The notes beneath the pieces are model-generated. The model had not been told where the DNA came from and did no database searches. It saw only the letters and a list, made by a program, of their open reading frames with translations. A stretch of 64,000 nt of DNA, taken from contig NC_083376.1 of assembly GCF_029542785.1 (NCBI RefSeq), positions 484,817 through 548,816 of the forward strand, given 5' to 3'. The position numbers and the translations under genes were made by a program. The stretch comes from Malassezia japonica. Its lineage: Eukaryota; Basidiomycota; Malasseziomycetes; Malasseziales; Malasseziaceae. This document shows positions 1 to 64,000 of this stretch, piece after piece. Position 1 is the stretch's first letter. Each line of letters opens with the position of its first letter.

Positions 1-1444
1 GTAGGCGTGTCCGGCGTGCTTAGCGAGGCCGGAAGCTGTGCCTCCTGGGGCTCTTGGTCCAGCTCAGGAGCCACCGGCGTGGAAACAGGCGAATCGGTCA
101 AGGCAGGAAGCGCGCCTTGGGCGGGGCTGGTCCGCGGAGGCGTAGACGCGACTTTGGTATCGATTGGGGCAAGATGGGCAGGGGGCTGCTTGGGTAGACG
201 AGCCGTCTCTTTTGGTTCGCGTGTGGCCGGCGTCTCGCTCGCACTGCCCTTGCCTTTGGGAATCAAAGGACTACTAGTGCGTACCGGCTTCGAAGGACTT
301 TGACTTTGGCGCTTCTCCCCGTCGCCCGGCCACATCTTGTCGAGTCCCAGCCAAGCCGAGCTTCCCGAGAAAAAGTCGGCCACGGCTCCCACCCCCGGCA
401 ACGGCTGCGAGAGGAGCCCCGGCTCGTCGTCCGAGGCTTGCGCCGAGGCATGCGCCCGGGCGCGTGCCTTGACATCGTCTTCACGCGCCTTGTCGAGTCC
501 CACGAGGTGCGCGAGGACATACATGGCCGTCTTTCTGCGGTCCTGCGCACCTAAGCCTCCCGTAGCCGCGCTCGAGTGTGCCGTGGGCCAGAGGACTTGG
601 TCGTCGCGCAGCAAGACCAAATCCAGTGGTTTCTCGCCGTCCATTGCGCTTACCGCACCGTCGAACCACTGCAGAGGCTTGGCGAGGTGCTCGGCGTCGA
701 CAAATGTGCATCCGCCCAGCTCCGGTACCGTTTCTGCGACGATCCCTATCGGCGTCGGCGGCGGTGCCGAGGCGTGCAGTGGCGATGCACGCTGGTGCTC
801 GACGTCCCATTGCCAGACCCATTTCGAAAAGTGGTTCTCGAGGCGCTGCTCCAGCACCTCTCGCCCCCTTACGTGCAGCATTTCTTCAGGATGCCCGTGT
901 CGGAGCTGCATAAGTGCAGCGACGTACCTGCCAGATATCCCAAGCGTCCTGGAGCTGGCGCTGCGCCCATTCCTCGACGAGCCACGGCAGGCGCTGCGGC
1001 TTGCGATTCGGCGGAATCCACTGTGCGGTCGTGATACACTGCGTGAGAAAAGCAACGTACGACATGCAGCCAGAAATGCGGCTGGACCTCGACGAGAATC
1101 AGGCGCCGGGCCTTGGACCCCACGGCGAGCCGGCGGAGGCCCGTCTCTGGGTGGTGCTGGCGGTGCACCGACGAGGCGAAATCGGTTAGTGCATTGGCCA
1201 GCGCGACCTGGCGCACAATCGTCGCCTGCGCTACGGCGTTCTCGAGGCTCGTATAGTACAGAATTTGGTCGGCGAGGCGCGCCGGATCTTCGGCCGCGAG
1301 GTGCTGCGTGAGCCGCGGGCAAAAGATCATCATGTACTGTACATGCGCCGGGATATACGACGGCATCTGCGGCGTGCCCGACCGTGTCGGCGGCGCCGAA
1401 AAGAGCGAAGAGCGCAGTGCAGACGGCACGACCGTCTGCAACAT
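1..1444 (-). CDS. CCZ1: CCZ1-like vacuolar fusion protein (5' part; runs off left edge)
   Basis: Subunit of the Mon1-Ccz1 guanine-nucleotide exchange factor that activates Rab7/Ypt7 at endosomes and vacuoles (family knowledge). Three exons: 1444-1061, 1038-928 and 905-1, with 22-nt introns at 1039-1060 and 906-927. Splicing gives at least 466 open codons and no stop before the window edge. Residues about 30-140 look like the first longin domain of the CCZ1/INTU/HPS4 family: a hydrophobic YMMIFCPRL strand, ADQILYYTS, then a conserved VALANALTDFA helix. The distal part is Ser/Pro/Thr-rich and probably a disordered linker. The start at 1444 is the first ATG after the upstream gene's stop; 1366 (MPSYIP) is an alternative. 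A CACGTG lies at 1484-1489. The assignment rests on pattern recognition of the N-terminal domain only. Confidence 0.68.
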
Positions 1445-1490
1445 GGTGCGGGGTATACAACTATCGCCTGGCCCCTGCGTGGGCACGTGA

Positions 1491-2300
1491 CTAGCTTGTC
1501 CAAGGGCGTGTCCGATACGTGGCCTGGGGCTGGCGCACTGGGAGGCGTGTCTCGCCGACCCATGGACCGAGGATTCGGCTGAGTGGGCGGTAGACCGTGT
1601 CGGGAATAGCAAACGTAGCAAACGCCGCGCTGTAGGTCACCGAGGCAAGCACGCCGAGCGCCACAGACACCACCGAGTACGGCGGCTGGGAGAAGGCGAG
1701 CTGCGTTAGTCGCTAAACGTACCAAGAGCATGGGAACGGCCACAAGCACACGGTCGGTGATTTCCAGTTCGCTGATGCGCATCGTCCACAGCGGTGGCGT
1801 CGTCTGGTAGAACTGATAGACAAGGGCGCCCAAGGCGCCAAACGGACCCCCTGGGAGGTACCCAGCGCCCAGTTTCTCGATCCACGGGCGCATTTGGAGC
1901 TTTGTCGGGAGCAGTGCGACTGCACCGCCCACGGCGATGCCCCACGCGAGCGAGAGGAGCGAGTGCAGTAGGCAGGTAATGAGGAGAAAGAGCTGCGTCA
2001 GTCTCGCTACGCACCCCCATCTTTTTCGTCCCAAACGCGCGCTCGACCATGCGCGCCGCATGGTACAGGATCAAAGACCCCAGCAGCATCTCGGAGCTAT
2101 TGGTATACACGACATGGTAGGTCAGCGCCTGCCAGTACTGTCCATATTTCGCGATGTGCGGCGTCCATCGGAACTGAAAATAGGGCTTGGCGGCGAGCAG
2201 CGACACCACCAGAGACCCCAGTGCCATACACACGATGGCCGCTGCGTCAGCTACGCTACGTACCTTTGGTCAGCGGCGCGTTCGCAAAGCCCGCTACCAT
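1491..2300 (-). CDS. DSC2: Dsc2/UBAC2-type rhomboid-like membrane protein
   Basis: Rhomboid-like pseudoprotease of the Golgi/ER Dsc ubiquitin-ligase system, or its UBAC2 counterpart (family knowledge). Four exons: 2300-2264, 2241-2015, 1992-1723 and 1700-1491. All three introns are exactly 22 nt (2242-2263, 1993-2014, 1701-1722). Product 247 aa. The start MVAGFANAPLTKA, the NSSEMLLGSL and RMVERAFGTKK stretches and the GGPFGALGALVYQFY segment match the family pattern across all three junctions. Several hydrophobic helices are visible. No C-terminal UBA domain is present: the protein stops shortly after the last hydrophobic region (ILGPWVG). It shares its strand with CCZ1, 46 bp downstream, and faces the BTB gene across 159 bp. 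Confidence 0.72.
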
Positions 2301-2459
2301 CCGCGCAACAGCCCAAGGTGTGGGGGGCGGATTCGATCCGATCGGGATCGGCCCAATGTACGCGTGGCTTTATGTACTGCATATGCGCGTCCCTGCGGGG
2401 GGAAAGCTGCCACAGCCCTGGAATTCCGCACAGGGGTGGTGCCTGCGCATCCCACCATC

Positions 2460-3906
2460 ATGTACCTGAACGCTACTGCTGCTGAGCCGGTTGTTGCGAC
2501 CAACGCGCCCGTCTATGTCGACGCGGTGCCCGAGCCGAAGCTTGCATCGGTGAGCCACGTTGCGCTGGACGCGATCGCCGCCGCTATCTGGGGCTCGCCC
2601 TTCTACGACACCGAGTTCCTCGTGAAGCACAAAGGCAAGGACCAGAGCCTCTTTTTGCACAGCAACGTCGTCAAGGCATCGTGCCCGGTGTTATACAAGA
2701 GTACGTCGTTCTACTAATCCAGAAATGCAGGCGGGCACGACAATCGAGCTGGACGCGATGGAGACGGCGCCACCGCCGGGCAACGCCCGCCGTGCGCCGG
2801 CCGCGACGCCGAACCGCCGTCCCGCGCCGGGCCCGGTGTCGCGCACTGCCGCGGACGACGAAGAGGTGCTGCTCGACGACTCGGACGACGAGTTTGATGA
2901 TGCGACGATCGACGACGCCTCGACCGTGCAGAGCGCCAACTTTGTCCCGGCCGCCCGCACGCCTGCTGCGCGCCCTACGAACGCCATGCCGCCGCCCGCC
3001 GTGCCGCCTAGCATCAACGAGTCGACAACGAGCCTCGCGACGACGCACTCGAACGGCTCGGCGACGCGCTCGACGAGCATCTTCTCGCGCCTGATGAAGA
3101 AGAAGAGCGTGCGCAACAACCTCGGCGACTCCTCCTTCTCGTCGCAGCCGAGTGGCGCAGACGCTGGGCGCCTGCGTCGCTACTCGGCGAATGCCGACGA
3201 GAATGGCCCGATCAGCGTGCCGAACACGTCGACGGGTGGCGCTTCGATGTACAATGCACGTTCGGCTGGTGCGCCTGCCGGTGCGCCTGCCGGTGCGTCC
3301 GGTGCGTCCGGTGCGCCTCCTTCGGCGCCTGGCACGCCGCGCTCGGGCGCGCGCCGCAACGGCAACAAGCCGTCGGCGGCGGCCCCCCGCCCCCAGTCGG
3401 GTGTGAAGCGTTTCCGTGTGACGGGTGCGACGCCGCGTTCGGTCCAGGCGCTAATCTTTTATCTGTACACGAGCCAGGCGCACTTTGTCTCGACGCCCCA
3501 CCAGTCGCCGCACAGCGATGCGACGTCGCTGCACGAAGAGGCCAACGAGCTCCTCGGCGACGGCTCCAAGCAGAGCCCCTCGCTCTGGCCGCCGACCTTT
3601 TCGAGCAAGGCTGCCTACTGCCTGGGCCACCAGCTCGAGCTGCGTGACCTGTCGATGCGTGCCTTTGACCACCTGACGCTGAACCTGTCGCCCCGCACCG
3701 TCCTTGCCGACCTCCTGTCGCCGTTTGGCGACCGCTTTGCCGAGGTGCAGCGTGCGCAGCTCGACTTTATTACGATGCACTGGGAGGAGGTCAAGACGCG
3801 CCCCGACTTTGCCCCGACGATTGAAAACCTCGTGCATGGCGAGTACCCTAACTCGAGCAAGAGTCTCTTCCACCTCTTCTCCAAGCTGAGCATCCGTAGC
3901 TACTAA
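2460..3906 (+). CDS. BTB/POZ-like domain protein
   Basis: Two exons (2460-2700 and 2723-3906) separated by a 22-nt intron at 2701-2722; product 474 aa. Residues about 45-82 (DTEFLVKHKGKDQSLFLHSN, then VVKASCPVLYKK) resemble the first half of a BTB fold, where a ligand-binding strand is followed by a helix that holds folded substrate adaptors. A long Ser/Pro/Gly/Ala-rich insertion with an acidic patch (DDEEVLLDDSDDEFDD) follows. After about residue 310 the fold seems to resume (VQALIFYLYTSQAHFVS, AYCLGHQLELRDL). A BTB split by a disordered insertion is seen in fungal proteins of unknown role. It converges on TIM23 with 36 bp between stop codons. The function is unknown; the domain call is moderately sure. 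Confidence 0.6.
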
Positions 3907-3942
3907 TACCATCGGTCGTAGATTCACTTTGCATCTATATTT

Positions 3943-4623
3943 TTACTCGAGGAACGCCTTCTTGGCGCCCGTCCATGTGGCCGCGATGCCGACCATGATC
4001 GAGCTCGAGACGAGCATCGCACGCGGGCCGGCGGTGCACCGGAAGAGCGCGCCGCTGAGCGCACCCGAGGCCATGCTGCCGTAGATGTCGTGCTTGCCAC
4101 GCAGGGCGTCGATGGACGCATCAAAGAGGTTGTATGTCATGGCAATCACACCCGCGCTGTTGCCAATAAAGGTGCTGCGGCGGGTGACCTGGTTCAGCAC
4201 CGCATTCATGCGCAGGCGGAAAGTCGGCGAGTCGATGCCGAGCGGGCGCGTAAGGCCCTCACGCAGGCCCATCAAGCTACCGACCGTCAGGCCACCGAGG
4301 TAGGTCGTGCCGGTGCCGTAGCACAGGTCGTCGCTCCAGCCGCGGCTCGGCAGCGCGGTCCGCGCACCCTCGAGAGTGTTGGGCCTGTCGTCCTCAATGT
4401 CCAGGTACTCGAGATCGTCCTCGCGGATGTGCGCGAGGGGGTGCAGCTTGGCGGGGTCCAGCGCCGTGTTGTGCAAGAGACTCGCAGCGGTCGGCGCCTC
4501 GGTGGGCGCAGTCTCTTGCGGCTGTTCAAACGAGTGGCTGCGCAGGTATTCCGTTGCGCTGGAATCCTGCGCAGGCGCAGCAGCAGGCGCGGAGCTCTCT
4601 TTCTGCGAGGAGAAGGGCCACAT
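3943..4623 (-). CDS. TIM23: TIM23, mitochondrial inner-membrane presequence translocase subunit
   Basis: Channel-forming subunit of the TIM23 complex that imports presequence proteins into the matrix (family knowledge). No intron; 226 aa from the start at 4623 (MWPFSS), close to the yeast length. An in-frame ATG at 4656 would add 11 residues. The first about 110 residues are the soluble intermembrane-space part, and the rest is the Tim17/22/23 four-helix domain with Gly-rich helices (TYLGGLTVGSLMGLREG, IGNSAGVIAMTYN, GSMASGALSGALFR). The conserved STFIGNSAGV stretch is intact. It is divergently transcribed from bL27m over 76 bp, with a CACGTG at 4667-4672; both neighbours are mitochondrial, so shared control is plausible. 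Confidence 0.9.
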   Translation of the reverse strand: MWPFSSQKESSAPAAAPAQDSSATEYLRSHSFEQPQETAPTEAPTAASLLHNTALDPAKLHPLAHIREDDLEYLDIEDDRPNTLEGARTALPSRGWSDDLCYGTGTTYLGGLTVGSLMGLREGLTRPLGIDSPTFRLRMNAVLNQVTRRSTFIGNSAGVIAMTYNLFDASIDALRGKHDIYGSMASGALSGALFRCTAGPRAMLVSSSIMVGIAATWTGAKKAFLE

Positions 4624-4699
4624 TACGGTGAGGGCTTGCGAAGCTTCGCTCGCCACTGACGATAGTCACGTGCACGAAGAAGGCTTTCTCTCGGAAACC

Positions 4700-5384
4700 A
4701 TGCTGGGCACGCTGGGCGCGGTGCGCACCGCGTCGCTGCGCATCGCTACGCCGCTGCAGACGGCGCTGATGCCGTCGAGTGCACTCGCACGGCCGGGCCT
4801 CGAGACGCTGCCGACGTTTGCGTTCGGTGGTGCGATCCAGACGCGTAACTCGGCCAAGCGCGGCGGTGGTACGACCAAGAACAACCGCAACAGTGCGGGT
4901 CGCCGCTTGGGTGTCAAGCGCTCGGGATGTACGTATTTTGTCTGACGCAGCGATGTTTGTGTACCCGGGCGAGATCCTCGTGCGCCAGCGCGGCACGTCG
5001 TGGCACGCAGGCGAAAACGTCAAGATGGGCCGCGACCATACTCTGTACGCCACAGAGCCGGGCGTCGTCTGGTTCTACAAGCCGCAGCAGGCACAGAAGC
5101 ATGCCGAGCAGAAGCCGGCACTGGGGGAGCTGCCGCTCCGCCTCTTGAAGCCGACGACGATCACACAGGCGACGCCGGAAGCGGTCAAGCCGCACCCTTC
5201 GTCGCCCCGCCGCGAGCGGCGGTACGTCGGCGTGGCGCTCAGCCGCGAGCTCTCGCTGCCGACCAAGATCGGCGCGCCGCGGCCACGCCGCTTTGATAAG
5301 ATTGACCTGAACGCGCTCGAGCGCGAAAAGGAGCTGCGGCGCAAGGGCATTGAGCCGATTGCGCTTGATCCATCCCTTGCGTAG
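4700..5384 (+). CDS. MRPL27-like (bL27m): Mitochondrial large-subunit ribosomal protein bL27m
   Basis: Homologue of bacterial L27, which lies near the peptidyl-transferase centre. Two exons (4700-4928 and 4951-5384) with a 22-nt intron at 4929-4950; product 220 aa. Residues 1-50 look like a mitochondrial presequence. The L27 core spans the splice junction: RRLGVKRSG from exon 1 joins [18 protein letters not shown], then [17 protein letters not shown]. Bacterial L27 has the same order without a gap, which is strong evidence for the intron. The C-terminal half is a fungal extension. Its stop is 8 bp from the stop of the convergent URI gene. Confidence 0.9.
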
Positions 5385-5392
5385 CTATGTAG

Positions 5393-7532
5393 TTACTCTT
5401 TGTGTCCTACAGAGGGAGGGTGCGGTGAACGGGCAGAAGACGCGGTACTGCCGTCGTGGTCCAGCGCGAGGCGCGCACGCATCAGCTCCTGCAGACGATC
5501 GTCGTCCTCGTCGCTCTCGCCGTCCAGGTCGATCACCGAGGGATCGTCAGGCGTCGGCTTGGGGTAGCGCACGGGCGCAAGCGAGGGGAGCACCATGACG
5601 GGCGCAGGCGCCTCGCCGCTGACCTCGTCCGCAAGCGCACGGCCGGCAGCATCCTCACGCCGCGCGGCAAGGTCGCCGTTGGGGTCGGGGATCGGCTCGC
5701 CGGCCATGCGCGCCGCCTTGAAGCGCGACACCTTGGGACGCTCGCGTTCCGCGGCCGTATTCGCACTGTCGGTGTGCGCCAGCGACGCACTGAGCGGCGC
5801 AACGCCGTACTCCTCCGCCGCATCCTCCTCGTCGTCGAGAGGCATGGGACGCTGCACCGGAAGCGCGAGACGTGCTTTAGCCTCGGCGTACTCGCGCGCG
5901 AGCTCCTCGGACCAGAACGCATCGTCGGAGTGCGCAGCCATGCTCGGCTTCAGCGCCTCGAGGTCCTCGGCGGTGTACTCGTCGTCACTGTCCCACAGGC
6001 CGTCGTCGCTCTCCATCGCGTCGGAATCCTGCTCGTAGGGGTGTACGGACGGGTTTTCCTCGTCGGTATCGTCATCCGCCATCGGCTCGTCCTCGTGCTC
6101 GTCCTCGACGTCCATCGGCGGCTCCGCCTCGACTACGGTCGGCGCGCCGAACCGCACGCGGCTCGCGCGCGCAGGCGCGGCCGGTGTCGTGAGCGCGTCT
6201 GCGCCGCCGGTCGCCTCGCCCTTTTCGCGCTTCTCCAGACGCTCGGCATAGGCTTTGGACGGGCGTGCATGCGGCACTTGGGGGGGAAGGCCTTGGTGTT
6301 TCCGCTGGCGCTCGAGAGGCTCGTCGGCGCGGCCTGCGCGCTCAATCGCCGGGATGCCTTGCGAGACCTGCGGCGCTTCCGGCACCTCGCTCTGGCCGCC
6401 CTGGCGCTCGAGCTGGCGCTGCTTGAATGCGCTCAGCTTTTTTCGGGGCGGCGGCGCACGGTCGGCGGGCGCCTCGGCGGGGCGCTCGACGATCGACTCG
6501 CCAATTGCCGGCTTTGCCGGCTCGCTTGGTTCTTGTGGCGGCGCTTGTGGCGCCTGGACGACGCGCTGCTGGTCGGCCTTCATGTCTGCAAAGATGCGCT
6601 CGGCGTTCGGATGCCCTTGAATCACTTCGGGCCCGAGCAGATTTACGATGCGCTGCGCTTCCTCCTCGACGCCGACGTCGTCGGGGTGCCGTCCGTAGTG
6701 AACTGACTTGGACCGCTTTTCCTTGACTTCGTCTTCGGACTCGCTCTCTTCGGGCACGGCGATGCGCACCTGCTTCTTGGGCCGCGTCGGCTGAGGATCC
6801 ACTTCGGCCGCCGACTCGGCCTTGCGCTGCAAGAAGCCGCGCTGAATCGACTTGAGCTTCGACGGCTCGGCCTCGGACGTGGCCGGCTCTGGCGCGGTGT
6901 CGCCGAGTTCTTGGGCCTCTTCCGCTTCGAGCTCGGCGAGGACCGAGTCCATCCACGCCTTGCGCGACGTGTCGTCGTCCGCTGCACGTTCCGGTAGGAA
7001 CGGCACGACGTGCCCTGGCGCGCGGTTCAACACATTGCCCGTCGGCGCCGTCGAGCGGTCGGCGCTAAAGTCGGGCGTGCGTGGCGGGGAGTCGGGCAGC
7101 TGCTCGAGCGGATCGACAAACGGCAGACCCTCTTCGTTCAGCACCTGGTTCTTTTCGTCCGTGGTATACTGCTCCCCGCCACTCGCGTCGCTCGGGAGGA
7201 GCTGGCGCAAGGAGTTTTCGAGGACGTGCTTGATCTGCACGTCAAACTGGGCTTTGAGCGTCGCCTGCTCTCTTTGGAGCGCTGCGTAAGTGGCAAAACC
7301 TACCTGCGCGTTTCTCGTCCAAGATCCGTACCGCGTCCGCACACGATGCGGCGTGCGCAAGCCCCGTGGCGTCCTCGCCGAGTCCCTGAAGGGCGGCGTT
7401 CGGCACGCTGGCGTCGCCAAGCGATGCCAAATGACCGCGCGTCGCATCCAGGCGCTCGAGGCGTCCTGCAATAGCCCGCGCCTGTGCTACAATCGGTGCC
7501 GCAGTATCTTGCTGGCCATCACGGGTCGCCAT
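5393..7532 (-). CDS. BUD27: URI/Bud27-like unconventional prefoldin
   Basis: Cytoplasmic prefoldin-like scaffold that binds Rpb5 and helps assemble RNA polymerases (family knowledge). Two exons (7532-7304 and 7281-5393) joined over a 22-nt intron at 7282-7303 that begins GTAGGT; 705 aa. Residues about 10-125 form a prefoldin-alpha type coiled coil, continued across the junction (ILDEKRAALQREQATLKAQF). The middle is acidic and disordered. The C-terminus carries a short basic motif, VSRFKAARMAG, typical of the DUF3835 region of fungal Bud27/URI proteins. It diverges from CCDC124 over 156 bp. Confidence 0.7.
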
Positions 7533-7688
7533 AGTGGCCTGTGCACCAATGGTCGGCGACGCGATGCACGGTCAGACGGCGCAGGTGACCAATTCGCAAA
7601 ATTGCGCAAAATCACCCGACCGCCACAGCCCCACAGATCCACATCAATCCCGCACGGTCCTCTCTCTCGCTCTACGAGTACCAACACC

Positions 7689-8364
7689 ATGCCCGCTAAG
7701 AGTACGTCCCCTAGCTAACGCAGTGAACTCCAAGGCCGTTGCTGGCCGTGCCCGCAAGGCCGAAGCCGCTGATCGCAAGCAAGCCGCTGCTGCCGAGCAG
7801 GCCGAAGCCGAAGAAGATGTCAAGTGGCAACAAGGCTCCAAAGGCAAATCGGCTGCCGACAAGCGCCAGGAGAAGGCCGAAGCTGATGCCCGCAAGCGTG
7901 CCGAACTCAAGCGTCTCGAGGAGGAGGACGATCGCGCTACCCCCGGCAAGCGCGGCGGCGGCGGCGGCGGCGGCAAGAAGAACGCAAAGAAGGGCCCCGA
8001 CGACCTCGACAAGCAGCTCGCCTCGCTCAACGCGTCCAACATGGACGACGCGATCGAGGCGATGTCGCTTGTGAACGAGCGCGAGGACTCGCGTGGCGCC
8101 GCCGCCGGTGCGCTCGAGAAGCACCCCGAGCGTCGCTTCAAGGCGGCGTTTGAGGCGTACAAGGAGCGCGAGCTGCCCAACCTGCGCGAGGAGCACCCCG
8201 GCCTGCGTCTGCAGCAGTACAACGACCTGATGTACAAGCACTTCCAAAAGTCCCCCGAGAACCCCTTCAACCAGCTGCACATCAACTACGATGCCAGCAA
8301 GGACGAGAAGCTTGCCGTGCTCAAGGCCAAGCGCGATGCGGCGACCGAGCGTCTTGCCGCCTAG
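7689..8364 (+). CDS. CCDC124/Lso2-type ribosome-associated coiled-coil protein
   Basis: CCDC124 (yeast Lso2) binds idle 80S ribosomes and helps them restart (family knowledge). Exon 1 is only 13 nt (7689-7701, M-P-A-K plus one base). A 22-nt intron (7702-7723) precedes exon 2 (7724-8364). Product 217 aa. The N-terminal half is Ala/Lys/Glu-rich coiled coil with a Gly run. The C-terminal CCDC124 domain is clear: EKHPERRFKAAFEAYKEREL, LRLQQYNDLMYKHFQKSPEN, then PFNQLHINYDA. A 514-bp gene-free stretch follows. Confidence 0.85.
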
Positions 8365-8878
8365 ATACGTAATCAAGGTGCTATACTATGACCATAGCCC
8401 CACTCTATCGAAATGTAACCGCCCTAGGTTGTGACCCGACAGGGCATTGCCGCATAGCGGCTCCCTCTAGGCCATGAAATTAGGGGGCTCTCGACCCCGT
8501 GCGACGCACCAAACATGCATGACCCACGTACACGGTAGTTGCCCTAGGACTAAGAACGGCCGCAGACCAGCTCAGACGGCGATCGATACTGCCGCTCCTC
8601 AGGCATCCTAGGGTACTTGCCGTGCACGCTTCCGGCCATGCAACGAATGAGGACGACACGGGCGAGTTGCTAACCGCTACCGCCAACCGGAGTACGCTAA
8701 ATCCCACTCGCCCTTGCGGGCTCATGGATACCAGAGGTCAGCGCATCCCTTCAGTGGATGCGTGCAAGTGTCTTACGACCCTCAGCACGCCGGTGCGGTG
8801 GGAAGCAAAAATTCCTCGCGCCGCCTTTTTATGCCTGCTCTTTTTTTATCACGTGGCTCTACTCCGCATTGGCCGCTG
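8365..8878. other. Gene-free 514 bp between convergent genes; possible structured non-coding RNA gene
   Basis: Far longer than the 0-36 bp usual between convergent genes here, with no credible ORF. Visible structure: three CCTAGG palindromes (8423, 8543, 8607); an 8-bp perfect stem between 8660-8667 (GGGCGAGT) and 8706-8713; a 7-bp hairpin pairing 8742-8748 with 8756-8762, enclosed by GAGGTC and GACC; a 5-bp GCCGC/GCGGC hairpin near 8448-8460; and a T7 run at 8841-8847 that would suit a plus-strand RNA polymerase III terminator. I could not match it to tRNA, 5S, U1-U6, SRP or RNase P sequence motifs. Confidence 0.3.
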
Positions 8879-10078
8879 CTACAACTTGGCGGGGCGCGCC
8901 TGAGCGTGCTGCCATTGGTCGACGAGCGCGCCGACGTCGGCTGCGACGCCGTAGCTGGCCTGGTAGCCAGCAGGGCCTATAGGTTAGCAACGAGACGTAC
9001 CAATTCCGTACGCGTGGATCACACCGACCTTGCGGCCGTGCACGCTGAGCGGCGCATCGAGCTCGACACGCGCCCCGCCTTCGCGCGCGGGGCGCACACC
9101 GATGTTGTTGCTGATCACATCGAGGCCCACCCACGCGTTGGGGTCCTTGGGGTCGACGTAGTCAGGCAGGAGCTCGGGCGCAAGGGCGACACACTCCTTC
9201 AGGATGCGCTCGGTGACGTCCACATTGGGCTTCAGCGGGTTGGTGTTGCGCTCGTCAAACGTGCCTCCCAAAATCACTTGGCCGCTACGCGCACGGGGGA
9301 TCACGTAGCTCGCACCATGGGGAGTAATCCGGCTGTAGCATCGCGTGTACTTGGCGTCACGGAAGCGCGGCGCGTACACAAGCACCGTCTGGCCACGGAT
9401 GGGGTAGACTTTGTCGTCACGCACATCGTTCAGGCTCTTGCTGCCGAGGCCAGAGGCGTTGATGAGCAGCGCCGCGTCAGGGACGAGCTCTGCGGCAGCC
9501 TTGAGCGAGGGCAGGATCGCACGCACAAAGCGCACAGGAGGGCCGCTCAGGTCCTTGTGCTCTTCTTGGAGACGCTGCACCAGCCACTTGGTGTAGCGAG
9601 GGACATTGAGGCCGAGCGAGCGGAACTCGTACAGGTACGGCGCAGCATTGGTCGACTTGGGGTGCCCGGCACTGATTTTCATCTGCGTGAGTCTCGGTAC
9701 GTACGCCGCCACACAGCTCGCCGAACCAATACTGGTCATGGTCATTGTCCTTGTCGTGGAAGCACGAAAAGGGCATGAACGCGAGCGTCTCGTCCGGCAG
9801 CTCCTTCTGGAGCGCCTGGAACTTTTTGTAGGCAATCGAATCGCGGCGACGCTCCGTCTCGTTCTTTCCGGCGAACGAGACCCAGTTCGCGCCGGCCCAC
9901 GGCGAGGCAAAGCCTTGCGAATAGGTGTCCTCGGGAAGGTCACGCGCGATGATCGTCACATCGTAGCAGCGCGAGCGGAGCTCATGCGCAATCGTGAGGC
10001 CCAGCACTACTGTAAGAAGACCTAGCAAGACCTACCGCCAGCGCCAACCACCACCGCTTTCTTATCAGGGGTCGTCAT
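8879..10078 (-). CDS. DAO: D-amino-acid oxidase, peroxisomal
   Basis: FAD flavoenzyme that deaminates D-amino acids to keto acids, ammonia and H2O2. Four exons with introns at 10010-10035 (26 nt), 9683-9704 (22 nt) and 8977-9000 (24 nt); 375 aa. The N-terminal dinucleotide fold (AVVVGAG then VVLGLTIAHELRSRCYDVT) is completed only by removing intron 1. Family motifs include ASGLGS, the active-site region YSRITPHGASYVIPR, and the C-terminal HAYGIGPAGYQASYGVA signature, which spans intron 3. The protein ends in Ala-Lys-Leu, a peroxisomal PTS1-type signal. A CACGTG lies at 10122-10127 in the upstream region. It probably supports nitrogen acquisition from D-amino acids. Confidence 0.88.
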
Positions 10079-10334
10079 CTTGGGGTGGAGAGCCGATCCG
10101 TGCGCGCGGCCAAGACACTGTCACGTGGCAGACGCCCTGGGCCTGGCGCCTCCCTGCTGCACCGCTCCGAGCGCTCGGTGCGGCGTGCGCAACCCGACGC
10201 AGGCGCAGCAGGCCGTTCGACACAAGAGGTACTGTCGCTATACTAGGTACATATAGGTCATACAATCGCCGCCCACTCTGTTCGGCATGAGTGCATGTCG
10301 GGTATCGTCGTTATACATGTGCGTCGTGCACTAA

Positions 10335-10740
10335 ATGTCCAGCTCCACCTCCTGCGTATCGCGCCGCTTGTTCTCGACGCCGATACCCGCGCCACGCATG
10401 GCCTCTTCGTGGGTGTACGGCTTCTCGTTCAGCACCTTCTTTGCGATGCGCTTGTGCAGCTTGCTTGCGAGATGCGCCTCGCGGTCGTTGTTGTTGGGAA
10501 AGTGCCTGTCGCACTCGACACAGTAAAACATGCCCAGACCCGCGACGTCCGGGTTCAGCTCGGTCGGCGCCTCGAGCTGCTGGCGCTTGGCGGACACCGT
10601 CGCGTTTTCGTGGCGCTGGTCCTGGTCGAGGTTACGAGCACGCGTACGCGCAGCACGCGAAACGTCTGTGTGAGCTCATCCTTCGTAACCTACCGCGACG
10701 TCCGTGGTGCGTGCGCTTCCTACGCTGGACCTGTCCCATC
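10335..10740 (-). CDS. BUD20: Bud20/ZNF593-type C2H2 zinc-finger 60S biogenesis factor
   Basis: Shuttling pre-60S export and assembly factor (family knowledge). Two exons (10740-10695 and 10666-10335) with a 28-nt intron at 10667-10694; 125 aa. The family start (MGQVQRRKRTHHGRRDV, basic, then ARNLDQD) is formed across the junction. The single C2H2 finger is GMFYCVECDRHFPNNNDREA followed by HLASKLHKR, about residues 58-83. It shares a 186-bp head-to-head region with RPL33 that holds two CACGTG boxes (10799 and 10833), consistent with co-expression of ribosome genes. Confidence 0.86.
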
Positions 10741-10926
10741 GTGTGTCGGTCGCGCCGCCAAAAATTTGGACGACTCCACATGGCACGCCACATGGCATCA
10801 CGTGGACATGCATCTGTAGTTCTGTATACATTCACGTGATATTCTATCGGCGGCAAAGGCCTCCGCTGCGCGCCTACGGCATTGTCCCTCACCACCTCAA
10901 GGAGTTCCTTCGGAAGAGCTTCAAAG

Positions 10927-11429
10927 ATGGTGAGTACGCTTGTTGCGCCGCCTTGTATCGTGCTTTCTAAGAGAACTACACAATACAAGGATGCGCAACA
11001 TGCTCCTGCGAGAATTGTATGCTAACCTTACAGACGCGTCTCTACAGCAAGGGCCGGATCGTGAGCCACAGGCGCGGTAAGCGCAACACCTACCCCAACG
11101 TCTCGCTCGTCAAGATTGAGGGTGTGGAGAGCACCAGCGATGCTCAGTTCTACCTCGGCAAGGTACGTCGGAGCGCACGCAAGTGCGGCGGACATGAGAT
11201 GCTAACCACCAGCGCATTGCCTACGTCTACAAGGCCCCCACCGAGAAGCGCGGCACCAAGGTCCGCGTTATCTGGGGCCGCGTTACCCGGACACACGGTG
11301 GCAACGGTGTTGTGCGCACCAAGTTCCGCCACAACATCCCCCCCCACGCCTTTGGCGAGTCGGTCCGCATTCTGCTGTACCCGAGCAACAGTATGTATTT
11401 TCCTGTGTTGCATGCTAACCCCAGTCTAA
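10927..11429 (+). CDS. RPL33: 60S ribosomal protein eL33 (RPL33/L35A)
   Basis: Four exons. The first coding exon is only the ATG (10927-10929), followed by introns at 10930-11033 (104 nt), 11163-11212 (50 nt) and 11391-11424 (34 nt). Product 104 aa, the usual eL33 size. Signatures are [20 protein letters not shown] (spanning intron 2), [20 protein letters not shown], and [10 protein letters not shown] at the end. The last codons are completed only after the third intron. These introns are conventional, each with a distinct CTAAC branch element, and much longer than the 22-nt class in neighbouring genes. This fits the general fungal tendency of ribosomal protein genes to have longer introns near the start codon. 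Confidence 0.93.
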
Positions 11430-11793
11430 AACGCCTACTGTACGGGTTGCGACAGGCATGACGCTGTGTATGCATCCCCTTAGGACTGTACCTGTCATAC
11501 GCCCACAGCGCGAGCTGAAAATTTAAAGTTCCATGGCGATGCCGCCTTGGCATGATTACCGATTCTGTGACGGGAGCGGGGTGTATAGGAATGCACCCGA
11601 GTTGATTGTGCACGAGTGTGCTGTGTGATGTCAGTGAACCCTGTTTTTATCTAGTCGGTGCCCGCCTAGTTCGCTACGCCATGGACACCGCACTTAAACT
11701 AGCAGGGAAGAACGAGGGGTTGTGCAGATCGGCCACACCGCCCGCAAGGGACGATAGGGTATGTCCGTTTTGAAGCAGCCCTACATACATTCT
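11430..11793. other. Convergent intergenic stretch, nothing recognised
   Basis: 364 bp between the RPL33 stop and the DUF1746 gene stop. It contains no convincing ORF, tRNA or repeat. It presumably holds the two 3' UTRs. Confidence 0.5.
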
Positions 11794-12541
11794 CTAGCTT
11801 GGGTATCTTAAGTCGGTCGGTGAATCAATCGTCGTCTGCCATAACGACTCCCACCGCACAATCGCGATGGGGAGCCGGGAGCTGGGCAGGATATCTTCGT
11901 CACGGTCCTGGTCGTCGGGGCGCGTCGACGTGCTCTCGTGGCCTTCCGCATCGGGCGAAGAGGTCTGCGAGGCAAGCAGCCGCTCGTTCACGTCCTCTTC
12001 CGACAGGTCATAGTAGACAGGCCCCGCAGAATCCCTTTCCATCACCGCGTGCTCTTCGGGGGTAATGTCGAGCGAATTCACACGGGTCGCGTCCAACCGG
12101 CACTTGGCCTCTTCCACAGTGATGGTCATAAGCACAATATGGAAGAACCAAATCACGACGTCGACCAGGAGCAGGTGCACCTTGGACACCGCATAGTCCT
12201 GCCCCACAAAATCGAGTATCACCCGGGGGGCGGTCGGCGAGGTGTCCTGGAAGAGCTGGTTCGCAGCGCACAGGAGGTGAAACATGGTCACCGAGCGCGC
12301 AAAGCCGGGCAGGGACCGCGCGACGGGGATCAGATTCGGCTGGACTGGGTGAGTCGGGGCACGTACGGAATTGCTGGGTCAGTCGCGCGACGTACATAGA
12401 GCACCATGAGCCGGATACATAAGAGGATCGTGAGGCCATCTAGCACATAGGCATAGACCATCATCACGGTCAAGACCCGGCGGAGCTTGGGTGAGCCAGG
12501 GAACCTACCAAGCCGAGCGCCTCGCGCCGCTCTTTTCGCAT
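11794..12541 (-). CDS. DUF1746 family membrane protein with a 7-nt microexon
   Basis: Four exons: 12541-12509, 12485-12396, 12373-12367 (7 nt) and 12344-11794. Introns are 12486-12508 (23 nt), 12374-12395 (22 nt) and 12345-12366 (22 nt). Product 226 aa. The N-terminal half resembles the fungal DUF1746 domain: a basic start (MRKERREALGLLRRVL), two hydrophobic segments (MMVYAYVLDGLTILLCIRL and LLVDVVIWFFHIVLM) and the LDFVGQDYAVSKVHLLL signature between them. The microexon (CAATTCC) contributes Gln-Phe and the first base of Leu, giving LYQFLQPN, which fits the domain; only the spliced form keeps the frame open. The acidic C-terminus is cytosolic-looking. The function is unknown. The start at 12541 avoids overlap with the divergent gene; an upstream in-frame ATG at 12619 also exists. 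Confidence 0.68.
12367..12373 (-). other. 7-nt microexon
   Basis: Minus-strand CAATTCC, bounded on both sides by 22-nt introns that each start GTACGT and end in a CTGAC or CTCAC element plus CCAG. Skipping it, or retaining either intron, breaks the frame into the conserved second transmembrane region. Its inclusion keeps it open. Confidence 0.65.
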
Positions 12542-12617
12542 CGCAGCACGGACCTGTGGAGGAGCGGGCGAAGCGATCGGCCGAAGTGGAGGCGCGGCGC
12601 GCGGCTTGACGCGTAGC

Positions 12618-13400
12618 ATGTCCCAGTCGTGCCAGAATGCATTTATTCTGCAGAGTCTCGGGCTCGATGGCGTGCAGGATGCCCACGATACCCAGCGCGA
12701 GACACAGGATCGTGATACTTTGACGCAGCGGCCACCGCCCGAGATTCCCGAGGCGCTCACTGCGCCCGAATTTGACGAGCTCAAGCTCCTTTCCAACCGG
12801 TGGAACCACAAAGTGCCGGAGCAGTATGACGAGAACGGAAACGAGACATACGAGTGGGGGTGGTACCAGTCGGTACAGCGTCTGTGGAGCCGGTGGCAGG
12901 ATATTTTTGAGCGCTTCAGCGATGCGCACCTCACCGACGACACGGAAATCTACCTGGGCCGCGCCAAGGTCCCTGGCGACGTGCCGCGCTATGTGCCACG
13001 CGAACAAGAGTCTATGGATGAGGAAGAGCTGCACCGCTTTGCGATGGAGCAGGCGTTGGCCGACACGAGTGGCGCGCCGCTGTCGCAGCAGGAGCTCGAG
13101 ACCAAGATGGCCGACATCAAAGAGTTTCTGCGGCTCGAGTCGACGCGCCGCGCAATGCACGGCGACGAGAACGAGTTGGAGGATGTTGTGGACCTTGGCG
13201 AGCCCGAGCAGCCGCCCAAGCCCCCACCTCCTCCCCGCACGCCGATCAGCACCGAGGCGCATGCCGACATTGGCGTCGAGCTCGACATTTATCGCTCCGT
13301 CAAACGCGAAGCCGTAGAACAGCTGCTGCGGTCCGACACGCTCGGCAACTCGGCGCTCCCTTATGATATCCCCGGTCTGCAAACCATGCTTGCGGCCTAA
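12618..13400 (+). CDS. Hypothetical protein, Trp-rich N-half
   Basis: Single exon, 260 aa, not recognised. A short aromatic segment (YEWGWYQSVQRLWSRWQDIF, about residues 80-99) looks like an amphipathic or structured helix. An acidic, helix-forming middle, a Pro run (about residues 197-203) and a short C-terminal helix (VELDIYRSVKREAVEQLL) follow. It has no signal peptide or membrane segment. It is divergent from the DUF1746 gene over 76 bp and convergent with POL1 with 10 bp between stops. GC-rich codon usage matches its neighbours, so it is probably a real fungal gene of unknown role. Confidence 0.72.
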   Translation: MSQSCQNAFILQSLGLDGVQDAHDTQRETQDRDTLTQRPPPEIPEALTAPEFDELKLLSNRWNHKVPEQYDENGNETYEWGWYQSVQRLWSRWQDIFERFSDAHLTDDTEIYLGRAKVPGDVPRYVPREQESMDEEELHRFAMEQALADTSGAPLSQQELETKMADIKEFLRLESTRRAMHGDENELEDVVDLGEPEQPPKPPPPPRTPISTEAHADIGVELDIYRSVKREAVEQLLRSDTLGNSALPYDIPGLQTMLAA

Positions 13401-13410
13401 TGTACTATAT

Positions 13411-16400
13411 CTACACACGCATAAAGCCAAAGAGCTTCCGCAGCCCGACGTACCGCCGCCCGTTACGGCCCAGGTACTGCTGCACCAGCGCATGCAGTGC
13501 ACCGATCGACTCTTTGTGCGCTTGCATCGTGTCCTGCACATACTTGCGCTGCGGCCCATCGCCAATCTCGGCGAGCGCACGCTCCGCGTCAAAGAGGTAG
13601 TCCAGGTAGCACAGCTGGGTGTACAGCTCCTTGTCCGAGTACTCCTGCTTCGTCTTGCCGCGGCAGCCCTGGACGAGGCAGCGGCCGCTGTAGACACCCG
13701 TCTGGTTCGTCCGCGCACCGCACGTCGACTCGGTGCAGATCGACCAGGCGTGGTAGTACTGCGCAATGTACGAGCGGATCGCCAGCTCGAGCTGCACTAC
13801 CATCGACGGCAGCGCAAGCGGCGCGCCGCACGCGGCATTCGTACACGCAAAACCGCGCTCCAGCGACAGCGCATGGGGTGCGTCCGGCTTCAGCTTCGCG
13901 AGGCCGTCCACGACACTCGCCTCACCGCACTTGCGGCAGCGGATCGAGAGTGGCGCACACTGCGCGTAGCGCACGACGCTCGGAACTTGGCTATCGAGCG
14001 GCGCAAACTCGCGGCCGCTGCCCGTGCTGTCCGCGGCGGAAGGCGCGGCGTACGCGTGCGCGTCCAGACCAAGGCACGCTGCGAGGCGCGAGCGATCGGT
14101 ACCTTCGATGCTCTCGCAGATACGCTCGATCGGGGGCATGATCTGCAGCGAGAGGTAGTGCTTGTAGTCGATGGTGTACGCGGCATCGTCTGTGTGCCGG
14201 CGCACGTCGTCCGGATGGAACGCGCGCTCGGCCTGCGTCGCCTTGGACTCGGCAGCCTGTTGCGGTCCGACACAAAAGACGTAGGGAATCACGTCGCCGC
14301 TGCGGGCGCTCTCGTTCTTGGCGAGCATGCGCAGCGCGACCTGGACGTGAGGTTGGCTCTGCGCATCGGGGTAGTCCTTGGGGTGTTTGCCGAGACGCTT
14401 GTAGATGACATAGTCCTCGAGCGGGATCTTGCCGCCTTTGACGTCAGTCGCGACCTGCTCGAGGTACTCGTGGATCTTTTCCACGACCGTCTCGGTAGCC
14501 TCGCCGGAGAGGATCTGGCCTAGGACGTAACTCGAGACGTTCTTCGAGAGCTGGCAGTACTCGCGGCGCTTCATGTCGAGACCCTTGATCTCGGTGCTAG
14601 TCTTGCCCGAGTCGCTGACGAGCAGCGCAGCGTACTTCTTCTTTTGCAGGAGCAGCATGCGCTGGAACACACCGTCAATGTCAATCTCGAGGAGCTTGTA
14701 CTTTTCATTGACCGCGCGCTTGAATTCGTTGCCGATACGCAGCGCCTCGCTGTAGTCCACGCAGTTGGTGTTGATCATGACACTATCCGTGTCGCCGTAA
14801 ATCACATCCAGAGACATGCTCTCGGCCAGCTCGCGGGTCGTCGTGAGAATCTCACGGCCCTTGAACGTAGTCAGGGCGGCGAGAGGGCGCGCGTAGAAGC
14901 GCGAGTTCTCGAAACCAAGACAGCCGTACATCGAGTTCGCAGTGAGCTTGAGCGCCTGCTGCTTAATGTTCCACTGGAGGAGCTTGAGCGCGGGCGCGTT
15001 CTTGTCCTTCATCAGCCCCTTGACCTGACGACGACGGTTCACGAGCGTAGCAATGAGGTGGGGCAGCACACCTTGCGTAATGTCCGACGAGGGAATCTCT
15101 GGGACCTGGTCGCCTTCCGCCAGACCCGCGTCCGAGCGGTCGACCGTCGTGAAGTCGATATTAAACTCTTGGATAATGCTGGGGTACAGCGAGTTAAAGT
15201 CCATGACCAGGATATAGCGGTCCCACAGACCACGCTTCGGCTCAAAGACCAGACCACCCTTGAACTTTTCCTTCTTGGTCGGCGCCTCGCCTTCGTCCTT
15301 GCCACTCTTGAGCGCTTTCTTCTCCCAGGCCGAGATCTTGTCGGGGCAGATGTACTTTTTGCGGTGGAACTCGTGCAGCAAAATATACTCGTTGCGCTCC
15401 GCACGACCGCCGTTCAGCGTACGCGACCACGAGTTACCGGCCAGGTTCGTGAGCTGCTTGGTGAGCGCAAGCAGCTGGACCTTGCTCGCGATGGCCATCT
15501 GGAAGAAGGAATCCACCTCGCAGTGACGCACAAATGTCAGCAGACGCTCGGGCGTCGGCGCCGTGCAGTCAAAGTACGATGCAATGTCGTCAGGGTCGAT
15601 GTCCTCACGCTGGATGTTGAGGTAGGTGCGGCACATCTCGCTCAGCGACCAGGTCGTGGAGCTGATCATGCCCTTGGCCGTGTCACTCGACAAATCGCAC
15701 ACCAGGCGGCCGGCCAGCATACGCGTGTTCATGCCTTGGCGCAGCATCGGCCACTTGGTCCGGCGCAGGCGGCCCATCTTGCTCCACTGCTCGCACTTGA
15801 GGTCCTTCATGCGATGCAGCAGAATGTCCAGGTTCGAGCCGGCAAAGTCGTACGACAGAATCACATCAGGATCGTTAAGATGCACCTGCGCAAGGAAGCT
15901 GTTCAGCACCATACGCTCGTACTTGAGCGCTTGGATCTTGGTCTTGCCCTGCTTCGCCTCCTGCTCGAAGCGCGTAGGGAACGACGGGCCGAGCGGGCGC
16001 ACCGCCGTAAAGGACGTCGACGGGAGCTGCTCCGGCGGCGTGGGGTTCTCGAGAGACGCGTCGCGCCACACGCGCGCGCTCACCGCTACAATCTCGCGCT
16101 TGTTCTCCTTGTAGTTCACCACCGAGCGGCTCGAAAGCGACATGATCGTGATCGGCGGCATCTCTTTCGGCGCGGTCGCGTCGGTATCCGCGAACGGCGC
16201 AACCTCTTTGGGATCGTCGACCGACAGCTCGAGCTTGCTCCAGGTCTGCGGCGCCTGCGTGCTCACGCTCGCATTCTCGATGCGGAGCCAGCACGGGCCC
16301 ATGATGCGGCGCTTGATGACAAACAGCTCAAAGGCCGTCGTGTTGGTGCCGAACGCACGCGAGAACGTCGCGCCGCTCACGTCCATCGGCAGCTGCGGCT

Positions 16401-17813
16401 CGTCAAAGCCATACTTGACCTTCATGTACTCGCCCTCAGCCGGCACGTCCTGTAGCTCGAACGCGTACTTGCGCGTGACCCACTTGCCGAGCCACGCCTG
16501 GATGCCATGCTTGGAGCGGATCGCGTCAAACTCGTCGTAGACTTCGTCCTCGCCCGGCGTCACGTCCGAGGGGTGGCCGTTCACCAGCATCTTGTCGCGT
16601 GGCTGCAAAAAGATGCAGCGTTCAATACCACCGACACTCACACAGCAGCTCACGTAGCGGTCGCTGCTGCGGTCCCACACCTTACCGAAGAGGTGCACGG
16701 TACCCTGAATCTCAAAGTGGTCTAGCCAGAAAAAGTGGACCGAGCGATCGTCCTGGAAGCACTGCACGCTCGACGTAGCCGGCGAGTTTTGCGTCGCATC
16801 CTTCACCGCAGGCGTTGCGGGCGCCGGCGAGCTTGTCGTGTCGACCAGGCCGGTGTGGACCGCGTGCCAGGACTGGAGGTTCTTGGGCGTCTCTTTCGGC
16901 GCCTCCTTCTTCACAGGCGGCGCGACGGCCGGCGTCGCGGGAGCCGGTGCACTAGCCTTGGCATTGACGAGGTTCGCGGTACGCTTGCCCTCGACGTGCA
17001 TCATGCCAAAGTCGTCCTCGTCCATGTCGTCCATCGGCTCGCTCTTGAGCTTCTTGGCACTCGCAGGCGTCGCGAGCGTCTCGACTTCTGCCTTGTCGGC
17101 GCTCCACGGCGGCGAGTCGCTGCCAGCGATGTGCACGTCGCCCGACCAGCTCTCGTTCGCAAACTCGGGCGGGTCGCTGCTTGCCTCGGTCGAGGAGGAG
17201 CTATCGTGGAGCGCGGGAAGCGCCGACGGCGCATGCAGCTGCTTCCGCTTGCGTGCAAGTACCATCGAGGGCGACTCGTAGCGCGACTCTTGCAGGCGCA
17301 CACTCTGGGGGCGCGCGGGCGTCGCGAGCGAGCCCTGGAGGCCGCCAAAGAGCTGCGACATGAACGCGTCTTCCGACTCTTTCGTCGGGGCGCTCTCGCG
17401 ACGCACGGGGCGGGCGGTGTTCGTATTGGGGCGGCCGACGTAGTCGAGTTGGCCGGCGGCGCTCTTGCGCGTGCGCTTCGCGCCTTTCTTGGGCTTCTTG
17501 CGGCCCGTCCGCTCAAAGTACTCTTGCTCGTCCTCGGTATCCGGCTCGGACGAGCTCTGTTCGTGGGTCTCCCACTCGTCCTGGCCATGGTCGACGTATC
17601 CACTGCCATCGTCATCTTCAATAAAGTCGTCTTCCATCATCCGGCCACGGACAATCGACTGGTAGGTCTGCTCCGAGACCTCGTCGTAAATCGAATCGTC
17701 GTCCTCGGCTTTGGGCTGCTGTTAGAATTAGTACTTACGTGCACGCGTGCACCACCAGTGCGCGAGGCTTTCAAAGCGGCAAGCGCTTCGAGCCTCTGTG
17801 CGCGGCTCGCCAT
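13411..17813 (-). CDS. POL1: DNA polymerase alpha catalytic subunit
   Basis: Family B replicative polymerase that extends primase RNA primers; about 1460 aa. A 20-nt intron at 17719-17738 separates a 75-nt first coding exon (MASRAQRLEALAALKASRTG start) from the main exon. The acceptor could also be 3 nt downstream (tandem AG-CAG). The N-terminal signature DDFIEDDDGSGYVD is present. Polymerase motif A (MDFNSLYPSIIQEFN, about residue 865), motif B (KLTANSMYGCLGF) and motif C (VIYGDTDSVMI, about residue 1000) are intact. The C-terminus has two Cys clusters (CRKCGEAS and later CTNAACG; CTESTCGAR and later CLVQGCRGK) for zinc/iron-sulfur binding and B-subunit contact. It converges on a hypothetical gene. 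Confidence 0.96.
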
Positions 17814-17921
17814 CTCCGCGCAGATCGTCGTGGATGCCAACGCGCGGCGCCCGACGCGGCACGCGTCTCGCTGCATTTACGCGTTACGTAATCTATTGTC
17901 TGGCATGCAGGTGGGTATGCA

Positions 17922-19139
17922 CTACGGCGAGTCGATCTCGCCGCGTCCTTTCTTGCTGCGCTTGCGCTTGCGGGGGGCTGGGTCGCGGTCCGTGTGCCGC
18001 GGCTTGTCCTCGCGCTCAAGGAGCCAGCGGCTTACGTCGGAGGGGAGCGCAGACGTGCTCAGGCCTTCGAGGCGGGCTGGGGGAGAGTCTTCGCGTTCCT
18101 CGTCCTCCGGCTCGGATGGGGGCGCCGGTTCGTCTTGCGTCTTGGTCGCAAACCAGTCGCGCTGGCTGCCAGATGGAGCTGCAGAGGGCTCGGGCGCTTC
18201 TTCATCCGAGAGGCCCGCCCACTCGCCGGCCTCGGCAAAAATATCGTCCTCGTCCTCCACTTGGGGAACAAAGCTCGGGGGCGCAGCAGGGCGGGAAGTA
18301 GAGGCGTGCGTAGGAGGAGTAGGATCGTGAGTTTGAAAAGTAGAGCTGGAAGGGGGAGCGGGTGTCGTGGATGGGTCGTGCGTGGGCTCTGCGTCGTGTG
18401 AGGGAGGAGGCGGGGCAGGGCCAGACGTAGATGGGGAAACAGCCTGGCTCTGTGCATGCTCCGATACAGTCGGTTCTGGCGCACTTCCTTTCTCATTCAC
18501 AGCGGGCCGCACATGCACCTGTGACTTTGCTGCCCGAGGCCGCAGGGCTGCGGGGTCGGTCAGTGCACGGTCTGCCGCGTCCCCAGGCGTGCTCGCAGCG
18601 TGCGATTCCGGAGCGGGCGCACTAGTTTCCGGCGCCTTTTTCTTCTTCTTGCGCATGCGCTTGCCATTTACATAGATAAACTCGGGCGCCTCTTCTTTTG
18701 GCGCTGGTGCCTGCTGCGCAGCCTGTGTGATCGGGCGAAAAGCCGGCGCGTCGTTCGCCGGCTCTTGCACCGTCCGCCCCGCTTCGAGTGCTGCGTCGAG
18801 GTCTGCGTCCGAGACGTGTGCACGGTCATTGTCCTCGTCCGCCCCCGCCTCTGGCTCCTCTATCGGCATCGGACGGAACTCGAGCGGCACATCGATACCC
18901 CGTCGCCGCATCTCGGCGCGGTCTACATAGGCATGCTTCGAGTGCGATCCGCGAAACTCGGTGCTGGCGACCTGGCGCGGCTTGAATTCGTCGGGTTCTT
19001 CCTCATTTTTCGCGCTCCTGCGGCGCTCGCTGGGATGGTAGCTCCGTCGCTGCCCAAAGTTGCGATCGTAGCCCTGCCCACTCCGCGCGCCGTCTGCACG
19101 CGGAGCCGACACCAGGTTGCGAAAGGCCTGTTGGTCCAT
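17922..19139 (-). CDS. Basic/acidic low-complexity protein with RED-like N-terminus
   Basis: Single exon, 405 aa. The start MDQQAFRNLVSAPRA resembles the beginning of RED/IK spliceosomal proteins, and KHAYVDRAEMRRRGID is a second conserved-looking block at about residues 68-84. The middle has an EFIYVNGKRMRKKKKK basic patch. Much of the rest is Pro/Ala/Ser/Thr-rich and disordered, and the C-terminus has a nuclear-localisation-like RKRKRSKKGRG. If truly RED-like it would act in spliceosome activation with Smu1. The similarity is limited to short motifs, so this is a weak call. It is head-to-head with pyridoxal kinase over only 38 bp. Confidence 0.5.
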   Translation of the reverse strand: MDQQAFRNLVSAPRADGARSGQGYDRNFGQRRSYHPSERRRSAKNEEEPDEFKPRQVASTEFRGSHSKHAYVDRAEMRRRGIDVPLEFRPMPIEEPEAGADEDNDRAHVSDADLDAALEAGRTVQEPANDAPAFRPITQAAQQAPAPKEEAPEFIYVNGKRMRKKKKKAPETSAPAPESHAASTPGDAADRALTDPAALRPRAAKSQVHVRPAVNEKGSAPEPTVSEHAQSQAVSPSTSGPAPPPPSHDAEPTHDPSTTPAPPSSSTFQTHDPTPPTHASTSRPAAPPSFVPQVEDEDDIFAEAGEWAGLSDEEAPEPSAAPSGSQRDWFATKTQDEPAPPSEPEDEEREDSPPARLEGLSTSALPSDVSRWLLEREDKPRHTDRDPAPRKRKRSKKGRGEIDSP

Positions 19140-19177
19140 CGTGGAGGCGCTGAGTCAGCGTCCTCACTCTCGCGAGC
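19140..19177. promoter_or_regulatory. 38-bp bidirectional promoter with TGAGTCA and CTCGCGAG
   Basis: The entire gap between two divergent start codons. It contains a Gcn4/AP-1 type TGAGTCA (19151-19157) and a palindromic CTCGCGAG (19169-19176). The function is inferred from position only. Confidence 0.35.
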
Positions 19178-20318
19178 ATGAGCGAGGCCACGGCCGTGTA
19201 CCGCCTGCTGACGATCCAGAGCCACGTAGCGTCTGGCTACGTCGGTACGTACCTATACTAATGTAGGCAATCGTGCAGGCACCTTTCCCTCGCAGCTCCT
19301 GGGCTGGGACGTGGACGCGGTGAATACGGTGCAGTTTTCGAACCACACCGGATACGGGCGCTGGGGCGGCCTGCGTTTCGACGCGGCACACCTCGCCGAC
19401 GTCTTTGCCAACATGAAGAAGAACGGTCTGCTGCGGCATAACCGAATCCTCACAGGTACGTTGCGCACGCACGCTGATCTAGGCTATACGCCGTCGCCCG
19501 AAGCGCTTGCTGCAGTGGAGGACCTGATCCGCGCCGAGCGCCAAAAGAACTCCTCGCTAATCTATCTGCTGGACCCTGTGATGGGTGACATGGACCGCGG
19601 GATGTACGTGTCGCCCGACGTGCTGCCGATCTACCGCCGCATGCTGCACCTCTCGTCCATTATCTGCCCGAACCAGTTTGAGGCGCAGGTCCTGGCGGGC
19701 ATGGATATCACCTCGCTCGACACGATGAAAGCGGTGCTCACCAAGCTTCACGCGGAGTATGGGGTGCCGCACGTCGTCATCACCTCGCTCGAACTGCCGG
19801 CCGACGACCTCGCCAAGATCGGCGCGGCGGTCACGCTTCCAGACGGCGCGCAGCCCATGCTCCTGGTAGGCTCGACGTGGGACGCGGAGAAGAAGTCGCC
19901 TCGGCCCTGGTTTCTGCAGTTCCCGTCGCACGGCGAGTACTTTAGCGGCGTCGGCGACTTGTTCGCCGCGCTGACCCTCGCCCGCTTCAGCGAGACGCCC
20001 GACGACCTCCCCGAGGCCGCGCGGGCCTCGTATGCCTCCTACGGCACGCCGGCAGAGAACGAGTGTACACTGCCGATTGCACGGGCCATTACGCTCGCTG
20101 TCGCATCGCTCCAGCACGTCTTGCTCCGCACCCACAAGACGATGGTCGAACTCGGAAAAGAGGAGGGCGTCGATCCGTTCCAGCCTACTCACACTGCCAG
20201 CGTCGAGGACCGCGTAAAAGTCATGCGTATGCGCGAGCTGCGCATTATCCAGAGCGCAGGCGACATTCTGCACCCCACCGTGCACTACCGTCCCCAGTGG
20301 ATGCACCATAGCGCATAG
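19178..20318 (+). CDS. BUD16: Pyridoxal kinase
   Basis: ATP-dependent kinase making pyridoxal 5'-phosphate by salvage. Three exons (19178-19244, 19267-19455, 19483-20318), with introns of 22 nt (19245-19266) and 27 nt (19456-19482); 363 aa. The strongly conserved segment IQSHVASGYVG joined to NRAGTFPSQLLGWDVDAVNT is rebuilt exactly across intron 1, and ILTGYTPSPEAL across intron 2. Other family signatures are NTVQFSNHTGYG, LLDPVMGD and the glycine-rich ATP-site GVGDLFAALTLARF. It lies only 11 bp upstream of the next same-strand gene's start, an unusually tight tandem pair. Confidence 0.93.
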
Positions 20319-20329
20319 CCTCCACTTTG

Positions 20330-21773
20330 ATGACGATCGCCGAATTGTACAATATTAAGCGCGCGGCGCGCGCCGATCGGCAGGTCGGCTACAAGCCCGA
20401 GAAGCTCACCGAGCCAGGGACGCCGCGCATCTGTGGGATGTACGTACTGTTTCTTACCCAGATGTTTTGCGCGGCCGGCCAAGTACAGCTGCCCATCGTG
20501 CAATATTCCGTACTGCTCCTTGCCATGCTTCCGCGCGAATGTGCACCGTGCGTGCTCGGAGCCGTTTGCGGTGCAGTCGGCTAGAGCAAATCTGGATAAA
20601 GGAGACGTGTCGGTGGACGACGAGGAGCGCCGCAAGACGCTCGAGCTCTTGTGGCGGCTCGAGACGGGCGAGGGCGTCGTGAGCGACGACAGCGACCAGG
20701 ACGACGTCGAGGACGACGGGCGCTCGGTGGACGAGCTGCTCGGCATGCTCTCGCTTGCAGACCGCCAGCGGTTCCAGTCTTTGCTTAGAGACCCTTCGCG
20801 CGCTGCACGTATGTACTTTGACGACGAAGAGCTTGTGCAGCTCTGGTGGAGCGGCGAGCAGTGGCCGGGCACAGATACTGCGTTTGCCTCGGACGTGAGC
20901 GCAATGGCAGCGGCACCGCCAGCACGCGTCGATCTTCGGTACAATGTGCTGGGCGTCCTCCTTGCGTATACGTACACGCTGCGTCATCTTCAGCTTGCAA
21001 GCTGTACGACGTTAGACAAAGCCACGGTGGCGGAGCCGAGTAGCGCATCGCTGCAAGCCGCGTCTGTGCCTGCGGACGATGACGACAGCGACGGCGAGCC
21101 GCCGCCTCTGGAAGACGTATCCGACAGCACTAGCGATACCCCTGCGCATGCCCCGGCAGAGCGTAGCATACCCGATACCAAGGCCGGCGATACAGACAAG
21201 GTCGGTGATACCCACGATACCCCGCTGGACGATACCGAGTCTGCCGAACTCCGCGATTCTGGCGTGCTTTTGCTGGAGCGACTTGCTCCTTTTCTCTTTG
21301 CGCCCCCACGCACGCCCGATGCGACGCTGGTGCTGACGAGCATCGAGGATGCGGGTCTGTACCTCCTGCAGAAGCTCGGCCCCAAAGACATGGGCACGGA
21401 GCCCGGCCAGCTCCTCCTTGCGCTCCTGCGCGATGTCGAGCCGCTGTGCGAGCCGCGGTCCGTTGCCGAGGCCGACGACGCCCTCGGCGCCGCTCCGCTC
21501 CTCCATGCCCTTGCCGACCTCGACGGATGGCTGCGTCCTAGGAAAAGCGCATCAAAAAAGCTCGTCTTTTACGCACATGCATACGCGTCTGCTCCTCACG
21601 AAGCACAGCAGTCGCTGCACCGCTCGCTGCAGCGCGAGATTGAGCGCCTGGAAAAAGAGCAGGACGACCAGCAGCACGTTGCGCGCGTCGCCGCAGCCAA
21701 CTCGACGGTCGGCCGCATGGACACGCGCGTCCAGCGGCTTTCTGCGCCAAACAAGATCGAGGTACTCGAGTAG
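20330..21773 (+). CDS. HIT-type zinc-finger protein, ZNHIT2-like
   Basis: Two exons (20330-20439 and 20462-21773) around a 22-nt intron at 20440-20461; 473 aa. Splicing completes an N-terminal zf-HIT: CGICFARPAKYSCPSCNIPY, then CSLPCFRANVHRACSE, with all eight Cys/His ligands present (about residues 35-70). ZNHIT2-type proteins assist R2TP/HSP90-dependent assembly, including U5 snRNP and polymerase complexes (family knowledge). The rest is acidic and helical, with a central low-complexity Asp/Thr-Pro section and a C-terminal coiled coil. Its TAG abuts the TAG of SPC34 on the other strand with no base between them. Confidence 0.8.
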
Positions 21774-23605
21774 CTATGCAAAGCGGAACGCCGCCGCGCC
21801 TCCTACGCGATGGATGCGCAGGATCTTCTTCGAGACCAGTCCGTAGACCGCACGCGAGCCGAGCACGTCGCCTTTCTGGTCGACCTCGCCGGCATCGAGG
21901 CCGAGGTGCTTGATCGGCTCATTCGCGAGATCCGGCGTCGCGGCCGTCGTGCGAAAGATGGCCTGGCCACGCTGCCGCCACCACGACTCGGTCAGCGTCT
22001 TGACCGATGCGAGCGTGAGCGAGTGCGGCGCCGGCGTCCGGAACAGGAGCAGGAGAATGTGCGCCATCACGACCGTATTCACGCTCAGTGGCGCACTTGG
22101 CTCCAGCGTGCTGCTCTGGGCAGAGAGGGCACTGATGCCCGACGGCGCATGCATCGAATCGTCTGCCGACGCACCTCCGTCCATGCGCGCTGTCGCGGGG
22201 TCCTGCCCACAGCACTCCAGCGTCGAGAGATAGGTAAAGGTATCGGAGAACGGAGCGGCGGTCGCTGCCGGCGCGACGTACCGCAGACTCTCGCCAAAGT
22301 GCAGCCAGATCTGCGCGGCGGCCCGCTCAAGCTCCGCACTTGGATCCGGCGCCGTGCCGGGGGGAAGGAGCGCGGGCTTGGCAGGCGAGCGCTCTTTCAG
22401 CGGCGAGGCCGCACGGGCGCGCTGGGGCGTCGCGGGCGAGCGCGGCGGCGTTGCGGTGCTGCGTAGCTCGTCGGTACGGCCGGGCGTATAGCCGACCGAC
22501 TGCGCGAGCGGCGGGCGCGGCGTCCCGTCGAGTGTGCGGCGCATGCGCGCGGCCGCCGGTGTGCGGCGCTCCGGCGTACGTCCAGCAACCGACTGCGCGA
22601 GCGGGCTCGCTGGCGGCGCGGCACGATTCCGCAGCGGCGTGCTGGGCGACTTGGCCGGCGTGCGCGACGTGCTCGGCACCGGCGCCCGCGTCGACTGCCC
22701 CAGCCGCGGCTCTTGCCGGCTCGGTGCCTTTTCGGGGCTGCGCTGCGACGCGCTGAAACGGTCGCGCAGCGCAGACGCGCTGCGGCCCTGGGACTGCGAC
22801 TGGCCCAGAGGGCGGTCGCGGACCAACGCACCGAGCGGCCGCTTGCTCGGCGTGCGTGTGTGCGGCGAGTCTACAGGTGGGGCCGCAGGCGAGGCCGGCT
22901 CGGGCTTGCCCTGCAGGACCTGGGCAAGGTCTGACGTGTCGTCCTCGGCCTTCTTGGACGGCGACTGGGTGAGACGTGCAACGTACCTCGAGTTCCGCAA
23001 GCATATTCTCGAGCGCGAGAATCTCCATCTTTTCGCGCTGGATCTCGCTCTTGACCTGGCGCAGCTCCGTGTTCTCCGAGAGGCGCGGCCGCACCGGCTC
23101 GCGTTTCTCCTTGCTCGGCGTCGGCTGCTGCTTGGCCTTTTCGATCGTCGCCGTGTACCGAGCGATATGGCGCTGCACCTCGCCGTCGCGTTTCAGGAGC
23201 ATGCGGATGTGCTTGCGTGCGCGGGGTGCATTATGGCTGGGTCAGTCGCGCAACGTACTAGCTCTGCATGAGTTTCTCGGCGGCGAGCAGGTAGAACTGC
23301 GCGCTGTGCTCGCCCGGCGCACTCGTTACGCCCCTGCGCAGCGGAGTGGGAATATGCACCGGCTTGATCTGCGGCGCACGCGGCGTCTCGGCGCCCCGCT
23401 CGCGCTCCACGTCCTCCGGGGGATAGGCAAACATGGACGCCTCCAGCTGGTCGGCGTCGCGGATCAGTTCGAGGATATCGACATTCTCTGGACGCAGCAC
23501 GGCATTGGTAAAGTAGCTCGGCGCGCTATCTGCGCTCTTGCTCGCGCTGCACTGGGTACGGATCGCGTCGAGCGAGCCGTGGAGCGACGCGAGATGCGCC
23601 TCCAT
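21774..23605 (-). CDS. SPC34: DASH complex subunit Spc34 with long C-terminal extension
   Basis: The DASH/Dam1 ring couples kinetochores to microtubules. Three exons (23605-23259, 23236-22987, 22964-21774), both introns 22 nt (23237-23258, 22965-22986); 595 aa. Residues about 1-195 match Spc34: [20 protein letters not shown] near the start, [12 protein letters not shown] joined over intron 1 to [13 protein letters not shown], and a C-terminal coiled coil ([17 protein letters not shown]) ending at intron 2. Unusually, about 400 more residues follow: a Ser/Pro/Arg-rich linker with many SP/TP sites, then a globular-looking terminal domain (about residues 440-595) ending [20 protein letters not shown], reminiscent of a winged helix. 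Divergent from AMP deaminase over 66 bp. Confidence 0.75.
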
Positions 23606-23671
23606 CGTGGTGTGTTGCTCGACGCGTCGGCCACGTGCCTCCACAACCGAGCAGACTCCCGACCTCCACTG

Positions 23672-26071
23672 ATGAGCGCCTACGGGCGGTACCGGGCGCT
23701 GGACGGATACGAGTCGCGCGATGCGTCGCTGGAGCGTGCGCCTGGAGGCGCATGGGAGCAGCAGGTGGCGCGAGAGGCAGTAGAGGAGGAGCTGGGCGAC
23801 GACAAGATCGATGCGGTCGACGCCAAGCTCTCGGCGATGGATCTGGCCATTGCGACCGAAGCCGCCGCGAGCCTCGGCAGCACGTCGACGATGGGCAACG
23901 AGATGCAGCTGGGCGACGACCATGTGGTGAGCGAAATTATGCGCTTGCCGCACCACATGCCGGCAGAGTGCGAGTCGCTCTTTGCGAATCTCCAAAAATG
24001 CCTCGAGCTGCGCGACAAGTACATGGATGTCAGTCTCCAGGGCAACCTCTTTGACGATCCCAAGAACTGGGACGCGGAGTACTGCGAGGAGTGGGCGCGC
24101 GCTGCAGATGTGCCGCTCCCCAAGCCCGAGGACCACGCCAAGGACGGGTCTGTGCATGTCGACGGATGTGCATGGGACGACGAGCAGGAGCGGCCGAAGC
24201 CGTGGAAGGTGTATCCCTGTCCTCCGCGTCCCCACTGGGAGCACTTTTCGCCTGCACCTGCGTCGTCATTTGTCATGCGCCCGAACGAGGATGGGAAGCT
24301 GGTGGACCCGATGCCGCCGGCGTCGGAGGCCAACGTCATCGCTGCACAGCAGCTCCTGGAAAGCTGCGGCGGGAAGCCTGGCGTGTTCCGCATGCAGGAT
24401 ATCGAGATTCCGGGCGCGCACCATATCGGTGACAAGGATATGCACTTTGACGCGGTCGACGGCGTGTATCAAGTGTGGTTCGACCGCCCCGAGGAGGAAC
24501 AGCGTGGCCGCAAGGCGGATACGACGCGGCGGTACGTGACCAAGGTCGCGTCCAGCGCCGAGTGGTTCCACGACCTGGAGTTTGTGCAGTCCGTCACGGC
24601 CGACGGCCCTGCCAAGACGTTTGCATGGCGCCGCCTGAAGTACCTCGAAGGCAAGTGGAACTTGTACAAGCTCCTGAACGAGTACCGCGAGCTCGACGCG
24701 ATCAAAAAGGTGCCGCACCGCGACTTTTACAATGTGCGCAAGGTCGACACCCACGTGCACCACTCGGCGAGCATGAACCAAAAGCACCTGCTGCGTTTTA
24801 TCAAGGCCAAGATCAAGCGGTACCCCGACGACCTGGTCTTGGAGCGCGGCAAGGACGTGCTCACGCTCCGCCAGGTCTTTGAGTCGCTGGGACTCACCGC
24901 GTACGACCTGAGCATCGACACGCTCGACATGCACGCGCACCAAGACGCCTTCCACCGCTTCGACCGCTTCAATCTCAAGTACAACCCGATTGGCGAGTCG
25001 CAGCTGCGTGAGATTTTTCTCAAGACAAACAACTATATCAAGGGGCGCTACCTCGCCGAGATCACCAAGGAAATCACGCACGATCTCGAGCAGAGCAAGT
25101 ACCAAATGTCCGAATACCGCATTTCGATCTACGGACGCAGCCCGGACGAGTGGGACAAGCTTGCGGGGTGGGTCGTTGACCACCACTTGTTTAGCCCGAA
25201 TGTGCGCTGGCTGATCCAGGTGCCGCGTCTGTACGAGGTGTACAAGGCGAACAACAATGTCAAGAGCTTCCAGGATGTGCTGCACAACATCTTCAAGCCA
25301 CTCTTTGAGGTGACGCAAAATCCCCAGTCGCACCCCAAGGTGCACATCTTTTTGCAGCGCGTCATTGGCTTTGATGTTGTGGATGACGAGAGCAAGCCCG
25401 AGAAGCGCTTCCTGCGCCAGTTCCCGCCCCCCCGGCAGTGGAACTACGACCAGAGCCCGCCGTACTCGTACTGGCTCTACTACATGTACGCCAACATGGC
25501 GACGCTGAACCAGTGGCGCCGCCTGCGTGGCTTCTCGACGCTGGTCCTGCGCCCCCACGCCGGCGAGGCAGGTGACCCCGACCACATGGCGTCTGCGTAC
25601 CTGACGTCGCATTCGGTCTCGCACGGCATTACGCTGCGCAAGGTGCCTGTGCTGCAATACCTCTTCTATTTGAAGCAGATTCCCCTGGCCATGTCGCCGC
25701 TCAGCAACAATGCGCTATTCCTTGCGTACGAGCGCAATCCCTTCCCCGAGTACTTCCGCAAAGGCCTCGTCGTGACGCTGTCGACCGACGACCCGCTGCA
25801 GTTCCACCTGTCGAAAGAGCCGCTGCTCGAAGAGTACAGCATTGCGACGCAGATCTACAAGCTGACGTCGACCGATATGTGCGAGCTGGCGCGCAACAGT
25901 GTGCTGCAGTCCGGCTGGGAGATGGAAATCAAGCGCCACTGGCTCGGCACGCACTTTTTCCGCCCCGGCCCCGACGGCAACGACGTGTCGAAAACCAACG
26001 TGCCCAACATCCGCCTGCAGTACCGCAACGAGACGCTGAAGCAAGAGATGGCGTTCATATGGCAGCAATAG
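23672..26071 (+). CDS. AMD1: AMP deaminase
   Basis: Zinc hydrolase converting AMP to IMP in the purine nucleotide cycle and energy-charge control. Single exon, 799 aa, close to yeast Amd1. Catalytic signatures are [19 protein letters not shown] (about residue 358; first zinc-binding histidines) and [20 protein letters not shown] (about residue 704; catalytic Asp pair). The variable N-terminus carries a Cys-containing region before the conserved core begins near residue 190. The start at 23672 ([10 protein letters not shown]) is the first ATG with good coding usage; the frame stays open further upstream, but that stretch is antisense to SPC34. Confidence 0.95.
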
Positions 26072-26083
26072 CTACGTAACTAA

Positions 26084-27334
26084 TTACTTGGTGCTGAGGC
26101 CCGACACACCCGGGAGGTCCTTGCCCTCGAGCAGCTCGAGCGAGGCACCACCACCGGTCGAGACGTGCGAGATGTTCTCCTCGGCGCCGTACTTGGCGAC
26201 GACCGTGGCCGTGTCACCACCGCCGACAATGACGGTGCTGCCCTTCTTCTCGGCCTCGACGCAGGCGTCGAGCAGCGCCTTGGAGCCGGCGGCAAAGTTG
26301 TCAAATTCGAAGACACCGGCGGGGCCGTTCCAGAGGATGGTCTTGGCCTTGAGGATGGCCTGCGAGAAGAGCTCGCGCGACTTGGGGCCGACGTCGAGAC
26401 CCATCCAGCCATCGGGGATACCGCTCTTGTCGTCCGCCTCGCCGACCTTGGCGTCCTTGGCGAACTTGTCGGCCGTCACAAAGTCCACGGGGAGGATCAC
26501 CTCGACGTTGTTCTTCTTGGCCTTCTCGATGAGGTCGTGCACCTTCTTGGCGCCCTCCTCGTCGTAGAGCGACGAGCCAATCTTCATGTCGTCCAGCTGC
26601 TTCTTGAACGTGAAGGCCATACCACCACCGACAATGAGCATGTTGACCTTGTCGAGCATGTTCTCGATGAGCTGGATCTTGTCCGAGATCTTCGCACCAC
26701 CAAGGATCGCAAGGAAGGGGCGCTCGGGGTTCTCGAGCGCCTTGGAGAAGAAGTCGAGCTCCTTCTTCACGAGGAAGCCCGAGGCGCGCTGGGGCAGCTC
26801 CACACCGACGACCGACGAGTGGGCGCGGTGGGCGGTGCCGAAAGCGTCGTTCACGTACACGTCACCGAGCTTGGTGAGCTCGGCGCGGAACTTGGAGACG
26901 GCGTCCTTGTCGGCCTTGATCTTCTCGCCGTTGGCATCCTTGCCCTTGCCCTCTTCCTCAATGTGGAAGCGGACGTTCTCGAGGAGGATCACCTGGCCGT
27001 CCTTGGCGGCGTTGACCTTCTGCTCGACCTCGGCACCGACGCAGTCGTTGAGGAACTCGACGGGCTTGGAGAGCAGGCGGCTCAGCTCGGTCGCAGCAGG
27101 CTTCAGCGAGTACTTCTCAACACGCTGGCCGTCGGGGCGGCCCAGGTGCGACATGAGCACCACCGCCTTGGCCTTGTGCTCGATGGCATACTTGATCGTG
27201 GGCAGCGCAGCGACAATGCGCTGGTTGTTGGTGATCTTGTCACCGTCAAGGGGGACGTTGAAGTCCACGCGCATCAGCACGCGCTTGTCCGTCAGGTCCA
27301 CATCCGTAATAGCGAGCTTCGTAGTAAGAGACAT
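26084..27334 (-). CDS. PGK1: Phosphoglycerate kinase
   Basis: Glycolytic transfer of phosphate from 1,3-bisphosphoglycerate to ADP in the cytosol. No intron; 416 aa, the canonical length. The N-domain has [14 protein letters not shown] and SHLGRPDGQ. The nucleotide-binding C-domain has [14 protein letters not shown] and the [17 protein letters not shown] and GGGDTATVV signatures. The region just before the start codon is pyrimidine-rich on the coding strand, typical of highly expressed fungal genes. Converges on AMD1 with 12 bp between stops. Confidence 0.98.
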
Positions 27335-27467
27335 GATGAGGTAGGGAGGCAAGAAGGTAGACAGGTCCCTGAGCCTTCTCCGCGTTCCGGCCCACCGGGA
27401 AGGGCCGGTGGCGCGTGCGCACCGGGTGGATTACGTCATAGTGCACCGACGCTTCGCTGCGGCGATC

Positions 27468-28853
27468 ATGCCGATTCCACCCAAGGAGTATCCGCCGCTC
27501 GAATCGGTCGGCGCGCTCGAGCCGCTGGAGAATTTGCCGGACGCAAAGCCGAGAGGAGGGAAGGCGCCATGGTCGATTACCACCGATCTCACCGATCTGC
27601 GCACGCAGGCGTCGCCGCTGTGGTTCGGCGGCGGCGTCTTTGGCCAGGGCATGTACAACGATGACGCGCTGGTCAAGAGCAACTCGGCGGTGCGCGCGCT
27701 CCGCCTCGCGTTCCGCTACGGGATCAACACGCTGGACACGTCGCCGTACTACTACCCGTCCGAGCTCGTGCTCGGCCGCGCGCTCCGCATGCTGGCGCCG
27801 GAATACCCCCGCTCATCCTACTTTTTAATTACCAAGTGCGGGCGCTACGGCCCGGCGCGCAGCCAGTTTGACTACTCGGCGGAAACGGTGACCAAGTCTG
27901 TGCACGGCAGTCTCGAGCGCCTCGGCACGACGTACGTCGACGCTGCGCTGCTCCACGACGCCGAGTTCGTCTCGGATCAGCCGCGCATCGCACTGCTGCC
28001 AGAGGGCACGGCACTCGCCGCGCAGGCCGTCGGCGCGCCGTGCAAGGCCAAGGACGAGCGCACAAAGGACGAGGCACTCGAAGCGCTCGGGCTCGCGCCG
28101 CACGACGGCGGACGCATCCGCGGCGACGGCGACCGGCGCATCCTCGAGGGGGTCCGTGCATTGTTTGCGCTCAAGGACCAGGGCAAGGTGCGCAACGTCG
28201 GCATCAGCGGATACCCGCTCGGCGAGCTGCTACGCATCTCGCGCCTCGTCGCATGCAACGAGCCGTACCGCCCTCTGGACGTAATTCTGAACTACAGCAA
28301 CCATACCCTGCATGCCGACCTGCTTCCGCTCTGGCGCCCTCTGTTCGAGGCTTGCCCATGGACTGCGGCGCCCGACGGAGCCAAGTGGCAGGCACCGATG
28401 CTCGTCAATGCGTCGCCGTTTTCAATGGGCCTCTTTTCGGACCGCGGGCCCCCGGGATGGCACCCTGCGTCGGACAAGCTGCTGGAGGCCGTGCGCCTCG
28501 CGCATTCGCGCGCGCAGCACGCGGCCGGCGTCACGGACGTCGCGCCGGTCACGCCCGATAATGTGCTCGGCTTTACCGCGCTGCTGAATGGCCTCCGGGG
28601 GGCGGCCGGCGAGCCGCGCCTCCCAACGCTCCTCGGCATGAGCACGGTGGAAGAAGTGCACATGGCAATCGAGGCCTACCGTGCGCTTGCCGCCGGGCTC
28701 GGCCGCGACGCGCACCTCCTCGCAAAAGAAACGCTCGAGACGTACGAGACACTCTACCACCAGCTCGCCTCGTTCGAGGGCATGGTGCACCAGACGCTCC
28801 AAGGCGCCGGCGTGCAGAACCTCTGCTGGCCGTCGCCCGGCCCCGATGCATAG
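27468..28853 (+). CDS. ARA2: Aldo-keto reductase, D-arabinose 1-dehydrogenase (Ara2)-like
   Basis: Probable NAD(P)-dependent sugar dehydrogenase acting late in D-erythroascorbate synthesis (family inference). Single exon, 461 aa, longer than the about 335 aa of yeast Ara2. The AKR tetrad is present: Asp/Tyr in NTLDTSPYYYPSELVLGRAL, Lys in FLITKCGRYG, and His in VDAALLHDAEF. An extra charged segment of about 40 residues (28010-28130) sits between His and the next barrel strand, and the C-terminal part is extended. Its stop codon overlaps the first possible ATG of the downstream decarboxylase. Confidence 0.8.
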   Translation: MPIPPKEYPPLESVGALEPLENLPDAKPRGGKAPWSITTDLTDLRTQASPLWFGGGVFGQGMYNDDALVKSNSAVRALRLAFRYGINTLDTSPYYYPSELVLGRALRMLAPEYPRSSYFLITKCGRYGPARSQFDYSAETVTKSVHGSLERLGTTYVDAALLHDAEFVSDQPRIALLPEGTALAAQAVGAPCKAKDERTKDEALEALGLAPHDGGRIRGDGDRRILEGVRALFALKDQGKVRNVGISGYPLGELLRISRLVACNEPYRPLDVILNYSNHTLHADLLPLWRPLFEACPWTAAPDGAKWQAPMLVNASPFSMGLFSDRGPPGWHPASDKLLEAVRLAHSRAQHAAGVTDVAPVTPDNVLGFTALLNGLRGAAGEPRLPTLLGMSTVEEVHMAIEAYRALAAGLGRDAHLLAKETLETYETLYHQLASFEGMVHQTLQGAGVQNLCWPSPGPDA

Positions 28854-28866
28854 CTCTAACCTCCAC

Positions 28867-29645
28867 ATGCTCCCCACGTCGTTGCGGTCGATGTATGCGC
28901 CGCTGTCGGCGCCGCCGCGCGCCGAGCGGCCGCTGCACGTAGTGCTGGCGTGTAGCGGGAGCGTAGCGAGTGTCAAGGTGCCGCTGATGGCCGCGCGCCT
29001 GCTCGAGGTACGTCGCTTGTCTTATAGAGTACGAAAATGTGCACGTCCACATTGTCGCTTCGCGCGATGCGCTCCACTTTGTGGACGTCGCGGAGATTGC
29101 GCGCCTCGGCCCCGACGGCGCGTCGTATACCGTGCACGATCTGGCGGCGTCGAACAAGGCCGCGGAGCGCATCGCAGCGGGCGAAGATGTCACGCAGCCG
29201 CCGGCGCCCCGGCTGCGGCTCTGGACGGACGCCGAGGAGTGGGGCGCGTGGAAGGCGCTCGGCGATCCCGTGCTGCACATTGAGGTGTGTATTGTCGCTA
29301 ATGCAGTTGCGGCGGTGGGCCGATATTGTCCTCATTGCGCCGTGCAGCGCCAATACGCTTGCCAAGCTTGCGCACGGACTGTGCGACAATATCGTGACGT
29401 CGTTCCTGCGCGCCTTGTCTCCCAGTACGCCGACGCTGCTCTTTCCCGCGATGAACACGCTCATGTACATGCATCCCCATACCGAGAAGCAGCTCGCGAT
29501 TGCGCGCGACGAGCTCAACTACGAGGTATACGGCCCGATCGAGAAGCGGCTTGCGTGTGGCGATCTCGGCACTGGGGCCATGTTTGAGTGGGCGGACATT
29601 GTGGCGCTTGTTGTGGAGCGTTTCGAGCTGCGTGCGTCCTCATAG
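28867..29645 (+). CDS. Phosphopantothenoylcysteine decarboxylase
   Basis: FMN enzyme of coenzyme A synthesis (Hal3/Cab3/AtHal3 family). Three exons (28867-29007, 29030-29284, 29307-29645), both introns 22 nt (29008-29029 and 29285-29306); 244 aa. Family motifs are all present: VVLACSGSVASVKVPLM, the catalytic His in SRDALHFVDV, APCSANTLAKLAHGLCDNI, PAMNTLMYMHPHT, and the active-site Cys in RLACGDLGTG. The RRWADIVLIAPCSANT motif begins right after intron 2, which supports that junction. An alternative ATG at 28846 overlaps the upstream stop and adds seven residues. Confidence 0.92.
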
Positions 29646-29672
29646 CGATGTACACTACGGATGGATATCTAG

Positions 29673-32054
29673 TTACTCGTCGTCGTCGTCGTCCTCCTCC
29701 TCCTCGTCCTCGTCGGAGGACTCTTGCGACTCGAGGATATGACGCACGACGGGCTCGGCGCGTTTCCGCAGCTCGAGCACGATCTGGTTGACCGACGTGA
29801 CGCGGCTGTCGTCTACGTCGAGCACGATGCGGCGGCTCGATGCGTGGCGCCACCACGCGAGAATCGACTCGTCGGCGACGATTTCGTCATTGTACACCTT
29901 CTTGAGCAGCGGCAAAAAGAGCTTGGTGTGGGTAACGTTTGCTGCACAGAACGACTGCATCGTCGCGAGCGCCTCGACCTGGTCGTCGTGCGCAACCTCC
30001 TGGAGCAGCGGTCCCCAGTGGTCAAGCAGATCGGCGGTGTCCTTCGCCTGGTCGACCGAGCAGCGCGCAAGGACGAACGAGATGGCGACCTTGCGCACCT
30101 CGCCCGGCGGTACATTGCTCGCCATACGCAGCGTCTTGAGCTCGATCGCGGCATTCTCTGGGGCATGGCGCTCCTCGAACGCACGCTCGAGCGACGCCGT
30201 GGCCTCTGCACGGAACTCGTTGAGGCGCTGCTCCGACTCGAGTTTTTCGCCGTACGTCTGCGACTCGGTCCCCCCAGGAAGGGTGAGCGAGACACTGCCG
30301 TAGACCGACGCCGAGTGTGGCGACGACAGGTCCGAGTCCGAGTCCGAGTCGTCGAGATCGCTATCGTCCAGCAGCGGCTCGGGGTCCGAGTCGGCGTCGA
30401 TCGAACTGAGCTCGGATGCGGCGTCGCTCAGTGCGACATCGTCGAGGTCTGCGCCCATCGCAAAGAGCTTGGCGTTCAGCGGGCTCTCGATATCGTCGTG
30501 CTCGTCGTCATCGTCGTCGTCGCCGTCATCATCACTCGACCGCTTTGCGCCCAGCGGCTCCCAGAGGAAGCCCTGGCCCTGTGCGCCGAGCGCCGCAGCA
30601 TCGCCGCGCTCCTCTTCCTCTTCCTCTTCCTCCTCGTCCTCGCTCGCGCGGTACGGGTGCAGCGACACACGCGCGCCCCGCGGCAGGTCGACGTCCGGCC
30701 CGATCGTCACGCCCTGCGCAATGACCGAGCCTTTAGGGATGCGCACATTGTCGAGGATCGTGACATTGTGACCGATCATGCAGCCCGCAATGTCGCACCC
30801 CGTGCCGATGCGGACGTCGTCCCAGATGTACGCGTGGTGCACCTTGGAGCGCGCGCCGATCGTGACGCGCGCGCCGATCATCACATGGCTCACCTCTGCG
30901 TCATCCTCGAGGCGCGTCTCGGCGCCGAGGACGCTGCGCAGGCCAATGCGCCCCGACATGGCGCACGTCGCGCCCGCGCCGAGGAACCGCAGCGAGCTGA
31001 GCCGCGTGTACACCGTGCCGTCCGGCAGGCCGAGGCGCGGCGTGTACGGATAGGTCCACCCTGTCATTACGTCGTTGCACACGACGTCGTACGCGGCCGG
31101 CCCCGAGGCGCGCAGCATGTATCCCTCGCCGTACGCCGGCGAGCCGTGCAGGCCGTTGGACGACGCGTCCCACGGAATGCCCGACGACGTCGACGACGCG
31201 TTCGCCGGCGGCGCGACGTGCACAAAGATCTTGGCCTCGAGCAGGTCCGAGGTGAGGATGCCCTGCACAAACTCGCGGCGCAGCGACTGGTAGTCAAAGT
31301 TTTCCGTAAAGAGGGGCGGCACGTCGATCGAGCACACGTCCACGCCGCAGTCGACCAGGTCGTTGCGCACGTCCATTTCGGCGCCCTTTCCGCTGAGGCC
31401 CATCGCACTTTCGTCGTCAAACAGCTCGAGCGGGAGCTTGAGCATGGGCTTGCGGGGAATCGCTGGCACCGCGGTGTAGTGCAGGAGCTGCGACGTGCTC
31501 GGCGCCAAAGCAAACACCGACAAATCGCCAAGCGGCCGCGCACGGCTGCGGTGGCCGACCGGCATCGTGCAGATCGTCATGATTGCGTTGCGGTCTGCGC
31601 GGCGGCGCTGCTTGTGGGCCTCGACGACTGCAGCGAGGTCCATGTTGCCGACCGCGTCCGCGTGCATCAGGATAAAGTCGGTCGTGATGATCTGGTGGGC
31701 GTCGAGCTCGCGCATCGCGTCGCCGACGCTGCGTGCCTCGGGCACGGCGATGAGCGACACCTTGGTCAGGGACGAAGTGTTGACACTGGTACCCCGCGAC
31801 GGCTTCACCAGCGCGGGGTGGTGCTCCTCGAGGTATGCGCGGATCTGCGGCGCGTGCCACGTCGCGAGGAAAAAGACTTCGTGCACGCCCGCCTTGGCGA
31901 GCGCCTCGAGCGTCCACTCGATCAGCGGCACATTGCACACCGGCATCAAACACCGCGGCATGTCGAGCGTCAGCGGCGCAAAGCGCTGCGTAAAGACATC
32001 GCACAAGACGACCGCCTGCAGCGGATCGTCCTGCGCCATCTCCTCGTGGGCCAT
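29673..32054 (-). CDS. GCD6: eIF2B epsilon subunit, catalytic guanine-nucleotide exchange factor
   Basis: Recharges eIF2 with GTP, the regulated step of translation initiation. No intron, 793 aa. Domain order is classical: a nucleotidyl-transferase-like fold (residues about 15-250: QAVVLCDVFTQRFAPLTLD, CNVPLIEWTLEALAKAG); left-handed beta-helix repeats (about 350-460: IGLRSVLGAETRLEDDAEVS, IGHNVTILDNVRIPKGSVIA); an acidic linker; a C-terminal W2/HEAT domain (about 620-775) with aromatic-acidic boxes; and a highly acidic tail (SSDEDEEEEDDDDDE). Divergent from the nucleoporin over 53 bp. Confidence 0.95.
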   Translation of the reverse strand: MAHEEMAQDDPLQAVVLCDVFTQRFAPLTLDMPRCLMPVCNVPLIEWTLEALAKAGVHEVFFLATWHAPQIRAYLEEHHPALVKPSRGTSVNTSSLTKVSLIAVPEARSVGDAMRELDAHQIITTDFILMHADAVGNMDLAAVVEAHKQRRRADRNAIMTICTMPVGHRSRARPLGDLSVFALAPSTSQLLHYTAVPAIPRKPMLKLPLELFDDESAMGLSGKGAEMDVRNDLVDCGVDVCSIDVPPLFTENFDYQSLRREFVQGILTSDLLEAKIFVHVAPPANASSTSSGIPWDASSNGLHGSPAYGEGYMLRASGPAAYDVVCNDVMTGWTYPYTPRLGLPDGTVYTRLSSLRFLGAGATCAMSGRIGLRSVLGAETRLEDDAEVSHVMIGARVTIGARSKVHHAYIWDDVRIGTGCDIAGCMIGHNVTILDNVRIPKGSVIAQGVTIGPDVDLPRGARVSLHPYRASEDEEEEEEEEERGDAAALGAQGQGFLWEPLGAKRSSDDDGDDDDDDEHDDIESPLNAKLFAMGADLDDVALSDAASELSSIDADSDPEPLLDDSDLDDSDSDSDLSSPHSASVYGSVSLTLPGGTESQTYGEKLESEQRLNEFRAEATASLERAFEERHAPENAAIELKTLRMASNVPPGEVRKVAISFVLARCSVDQAKDTADLLDHWGPLLQEVAHDDQVEALATMQSFCAANVTHTKLFLPLLKKVYNDEIVADESILAWWRHASSRRIVLDVDDSRVTSVNQIVLELRKRAEPVVRHILESQESSDEDEEEEDDDDDE

Positions 32055-32107
32055 GGCGGAGGAAGCTGACTAATCTTTTGCGCTCCCGGCTTGGACAGCG
32101 CCACGGC

Positions 32108-35100
32108 ATGCAATCGAGTGGCAGCGGTGAAGCGTCGCCGATGCGGCGCTCCTCGTCCGTCCTCGGCGGACTGTTCAACTGGATGAGCCCGTTCCGCGGC
32201 GGCGATGCGTCGGACGCGGAGCGCGGCGATACGTCGATAGAAGAGCCCTACTCGCCACTTCCGCGGACCGCGAGCGGACTGCTCCACGAGCCGCCGAGCG
32301 AACGGGGGGGGCTCCCGAGCACAGTGAGCTACAGCGCACTGCCTACACAAAAGCCGGCGCTGCCGCGCGCATCGTTCGGCGAGTCCAGCGACACGTACGC
32401 GGCACGGTGGGACTCGCCCCGCGCCTTATACCAGCCAGACACGTCGCTGGCATCCAATCCTTCGCCGCTCGCGCGGCGGGGGCAGGCGGCCGATTTCCAC
32501 GCGGGGTCGTACGAGACACCGACGAAGCGCACGCCCAATACGTCGATCGGATCCGTGTCGCCGTTCGCCCCGCCAAGCACCGGCCGGAAGCACCGGCCGA
32601 TCTACTTTGGCGCGGGCACGTCGCCCCGGACGACCAAACCATACTCGCCGCTGCGCTCGAGCATGACGGCCTCGCGCTCGCTCAATGCGCTTGCTGCACC
32701 AGAGGAGCCGAAGCGCCGCAAGACGGAGGCCTCGCCGAGCGCCGCCTTGCCGGTCCACTTTGAAAAGCCGAGCGCGCCGAGCGCGCCGAGTGCGCAGGTC
32801 GACGAGCCCTCCCGCAAGCGCCCGGCAGAGTCCGCACCGGAGAAAGAGGCGCCGCCGCCGACGCGCGCGGCGTCGACCATGCTCTCGGTCCTCGAGACGT
32901 CCGAGCCGCTGCCGCCCGCGCCTGTGCCCGAGATTGTGAATCCGTACCAGACCCGACAGTCGACACGGTCGCCACGCGCAGCGACGCCGCGCTCGACGCG
33001 GGCCAAGGCGCTCGAGGCGGCGCGCAAGCGCGCGTCGACGACGCCCCGCGATGCGGACGCGCCGCCCAAAGTCTCGCTTCTGGACATGGTCGAGCGCACG
33101 GCGCCGGCGTCGTCGCCCGAGCGCCGCCGCTCCAAGCGCCTCCAGAATACAGAGGAGGACAAGGGCGAAGAGGATGCGCTGGAGGTGCCCAAGACCTGGC
33201 AGATGAACAAGCCCAAGCGCCCGTCGCCACTCGCAATGGGCGTCGGAAAAGAAAAGGAGGCCCAGGACGAGGCAAGCAAGCCGAAAGAGGACAAGGAAGA
33301 GAAGGAGGCTCCGAAGGAGACCGCCGAAAAGGAGGCCGGCGACAAGCGCAAGGTCACTTTCGAGGCGCCGCTGCCCGCCAAGGACGCTGTCGCGAAGCCG
33401 TCGTCCAACGACGCCGGGGCTCCTGCTCCCGAGCCAAAGCGCTCGGTGTTTGCGCCGCCCAAGGCCGAAATGCCCAAGGGCATCCCGCCGAAGAGCTTTG
33501 CCCCGTTTACAAACACCGGCTTCCCGTTGAGCGCTGCGCCTACCGAGTCCGCTAGTCCTCTTGCTTTGAGCCACCACGACAACAGCAATATCAGCGGCAC
33601 GTCGCCGCACTCGCTGTACCGGTCCCCGTCGGCACCGAGCCTGCCGACGTCCGCTGGCGGATTCGCACCGCACCTTACGGCGCCGGCGCCGGTGCCGTTT
33701 GTGTCGGCACCTCCGGTGCCTGCTGTGCAGATCAAGGCGCCCGAGCCGACGGTTGTCAAGGAGCCGCTGCCCGAATACCTGCAGGGCGTACCGACCTGGT
33801 CGATTGTGCAGCCGCCCTGGAAACATACCAAGGACACGTCGTCCGAGGCGGCGCGCCGTGCCTCGCAAGTCCCGTATGAGGACCTTCCTACCTTTTCCTT
33901 TACGATTCCCCAGACGACGGTCCACGGCGCAGACGCAAGCCCGCCCAACTCGGGCTCAATGCCGTACGCCGTGTTTGGCTCGCAGTCGTCCGCCAAGCCG
34001 CACGAGCAAAAGGAGCAGGCGATGGGCACCGGCCGCTCGCCTATCGCGCCATCGCCGGGCTTTTCGTTCTCCCAGCCGACTAAACTGAGCACGTCCAAGG
34101 CCGACGCCGAGATGCCGCCGACGTCGGCGTCGGCGTTTAGCAAGCCGTACGAGACGCCTTCGTTTGGGGGACTGGCCGCCAACTTTTCGTTTGGCAAGCC
34201 CGAGGCAGCGCCGGCCAAGGAGAGCAGCGAGCAACCGAGCAGCTTTTCGTTCGGTAAGCCGGCAGAGCCTGCGCAGGAGAAGCCGAGTAGCTTTTCGTTC
34301 GGTAAGCCTGCCGAGGCCCAGGAGAAGCCCAGTGGCTTTGCTTTTAGCAAGCCCGCCGAGGCCGCGGAAAAGCCGAGCGGGTTCGCGTTCGGCACGCCCG
34401 CCGAGTCAAAAGAAAAGCCCCCGGCCTCTTCTTTCGGCGCACCTGCTCAATCCATTGCAAAGCCTTCTGGCTTCTCGTTTGGCAAACCCGCCGACCAGGC
34501 CACCGACAAGCCGTCCGAGCCCGCGCAGGACAAACCCGCCTTTTCGTTCGGCAAGCCCGCGGACAAGCCCTCTGGTTTCTCGTTCGGGCAGTCTCAGGAC
34601 AAGCCTGCCTTTTCGTTCGGCAGCGGCTCGGGCTTTTCGTTCGGCAAGCCAGCCGATACCCAGCCCTCTCTGTCGTTCGGCAAGCCGCAGAGCCCGTCTC
34701 CGTCGGGCTTTGCATTCGGCGGCGCCCCCAGCTTTGCCCACCAACCCGGCAGCGCAGAAGGCCCGCCCAAGTCGAGCGCCGGCCTGGCCTTTGGCATGAC
34801 GAAGGAGACGCCTATGCTTGGCGAGCCTGTTCCTCTTGGCGGGCCGGCGTCATCTGCACTAGCCGCCGATGCGCCTGCCACGTCCGATGCGCCTGCCACG
34901 TCCGATGCGCCTGCCACGTCCGATGCGCCTGCCACGTCCGATGCGCCTGCCACGTCTGACGCGCCTGCGCCGTCGGGCGACAGTGCGCTGACTTCGGCCG
35001 GTGAAGGCGAGGAAGGCGAAGAGACGCTGCACGAGGTGCGTGCCAAGATCTGGAAGCTAGAGGAAGGCAAATGGCAGGATCTCGGCATCACGCTCTTTCG

Positions 35101-35338
35101 CATCAAGAAGAATGAAGAGACGAGTAAAGTCCGCGTCCTTGCCCGCAATGCTGTCAATGGCAATGTCGTGTTGAACTTTTTGCTATACAGCGGCTTCAAG
35201 GTGACAGGCGACAAGAGCGTCCTCTCGTTTGTCGGCATGATTGATGCGAAGCCTTGCAGCCTGCGCTGCAAGGTCAAGACGATCGATGCGGCAAACGCGT
35301 TGAGGGATGCATTGATGAGCAACACAAACTCGGCCTAG
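32108..35338 (+). CDS. FG nucleoporin with C-terminal Ran-binding domain
   Basis: Nuclear-pore basket nucleoporin of the Nup1/Nup2/Nup50/Nup153 type. Single exon, 1076 aa. The N-terminus (MRRSSSVLGGLFNWMSPFRG) looks like a membrane-binding amphipathic segment. A long disordered, charged region follows, then about a dozen FSFGKP or FAFG repeats (residues about 650-880) that bind karyopherins. Five copies of the hexapeptide DAPATS come next. The last about 105 residues form a Ran-binding domain: EVRAKIWKLEEGKWQDLGIT, then VRVLARNAVNGNVVLNFLL. The RanBD suggests a Nup2/Nup50-like role; the N-terminal helix suggests Nup1/Nup60. Which one is unclear. Confidence 0.85.
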   Translation: MQSSGSGEASPMRRSSSVLGGLFNWMSPFRGGDASDAERGDTSIEEPYSPLPRTASGLLHEPPSERGGLPSTVSYSALPTQKPALPRASFGESSDTYAARWDSPRALYQPDTSLASNPSPLARRGQAADFHAGSYETPTKRTPNTSIGSVSPFAPPSTGRKHRPIYFGAGTSPRTTKPYSPLRSSMTASRSLNALAAPEEPKRRKTEASPSAALPVHFEKPSAPSAPSAQVDEPSRKRPAESAPEKEAPPPTRAASTMLSVLETSEPLPPAPVPEIVNPYQTRQSTRSPRAATPRSTRAKALEAARKRASTTPRDADAPPKVSLLDMVERTAPASSPERRRSKRLQNTEEDKGEEDALEVPKTWQMNKPKRPSPLAMGVGKEKEAQDEASKPKEDKEEKEAPKETAEKEAGDKRKVTFEAPLPAKDAVAKPSSNDAGAPAPEPKRSVFAPPKAEMPKGIPPKSFAPFTNTGFPLSAAPTESASPLALSHHDNSNISGTSPHSLYRSPSAPSLPTSAGGFAPHLTAPAPVPFVSAPPVPAVQIKAPEPTVVKEPLPEYLQGVPTWSIVQPPWKHTKDTSSEAARRASQVPYEDLPTFSFTIPQTTVHGADASPPNSGSMPYAVFGSQSSAKPHEQKEQAMGTGRSPIAPSPGFSFSQPTKLSTSKADAEMPPTSASAFSKPYETPSFGGLAANFSFGKPEAAPAKESSEQPSSFSFGKPAEPAQEKPSSFSFGKPAEAQEKPSGFAFSKPAEAAEKPSGFAFGTPAESKEKPPASSFGAPAQSIAKPSGFSFGKPADQATDKPSEPAQDKPAFSFGKPADKPSGFSFGQSQDKPAFSFGSGSGFSFGKPADTQPSLSFGKPQSPSPSGFAFGGAPSFAHQPGSAEGPPKSSAGLAFGMTKETPMLGEPVPLGGPASSALAADAPATSDAPATSDAPATSDAPATSDAPATSDAPAPSGDSALTSAGEGEEGEETLHEVRAKIWKLEEGKWQDLGITLFRIKKNEETSKVRVLARNAVNGNVVLNFLLYSGFKVTGDKSVLSFVGMIDAKPCSLRCKVKTIDAANALRDALMSNTNSA
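34868..34957 (+). repeat. Tandem 18-nt repeat, five copies (DAPATS)
   Basis: GATGCGCCTGCCACGTCC repeated five times, nearly identical at the DNA level, inside the nucleoporin gene between the FG repeats and the Ran-binding domain. The sixth unit is degenerate (DAPAPS). The near-identity implies recent expansion, and copy number may vary between strains. Confidence 0.9.
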
Positions 35339-35744
35339 GAATGAACTGTTTTTCAAGCATCACCGTGTGCGTCAGGTCAGCCCGTACGCCCTCCTATTTG
35401 ATTGCCTTGTCTGTCAGTGGCCTGGCGATTGAAGCGAGCGGCAAGAGAAAATGGGGTGCTATGGATTTAGGTGGCGCTGGCTGTACCAGCGTCGCCCATT
35501 GAAACGCCCCCGACATTCCGAATAGCAGGGAGCTTGCAATGAAAAGATTGTACGTATTCACCACAGGCGAGAAATCGGGCGGCGACTAGACAGACGGGCC
35601 AAGGCCGATGCCTGCGCTGCGAAGGTGCCGTCCCAGAACAACACCCACAAGCCAAACCAGCACCACACAGGATTTGTGCGTGCCGGTGACACAACGGGGT
35701 ACAGCAGAGCACATAGCTATGGGTATGCGCGGTAACCGCAGAAA
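35339..35744. other. Convergent intergenic stretch, nothing recognised
   Basis: 406 bp between the nucleoporin stop and the KEI1 stop. I see no ORF, tRNA or repeat that I can support. Confidence 0.5.
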
Positions 35745-36564
35745 CTATACATGCTCGCTCGACGTACCGTTGGGCTTGTTCTCCGCAGGGTCGTCTGGCA
35801 GCTCCGCCTCGTCCTCCTCGCCCGGCACCGACTGGTAGGCCGAGGCATGCGCCGCATTCGCCGCGCGCGACTTGGACAAGGGCAGCATCCAGTAGGTGCC
35901 GTGACGGAGGTGCAGTGCATAGGCGTAGAGCACCAGCGCAAAGTAGAGCTTGATCAGCCAGCCGCCGACCAGCACACCCGCGGAAAAGTCGCGCTCTGCC
36001 ACCCAGATGGCATTGGCGGCCTGCGCGCGGCGCTGTGCCTCCTTCTGGCCTTCGGGCGTGTTCACGTCGTAGTCCTTATGGCGGTACTTGGCCATTTCTT
36101 CTGGCGTGCGGTACTCTGCCTCGAGGTTTTCAATGAGTGTCATCAGGCCCGCCTGGTGGCTCGAATTCGACACCGGCTTGCCGTCATGCGCCGCATAGGC
36201 ATACCACCAGAACGCAAAGAGCAGCGTCCAGCCGGTCGAGACCATGTGGTCCAAGATAAAGATATGGGCATACCGAAGAACAGCGCCGGGTTTTTCCTGG
36301 GTAAGTCGAAGCACGTACGTCGCTAATAGCCTTCAGGCCCCAAATGAACACGGGGATCGTGGCGATAGAGTAGATATAAAGAGAGAGTTGGGCAACCGTG
36401 CCGCCTTGGAAAATCGCAATGATGCCGTAAATGCCGGCAATCTTGTTGAAGAGGGAAAACAAAGTGAGGATTTGACTGCCGACTTTAATATCCATGAAAC
36501 CAAGGAACGACGTCACATACGTCTGTATAGACGCACTGGGGGGGCGGAAGTACACTCGCGGCAT
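35745..36564 (-). CDS. KEI1: Kei1, inositol phosphorylceramide synthase regulatory subunit
   Basis: Golgi membrane subunit required with Aur1 for inositol phosphorylceramide synthesis (DUF1753/Kei1 family). Two exons (36564-36319 and 36296-35745) with a 22-nt intron at 36297-36318; 265 aa. The N-terminus SFLGFMDIKVGSQILTLFSL, then FNKIAGIYGIIAIFQGG, is the family signature. Four hydrophobic segments are visible, the third (FILDHMVSTGWTLLFAFWWY) just after the splice junction. The C-terminal cytosolic tail has the SAYQSVPGEEDEAELPDDP stretch typical of the family. Confidence 0.85.
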
Positions 36565-36680
36565 GATTCCTCGCCGTCAAGAGAGGCTGTCGTCGCGTAG
36601 CGAAGCACGGCGCTCCACGTGCGCCCACGTGGCATTTCCACGCGACGCGCGGCACGACGCCAGTGGGGCTCTACACGATG

Positions 36681-37194
36681 CTAAATGTCCCAGTCCTCGT
36701 CGTCGCTGTCCATCTTCTTTTTCCGCGCGACCTGCGTTAGCCCATAGACGTACCGTAATCTTTCCGGTCTCTTGCGCAGGATTCGCCTGGTCGATCTGGT
36801 CGAGGAGCGCAATCAGCTGGTCCTCGGTGACACGCTGCCGCACTTGGCCACTGCGCGCCATCTGCAGCAAAATATCCGAGACGGCGTTCGACTTTTGCGG
36901 CTTGACCAGCGCAATGCGCGACACTTGGTAAGATAAGGAAACATACACCGCTCGCGCGCGTCGCTATCGAGGATCTGGCTCAGCATCTGGCGCTTCATCT
37001 CTTCCTGCTGTGCCAGCTTCTCCTCGCGCTCTCCATCGGCACCGCCCGAGGCGCCAAGGCCAGCGGGGAGTCCACCAGGAACACCACCACCTGCAGTGGG
37101 ACCTGAATTAGCCAGTCCACGTACCGCCCCCGGCACTGCCCCGTAGCTCAGCCATACGCGCACGCCTAATTGCCTCCAGCTCGGGGTCGCTCAT
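36681..37194 (-). CDS. PDCD5/TFAR19 family DNA-binding protein
   Basis: Small helical-bundle protein, a TFAR19 homologue linked in animals to apoptosis and to CCT chaperonin binding. Four exons; introns 37103-37124 (22 nt), 36924-36946 (23 nt) and 36732-36753 (22 nt); 148 aa. It starts MSDPELEAIRRARMAELRG as in PDCD5 proteins across eukaryotes. A Gly-rich insertion replaces the usual short linker. The core EEMKRQMLSQILDSDARERL joined to SRIALVKPQKSNAV is restored exactly across intron 2, and the acidic end (MDSDDEDWDI) is reached only after intron 3. Three introns in 514 bp make this a good test gene for ultrashort splicing. Confidence 0.9.
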
Positions 37195-37637
37195 TTCCTA
37201 GCACGTGGTAGATGGAAAATGGATGCACCCAAAAATCCACCGTGCATGTGGAGTACCGCGGAGGGGCGCAGCCAAGCCGTAGATGTTGCTCATGGCCTGC
37301 AGCCAAGGCGCCCATTGGAGCCGAGTACCAATGGTAATTCGCGGAAAGTTCTCCCTCGCCCAGGATGAGTAGAACATCTTGCTAGATGTTGCAGCTGGCC
37401 TTCATTCATCCCATTCCAGAATGCATAAAGGATGCCGATGCAAGACGGAAGCACCCCACCCCGTTCCTGATCCTCTTCCACACTTGCCAAGGCTCCGGTA
37501 GCCCGCGCACTCCTACTTCATTGAGCGTTCCTGGTGAATTGCTCTACACATTTGTACACCCACACGACGTCTGAGAACTGGTTTCTTTGGACACATCCCT
37601 TACTCGATACCTTTTTGTGTTGATTCATCTTTTCACA
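37195..37637. promoter_or_regulatory. Divergent promoter region
   Basis: 443 bp between the PDCD5 start and the secreted repeat protein start. The half next to the repeat-protein gene is pyrimidine-rich. No specific operator was recognised. Confidence 0.4.
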
Positions 37638-39557
37638 ATGGCATTCTCTGTCACTCGTATGCTTAACGTTGTTTGCGTTGCCATGCTCCTGGCGAGCCAG
37701 GCCGCTAACGCTGCCCCTGTTGCCATGGGCAACGCTCAGGGCGACCTCGCCGCGCGCGGCAACGTTGCCAACGCTCGCGATGAGATCCCTGACTTTGCCC
37801 GTCGCGGCACGGACATGAGCGCGGGCAAGGAGCGCGCTCAGCGCCGCAAGGTCCACGAGGAGCCCACCTGGGAGCCCTACACGGTCCTCGTCCCGAAGAC
37901 CACGGAAAAGGGCTCGACCGTGCACGACACCAAGACGAAGTACCGCACCCGCACCCGCACCCGCACCTACCTTACTACCTATACCCCGTCGACTACGTCG
38001 CAGCAGTCGTGGACTAGCGTCGCTACCCTTGGTACGACGATTACGCTCGAGGGCGCTGGTTCCGGCACTGCGCAGCCGACGTCGGCTATTAGCGGTGGCT
38101 CAGGTTCGGACAGCGGCTCGTCGGGTTCGTCGGGTTCGTCGGGCTCGTCTGGCTCGTCTGGCTCGTTCCCTGGCGTGACTTCGGGATCTGGCTCGGACTC
38201 GAACTCGAACTCGGGTGCGGACTCGAACTCGAACTCGAACTCGAACTCGGGTGCGGACTCGAGCGCTAACTCGGGTGCCAACTCGGGTGCTGGCTCGGAC
38301 TCCAACTCGAACTCGAACTCGGGTGCTGGCTCGGACTCCAACTCGAACTCAAACTCGAACTCGGGCTCTAACTCGAACTCGGGTGCCGACTCGAGCTCGA
38401 ACTCGGGCTCTAACTCGAACTCGGGTGCCGACTCGAACTCGAACTCGGGCTCTAACTCGAACTCGGGCTCTGACCCGTCTTCGAGCTCGAACTCGGGCTC
38501 GGACTCGTCGTCGAACTCGAACTCGAACTCGGGCTCGAACTCGGGCTCGGGCTCGGGCTCGAACTCGGGCTCTGACTCGTCCTCTGGCTCCAAGTCGGGC
38601 TCGGACTCGAACTCGGGCTCTGGTTCCAAGTCGGGTTCTGGCTCTAAGTCGGGCTCTAACTCGCACTCGGGCTCCAAGTCTGGCTCGGGCTCCAAGTCGG
38701 GTTCGGGCTCGCACTCGGGCTCTGGCTCCAAGTCGGGTTCGGGCTCCAAGTCGGGTTCTAGCTCTGGTTCGAACTCGGGCTCCAACTCGACGTCTGGCTC
38801 TGACTCGGGCTCCGGCTCCGGCTCGGGCTCGGGCTCTGGTTCCAACTCGAGCTCCAACTCGGGCTCCAACTCGACCTCCGGCTCTGATTCGGGCTCCGGC
38901 TCGGGCTCTAGCTCGAACTCGGGCTCGAACTCGAACTCGGGATCGAACTCGAACTCGGGATCGAACTCGAACTCGGGATCGAACTCGAACTCGGGCTCTG
39001 GCTCCGGCTCTAACTCGAACTCGGGCTCGAACTCGTCTTCGGGCTCGAACTCGGGTTCGAACTCGGGCTCGAACTCGTCTGGCAACGACCCTGAGCTGTG
39101 CGACGACAGCGAAAGCGACAGCCTTCTTCCTCCCCTTCTCCAGAACTTCCCGAGTGCTAGCCAGGTTAGTGAAGCGGTCAGCAAGCACTGCGTCCCCACT
39201 TCATCTTCTAACTCGAGCTCTTCGTCCGGAACGTCTTCCGCTTCCCCTTCCTCTTCTGCGCGCAATGCTAACATCAGAACTGATACGAGCGGCTCCTTCC
39301 CTACTGCCACCTCGAAGCGGCTAGACCGTGTGGTTTCGACGCTCAGCTCGTCGGACGTGTCGTCCAGCACTTCTCCCAGCTCGAAGCACTCTAACAAGCA
39401 CCACTCCTCGTCGCACGGCCACAGCTCGAGCAAGCACCACTCGTCGAGCAAGCATCACTCGTCGAGCAAGCATCACTCGTCGGGCAAGCATCACTCGTCG
39501 AGCAAGCACCACTCGTCTGCTAAGGCCACGTCGAGCGATGACTGTGATGACGAGTAA
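37638..39557 (+). CDS. Secreted Ser/Asn/Gly/Asp repeat protein with His-rich tail
   Basis: 639 aa, single exon; function unknown. Signal peptide [19 protein letters not shown] with likely cleavage after AANA. A short pro-region with dibasic sites (ARRGTD) follows, then [20 protein letters not shown]. Residues about 155-480 are a long repeat of [12 protein letters not shown] and SDSNSG units. A small Cys-containing domain ([20 protein letters not shown] to SKHCVP) comes next, then a Ser-rich tail with five or more SSKHH repeats. It has no hydrophobic C-terminus, so it is probably secreted or wall-trapped rather than GPI-anchored. The His/Lys tail could bind metal or acidic surfaces. Compositional bias keeps several other frames open here, including an antisense one. 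Confidence 0.8.
38208..39080 (+). repeat. Degenerate TCGAAC/TCGGGC hexanucleotide repeat tract
   Basis: About 870 bp built from codon pairs AAC-TCG, GGC-TCG, GAC-TCG and AAG-TCG. Long identical runs (for example TCGAACTCGGGATCGAACTC around 38940-38990) suggest replication slippage. The tract is likely length-variable and assembly-sensitive. Confidence 0.85.
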
Positions 39558-39783
39558 ATTGAGTTGTTGAAGTGCGGGAGGCTCGAGCCGACGAATGAAT
39601 GTTACCCACTATGTCTTCCGATTCACGTATCGAGTATTCCCCTCTAGTTGTCCCCTAGTTCCCCGTCTGTATTCCTGTACAAATGTGTCTTAACCCCCTA
39701 TTGTGAAACTCCACTTGTGGAGAAGTGTGCGCAACTTTGATTAGTCAGTCCATTTTCTGGTCCTTAGCGACTCCATTGGCAGA

Positions 39784-41148
39784 ATGAGCAACGCGACGCC
39801 TGGCGCAGCTCCGATGCCCAATGTCAAAGGCGCCGGAAAGAAGGCGACCCTTGCCAAACGTCAGTTATACTCTAACCCGCTTCCCGTTGGGCGCACGCCG
39901 TCCAAACGTACGCAGACAGAGCCTTTGTCTTGGTGGGATTGGTTCAACGAATTGTCCAAGTGGGTGTACGATGGCGCATCCACGGCTCCTGTCTACCGCG
40001 CATGGTACGATGACATGACCAAGTCTGTGTGGATGTATGATACAGGAGAAGCGCATCAGCTCTGGACGCAGGGCTTCTTTGGCAAGGGTAACCTCAGCCG
40101 CAGCGAGCCTACCTGGGTCGCTCGCAAAGAAGCCGAGTGGAGCGCGCGTGAACGCGGCGAGATGACTGCCGAGCAAATGACGCAGCGCCGGCGTGAGGAA
40201 CGCAAGCTGCTCAAGATTGAACGTGCGCGAGCAGCGGTCAAAGCCGGTATTCAGCTCCCAGACGGTATCACCGCACTGGGAGGAAAGCTCGACGAGGGCG
40301 AAAGTGCACCCTCGGGAGACGATCTTTGGAAAGGCGACGAAGAAGCACCAACGATCGAGGCTGGTATGGCTCGTGTCAAGGGTCTCAAGCACTTTTCTTC
40401 CGCGATACCCCAAAAGGAAGGCGCTAGCGACGCTGCGCCTGTTCCGGCCGATCTCTACAGCTCGCCCAAGGAGCTGGAAGGCGTAGAGCACTTCCAGCTC
40501 ACGATGGTCGAGGCTTTTTTCCTTGCAGGTATGCTGGGCTGCTTGGAGGTCTACGATGAGAACCACAATGTACGTGGAATGTACTAACGCAGGTCCTATC
40601 CGTGGAGGCGTTATACCAGCTCTGTCTTCTTTCGCAGCTTCCACTGAGCCTCGCTCTGTCGGCCAGGGGCGATGGACCGAAAGTGTGGGCGAGGCCCGAC
40701 AACCCTTTCCTGCTCTCGTACATTGTCTACCATCATTTCCGCAGCCTTGGATGGGTGGTCAAGAGCGGCACCAAGTTTTGTGTGGACTACCTGCTGTACA
40801 AGCGCGGCCCTGTCTTTAGCCACGCGGAATTCTCTATCCTGGTGGTTCCTGAGTATGTGGACGAAAAAGACGCCGAGCACTCCCCTTTTGCTGCGCACCA
40901 CAATGGCGGCGAGAAGAGCTGGGTGTGGTTTAGTATGATGAATCGTGTCAACAGCCAAGTCCAAAAGGTACGCTTGCAGCGCGGCTTACATTAGACTCTC
41001 ATTCTCGCCCACGTACAGATTCCCAAGCTAGAGGAGTGTGCAGATCTATCTGAGCCAAACCAGCTCGTTGCTATGCTGAAGCAAGGGCACTTCCGCGTAA
41101 AGGAAGTTGGCATTCGCCGCTGGGTGCCCGCTCGAATGAAACCATAGT
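39784..41148 (+). CDS. SEN2: tRNA-splicing endonuclease subunit Sen2 (apparent +1 frameshift near 3' end)
   Basis: Catalytic subunit that cuts the 5' splice site of intron-containing pre-tRNAs. Three exons (39784-40569, 40593-40967, 40995-41148); introns 23 nt (40570-40592) and 27 nt (40968-40994). Family motifs: LWTQGFFGKGNLSRSEPTW near residue 95, and the catalytic Tyr and His in KFCVDYLLYKRGPVFSHAEF. The catalytic-lysine motif QKTLILAHVQ is built across intron 2. The expected C-terminus (VGIRRWVPARMKP) is in the next frame: an AAAA run at 41099-41102 has one base more than the conserved frame needs. Read literally, the protein would end in unrelated residues. Sequencing indel and true frameshift cannot be separated here. 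Confidence 0.85.
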
Positions 41149-41219
41149 CATGCATGATCGTCTTGCGTTATGTTACGTACTCTATGAGAAGTGAACCATG
41201 TATTATCTTAGCCACAAGG

Positions 41220-42547
41220 TCACCGGCGGACCAGGCCAGGCATACCGCCGCGGGTCATTGGGGCACCGGGGCCGCCACCACCTTTGCATGTCTTGTTGAA
41301 AGGCACTGACTTGACCGAAGCCATCTTGTTCCGAATCCGGCCGCGCTCGGGTGCTTTCCAGGCGGCGCGGATGGCCGGGGCAAGTTTGATTAGCTCTTCC
41401 TCATCCACGCCATCGCGGATGCTCTGAATAATGCGACCGACAGTACTTTTATGATTAGCGTTCGCCTTGTCGTCGCGAATACGCATAATGTGCCAAGTGC
41501 TTTCCTTTTCATTCTGGCCAGCAGGAGGGTGCCAAGCGCATTCGACAATTCGGTCGTCGAGCTGTTGGCCCGAGCTCTTCCACTTGTACCATTCTACGTC
41601 CGACATGTCCAGATAGTCGAACGGTTCGTGATCATCACCCTTTACGTGCTGGAGGAGTTGAAAGAAAGGCTTCGCGGTAAAGTCTGGCGTACTGCCAGAG
41701 GGGTCCGCCTTGAGATCGGGGGGGAACCGCAAGCGGATCTTGAAATCGATCGAGTTTTCGTGCTTCGGCTTCCACTTGAGAATTTTTTGGTCCGTGCCAC
41801 AGGTATAACCACCAGTGAAACTGGTAAAGATCAAGCCATCGGTCTGGTGTTGCAAGTGCTTCATCTTGTCGTGAAGCACAGTCTCGAGACCATACGCAAG
41901 ATCCATGGGCTTCAGCTGCACCTCAAAGGGCGCCCTAATGCTCGCTAGTTTGTTTTGCTTCATAAAGCTTTGGTAAGGCGGCAGGACATGGCTGCGAATG
42001 CTCGCATATCTCCGACCAAGCGGCTTGTGCGCCAGGCTTTGACCGTCGATGGCAAGGCAATCGAAAAGAAGTAGCCGAAGCTTGGTCTTTCCGGGGTAAA
42101 TGGTATCAATAACAAGTTCGCCATCCAAAAGAGTGTTGGTGCGCATACCGCCCGTCGCCATCATCGAAGGAGAATTAGTGTCGTGGTGGGGGAAGATCAG
42201 GTTGTCCACCTGGTAGTAGTTATTTTTCCGGTCAATCAGGAACACTTCTTGCTTGCAGGTGGCAGGAGGAACGACGATCAAGATAAGGACGCGTTGGCCA
42301 TCCGATTTTTCACAAACCCAGAAGCTGCAAGGTCAGAGGTGGGGTACGTACTCTTCAGACAAGAGAAGATCGAGCGATTGCTTGTTGAACGAGACGGGCT
42401 GTGCTCCTGGAAATCTAAGGTTAGGGTTGTCTGTACGTACTTTGTGGAATTGAGCTGTAGGATGTCGCGAACATGTTCGCGAAGAAAGTAGAGTTGCTGG
42501 CCCTCGGGAATCTGGACACCCGGAATCTCGGGGACCGTTGTGGACAT
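41220..42547 (-). CDS. CEG1: mRNA capping enzyme, GTP:RNA guanylyltransferase
   Basis: Adds the GMP cap to nascent mRNA in the nucleus. Three exons (42547-42441, 42414-42352, 42324-41220); introns 42415-42440 (26 nt) and 42325-42351 (27 nt); 424 aa. The nucleotidyl-lysine motif EKSDGQRVLI lies just after intron 2. Other covalent nucleotidyltransferase motifs are NTLLDGELVID (motif III), TDGLIFTSF (motif IV) and ILKWKPKHENSIDF (motif V). The C-terminal OB-fold segment ends with RDGVDEEELIKLAPAIRAAW. An upstream in-frame ATG at 42586 would add 13 residues; 42547 (MSTTVPEIPG) is preferred. Confidence 0.94.
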
Positions 42548-43026
42548 GGCGTTGGGGGTTAGGAAGAAGAAGAGGAGCGGAGACAAGCCCAGGAAAGTGC
42601 TCGCGCACTATCGCTTAGGAAGATTGCTTGTTCGCTTTGGTCAGCACTGGAGTTCCTGCGTTATCGAACACAATTAGCGACTCGGTTCTGGCCGCATGCT
42701 CCAATGTGGTAGGCTCAGTCACATGCGAAGGGCAGAGTGGGTTCCTCGATTGAATTGTGGCCAATTACCGACGAGATTCATTATGTGGAGGTAGTGACAC
42801 ATGATCATATGCAAACTGTGGGGGCCAATCGGCACTCATCTCGGGGCTTGAGGGGTCTATTGGGTTGATGATCGGACTACACCGTGTGTATTAACTCAGA
42901 CCTGCGTCTCGCTTAGAATTCTCCGATTGGATTTACGAGCTTGGCTGAGATCAGTCCAGTGGCACGTTGCGGGAATCGAGCTCAGCGTTTAATCCTCGAA
43001 CTTCTTGGCTTTGTCCGTATTGAGCA
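42548..43026. promoter_or_regulatory. Divergent promoter region
   Basis: 479 bp between the CEG1 and PhzF-like start codons, visibly more AT-rich than the core to its left. No ORF or known operator was recognised. Confidence 0.4.
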
Positions 43027-43869
43027 ATGAGAAGCCAGCTCGTGTTCTCCCAAGTGGATGTTTTTGCCTCGGGGCCTATATCGGGAAACCCGGTTGCTGT
43101 TATCCATAATGCAGAGGCACTATCTGATGCGGAAATGGCGGCAGTGGCGCGTTGGACCAACCTCTCCGAGACAACTTTTTTGTTGAAGCCAACAAAGCCA
43201 GGAGCAGACTATCGCCTACGTATTTTCATGCCCACCGGAGAGCTTGCGTTTGCTGGCCACCCTACTTTGGGAAGTGCTTACGCATGGCTCGCAAACGGCG
43301 GCGTTCCCGCTTCCTCCGAGTACATTGTCCAGGAATGTGGGATTGGGCTCGTGAAAGTGCGCAGGGATGGAAATACGATGAGTTTCCTTGCCCCTGAGCT
43401 GTTGCGCGGAGGGGAGCTCGACGACGAAACGTCGCAAAAAATTATCCGAGCACTCAAAGTCGACCCAGCAAAGGTCTTGGCCGCCAATTGGATCGACAAT
43501 GGGCCAGGCTGGATGGGGTTCGTACTGTCGAGCGCAGAGGATGTTTTGGCACTTCGCCCGGACTTTGTCGCTATGGAACATGCCAACGTTGGCGTGATCG
43601 GGAAGCACGCGCCGGGTGGGCCTGCCGACTACGAAGTCCGTGCGCTTGTTCCCGACATTTCCAACGGCGAAGATCCAGCGACAGGGAGCTTGAATGCAAG
43701 CTTCGCCGTTTGGCTTACACGTGCCAAGCTCACTCCGCCGTCTTATTCAGTTCGTCAGGGCACAGTGATTCAACGTGAGGCAGACCTTCATGTTACCACA
43801 GAGCCCAATGGAGACATTTGGGTTAGTGGGAAGTGCAACCGAGTCATTGAGGGGCAAATCACGATATGA
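43027..43869 (+). CDS. PhzF-family isomerase/epimerase-like protein
   Basis: Named after the phenazine-pathway isomerase; most eukaryotic members have unknown substrates. Single exon, 280 aa, with the typical two-lobed length. It starts with FSQVDVFASGPISGNPVAVI, the catalytic Glu lies in WTNLSETTFLL (about residue 47), and the GELAFAGHPTLGSAYAWL signature follows. The second lobe repeats the fold (DISNGEDPATGSLNASFAVW). It lacks introns and sits at the boundary where GC falls and the chitin deacetylase array begins. Bacterial origin is possible but not shown by this sequence alone. Confidence 0.88.
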   Translation: MRSQLVFSQVDVFASGPISGNPVAVIHNAEALSDAEMAAVARWTNLSETTFLLKPTKPGADYRLRIFMPTGELAFAGHPTLGSAYAWLANGGVPASSEYIVQECGIGLVKVRRDGNTMSFLAPELLRGGELDDETSQKIIRALKVDPAKVLAANWIDNGPGWMGFVLSSAEDVLALRPDFVAMEHANVGVIGKHAPGGPADYEVRALVPDISNGEDPATGSLNASFAVWLTRAKLTPPSYSVRQGTVIQREADLHVTTEPNGDIWVSGKCNRVIEGQITI

Positions 43870-43964
43870 AAATATGGATACTGTGAATAGCATATGGTAT
43901 GGAGAAATGAAGAATCAAGTCTATGATGGCACCAGGCCGATGATGTAGTGATGCAATGCAAGGC

Positions 43965-45353
43965 TTAAAGAGTAAGGAGAGCCATCGCGGCAACGCCAGC
44001 CAGGGCGAGGTGCGAAGTGGGGGTACGCATGCCAGCTGCGCTGTTCTCTCCGCCCGAACCGCTGCTAGAAGAGCCACCCGACGAGCCAGAGCTGGACTGG
44101 GGGTTGCCGTAACCGTTCTTCTCCTTGGACAGCTCCTGGGGACTGTATTTGGCACTGGGGTTCACCTTGATCGAGTTACCGTCCGGCAGACCCGAAGCGT
44201 CAATCTTGCCGCTAGTAAAGTCGCTGAACGAAGGATAGCTGATGTCACTGTCGGGGTAAGGCTTCGAGATGTTCTGGCAGGCAGTCAAAGGAACAACGTT
44301 CTTGAACGCATTCTTGATCTTCGGGTACATCTTCTGGAACTCGTCCATCGTGTTCTGGTTGACCTCGTGCGTAAGGACAATGGGGCTCTCGCTGTTGGCC
44401 TTGTCGATGATCTTCTGGTAGTTCTGGTCAATCTTCTGTGTTGGCTCCTTGCCAGTGGGCTGGATGTTCCAGTCGTCCGTGTCCTCCTCCCAGAGGATAG
44501 TACGGAGACCAAGACCCTGAGCAATGGCACGCACACGATCGTCAGTGTCACCGTACGGAGGACGCCAGCAGCTCGGGGTGACACCAATGACCTTCTTGAT
44601 CACCCTGGCAGTGTAATACAGCTCAGCAAACACTTGCTCGTTCGACAGGGTGGTCATGTAGCGGTGCGACCATGTGTGCACACAAATGTCGTGACCATCC
44701 ACAAGACCGCGCTGGGCCTGGTAGGGCACGTTCACCACATAGCTGCCGATATAGAACAGAGTAGCCTTGAGCTTCTCCTTCTTCAGGAAGTCGTAGAAGG
44801 CGTTGTGTGAGCAGTTAGGACCGTCGTCAAAGGTAAGACCCCAAGTGTCCGGCTCAGGGCACGAGTAGATATCTTCCACTAATCCCTTCTGCTTCGGCTT
44901 CTTGCAAGCCGTGGCCGACCACCAACAGTCAGGGTCATCCTTGTTGTCGTAGCCCTGCATGTTGATACCCATGCTCTGGCCACCCGAGTTGTCAGCCGTC
45001 TTGGGCTTGACGTTTGAAGGAATCAGACCCGTACCCTGGACATCCTTCCAGACCTTCTGTGCCTCGTTGTCACCATCAATAATGTTTGCAATTTGGCTGA
45101 CGGGAGGGAAACCTTTCTGGTTCTTCATTTGGGTAACACCATCGTCGCCGTACACCTTGCACTGAGTGTCATCATGGACACCTGCCATTTGTGCTTCATT
45201 GGTAGCTTGAGCCCGACGGCTCCAAGCGCGGTGACTTCCGCCCTTGGCAGCATTACGCGCCTCAAGCTGGCCTGGGACGACGTGGAGAATGTTGGCTGAT
45301 GCGCTTGCGGCAGCGAGGAACAGAGTAAGGGCAACCTGTGCGCAGCACTTCAT
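43965..45353 (-). CDS. Chitin deacetylase paralogue 1 (GPI-type)
   Basis: Polysaccharide deacetylase (NodB/CE4) converting cell-wall chitin to chitosan. Single exon, 462 aa. Signal peptide MKCCAQVALTLFLAAASASA. The catalytic domain (residues about 165-350) has LTFDDGPNC (base and metal Asp), HTWSHRYM (metal His pair), WRPPYGDTDDRVRAIA and VLTHEVN. A Ser/Gly-rich linker and a hydrophobic end (HLALAGVAAMALLTL) follow, the pattern of a GPI anchor. It is a mosaic: most of the gene is nearest to paralogue 4, but 44539-44672 is identical to paralogue 3. Confidence 0.93.
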   Translation of the reverse strand: MKCCAQVALTLFLAAASASANILHVVPGQLEARNAAKGGSHRAWSRRAQATNEAQMAGVHDDTQCKVYGDDGVTQMKNQKGFPPVSQIANIIDGDNEAQKVWKDVQGTGLIPSNVKPKTADNSGGQSMGINMQGYDNKDDPDCWWSATACKKPKQKGLVEDIYSCPEPDTWGLTFDDGPNCSHNAFYDFLKKEKLKATLFYIGSYVVNVPYQAQRGLVDGHDICVHTWSHRYMTTLSNEQVFAELYYTARVIKKVIGVTPSCWRPPYGDTDDRVRAIAQGLGLRTILWEEDTDDWNIQPTGKEPTQKIDQNYQKIIDKANSESPIVLTHEVNQNTMDEFQKMYPKIKNAFKNVVPLTACQNISKPYPDSDISYPSFSDFTSGKIDASGLPDGNSIKVNPSAKYSPQELSKEKNGYGNPQSSSGSSGGSSSSGSGGENSAAGMRTPTSHLALAGVAAMALLTL

Positions 45354-45844
45354 AGTTCACAGGGAGATCAACGCGAATGGATCTGAGGTTGGGGTCATTT
45401 CCCTGGAGCGCGATTTAAACATTGGTACGAGATTGGCATGTCACGCATTTCCGACGTATGGTTAAATTTTGATGCAACAGTGGTCCCCAGTGGGCGAAAC
45501 AATCTCCACATATCGGGTGCCGTCCGAAGGCAATGCACTGCCTTCCTGGCATGCACTTGAAATTAATATCACAATAAGGTGTGATAGGGCCGTCAGAAGT
45601 TGATGGCGCTCATTCCCTTTCGCAGTTATTGGGTACACCTGGGTCACGGTATTCCGGGTGGTTAGATACGTGCGGTCTGGTGACATGGTCCGTGCATAGT
45701 ACATCTGAAAGTGAACCAACCAGAGTAGTCATCCTCTGATGCCATGCCTTATGAGTGAAGATCGTCTTGGCGATTATGAGAATAGTATGTGATGAAATCG
45801 TCTTGGCTCGATAAATGTGAGGGTCTGCTTGGGGCGAGGTGGGT
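45354..45844. promoter_or_regulatory. Intergenic, upstream of chitin deacetylase 1
   Basis: 491 bp between paralogue 2's stop and paralogue 1's start. No ORF is supported. Presumed promoter of paralogue 1. Confidence 0.35.
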
Positions 45845-47242
45845 TTAACCAAAGTACAGGAAGATCAGCACCACGGCGAGCAAGGAGAAAACAGGGCTCG
45901 CATAGGCGCGTGGGGCGGCAGCGCTCTTGGAGCTCTTTTCGGAGCCACCAGAGCCGCTAGAGCTAGATGCCTGTGATCCATCTTGAGGATGACCGTAGCC
46001 GTTCTGTGTCTTGTTAAGTTCTTGGGGAGTATACTTGGCAGAGGGGTCCACCTTGATCGTGTTTCCATTCGGAAGGCCGGAAGCATTGACCTTGCCGCTG
46101 ACAAAGTCACTGAAAGCAGGGTAGGTAATGTCGCCATCTGCGTACGGCTTCGTGATGTTCTGGCATGCGGTGAGAGGAACGAGGTTTTTGTAAGCGTTCT
46201 TGACCTTGGGGTACAATTTGGTGAATTCATCCATGGTCTGCTGGTTGATTTCATGCGTGAGTACAATGGGGCTCTCGCTTTGAGCCTTGTTGATAATGTT
46301 CTGGTAGTTTGAGTCAATCTTAGAAGTAGGCTGGTTACCTCCCGGCTGAATGTTCCAGTCGTCCGTGTCCTCCTCCCAAACGATGGTACGAAGGCCAAGA
46401 CCTTGGGCGATGGCGCGCACGCGATCATCCACGTCACCATACGGAGGGCGCCAGCATGTAGGCGTTACGCCAATAATTTGCTTGATGATCTTGGCAGTGT
46501 AGTAGAGCTCAGCAAATACCTGGTCACTCTGCAGCGTTGTAGTATAATGATGCGACCAAGTATGCACACAAATATCGTGACCATCGACTAGGCCGCGTTG
46601 AGCTTGGTAAGGCCAGTCAGCTACATTGGTACCAATGTAAAAGAGAGTGGCCTTGAGCTTGTTCTGGCTCAGGAAGTCATAGAAGGCGTTGTGCGTGCAA
46701 TTAGGGCCATCATCAAAGGTAAGGCCCCAAGTGTCCGGCTCAGGGCACGTGTACAGGTCGGTGATGAGGCCTTGGTGCTTGGGTTGCTTGCAGCTGTTTG
46801 CCGTCCACCAGCAGTCAGGGTCTTGTTGAACATTGTAGCCATTTGCAGAGGTGCCCATGTGCTGCCCATTCGTGCTGTCTTGTTTGACTTGCACGTCAGA
46901 AGGGACAATGCCAGAGTTTTGGATCTCTTGCCAGATCTGCTGCGCCTGACTGTCGCCTTGGATGATAGAGGCAATTTGGCCCACGGGGGGGAAGTCCTTT
47001 TGGTTTTTCATTTGCGTCACTGCATCCACGCCGTAGGGTTGGCACTGCGTGTTGTCATGGATGGTAGCAAATTGTGCTGCATTACTGGCCTGAGCACGGC
47101 GGCTCAACGAGCGCCGACCGACGTGTTTGTGCCCGGCCTTATCGCGCCGTTCCACATCTCCAGGGATGATATGGAGCAGGTTAGCGGACACGCAAGACGC
47201 AGCAAGTAGCACAGAAAGGATCGAATGACTGGGCAGCTGCAT
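45845..47242 (-). CDS. Chitin deacetylase paralogue 2 (GPI-type)
   Basis: Same CE4 architecture: signal peptide MQLPSHSILSVLLAASCVSA, a dibasic pro-region, a NodB domain with LTFDDGPNC, HTWSHHYTT, WRPPYGDVDDRV and VLTHEIN, then a Ser-rich linker with a hydrophobic end (FSLLAVVLIFLYFG). 465 aa, no intron. It is more diverged from paralogues 1, 3 and 4 than they are from each other (for example KIIKQIIGVTPTC), and its codon usage is less GC-rich. One ACGCGT lies 243 bp upstream (47485-47490). Confidence 0.92.
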   Translation of the reverse strand: MQLPSHSILSVLLAASCVSANLLHIIPGDVERRDKAGHKHVGRRSLSRRAQASNAAQFATIHDNTQCQPYGVDAVTQMKNQKDFPPVGQIASIIQGDSQAQQIWQEIQNSGIVPSDVQVKQDSTNGQHMGTSANGYNVQQDPDCWWTANSCKQPKHQGLITDLYTCPEPDTWGLTFDDGPNCTHNAFYDFLSQNKLKATLFYIGTNVADWPYQAQRGLVDGHDICVHTWSHHYTTTLQSDQVFAELYYTAKIIKQIIGVTPTCWRPPYGDVDDRVRAIAQGLGLRTIVWEEDTDDWNIQPGGNQPTSKIDSNYQNIINKAQSESPIVLTHEINQQTMDEFTKLYPKVKNAYKNLVPLTACQNITKPYADGDITYPAFSDFVSGKVNASGLPNGNTIKVDPSAKYTPQELNKTQNGYGHPQDGSQASSSSGSGGSEKSSKSAAAPRAYASPVFSLLAVVLIFLYFG

Positions 47243-47636
47243 GCTACGACAGGATCACAAAAGATGGAACGGAGAAACAATCGTGGCCTTTTGCATCGCC
47301 ACTTCAAATACTTTTGCGGTGTGTACTGGAATGCACCCTGATTCCGACAGTTGGCGTCAATCGGCGCGTACAGGCACGCCTAAGTAGTCTTTCATAGGTT
47401 GCGGTATTTTTGTGCATCCTTATTGGAAGACACGAGGCGTAATTCAGGGCGAGCCTCGCACTGATTTGTCCAACGACACAATTTACGCGTGGGGTAAACC
47501 AAGTCCGCGACGCCATGCAACGATGCCTGAGGGCAGTCAGCTGGCTAGATTAGGTCTCTATCAAACTCCATCTGCTGTAATAACAAGGTGATACGCATCC
47601 GTAGTACTGTCTTACGAAAATCTATTCATGTCTCTC
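47243..47636. promoter_or_regulatory. Intergenic, upstream of chitin deacetylase 2
   Basis: 394 bp with one ACGCGT (47485-47490). No ORF is supported. Confidence 0.35.
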
Positions 47637-49034
47637 TTAGATGACGAGATAGAAGAAGGACAGCAGACCAGCACCCGCCACAGAAGCAACGGCCGCACGA
47701 GCGCTGCTCAAGCTCGCTGCGCCAGAGCTACTCTTGCCGGAGGAGCTCGACGAAGAAGACGAGCTGGACGAGCTCGAGCCGCTAGACGAACTGGATCCAG
47801 AGTTGGGGTGGGCGTAACCGCCACTGGTCTTGTTCAGCGCAGAGGGCGAGTACGAGGCGCTAGGGTTGACGGCAATCGAATTGCCATCCGGAAGGCCCGA
47901 GGCATTGACCTTGCCGCCGACAAAGTCGCTAAAGTTGGGGTACGAGATCTTCGCATCCGGGTAAGGGTTCGAGACGTTCTGGCAGGCAGTCAGAGGAACA
48001 ACGTTCTTGAACGCATTCTTGATCTTGGGGTACATCTTCTGGAACTCGTCCATCGTGTATTGGTCGATTTCGTGAGTCAGCACGATAGGGCTCTCGCTGC
48101 TAGCCTTGTTGATAATGTTCTGATAGTTCTGGTCAATCTGCTGCGTAGTCTGGTCGCCACTGGGCTGGATATTCCAGTCGTTCGTATCCTCCTGCCAAAG
48201 AATGGTACGGAGACCAAGACCATAGGCAATGGCACGCACACGGTCGTCAGTGTCACCGTACGGAGGACGCCAGCAGCTCGGGGTGACACCAATGACCTTC
48301 TTGATCACCCTGGCAGTGTAATACAGCTCAGCAAACACTTGCTCGTTCGACAGGGTGGTCATGTAGCGGTGCGACCAGGTGTGCACACAAATGTCGTGAC
48401 CATCCACAAGACCACGCTGGGCCTGGTAAGGCCAGTTCACGACGTTGCTACCAATGTAGAACATCGTGGCCTTGAGCTTGTTCTGGCTCAGGAAGTCGTA
48501 GAAGGCATTGTGTGTGCAGTTAGGACCATCGTCAAACGTGAGACCCCAGGTGCTCGGCTCAGGGCAAGTGTAGATGTCGGCAACAAGTCCTTGGTGCTTG
48601 GGCTGCTTGCAGGCAGTGGCCGACCACCAACAATCAGGGTCCTGCTGACGGTCATAGCTGCCCATATTGATATCCATGTGCTGACCGTTGCTGTCCATCT
48701 TGACCTGTACATCCGAGGGGATGATGCCAGAGCTCTGGATGTCTTGCCAAACCTTCTGGGCATCACTGTCACCCTGAACGATAGAAGCAATCTGGCTCAC
48801 AGCTGGGTAGTCGTTCTGGTTCTTCATCTGAGTAACGCCATCATTGCCGTAGTAGGTGCACTCCTGCGTAGGGTCCTGGATCGAGGCGTACTGGGCGGCG
48901 TTCGTAGCAGCGGCGCGACGGCTCATTCCGCGGGCTTGCTTTACCGCCGGACCATTTCCCGGCACGACCTGCAGGACACTAGCCGAGGCAGTCGCAGCAA
49001 GAAGGGAGACAACAAACGTGCTGCTCAGCTGCAT
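47637..49034 (-). CDS. Chitin deacetylase paralogue 3 (GPI-type)
   Basis: 465 aa, no intron. Signal peptide MQLSSTFVVSLLAATASASV, a short pro-peptide, NodB motifs LTFDDGPNC, HTWSHRYM, WRPPYGDTDDRV and VLTHEID, a Ser run, and a hydrophobic C-terminus (SVAGAGLLSFFYLVI) consistent with GPI attachment. The segment 48244-48377 is identical over 134 bp to the corresponding part of paralogue 1 (TARVIKKVIGVTPSC), though the flanks differ at synonymous and non-synonymous sites. This suggests recent gene conversion. Confidence 0.93.
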   Translation of the reverse strand: MQLSSTFVVSLLAATASASVLQVVPGNGPAVKQARGMSRRAAATNAAQYASIQDPTQECTYYGNDGVTQMKNQNDYPAVSQIASIVQGDSDAQKVWQDIQSSGIIPSDVQVKMDSNGQHMDINMGSYDRQQDPDCWWSATACKQPKHQGLVADIYTCPEPSTWGLTFDDGPNCTHNAFYDFLSQNKLKATMFYIGSNVVNWPYQAQRGLVDGHDICVHTWSHRYMTTLSNEQVFAELYYTARVIKKVIGVTPSCWRPPYGDTDDRVRAIAYGLGLRTILWQEDTNDWNIQPSGDQTTQQIDQNYQNIINKASSESPIVLTHEIDQYTMDEFQKMYPKIKNAFKNVVPLTACQNVSNPYPDAKISYPNFSDFVGGKVNASGLPDGNSIAVNPSASYSPSALNKTSGGYAHPNSGSSSSSGSSSSSSSSSSSSSGKSSSGAASLSSARAAVASVAGAGLLSFFYLVI

Positions 49035-49517
49035 GGTGCTCGATGAAAGTTGAGTGCAACAGGGCCTGTCCGCCAGCGCCTGCTTCTCGGTTTTTGAGGC
49101 TCAGTCGTGTTGTCGGCAATTCGACGCAAGCTGACTTTTCGCATGGACCATGCATGCAAAACAGCAGGCGATTGGCTAAACAATGGGCATTATAATAGTT
49201 ACGCTAATTTAGGCCAGTGCCCTGCAGCCCAAGTGTTGCTTTCATCATCAGTGATAAGGCGTGTGAGAAGGCCTTGAGCATGTACTATTATGCACCTAGG
49301 GCAGGGAGCACACGAGACCCATGCTTCAGACGGGGACAGGGAATTACAGGCATCGTTTGTGCACGGATCGCCCGGATCGCAGGCCACAATTTTGCCCCAG
49401 GAACAAAAATGAAAGCGACGGTTAATTGCTAAATCTATAGAAACAACGCACGCTTACTATGAGTGGCGTCGGCCGCGGATGACTGGTTATTGACATAGAT
49501 AGCGAGTTACTCGCACA
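49035..49517. promoter_or_regulatory. Intergenic, upstream of chitin deacetylase 3
   Basis: 483 bp, AT-richer than the coding regions. No supported ORF or repeat. Confidence 0.35.
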
Positions 49518-50948
49518 TTACAGAAGAGCAACCGCAGAGAGAGCGGCGGCGCCAGCAAAGGCAGCCACGGCAGCGTGGGCACTAGAAACGCCAGCGGCGC
49601 CGTTCTTGCCCTCCTTGTTGCTGCTGGACGAGCTGCTCGAAGAGCCACCCGACGAGCCAGAGCTGGACTGGGGGTTGCCGTAACCGTTCTTCTCCTTGGA
49701 CAGCTCCTGCGGACTGTACTTGGCACTGGGGTTCACCTTGATCGAGTTGCCATCCGGAAGACCAGAGGGGTTGATCTTGCCGCTAGTAAAGTCACTGAAG
49801 CCGGGGTAGCTGATGTCGCTGTCAGGGTAAGGCTTCGAGACGTTCTGGCAGGCAGTCAGAGGAACAACGTTCTTGAACGCATTCTTGATCTTCGGGTACA
49901 TCTTCTGGAACTCGTCCATCGTGTTCTGGTTGATCTCGTGCGTGAGGACAATGGGGCTCTCGCTGTTGGCCTTGTCGATGATCTTCTGGTAGTTCTGGTC
50001 AATCTGCTGGGTCGACTTCTGGCCACCGGGCTGGATGTTCCAGTCGTCCGTGTCTTCCTCCCAAATGATAGTACGGAGACCAAGACCCTGCGCAATGGCA
50101 CGCACACGATCGTCAGTGTCACCGTACGGAGGACGCCAGCAGCTCGGGGTAATACCAATGATCTGCTTAATCACCTTCGAGGTGTAGTACAGCTCAGCAA
50201 ACACTTGCTCGTTCGACAGGGTGGTCATGTAGCGGTGCGACCAGGTGTGCACGCAGACGTCGTGACCATCCACAAGACCGCGCTGGGCCTGGTAGGGCCA
50301 GTTCACGACGTTGCTGCCGATGTAGAACAGAGTAGCCTTGAGCTTCTCCTTCTTCAGGAAGTCGTAGAAGGCGTTGTGCGTGCAGTTAGGACCGTCGTCA
50401 AAGGTAAGACCCCAAGTGTCCGGCTCAGGGCAAGTGTAGAGGTCCTCCACAAGGCCCTTCTGCTTCGGCTTCTTGCAGCCCGAGGCCGACCACCAACAGT
50501 CAGGGTCGTCCTTGTTGTCGTAGCCCTGCATGTTGATACCCATGCTCTGGCCACCCGAGTTGTCAGCCGTCTTGGGCTTGGCACCCGAGGGAATCAGGCC
50601 CATACCCTGGACATCCTTCCAGATCTTCTGGGCCTCGTCGTCGCCCTGGACGATGTTAGCAATCTGGCTAACCGTAGGGAAGTCCTTCTGGTTCTTCATC
50701 TCAGTAACACCGTTGTCGCCGTAGGGACTGCACTGCGTGTTGTCGTGAAGACCAGCGTACTCAGCCTCGTTGGTAGCCTGGGCACGACGGCTAAAGCCGC
50801 GGTGGCCCTTGACCACACGGTCGGCAGCCTGCTCAGCAGGAGCCACACCACGGGCCTCGACCTGGCCGGGCACAATGTGCAACATGCTAGCTGAGGCAGT
50901 CGAAGCTGCCACCAGCAACGAGAGAACGAAGTTGGTGCTCAATTGCAT
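49518..50948 (-). CDS. Chitin deacetylase paralogue 4 (GPI-type)
   Basis: 476 aa, no intron. Signal peptide MQLSTNFVLSLLVAASTASA, a pro-region slightly longer than in the other paralogues, and a CE4 domain with LTFDDGPNC, HTWSHRYM, WRPPYGDTDDRV and VLTHEIN. A Ser-rich linker and a hydrophobic end (AFAGAAALSAVALL) follow. It is the closest relative of paralogue 1 over most of its length. It has the longest upstream region of the array (791 bp), which carries a cluster of three ACGCGT boxes. Confidence 0.93.
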   Translation of the reverse strand: MQLSTNFVLSLLVAASTASASMLHIVPGQVEARGVAPAEQAADRVVKGHRGFSRRAQATNEAEYAGLHDNTQCSPYGDNGVTEMKNQKDFPTVSQIANIVQGDDEAQKIWKDVQGMGLIPSGAKPKTADNSGGQSMGINMQGYDNKDDPDCWWSASGCKKPKQKGLVEDLYTCPEPDTWGLTFDDGPNCTHNAFYDFLKKEKLKATLFYIGSNVVNWPYQAQRGLVDGHDVCVHTWSHRYMTTLSNEQVFAELYYTSKVIKQIIGITPSCWRPPYGDTDDRVRAIAQGLGLRTIIWEEDTDDWNIQPGGQKSTQQIDQNYQKIIDKANSESPIVLTHEINQNTMDEFQKMYPKIKNAFKNVVPLTACQNVSKPYPDSDISYPGFSDFTSGKINPSGLPDGNSIKVNPSAKYSPQELSKEKNGYGNPQSSSGSSGGSSSSSSSSNKEGKNGAAGVSSAHAAVAAFAGAAALSAVALL

Positions 50949-51739
50949 ATTCCTTGTACGATTGGAAGCACCAAGATGGGGGAAGGGAAGTGGCTGCTTG
51001 TTGGCTATGTGTTAAAAGGCTTGTACTAGAAGCCGGCGCAACTCGCCCTGCAGATTCGCGTGGCGTTGTTATGCCGTGGTGTCAGATCGCGTGCAGTGAC
51101 TGGTGCCAAGGCTACGTAATCATGCACGGTCAGTCGATTCTACAAGATCGGTTAGTAAAAAAACCCTGTGGCGGTGACGGTCGACGCGCGGATCGTCGCG
51201 TGCCGACGCGCCAAGGCCCGTGCTGCGGCGATCGAAAAGCCCGATCAAGTTGCAAAATTACGTCATCGTAGAGCTTCATTCAATAGTTTGCGTGCAGGGT
51301 TGGGTCGGGCCAGTTGACCCCCCGCGTCGGAATGTCGGCCGAACACTATTCGGAGGAATGGAGTCTGCTGATAAAGCTTGTGGCAGTGCAAGTCCTAGAG
51401 TTTGCGACGCGCGACTAAAACGCGTTACAAACGCGTGTTGCGAAACGCGTGTGGTGTTTCGAGGATTTGAAAGTCCAGTGCATAACGAATCTATGCTAAA
51501 TCAGGTCTACTATTGAGCGGAATCATCGAACTCCCATGCACACGAGATCAACAGCCATATAGTTGGGTGTTGCTGAAGTACTTAGATGAGGCATTGTCGA
51601 AAGAGGGTGGTGTGCCCGGGGCTCTCCAAATCAAATCGCGACCATAGGCAAAGCAGCGTCTGACTAGCCTGTAGTCAGGCCTTTAGAAAATACAGGTTGG
51701 GTCACATTGGGCCAGTTGAAACTTGATCATAGGATCACT
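50949..51739. promoter_or_regulatory. Long intergenic region with triple ACGCGT cluster
   Basis: 791 bp upstream of paralogue 4. ACGCGT occurs at 51420-51425, 51431-51436 and 51445-51450, 11 and 14 bp apart; the first is followed by TA (ACGCGTNA form). This is the MCB element bound by MBF at G1/S in yeasts. The cluster is 472-502 bp upstream of the start codon, and other CGCG-rich words lie nearby. No credible ORF. Confidence 0.45.
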
Positions 51740-53251
51740 TTAGGCCGACAGAGTAACGGCAATGAGACCAGTAGCCATAAGAGTGGCGAGGATGGGGACC
51801 CGGACCGAGGCAGCACCGTTACCGCTCTGGGCCTTGTTCTGGCTGTCGTCCGAGGAGTCGCTGCTGCCACTGCTGCCACCGCTACCACCGCTGCTCGAGC
51901 TGTTCGAGCTACCCGAGTTGCTGTTGCTCGACGAGCCACCGTTGGCAGCCTGCTTCACCGACGCAGCCGAGAAACCGCCAGCCTTGGTCTGGTTCTTCTC
52001 GGGCGTGATCGTAATGCTCGAGTTCACGTTGACCTTCATGTTGCTAGGGTCAGGGAGATTCTTGGCGTCAATCTTGCCACTGGTGAAGTCGGCAAAGTTG
52101 TTGTACGTCGGCTGGTTCTCCACGTAAGGGTTCGTCGCGTTGAAGCAGGCCGAAAGCGGCACGATGTTCTTGTACGCAGACTTAATCTTGGGGAACATCT
52201 TGATGAACTCGCCCATCGTGTTGTTCGTAAGCTCGTGCGTGAGCACAACCACACCATGGTCATTGGTCGTGCCGTTCTTGCCCTGCTTAATGATGTTCTG
52301 GTAGTTCGAGTCGATCTGCTGGGTGCTCGCCTGGCCGTCAGGGCTGATGTTCCAGTCATCCGTGTCGTTGTCCCAGATAATGGTGCGCAGACCAAGACCC
52401 TGGGCAACAGCACGGACACGGTCATCGACATCACCGAAAGGAGGGCGCCAGCAGCGCGGAGTAACGCCAATGACATCCTTGATGATGCGCATAGTGTAGT
52501 ACAGCTCAGCAAACACCTGGGTAGTGGTGAGCGTGGTCATGTAGTGGTGCGACCAAGTATGCACACAGACATCGTGACCATCGCTAAGACCACGCTGAGC
52601 CTGCAGGGGCCAGTCAACGACGTTGGTACCAATGTAGAACAGAGTAGCCTTGAGCTTCTGCTGCTTCAGGTAGTCGTAGAAGGCATTGTGCGAGCAGTTG
52701 GGACCGTCGTCAAAGGTCAAACCCCAAGTGTTCGGCTCAGGGCAGCTGACAATGTCGTCAACGTACTTCTTGTTCTTGGGCTGGGTGCAACCAGTAGCAG
52801 TCCACCAGCAGTCAGTGTCCTGCTGGGTGTTGTACGAGTCCGAGGCACCCTGGTCGATTCCCATGTTGTCCGAGGTACCCTTCTTCGGCTGGAGGTTCTT
52901 GGGGAGGAGACCAGAGTCAAGGATCTCCTTGTACACCTTACCAGCGGTGTCATCACCGGTAACAATGTCGGCGATTTGGCCAGCCTTGGGGTACGTCTTG
53001 GCGAGGTCCTGGCTGTTGGGAAGACCGTAGGGCTTGCACTGCTGTTGCGGGTCCTCAACCTTGGCCATGTCGGCAGCAGTCGAGGGGTTGGCACGCGCCA
53101 TCATATGGCCACGGCCGTGAAGGTGGTGAGCGCGAGCCTGGTGGATGTCACGCGACTCAGGCACAGCAAAACCGCGACCCACATGAGCAGAGGTAGAGAG
53201 CGCCGACGCAAGCACAACAGTGCTGCTGACAAGGGCGGAAGTCAGCTTCAT
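51740..53251 (-). CDS. Chitin deacetylase paralogue 5, divergent (GPI-type)
   Basis: 503 aa, no intron, the most divergent member. Signal peptide MKLTSALVSSTVVLASALST, then a His/Arg-rich pro-region (HHLHGRGHMMARA). The CE4 domain has LTFDDGPNC, HTWSHHYMTT, WRPPFGDVDDRV (Phe replaces the usual Tyr) and VLTHELTNNT, with a small insertion before the last motif. A long Ser/Asn/Gly linker and a hydrophobic end (LATLMATGLIAVTLSA) follow. It is probably the oldest duplicate and may act at a different growth stage; this is inference. Confidence 0.92.
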   Translation of the reverse strand: MKLTSALVSSTVVLASALSTSAHVGRGFAVPESRDIHQARAHHLHGRGHMMARANPSTAADMAKVEDPQQQCKPYGLPNSQDLAKTYPKAGQIADIVTGDDTAGKVYKEILDSGLLPKNLQPKKGTSDNMGIDQGASDSYNTQQDTDCWWTATGCTQPKNKKYVDDIVSCPEPNTWGLTFDDGPNCSHNAFYDYLKQQKLKATLFYIGTNVVDWPLQAQRGLSDGHDVCVHTWSHHYMTTLTTTQVFAELYYTMRIIKDVIGVTPRCWRPPFGDVDDRVRAVAQGLGLRTIIWDNDTDDWNISPDGQASTQQIDSNYQNIIKQGKNGTTNDHGVVVLTHELTNNTMGEFIKMFPKIKSAYKNIVPLSACFNATNPYVENQPTYNNFADFTSGKIDAKNLPDPSNMKVNVNSSITITPEKNQTKAGGFSAASVKQAANGGSSSNSNSGSSNSSSSGGSGGSSGSSDSSDDSQNKAQSGNGAASVRVPILATLMATGLIAVTLSA

Positions 53252-53797
53252 GAGGGATCACAACGGCTGGTAAGAGAGCAAGAGGGAGTCTTGCGCCCAG
53301 GGAATATGAACGGTTTAGGACGCAAGGGCCGCGCGAACTTTGCCATTGGCTCGCGTGCGCATGAGCGAGCGCGACGTGCCTAGCAGCTGCAAGATTGCTT
53401 TCTGCACTGAATCGTGAGGTGCATAGACTCTGGCTGGGTTGGCCCGTACGGTTTAGATGCCCCGTGCAGTTTGAGACATTATCGAACCAATAGTTAAGTG
53501 CGATTAGAATGTATAGTAAACAAATGCGCCCTTTTCGTAATCGATCTATGTTACACCTATGCACAGAGGCGTCACTTAACCTCTATTCAGAATAGCGATG
53601 CCTAATTCGCCGTAAAAGTCAACCAGAGTAAGTCCTAATTCTGCCATGTGGGCGGGTCGTGTGCAGCCTCCGCAAAAAGGGGCTAGCATGCAGATGCCAG
53701 TTGTACAGCCCCCCTACATGCGGCCGTATGCGGGCGGGAGGAGATTTACAACCGAATAGGTCACGTGTGCCTGGCTTGCAATGACGGCGCTCAGAGC
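53252..53797. promoter_or_regulatory. Intergenic boundary between core and subtelomeric block
   Basis: 546 bp upstream of chitin deacetylase 5 and downstream of the first hydroxylase copy. A CACGTG lies at 53762-53767. No ORF is supported. Base composition falls toward AT to the right of here. Confidence 0.4.
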
Positions 53798-54866
53798 CTA
53801 GCGGACCCGGTGGTTCCAGTCAACATTGTCCGCACGTGTTTCTAGGCGATCGCCACGCGTGCCAAATAGCGAATCCCACAGTACGGATTGCTTTCCGTAG
53901 TTGTAGCTGTTACGCCATCCATGGCGGTGGTGCAAGTCGTGGTCCTCAATAACAGCGTCGCACTGGAAGGGCCGGAGAAGAGCAGAGGTCTGTGAAAGGT
54001 CAGTCACGCTTGTAGTATCAACGTACTAGTACGGCAGGGTAGTACATGCGCAACCCTGCGTGTCCCATAATCTCGATAGAGACAAAGTACATGGACCAGA
54101 TATACAATGCATCAAAATTGATGGGGTACATCATATAGGCGATAATGGGAGTCCCAAAAGCATCAAAGATCTCTTGAGGCTCGTCAGCAAAGCCAAGCAA
54201 GTAAGCGGATGGGTGCTTCGTTGTATGATGACGCTTGTGGTATTTCCAAATGGATGGGATTTCGTGCGTAGCACGATGCGCCCAATAATAGACAAAGTCC
54301 GCAATAATGGTGAAAACACCGAGCTGAATCGGAAGCCACCAACTCAGACTTGGAATCGCGTGCCGGTCATATGCAAGACAAAACACCATCAGCGGTCGTC
54401 CAAGGAGTCCAACAAGCATTTCTTTATATAGCTTTCCGGTCATGCCTTCGGGGATAGCATCTCGATCGACTTCGCCATCCAGGAAACCGTACGTCATAGA
54501 ATACTCGCGGAGTCTCTTGAAAAACGATCTCACGAAAAAGGAATTGAATACGACAGTTAGCATATACACCACAGCAGGGTGAGCTGACCAGCCGGTAAAG
54601 TGCATATAAGCCCACCTCGCCACAACGGGAATGACCACAATTGGGAATATGCGAAGGTGCTGGTCCCAATCGTAAAACACAGGCACTTTCCCTTTCGGCT
54701 TGGGGTAATCAAACTCTTGCGAGTTAGGATTCAAGACATTGCGCTTCTTCAACACTTTCTGTGCGTACGTCAGTTCAGATGGATTCTTGTGTTTCCAGTC
54801 ATCAGCAAAGGGACGAGGTCTTTCGTCACGCTTTGTTGGGCATGTACTAGATGATTCGGTAGACAT
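53798..54866 (-). CDS. Fatty acid hydroxylase/sterol desaturase superfamily protein, copy A
   Basis: Di-iron membrane oxygenase of unknown substrate. Two exons (54866-54027 and 53989-53798) with a 37-nt intron at 53990-54026; 343 aa. Histidine boxes: HRATH (about residue 195), HKRHH (about 208), and HDLHH in exon 2, which is reached only by splicing. Hydrophobic segments lie around VVIPVVARWAYMHF, AVVYMLTVVFNSFF and LGVFTIIADFVYYW. The soluble start (ERPRPFADDWKHK) is unusual for Erg3, Erg25 or Sur2, so I give no symbol. An ATG at 54875 would add three residues. It is a close tandem duplicate of copy B, offset by exactly 1506 bp. Confidence 0.85.
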
Positions 54867-54959
54867 TTTTAACATAACGTTCTTGCCACCAGGATGATGC
54901 TCATCTTATACTGTCAGAATGTGGCACTAGACAATTAGGAGTCGTGTGAGTCAAGGAAC

Positions 54960-55075
54960 CAGGAGCTCTTTTCACATGCAATGTGGAGGCGGTGCAGGCG
55001 AGCGGGCGGTAGACGGTGTTGGCAAATTCTTTACCCCGCAATATTGAGCTAATCCCCGCACCTGAAAGGTTCGCC
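54960..55075 (-). repeat. Duplicated upstream segment of hydroxylase copy A
   Basis: Matches 56463-56578 upstream of copy B with few differences (GAGCTCTTTTCACATGCAAT opens this copy). The promoter was therefore duplicated together with the gene. Confidence 0.8.
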
Positions 55076-55079
55076 ATAT

Positions 55080-55262
55080 CGCTGACACAAAGCAGCTAAC
55101 GCCCGAGACCGTAAGGAAAAGTATGCGGCGAGGTAGTTCGTCTGATGCGTCGACCATCAAATACCAGTAATAAAGATGGGGATTAGGAGCGCAAATGGAG
55201 GTGTATTCGCGACATTTACAAACTGCGATGCTCCTATATGACCGTGGTACTTTTCTCTCTAA
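55080..55262 (-). pseudogene. Relic fragment of the UNC93-like transporter gene
   Basis: About 180 bp clearly similar to 57338-57515 inside the intact transporter gene, for example shared GAAAAGTATGC, TACCAGTAATAAAGAT and ATTAGGAGCGCAAAT words. Read in the transporter frame, the minus strand gives ALLIPIFITGI, then a TGA stop, then a TNYLAAYFS-like stretch. It lacks both gene ends. It lies between the two hydroxylase copies, so the original duplication must have included part of the neighbouring transporter. Confidence 0.8.
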
Positions 55263-55303
55263 TAAGCCACACATGCCTCGCTTGCGACCACAGGGCTCAT
55301 GGC

Positions 55304-56372
55304 CTAGTGCACCCGGTGGTGCCAGTTAATGTTGTCTGCACGAGTTTCGAAACGATCGCCACGCGTGCCAAATAGCGAATCCCACAGTGTGCTCTGCTTT
55401 CCGTAGTTGTAGCTGCTGCGCCACCCATGACGGTGGTGCAAGTCGTGGTCCTCAATAACAATTTCGCAATTGAATGGCCGTAGAAGGGCAGAGGTCTGTG
55501 AAAGGTCAGTCACGCTTGTTGTATTAACGTACTAGTACGGCAGGGTAGTACATGCGCAACCCTGCGTGTCCCATAATCTCGATAGAGACAAAGTACATGG
55601 CCCAGATATACAATGCATCAAAATTGATGGGGTACATCATATAGGCGATAATGGGAGTTCCAAAGGCGTCAAAGATCTCTTGAGGCTCGTCAGCAAAGCC
55701 AAGCAAGTAAGCGGATGGGTGCTTCGTTGTATGATGACGCTTGTGGTATTTCCAAATGGATGGGATTTCGTGCGTGGCACGGTGTACCCAGTAATAGACG
55801 AAGTCTGCAATAATCGTAAAAACGCCCAGCTGGATCGGAAGCCACCAACTCAGACTTGGAATCGCGTGCCGGTCGTATGCAAGACAAAACACCATCAGTG
55901 GTCGTCCAAGGAGTCCGACAAGCATTTCTTTATACAGTTTTCCGGTCATGCCTTCCGGGACGGCATCTCGGTCGACTTCGCCATCCAGGAAACCGTACGT
56001 CATCGAATACTCGCGGAGTCTCTTGAAAAATGATTTCACGAAAATGGAATTGAATACAACAGTTAGCATGTACACCACAACAGGGTGAGCTGACCAGCCG
56101 GTAAAGTGCATATAAGCCCACCTCGCCACAATGGGAATAATCACAAGTGGGAAGAGGCGGATGTGTTGGTCCCATTCGTAGAACACAGGTACTTTCCCTT
56201 TTGGCTTGGGGTAATCAAACTCTTGCGAGTTAGGATTCAAGACATTGCGCTCCTTCAATACTTTCTGTGAGTACGTTAGTTCCGATGACTTCTTGTGTTT
56301 CCAGTCATCAGCGAAGGGACGAGGTCTTTCGTCTAACTGTGTTGGTCGTGTGCTTGATGAGACGGTAGGCAT
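55304..56372 (-). CDS. Fatty acid hydroxylase/sterol desaturase superfamily protein, copy B
   Basis: 343 aa, two exons (56372-55533 and 55495-55304), with a 37-nt intron at 55496-55532 in the same place and nearly the same sequence as copy A. All three histidine boxes (HRATH, HKRHH, HDLHH) are intact. Differences from copy A cluster in the first 50 residues and near the C-terminus (RPFNCEIVIEDHDLH versus RPFQCDAVIEDHDLH), while the catalytic core is almost unchanged. Both copies therefore look functional. Probable retained recent duplicate; dosage or divergent regulation is possible. Confidence 0.86.
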
Positions 56373-56462
56373 TTTCGTCGCAGCTCGTGTCAGCAGGACA
56401 ATGCCAAGAATATATTGTCAAGAGTAGTGGCCTGGATGACGAGAATTCGTGTGATTCTAGAA

Positions 56463-56578
56463 ACCGGTAGCTCTTTTCACATGCAATGTGGAGGCGGTGC
56501 AGGCGAGCGGGCGGTAGCCGGTGTTGGCAAGTGCTTTACCCCGCAATTTTGAGCTTAACCCCGCACCTGTGAAGTACG
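56463..56578 (-). repeat. Duplicated upstream segment of hydroxylase copy B
   Basis: Partner of 54960-55075 (see that entry). The match fades after about 56570, near the end of the UNC93-like gene. Confidence 0.8.
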
Positions 56579-56668
56579 CCACATCACCGGTAACACCGGC
56601 AAGCGCTTCTCGTCAGTGAAGAATAGACTGTTTTCAACGGTTGTTAGCCTATGGTGCTGTGCCAGAAT

Positions 56669-58230
56669 TTATGGGGCGGAAAGTAGACTATTTCTCTTCA
56701 AATCTGTACTGTTCTTGAGTTCATCGGACGAGGCATCATCCAGGCTTACTTGCACTTTGTGGTCCAGACCACTGTCTGTTTCGGAATTACCGATGTCTTC
56801 ATGGTTCTCAGCTAGAACGACCTCGATTTTTTGAGGCGGCACTCTTCCTACTGCCAGTGTGGTAGGGATCAGGCATGCCATCCATAGAGCAAACGACAGA
56901 ATGCCTTGGTTGAGATTGGGCCAATGCGTAGCACCAACAACATAGGAAAGACAACTTCCCAATGACTCAAAGGTGCGCAGGACACCAACTGTGCGTTCCA
57001 GGGTACCATCCACGTGCTTGTAAGTGCCGACAAGCCAGTAAAGGTAGGCCAATTGCGCTTCGTAGAAGAATCTGGTTATGGTCAGTATATTTGTCTGAAC
57101 GTACTTCCAAAGAATAAGCACAGCAAATGCACTGTTGAAACGACCGGTACTTCCATCCCAATCCACAGGAGTGCTATTGCGATTGAAGTTCACTTCAACA
57201 ACCATTTGCCAGACCCATAACCCAGTCGTACAAATGGCCATAAACGCCCAAATGATTCGGGCTCGTCGAGCCTGGTTTCCAAGCCACTTTGCATCAGTAA
57301 ATATGCCAAATAGGACATCAGCCAGAATGTTTGCAATGGCAGTGAGCAAAGCGGCTAGCGCCCGGGACCGAACGGAAAAGTATGCAGTGAGGTAGTTCGA
57401 CTGATACGTCGACCCCCAAATACCAGTAATAAAGATCGGGATTAGGAGCGCAAATTGAGGTGTTTTCGTGACATGCCATAAACTGCGAAGTTCCTGCTTG
57501 ACTGTGGTGTTTTTGCCTTTAAGATAAGGTACCTTTGTCCCATCTGGCCGCACGACTTTGTTTGGCGGGCTTAAGAGCAGGGAGATGGGAAAGCCCAAGC
57601 ATTGTATTGCGATAAGGACTAGGTATGTCGTGTAAGACACCTTTCCAGCTCCTCGGCCATTGGCGTTGAGCCCCACAGAGATAATTCCACTGATAAGCGG
57701 ACCAAGGTTCCGGATTCCTAGCCAAATTGCCACCATTCTTCCTCTCTGAGATTCACTTGGGTATCCAACTGCAATTGTTGCCTCCGAGGCCCAAAAAAGT
57801 GAAGCACCAATGCCACAGAGTGCTGCGCCGAACAGCACATACCACTCACTGTTCACTGTTAGCCCTTGCATGTGACACAAGTGAATTGCTTACATTCCAT
57901 AACGATTATTGCAATAGAGACTTGAAGCGTAGGGTGTATAGCTAGTTGGTTAGTTTCGTCGAAAATAAATCATGACACATACAGGATCACTCCAATTACC
58001 AGTGTCCATTTCGAACCAATTTTATTGCAAAGACCACCCGCAATAGTGCAGCCAACGACCATAATACCGTAAGTAAGGGCGTTTGCAGCATTGATGAGGT
58101 ATGGCTTCGCTGCACCACCAGCCCCGAGATTGTTTAGCGCATTCCAAATACCGGGTTGCGTAAATGAAACAAAACCAACGACAACAATCTGAAAGAGTAC
58201 CGTTCTATAGAACGGCGTATTCAAACTCAT
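56669..58230 (-). CDS. UNC93-like major facilitator transporter
   Basis: Polytopic plasma-membrane transporter-like protein of the fungal UNC93/DUF895 group; substrate unknown. Three exons: 58230-57983, 57941-57894 (48 nt) and 57848-56669; introns 41 nt (57942-57982) and 45 nt (57849-57893). Product 491 aa. Splicing yields VIGVILYTPYASSLYCNNRY joined to GIEWYVLFGAALCG, the family's TM2-TM3 pattern. About eleven hydrophobic helices are visible. The cytosolic C-terminus is acidic with a Ser/Asp-rich end. Head-to-head with a TauD-like dioxygenase over 200 bp, which suggests coordinated uptake and oxidation of one substrate. Confidence 0.8.
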
Positions 58231-58430
58231 TAGGGGAGAAGGGTAATGCAGTTTTCCTTCATTCTTGGTTAAGTTCTCTCTTGCACCCTTGGCGGAGCTA
58301 AAATTACGTGCTTTCTAGGTTGAGAGGTTATGTGGAGCACGTCAAATGGTTAATGGCGTGACATTGTGTGGTGCATCGAGAATGTATATAATGGATTTGA
58401 ACACGGAATCGACTAGGACCCCATTCAAAT

Positions 58431-59772
58431 ATGACTACAAGTGTGGCACCCCTTAAAACAGATTCCGTTCCTTTCAAACAGCTCGAAAACTCCGGTGTGA
58501 GAGACCCTGCTTTAGCATTTCAGCTAGGAAATGCGCCGTACCAAAAAGAACTTCAGTTTACGACAAGCACGAATGATACAGTGAGCACCCCATTTCCTGG
58601 CATATTAGTTCCATCGCATGAGCTCTCGACTGATCAATTTATTACGGCAGTATCTGAACTCTCTCAACAGCCTTTGTATTTATCCTCGAGTGACGTTGAT
58701 AAAGTAAGTACTGGTATATTGTCGCAAGGCAGGGTGCTAACACGATATAGTCGGCGCTAGGGAGGAGTTGACTGCTAGGGGTGGTGCTATCCAATTCAAG
58801 AAAACGCCTTTGCGCACCGCTGAAGATTTTTCTCGGTTCATGCATGCGTGTGGTGAAGGTGCCCGCTGGACTCATCACATCGACAAAGGCCTAATGGTCC
58901 TTCGTCGTCCATTTGCCGAAAATGTTGCTACAGCAAATGAAGGGCCCCCTCACCAACCCATCGGGTCGCATAATGAGTATGGCTTGTCAAGTCATTACCC
59001 TTCATACATTGCGTTCTTCTGCCTGTCACCGCCAGAGGAAGGCGGTCAGACCCCCATTGCCTCGAGTTTGGCACTCTATGAAAACCTAAAAGTGGACCAT
59101 CCTGAACTCTTAGATGCAATTCAGCATAAAGGTGTCACATTCAACATCCATCACCCAAGGACAAGCATAGAAAACAACCTGCAAGGGAATGGGTTGTTCA
59201 CTGAAAGTGCTTTTGGTCCTTCTGGTGATGTGAATATTGGACAGCTGAATGAAGCACAAAAGCGCAAAACTGTCGAAGACAATGTCGCAAGTCTTGCAGC
59301 GGAAGGAGGCTGGGATCCAAGTCATGAAGGCGATCCTAGTCAACCTCTCTGGAAGCGTCGCGGATTTTCTGCTAACTGGCAGGATGATGGGTCGCTGATC
59401 GTACAACAGCGAGTACCGGGAGTACGCAATCATCCGGTATTCGATGTTCCAACCTACTTTAACAATATCCATAACCGGATCTTGTACTCCGAACTGTATG
59501 GCTCACCAGAGTCGGACTACATAAGGGGCAATCCAGCTACTTCTACGGACAAGGTAATTTCGATGCAACCTCCGCAAATTACTGAACTGGATGGTGATTC
59601 TGAATTCCCTCACGCCTGGAAAGAAGTCGTGAAGCGAGTCACTGCGGAACTGCAGGTAGATGTCGAATGGGAGGTGGGAGACGTCTTGGTTCTGGATAAT
59701 CTTGCTGTCCAGCACGGTAGGCGACCTTGGAAAGGAAACCGGCGTTTGCTTGCTAGCCTCTGGGATGCATAA
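58431..59772 (+). CDS. TauD/TfdA-like Fe(II)/2-oxoglutarate dioxygenase
   Basis: Non-haem iron oxygenase; relatives cleave taurine and other sulfonates or hydroxylate small acids. Two exons (58431-58713 and 58751-59772), a 37-nt intron beginning GTATAT with a CTAAC branch element; 434 aa. Iron ligands: His and Glu in GSHNEYGLSSH (about residue 167) and the distal His in NLAVQHGRRPWKGNR (about residue 415), whose Arg probably binds 2-oxoglutarate. ATANEGPP and GGQTPIASSLALYE are typical of the fungal TauD clade. The donor choice is the only one that keeps the frame open; a stronger-looking GTAAGT sits 13 bp upstream. Confidence 0.85.
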
Positions 59773-60164
59773 CCTGAACATGTTGCCCCATTCTAGAACC
59801 TTGTCTCGCCGGCATATGTACACCCAATAGCATATACGCTGTCCCTTATACTGCTTGCCTGCCCGCCGTATACAATATTGGTCCAATATTTCGATTTGGG
59901 CTAATTAAGGATCCACGTGATCCGAACTCCTGAAGGAGTCTGGGCATGCTAGATGGGATACATGGGATATCTGGCTTACGTACGACCATAGGTATGGAAT
60001 TAAAGAGACATGTTGGTCCAAGATGACACGGTACTTGGAAGTCATACCGTCAATATAAACATTCCATATCTTATGTGCAGAATAAAGTCCATCATCGCCG
60101 ACATGTTCACGCGTGGATCTCCGTTCCGCTTGCAACCTTCAGACGATGTATGCGCGCACAATAA
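59773..60164. other. Convergent intergenic stretch, nothing recognised
   Basis: 392 bp between the TauD-like and MFS transporter stops, AT-rich. I see no supported ORF, RNA gene or repeat. Confidence 0.5.
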
Positions 60165-62164
60165 TTAGTGCTTTTCTTCATCGTCAACCTTCTTTGCATC
60201 ATGTTCAAGCGGCTCAGGGTCTCCCGTTTTCCTAGCCCGCATAATCTCCTGGGCAAACGGAGACTTAGCACGAATCTGCTCGCCCTTCCAATAGAAGATG
60301 TAGATGGGAATTGCAACCAAGATAGCCAGGAAAGCAAGGAGTGTACTGGCCCATTCAAAGTGCAACGTACCCATGTTCTTGTACATGGGGACAGCAAACA
60401 TGGCAGAGATACCAGCAAGGAAATCACGAGCAAGAGCGTTTCCACCAGTCGCAGAAGCAGAGTAAGGACCATACGATGCAACCATGTAGTCAATCGTTGC
60501 CATGTAAATGGCGTAGTTAGCAATCGCAATCAACACTGAGAAAATCATCGGTGCAATCCAGTGGACATGAGGGGGACCCAAAGAAGTCCATGCGAAGCCA
60601 AAGAGACCGATAGTTTCCAAAGGAGCAGTGTACAGAAGCCACCAGAGACGGATCTCAGGCTTAAGAAGATCGGGGTCACGACGGCGAACTTTGCGCTGCG
60701 CATGGATCGTGGGGAAGAAAGAGAAGAATGCAAGAATATACCCAAGGTTGATTGGGATGAAGGCAAGACCATTATGAAGGACAGAGAAGCCCCACTGAGC
60801 GTAGACGAGCTCGAACGACTCGGAGAAGATGAAGATCAGGGCATCAGAGAACTGAAGCGGTCAGTATCATGCCCACTTATTTCGAAAGAATACGTACACC
60901 ACTGAGCAGCGAGAGGAACAGGACGATCGGCTCGCGGACGAACATCTCAAAGGGACGGTACCAAGTAGTGAGGATCTCCTTAGCACTGAAACGATTTTCC
61001 TTGAGCTCATCCGGACCGTAAACGTTGGTTTCGCCAGCTTTACGACGCTTCTTTGCCTCGCGATCGAGAAGAATAGTTTCACGAGTCTCAGGAACAACAA
61101 TGGCATGAACAAGTTGTGTAACAACACCGCCAATGAGCTGCGCCCAAAAGATCCAATAGAGAGGCGTGAGATACTTCTTCTCGCTTCCAGTGAGGCCACC
61201 AATAAAACCACCAATAAAAGGACCGATGGAAGTACCAATAACCGAGGAAAGCACAATAAATGCAATAGCGTACTGTTGGTCGTCGACGTCGAATAAGTCG
61301 GCGACGATACCAAGCGTCACACTACCACCAGCAGTGAAAAGACCGCCGAAGAAACGAGCGGCAATCAAATTCGAGAAGTTAGGGGCAAGTGCCGCCCAGA
61401 CTTGGGTGCCTTAAATGTGGTTAGCATATATTCCAACAACCGATTGCAGCAAACATACAGTTAACAAGGAACAAAGAAAGCTGCATAATCGGCCAACGAC
61501 CGAGCTCTTCACTCCAGGGGGCCCATAGCTAGTGTCGGTGTAAGTACCTCAAGACGCAAGTGTAAATTCCACATACCTCCGAACCGAACGCGTAGGCAAC
61601 GAGGAAGATCATTTGTCCAACACGAGCGCCCTGCTCCGATACACCTGAGAAACGCTCCTCGTCTTCAAAAATGAATTTCACTGCGTTCGGGTAAACCGAA
61701 GTGTTGAAGTTCATGCTGACTTGCACCATAAACACGACACACAAGATCATCCACTTTTTCCACGTAGGAAAACCAAAACCAACAGCCTTGGGTGCCATAC
61801 GCGAGGTAAGCTCAACTTTTCCGTCTTCACGCCTGGGACGGCGCATCATCTCTTCCTTTTCAATAGGAGGAGGCTTGCCTGCGTAGACAACCTGATAATT
61901 ACCTTGGTCGTCATCAGCAACAGTCATCTCAGGCGTAGAAGGGCGGTTTTCGTCGTCCTGCTCACCAGGCACGCCAGCGGGAGGCATGTCGATCTTGGAC
62001 GGCCGAGGAACTTGCTTCGTGGGGCCAGTGCTCTCAGAGAGGACCCTGAGATTACCAGCACCATCATCCGTGGCCGTCATTTCCGGCGTACCCGGCACAT
62101 CAACCATACTGCTCGCCTCATGGGCTGCATGATCGGCCGCTTGACCAGGGCCTGTTTGCGACAT
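60165..62164 (-). CDS. MFS transporter, DHA1 drug:H+ antiporter type
   Basis: Twelve-helix exporter of the fungal Tpo/Flr family; substrate unknown. Four exons (62164-61577, 61528-61459, 61409-60898, 60851-60165); introns 48, 49 and 46 nt (61529-61576, 61410-61458, 60852-60897). Product 618 aa. A long acidic N-terminal tail (about 130 residues, with two PEMT repeats: TPEMTATDD and TPEMTVADD) precedes the first helix. The DHA1 signature LWAPWSEELGRWPIMQLS starts right at the exon 1-2 junction, and FFGGLFTAGGSVTLGIVADL follows. The large central loop is basic (REAKKRRKAGETN). The C-terminal tail is charged and cytosolic. Confidence 0.88.
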
Positions 62165-62928
62165 GGGGGTAGAGATGAACTAGGACTTTGCCTGCGCGCA
62201 ACAAACTCGCGTCCATTTGCCCTAGGTGCGCCTCGCGCGGGCATTCAGGGTACAAATCCGGCGGTTAGCCCAATGAATCCCATATTTTGCCCAATGTGGT
62301 GACGTGATATACAGTAAACACTGATTAATAATCAATACCCGAGGGTCCAGGGTCAAATGGCTCCGCGCGTGTATAACGATTGGCTAAATCGGATTACCCG
62401 TGGTAATCCATGACATACTGATCCACGTTGCAGACGATAAGCAATGTCTTAATACCGGTTTATACCGGACGCTGGACGCATTTCAACATGTTTCACCTTA
62501 ATACTGCTCTTAATGCGGAACGCGTGGCACTGTAGCATACGCAAGTGCCTCCAATACATGACTTATAGGACCGCTAAACATGATGCTACTGCAGGATTCA
62601 TCAATAATATACATCTGGATGCGCCGACGCGTCAGAATACGAACGAGAACTTCAGAAGTTGAGCACACAAGTCAGAGAGTGAATTGAGATTTTAGTGTAG
62701 AATAGTTGAGTATCAAAGTAGCGTCCAGCATCTGGGTTAACTGAATTTGCCTAAGATGTTAACACCTTGCACTAGAAATTTGTGACCAATATTAATAATT
62801 GCACTCTATGTTTCTTAGTGTTACTCACTGCGAAAGTTCAGGAATAGCATTAAAGACAGCAAATCATAGAAACTCCAGTACTCCAATTTCGTATTTGTGG
62901 TTGTTTGTAATTCTGAACTTCCGGCAAG
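62165..62928. other. AT-rich subtelomeric gene-free stretch
   Basis: 764 bp between the MFS transporter start and the terminal ORF. No ORF, telomere-like repeats or recognised subtelomeric element. It probably contains the promoters of both flanking genes. Confidence 0.45.
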
Positions 62929-63540
62929 ATGAATAGCAAGGATTTTGATAAAATCAAAGAATATGGCAAATCTGGTGGCTATAAAGGCAAAAAGTCATCA
63001 ATTTTTAACGTTCCTCGCGATGAGTATTACTGGCTTCAGCGCAACACTGAATACGGAATTGACTGGGCTCATTTAATGAAAGATCTTATAAATGGCATTC
63101 TTGAAAAGCTTGGAAACATTGCAGACGAGTGGTACTTCATGTTTGACATTGATTTAGGTTATGTTGCTGTAAGCCACCCAGCCGTCACAGATGAAAATGT
63201 TAGCAAAAATGACTTCATGAACGCACAAATGGCTGTTATACAAGATTTGAAACTCATTGCCTCCGATAACACTATTTTCGTAACAATTCCATGGCAAGAA
63301 TTTTCGAATGCTGTGACGACAGGGCTTTGGTTGAAGCGGCCCTTGACAGAGATTACTGATGACATGGCGAAGGAAGTACAGCTCGAGGGAACATACCGAG
63401 AGGTCGATATCCGCGTGTATGGAAAGCTACAATACTTGAAACTCGAAAGTATTTTTGTATGGGAGCAAGAGTCATTTGAAATGGATGATCTCATTGCCCT
63501 GCATAGAAATGGGCGATATACACTTCCGGGCCGGCGGATT
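62929..63540 (+). CDS. Telomere-truncated ORF, function unknown
   Basis: An open frame starts at ATG 62929, 12 bp after an in-frame TGA (62914-62916). It runs 204 codons with no stop to the edge of the telomere tract, then continues in the repeat as endless Ile-Arg to the window end. It is soluble and mixed in composition, with aromatic segments (NVPRDEYYWLQRNTEYGIDW, DEWYFMFDIDLGYVAVS, TIFVTIPWQEF); it has no signal peptide or membrane helix and no domain I recognise. It is much more AT-rich than the core genes and has no visible intron. The real 3' end is missing: either a telomere was added inside the gene or the gene has no normal stop. Whether it is expressed is unknown. Confidence 0.55.
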
Positions 63541-64000
63541 AGGATTAGGATTAGGATTAGGATTAGGATTAGGATTAGGATTAGGATTAGGATTAGGATT
63601 AGGATTAGGATTAGGATTAGGATTAGGATTAGGATTAGGATTAGGATTAGGATTAGGATTAGGATTAGGATTAGGATTAGGATTAGGATTAGGATTAGGA
63701 TTAGGATTAGGATTAGGATTAGGATTAGGATTAGGATTAGGATTAGGATTAGGATTAGGATTAGGATTAGGATTAGGATTAGGATTAGGATTAGGATTAG
63801 GATTAGGATTAGGATTAGGATTAGGATTAGGATTAGGATTAGGATTAGGATTAGGATTAGGATTAGGATTAGGATTAGGATTAGGATTAGGATTAGGATT
63901 AGGATTAGGATTAGGATTAGGATTAGGATTAGGATTAGGATTAGGATTAGGATTAGGATTAGGATTAGGATTAGGATTAGGATTAGGATTAGGATTAGGA
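63536..64000 (+). repeat. Telomere, perfect (TTAGGA)n tract
   Basis: 465 bp, about 77 uninterrupted copies of the hexamer TTAGGA, continuing to the window end. The G-rich strand reads 5' to 3' outward, as expected for a right chromosome end. The unit differs from the common TTAGGG by its last base. Confidence 0.95.

Follow-up and report, generated by a model that had tools for sequence, protein, structure and literature searches.

Can a fungal spliceosome excise introns of only 22 nt, and is 22 nt the smallest size that it accepts? The question is raised by a 64,000-nt stretch of the Malassezia japonica genome (the whole stretch analysed, hereafter the window), in which an earlier note had read at least 21 segments of exactly 22 nt, in 14 genes, as a uniform class of spliceosomal introns. 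Judged from their sequence, these segments are almost certainly ordinary GT-AG (U2-type) spliceosomal introns that have shrunk to the smallest size the spliceosome accepts.

Segments in the window and the proteins they interrupt

The pattern GTRNGT-N7-CTNAY-NN-AG has exactly 21 matches within the window, where chance would supply 0.10 (100 dinucleotide shuffles, with a maximum of 1), and the lowest coordinates of these 22-nt matches are the 21 positions listed in the earlier note. Fourteen lie on the minus strand and, by our own grouping, in which 36732 and 37103 are joined in the PDCD5 gene, 14 genes do hold the 21 introns. By count, the putative branch A is nucleotide 17, as had been claimed: nucleotide 1 is 16 nt earlier and the last G 5 nt later. 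When a GTRNGT donor is combined with CTNAY-NN-AG over total lengths of 15-60 nt, no length other than 22 nt has more than two matches in the window; introns of 23-30 nt with the same ends also occur, the window included (36924, minus strand, 23 nt; 19456, plus strand, 27 nt). The features, with introns predicted from sequence and given in window coordinates, are as follows.

906..927, minus strand: 22-nt intron; motif; spliced open frame, phase 0
1039..1060, minus strand: 22-nt intron; motif; spliced open frame, phase 0
1701..1722, minus strand: 22-nt intron, Rhomboid-like gene; junction at residue 178, inside Rhomboid match 46-203
1993..2014, minus strand: 22-nt intron, Rhomboid-like gene; junction at residue 88, inside the Rhomboid match
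2242..2263, minus strand: 22-nt intron, Rhomboid-like gene; motif and open frame only
2701..2722, plus strand: 22-nt intron; motif; unspliced, it meets an in-frame stop after 14 nt
4929..4950, plus strand: 22-nt intron, bL27m gene; junction inside Ribosomal_L27 match 52-123
7282..7303, minus strand: 22-nt intron; motif and open frame
7702..7723, plus strand: 22-nt intron, Ccdc124/LSO2-like gene; motif and open frame; domain matches start downstream
9683..9704, minus strand: 22-nt intron, DAO-family oxidoreductase gene; motif and open frame; DAO match starts downstream
12345..12366, minus strand: 22-nt intron after the 7-nt micro-exon, DUF1746 gene; inside DUF1746 match 2-96; frame shift of 2, the value expected for two introns
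12367..12373, minus strand: 7-nt micro-exon CAATTCC; frame shift and DUF1746 match
12374..12395, minus strand: 22-nt intron before the 7-nt micro-exon, DUF1746 gene; frame shift and DUF1746 match
19245..19266, plus strand: 22-nt intron, pyridoxal kinase gene; junction restores IQSHV-xxGYVGNR
19456..19482, plus strand: 27-nt intron, pyridoxal kinase gene; same ends, 3n, no stop; removes an insertion
20440..20461, plus strand: 22-nt intron, zf-HIT protein gene; junction at residue 36, inside zf-HIT match 33-61
22965..22986, minus strand: 22-nt intron, DASH Spc34-like gene; motif and open frame; Spc34 match upstream
23237..23258, minus strand: 22-nt intron, DASH Spc34-like gene; motif and open frame; Spc34 match upstream
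29008..29029, plus strand: 22-nt intron, PPC decarboxylase gene; inside Flavoprotein match 31-243 and the match to PDB 6eoa
29285..29306, plus strand: 22-nt intron, PPC decarboxylase gene; junction within HIELRRWAD, matched in 6eoa and 1e20
36297..36318, minus strand: 22-nt intron, Kei1 gene; junction at residue 82, inside Kei1 match 19-215
36732..36753, minus strand: 22-nt intron, PDCD5 gene; once three introns are taken out, PDCD5 match 9-136 extends past the junction (residue 132)
36924..36946, minus strand: 23-nt intron, PDCD5 gene; PDCD5 match rises from 32.9 to 109.1 bits when it is removed along with 36732
37103..37124, minus strand: 22-nt intron, PDCD5 gene; junction at residue 23, inside the PDCD5 match

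Homology extends across the junction for 12 of the 21 window introns; for the remaining nine the evidence is the motif and the open frame. Thirteen gene models were built, and Pfam matches span junctions in seven of the ten window proteins scanned. The restored pyridoxal kinase motif stands as it does in M. nana, M. vespertilionis and smut fungi, and the 27-nt insertion in the same protein is found in none of the 10 other proteins of the alignment, a near-identical metagenome ORF excepted. The motifs of bL27m, pyridoxal kinase, PDCD5 and PPC decarboxylase are rebuilt as the earlier note had said; the DASH junctions fall outside the Spc34 match, and its "Sec-type" protein is unconfirmed, the three-intron gene at 1491-2300 matching Rhomboid instead (a DUF1751 match falls just below cut-off).

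Outside the window, domains of Rab, EFM4 and HUB1 are also restored by intron removal. EFM4 without its six introns has 253 aa, exactly the length of the annotated M. sympodialis EFM4, to which it is 66-67% identical; a PDB search with it gave two weak partial matches only, while one with HUB1 placed polyubiquitin constructs on top by E-value, the best single-domain match being UBL5. For the protein with the 7-nt micro-exon, a homologue search gave a single metagenome fragment at 79% coverage.

Lengths, reading frames and competing explanations

Genome-wide, the GTACGT form of the 22-nt pattern has 2,183 matches and a reversed control has 3, and with GTACGT donors the lengths of 15-21 nt are at chance (11, control 9). 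Lengths were also counted in a sample of 264 kb, 3% of the genome, by a method limited to GTRNGT donors and to CTNAY lying 2-3 nt ahead of AG. Observed and control numbers were 2/2 at 16-21 nt, 88/2 at 22 nt, 24/0 at 23 nt, 27/3 at 24-30 nt, 8/6 at 31-40 nt, 15/17 at 41-60 nt and 28/27 at 61-100 nt, an excess of 86 at 22 nt, 24 at 23 nt, 24 at 24-30 nt and 2 at 31-40 nt. Since the excess is spread over 22-40 nt, 22 nt is the dominant minimum, with about 63% of the sampled class, and other lengths exist too; what stands of the supposedly uniform class is a narrow mode below 25 nt, sharp and at a hard floor, with the putative branch A at 17. In the same 264 kb, for candidates with one extra nucleotide ahead of AG, the count at 22 nt is 0 (control 1) and the series opens at 23 nt, with 10; it is thus the spacing from donor to branch that the floor constrains. 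When gaps of 0-15 nt between CTNAY and AG were screened, the motif lay 2-3 nt from AG in 85 of 114 frame-supported candidates, and 31 candidates (25 with a gap of 2, six with a gap of 3) were contradicted.

Among all 88 sampled 22-nt introns, 68 have C at donor position 4 and 84 have A at position 3, the latter position being restricted to A or G by a search pattern that also fixes G1, T2, G5, T6 and CTNAY; a purine directly precedes CTNAY in 64. Elsewhere in the sample, GTATGT, GTAGGC, GTATGC and GTAAGC donors are also present, and micro-exons of 7, 8, 9 and 14 nt sit between such introns.

If these segments are removed from the RNA, the flanking reading frames should differ by one. With a codon model derived from the open frames in that 264-kb sample, the +1 shift was seen in 59 of 65 confident cases, 23 of the 88 introns giving no confident frame, compared with a background of 1,073 of 18,764 confident places. 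Four of the six exceptions come from two micro-exon pairs; their shift of 2 is the one expected when two introns are removed. A version of the test that used 75-nt flanks and admitted any GT donor put 12 of 108 candidates in a contrary frame and gave 43 no testable one.

One may also consider that what resembles splice sites here is coding sequence that is retained, or an artefact of assembly. A frame break at a C run in the SF1 gene does suggest that the assembly may carry indels, but indels would not bear the motif 2,183 times against 3, and both the 59 fitting frame shifts and the restoration of independent domains speak against this explanation, to which we give practically no credence. 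Hardly more credible is the idea of introner-like elements, in which one 22-nt sequence recently multiplied and its copies happen to splice. The high copy number and near-uniform length would suit it, as would a slight excess of pairs with five of seven spacer bases in common, yet all 88 sampled copies are distinct. There are 143 pairs with five shared spacer bases, 22 with six and 1 with all seven, where column shuffling yields means of 123.6, 19.1 and 1.1; of 300 shuffles, 19, 79 and 198 attain the observed numbers. Similarity beyond the splice motifs is thus close to that of column shuffles, and copying was rejected.

An explanation that we regard as improbable, if less so than these, is that the floor is not mechanical and reflects selection for 3n+1 lengths, whereby any retained intron would shift the frame and be eliminated by NMD. 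Twenty-two is indeed 3n+1, and 46 of the 59 frame-confirmed introns have no in-frame stop when read through, so a frame shift would be what exposes the retention of most of them. However, 16 and 19 nt show no excess (2 observed, 1 control), one nucleotide added before AG moves the floor to 23 nt, and there are stop-free introns of 3n length, as the 27-nt one of pyridoxal kinase and the 24-nt one of EFM4 show.

Spliceosome components and a possible minimal geometry

U2, U6, SF1, U2AF1 and a U2AF2-like gene are all present in the genome. The core sites, ACAGAGA in U6 and GUAGUA in U2, are canonical, the latter providing a pairing partner for CTNAY; together with the length counts, genome-wide and sampled, the frame shifts and the restored domains, they uphold the reading of spliceosomal introns whose branch point is fused to the acceptor. 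The inspection of splicing factors that the earlier note suggested was run in part, and U2AF1 (which has two CCCH fingers and shares 57% identity with the human protein), SF1 and the N-terminus of Cwc25, which starts MGAGDLNMKKSWHP, look ordinary. The U2AF2-like gene scores 224.4 bits with TIGR01642, under the cut-off of 310.3; on its presence and that of U2AF1, U2AF loss was rejected as the cause of the fused branch point, and on the Cwc25 start, so was a Stentor-like loss of the plug. An intron at the SF1 frame break was considered and rejected, the break sitting in the C run and being probably an assembly indel.

U1 snRNA was not found in the genome with the Rfam profile and sequence patterns; the Rfam U1 profile likewise matched none of the control genomes. 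There are 17 places with the sequence ATACNTACCTG, and the usual T stands at none of them; 12 of the 17 were scanned with Rfam (the other five lying outside the scan) and none scored as U1. Two further U1 patterns gave 3 matches against 3 in the control and 1 against 0, the latter without Rfam support. At three of the 12 scanned places there is an intron-like match on the opposite strand.

Returning to the shrunken-intron reading, RNA is presumably spliced at the listed points, with the A of CTNAY as the probable branch nucleotide and a floor that would be steric. Two rulers may set it. On the donor side, the GTACGT hexamer would need at least 7 nt before CTNAY, so that the branch A could fall no earlier than nucleotide 17; on the acceptor side, AG would end 5, sometimes 6, nt past the branch A, a distance that leaves no room for a downstream pyrimidine tract. 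With both rulers at their minimum the intron would be 22 nt, and in the 23-30 nt introns the donor spacer would be a little longer or AG would be preceded by one more nucleotide. Recognition would be by intron definition, with U1 and U6 at the donor, U2 at CTNAY and the whole intron acting as one cassette.

The fuller picture is one that we advance tentatively, as somewhat short of an even chance: with SF1 and both U2AF subunits retained, a fungal spliceosome may work on a rigid 22-nt cassette with two fixed distances and no pyrimidine tract after the branch, tolerating micro-exons of 7-14 nt, across all Malassezia, and the U1 5' end may have changed so as to match the +4 C of GTACGT. A U1 5' end reading ATACGTACCTG would be the form co-evolved with the +4 C, and ATACTTACCTG the form contrary to co-evolution.

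Related systems and Malassezia gene models

The literature found places introns this short in ciliates, a nucleomorph and parasitic protists. In the portions of PMC9505925 drawn on here, the ciliate Stentor coeruleus has introns of 15-16 nt that, like those of the fungus M. japonica, are near-uniform, tiny and of GT-AG type, with the branch A 5 nt from the 3' end, U2AF1 and U2AF2 retained and the U2/U6 core sites conserved. In contrast, the branch A is nucleotide 10 (of 15) in Stentor and 17 in M. japonica, the branch consensus is not strong there whereas CTNAY is, and the N-terminal plug of Cwc25 is altered in Stentor, unlike that of M. japonica. Giardia, Spironucleus and Trichomonas, as far as the cited parts of PMC6679479 and PMC12316389 describe them, share a branch motif fixed at the 3' end and an extended donor motif, and Trichomonas introns can be as short as 23 nt. 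However, T. vaginalis has 63 active introns against thousands in M. japonica, and in the Giardia motif VCTRACACRCAG the A is, by count, 7 nt from the end, compared with 5-6 nt in M. japonica. The 18-nt introns of the Bigelowiella nucleomorph, a relic algal nucleus likened here by citation only (in PMC12316389, in part), are also very short and spliceosomal, in a compact genome.

Malassezia has been credited with "very short introns". The annotated median is 30 nt in M. restricta and 40 nt in M. arunalokei, while the mean in M. globosa is 76-79 nt, and neither a 22-nt mode nor a length floor nor a fused branch point is described for the genus in the cited portions of these sources (PMC9241646, PMC4634964, PMC7426719). 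Our search of an open-access library, outside which key Malassezia papers fall, found no description of the 22-nt class, and an earlier one may exist. By their sequence, the genome holds thousands of putative introns of exactly 22 nt plus slightly longer ones, far below the usual fungal size.

Such tiny introns may explain gene-model errors published for the genus, as a single gene, EFM4, suggests: among the 120 matches listed, nine are named as Malassezia, of which M. sympodialis alone is intact at every junction, the other eight having lost a micro-exon or a 48-nt exon or showing a break or stop there. In a fungal survey (PMC8476143), M. sympodialis is one of eight species classed as intron-poor, a status that may partly reflect missed tiny introns. 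If the cassette reading is true, the intron-poor status of Malassezia and many published gene models need revision. Since a transformation system exists for M. furfur and M. sympodialis (PMC5654937, cited in part), the minimum geometry of spliceosomal splicing would be directly testable in a transformable fungal genus.

A narrow size class beginning at 22 nt

An earlier note had listed 21 segments of exactly 22 nt as spliceosomal introns, and that list is exact: in the 64 kb of the window the pattern GTRNGT-N7-CTNAY-NN-AG matches those 21 only, versus a chance expectation of 0.10 (100 dinucleotide shuffles), and at most two matches with the same donor and ends occur at any other total length between 15 and 60 nt. 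Across the genome (8.43 Mb, nine contigs) the GTACGT form has 2,183 matches, versus 3 for the reversed pattern used as control, while lengths of 15-21 nt are at chance level (11 versus 9). Lengths were counted for GTRNGT donors with CTNAY 2 or 3 nt before AG, in a 264 kb sample that combines the window with 200 kb from contig 1 and represents about 3% of the genome. These counts miss introns of other layouts; longer introns with other branch spacing were screened by frame only, up to 150 nt.

Table. Candidate introns by length in the 264 kb sample (observed/control)
16-21 nt: 2/2
22 nt: 88/2
23 nt: 24/0
24-30 nt: 27/3
31-40 nt: 8/6
41-60 nt: 15/17
61-100 nt: 28/27

After subtraction of the control, 22-nt introns make up about 86 of 136 (63%), and those of 22-30 nt 134 of 136. 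The class had been described as uniform; 22 nt is indeed the commonest length, but nearly all of the remainder is 23-30 nt long. Intron-like segments of 23-26 nt with the same ends, recognized by motif only, were also seen in the window:
12486, minus strand
17716, minus strand
40570, plus strand
42415, minus strand

Reading frame, micro-exons and protein products

Scanning the 264 kb for exons of 40 nt or less between strict 22-24 nt motifs gave four micro-exons:
window 12367-12373, minus strand, 7 nt, between two 22-nt introns
contig 1, about 262450 (around 2450 downwards in L025, a piece of the same genome), minus strand, 9 nt, in EFM4, between two 22-nt introns
contig 1, 8 nt, in YKT6
contig 1, 14 nt, in HUB1

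Frames were scored over 90 nt on either side with a codon model derived from 97 long open frames. They were confident for 65 of the 88 22-nt introns, and in 59 of these the frame shifted by +1, as predicted if 22 nt are removed. At background GA-N20 places the same shift occurred in 1,073 of 18,764 confident cases (34,108 examined). The four cases of shift 2 are two intron pairs flanking the 9-nt and 7-nt micro-exons, where removal of 44 nt predicts exactly this value. In the two cases of shift 0 the intron is the final one of its gene, EFM4 or YKT6, with only 54 and 21 nt of gene, respectively, still to follow (stop included), so that, in our reading, the downstream window runs out of gene. 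When any GT donor was allowed, with 75-nt flanks, 53 of 108 candidates agreed, 12 were contrary and 43 were untestable.

Thirteen gene models were built in the window and ten of them scanned against Pfam. The match crosses a junction in seven (Rhomboid, L27, DUF1746, zf-HIT, Kei1, Flavoprotein and PDCD5) and stops short of it in three (DAO, Spc34 and Ccdc124/LSO). The proposed rebuilding of conserved motifs is borne out for L27, pyridoxal kinase, PDCD5 and the Flavoprotein domain of PPC decarboxylase, but not for the DASH protein Spc34. The PDCD5 match rises from 32.9 to 109.1 bits once a 23-nt and a second 22-nt intron are also removed. Spliced pyridoxal kinase regains IQSHV-xxGYVGNR, which M. 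nana, M. vespertilionis and smut fungi share. A further 27-nt intron accounts for an insertion that sets this protein and a near-identical metagenome ORF apart from the other ten of 12 aligned.

Outside the window, removing two 22-nt introns from a Rab gene (junctions at residues 75 and 147) gives a Rab14 match over 6-173 of 205 residues. HUB1/UBL5, a splicing-associated protein, has four 22-nt introns and its micro-exon within a 73-codon frame, and the product aligns with UBL5 structures over residues 3-73. Removing one 24-nt and five 22-nt introns from EFM4, with the 9-nt micro-exon kept, yields 253 aa, the length of the annotated M. sympodialis protein. In YKT6 a 23-nt intron splits the ATG and the Longin match begins at residue 45, so only frame and motif speak for the putative N-terminus. 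Among named homologues the best come from Malassezia: pyridoxal kinase 67% (M. nana, M. vespertilionis) and EFM4 67% (M. sympodialis).

Possible tiny introns in other Malassezia genomes

A review mentions "very short introns" in Malassezia (PMC7426719), and reported annotated values are medians of 30 nt in M. restricta and 40 nt in M. arunalokei (PMC9241646) and a mean of 76-79 nt in M. globosa (PMC4634964). Among nine public EFM4 proteins carrying a Malassezia name only that of M. sympodialis is intact; the other eight lack the micro-exon or a 48-nt exon, or show a break or stop at DKGT. Since the M. sympodialis annotation is intact across the micro-exon region, it must handle tiny introns, if they are present there. 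The phenomenon may be implicit in that annotation or already described in the literature, and its novelty is not beyond doubt.

Splicing machinery and intron geometry

U6 and U2 exceed their Rfam cut-offs and retain intact ACAGAGA and GUAGUA sites, respectively. U2AF, which the earlier note had proposed to inspect, is represented by a U2AF1 57% identical to the human protein over residues 4-200. SF1 homology is present; its frame is interrupted within a C run (minus strand of L050, another piece of this genome, about nt 1670), probably an assembly indel. A U2AF2-like open frame of 568 aa matches TIGR01642 at 224 bits, under the curated cut-off of 310. The N-terminus of Cwc25 reads MGAGDLNMKKSWHP, which we take to be close to the Cwc25 consensus. 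The usual 5' end of U1 is ATACTTACCTG; genome-wide, it was found at none of 17 ATACNTACCTG places, and a genome-wide search found no U1 gene. Judged from sequence, the parts tested (U2, U6, U2AF1, SF1, U2AF2-like and Cwc25) look largely ordinary.

The 22-nt introns have no pyrimidine tract, either downstream of the branch or in the spacer (57% pyrimidine in 88 introns). Among the 88, C occupies position 4 in 68 and position 20 in 79, and a purine stands at position 13 in 64; position 9 carries a pyrimidine in 78 and G in none, which suggests that the donor signal extends beyond the hexamer. Total motif information is about 26 bits, inflated by a search pattern that fixes nine positions and restricts two more.

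Table. Frame support by gap (nt between CTNAY and AG), among gaps 0-15 (supported/contradicted)
Gap 2: 69/25
Gap 3: 16/6
Other fourteen gaps together: 29/122

Gap 14 holds 8 of the 29 supported candidates outside gaps 2 and 3, five of the eight being 34 nt long. Because a 22-nt intron shares the donor in six of eight candidates of this 34-nt form, we take most of them to end at the following in-frame AG.

In the 264 kb, the class begins at 22 nt with gap 2 and at 23 nt with gap 3 (10 introns; at 22 nt, 0 observed and 1 control). As one nucleotide added before AG moves the start by one, the floor acts on the distance from donor to branch. A 2025 paper ranks a Trichomonas intron of 23 nt with the shortest known, its only peers being those of Stentor (15 nt) and Bigelowiella (18 nt) (PMC12316389). 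In the Stentor introns, as described, the branch A is nucleotide 10, which leaves 5 nt to the end (PMC9505925); the proposed spacing from branch A to AG in M. japonica is the same, whereas the donor spacing differs, with the A at nucleotide 10 versus 17. In the fused motif reported for Giardia the A lies, by our count, 7 nt from the end (PMC6679479). In M. japonica the donor ruler would demand a spacer of at least 7 nt, so that the branch A could come no earlier than nucleotide 17; the distance from branch to AG would be set separately from that between donor and branch.
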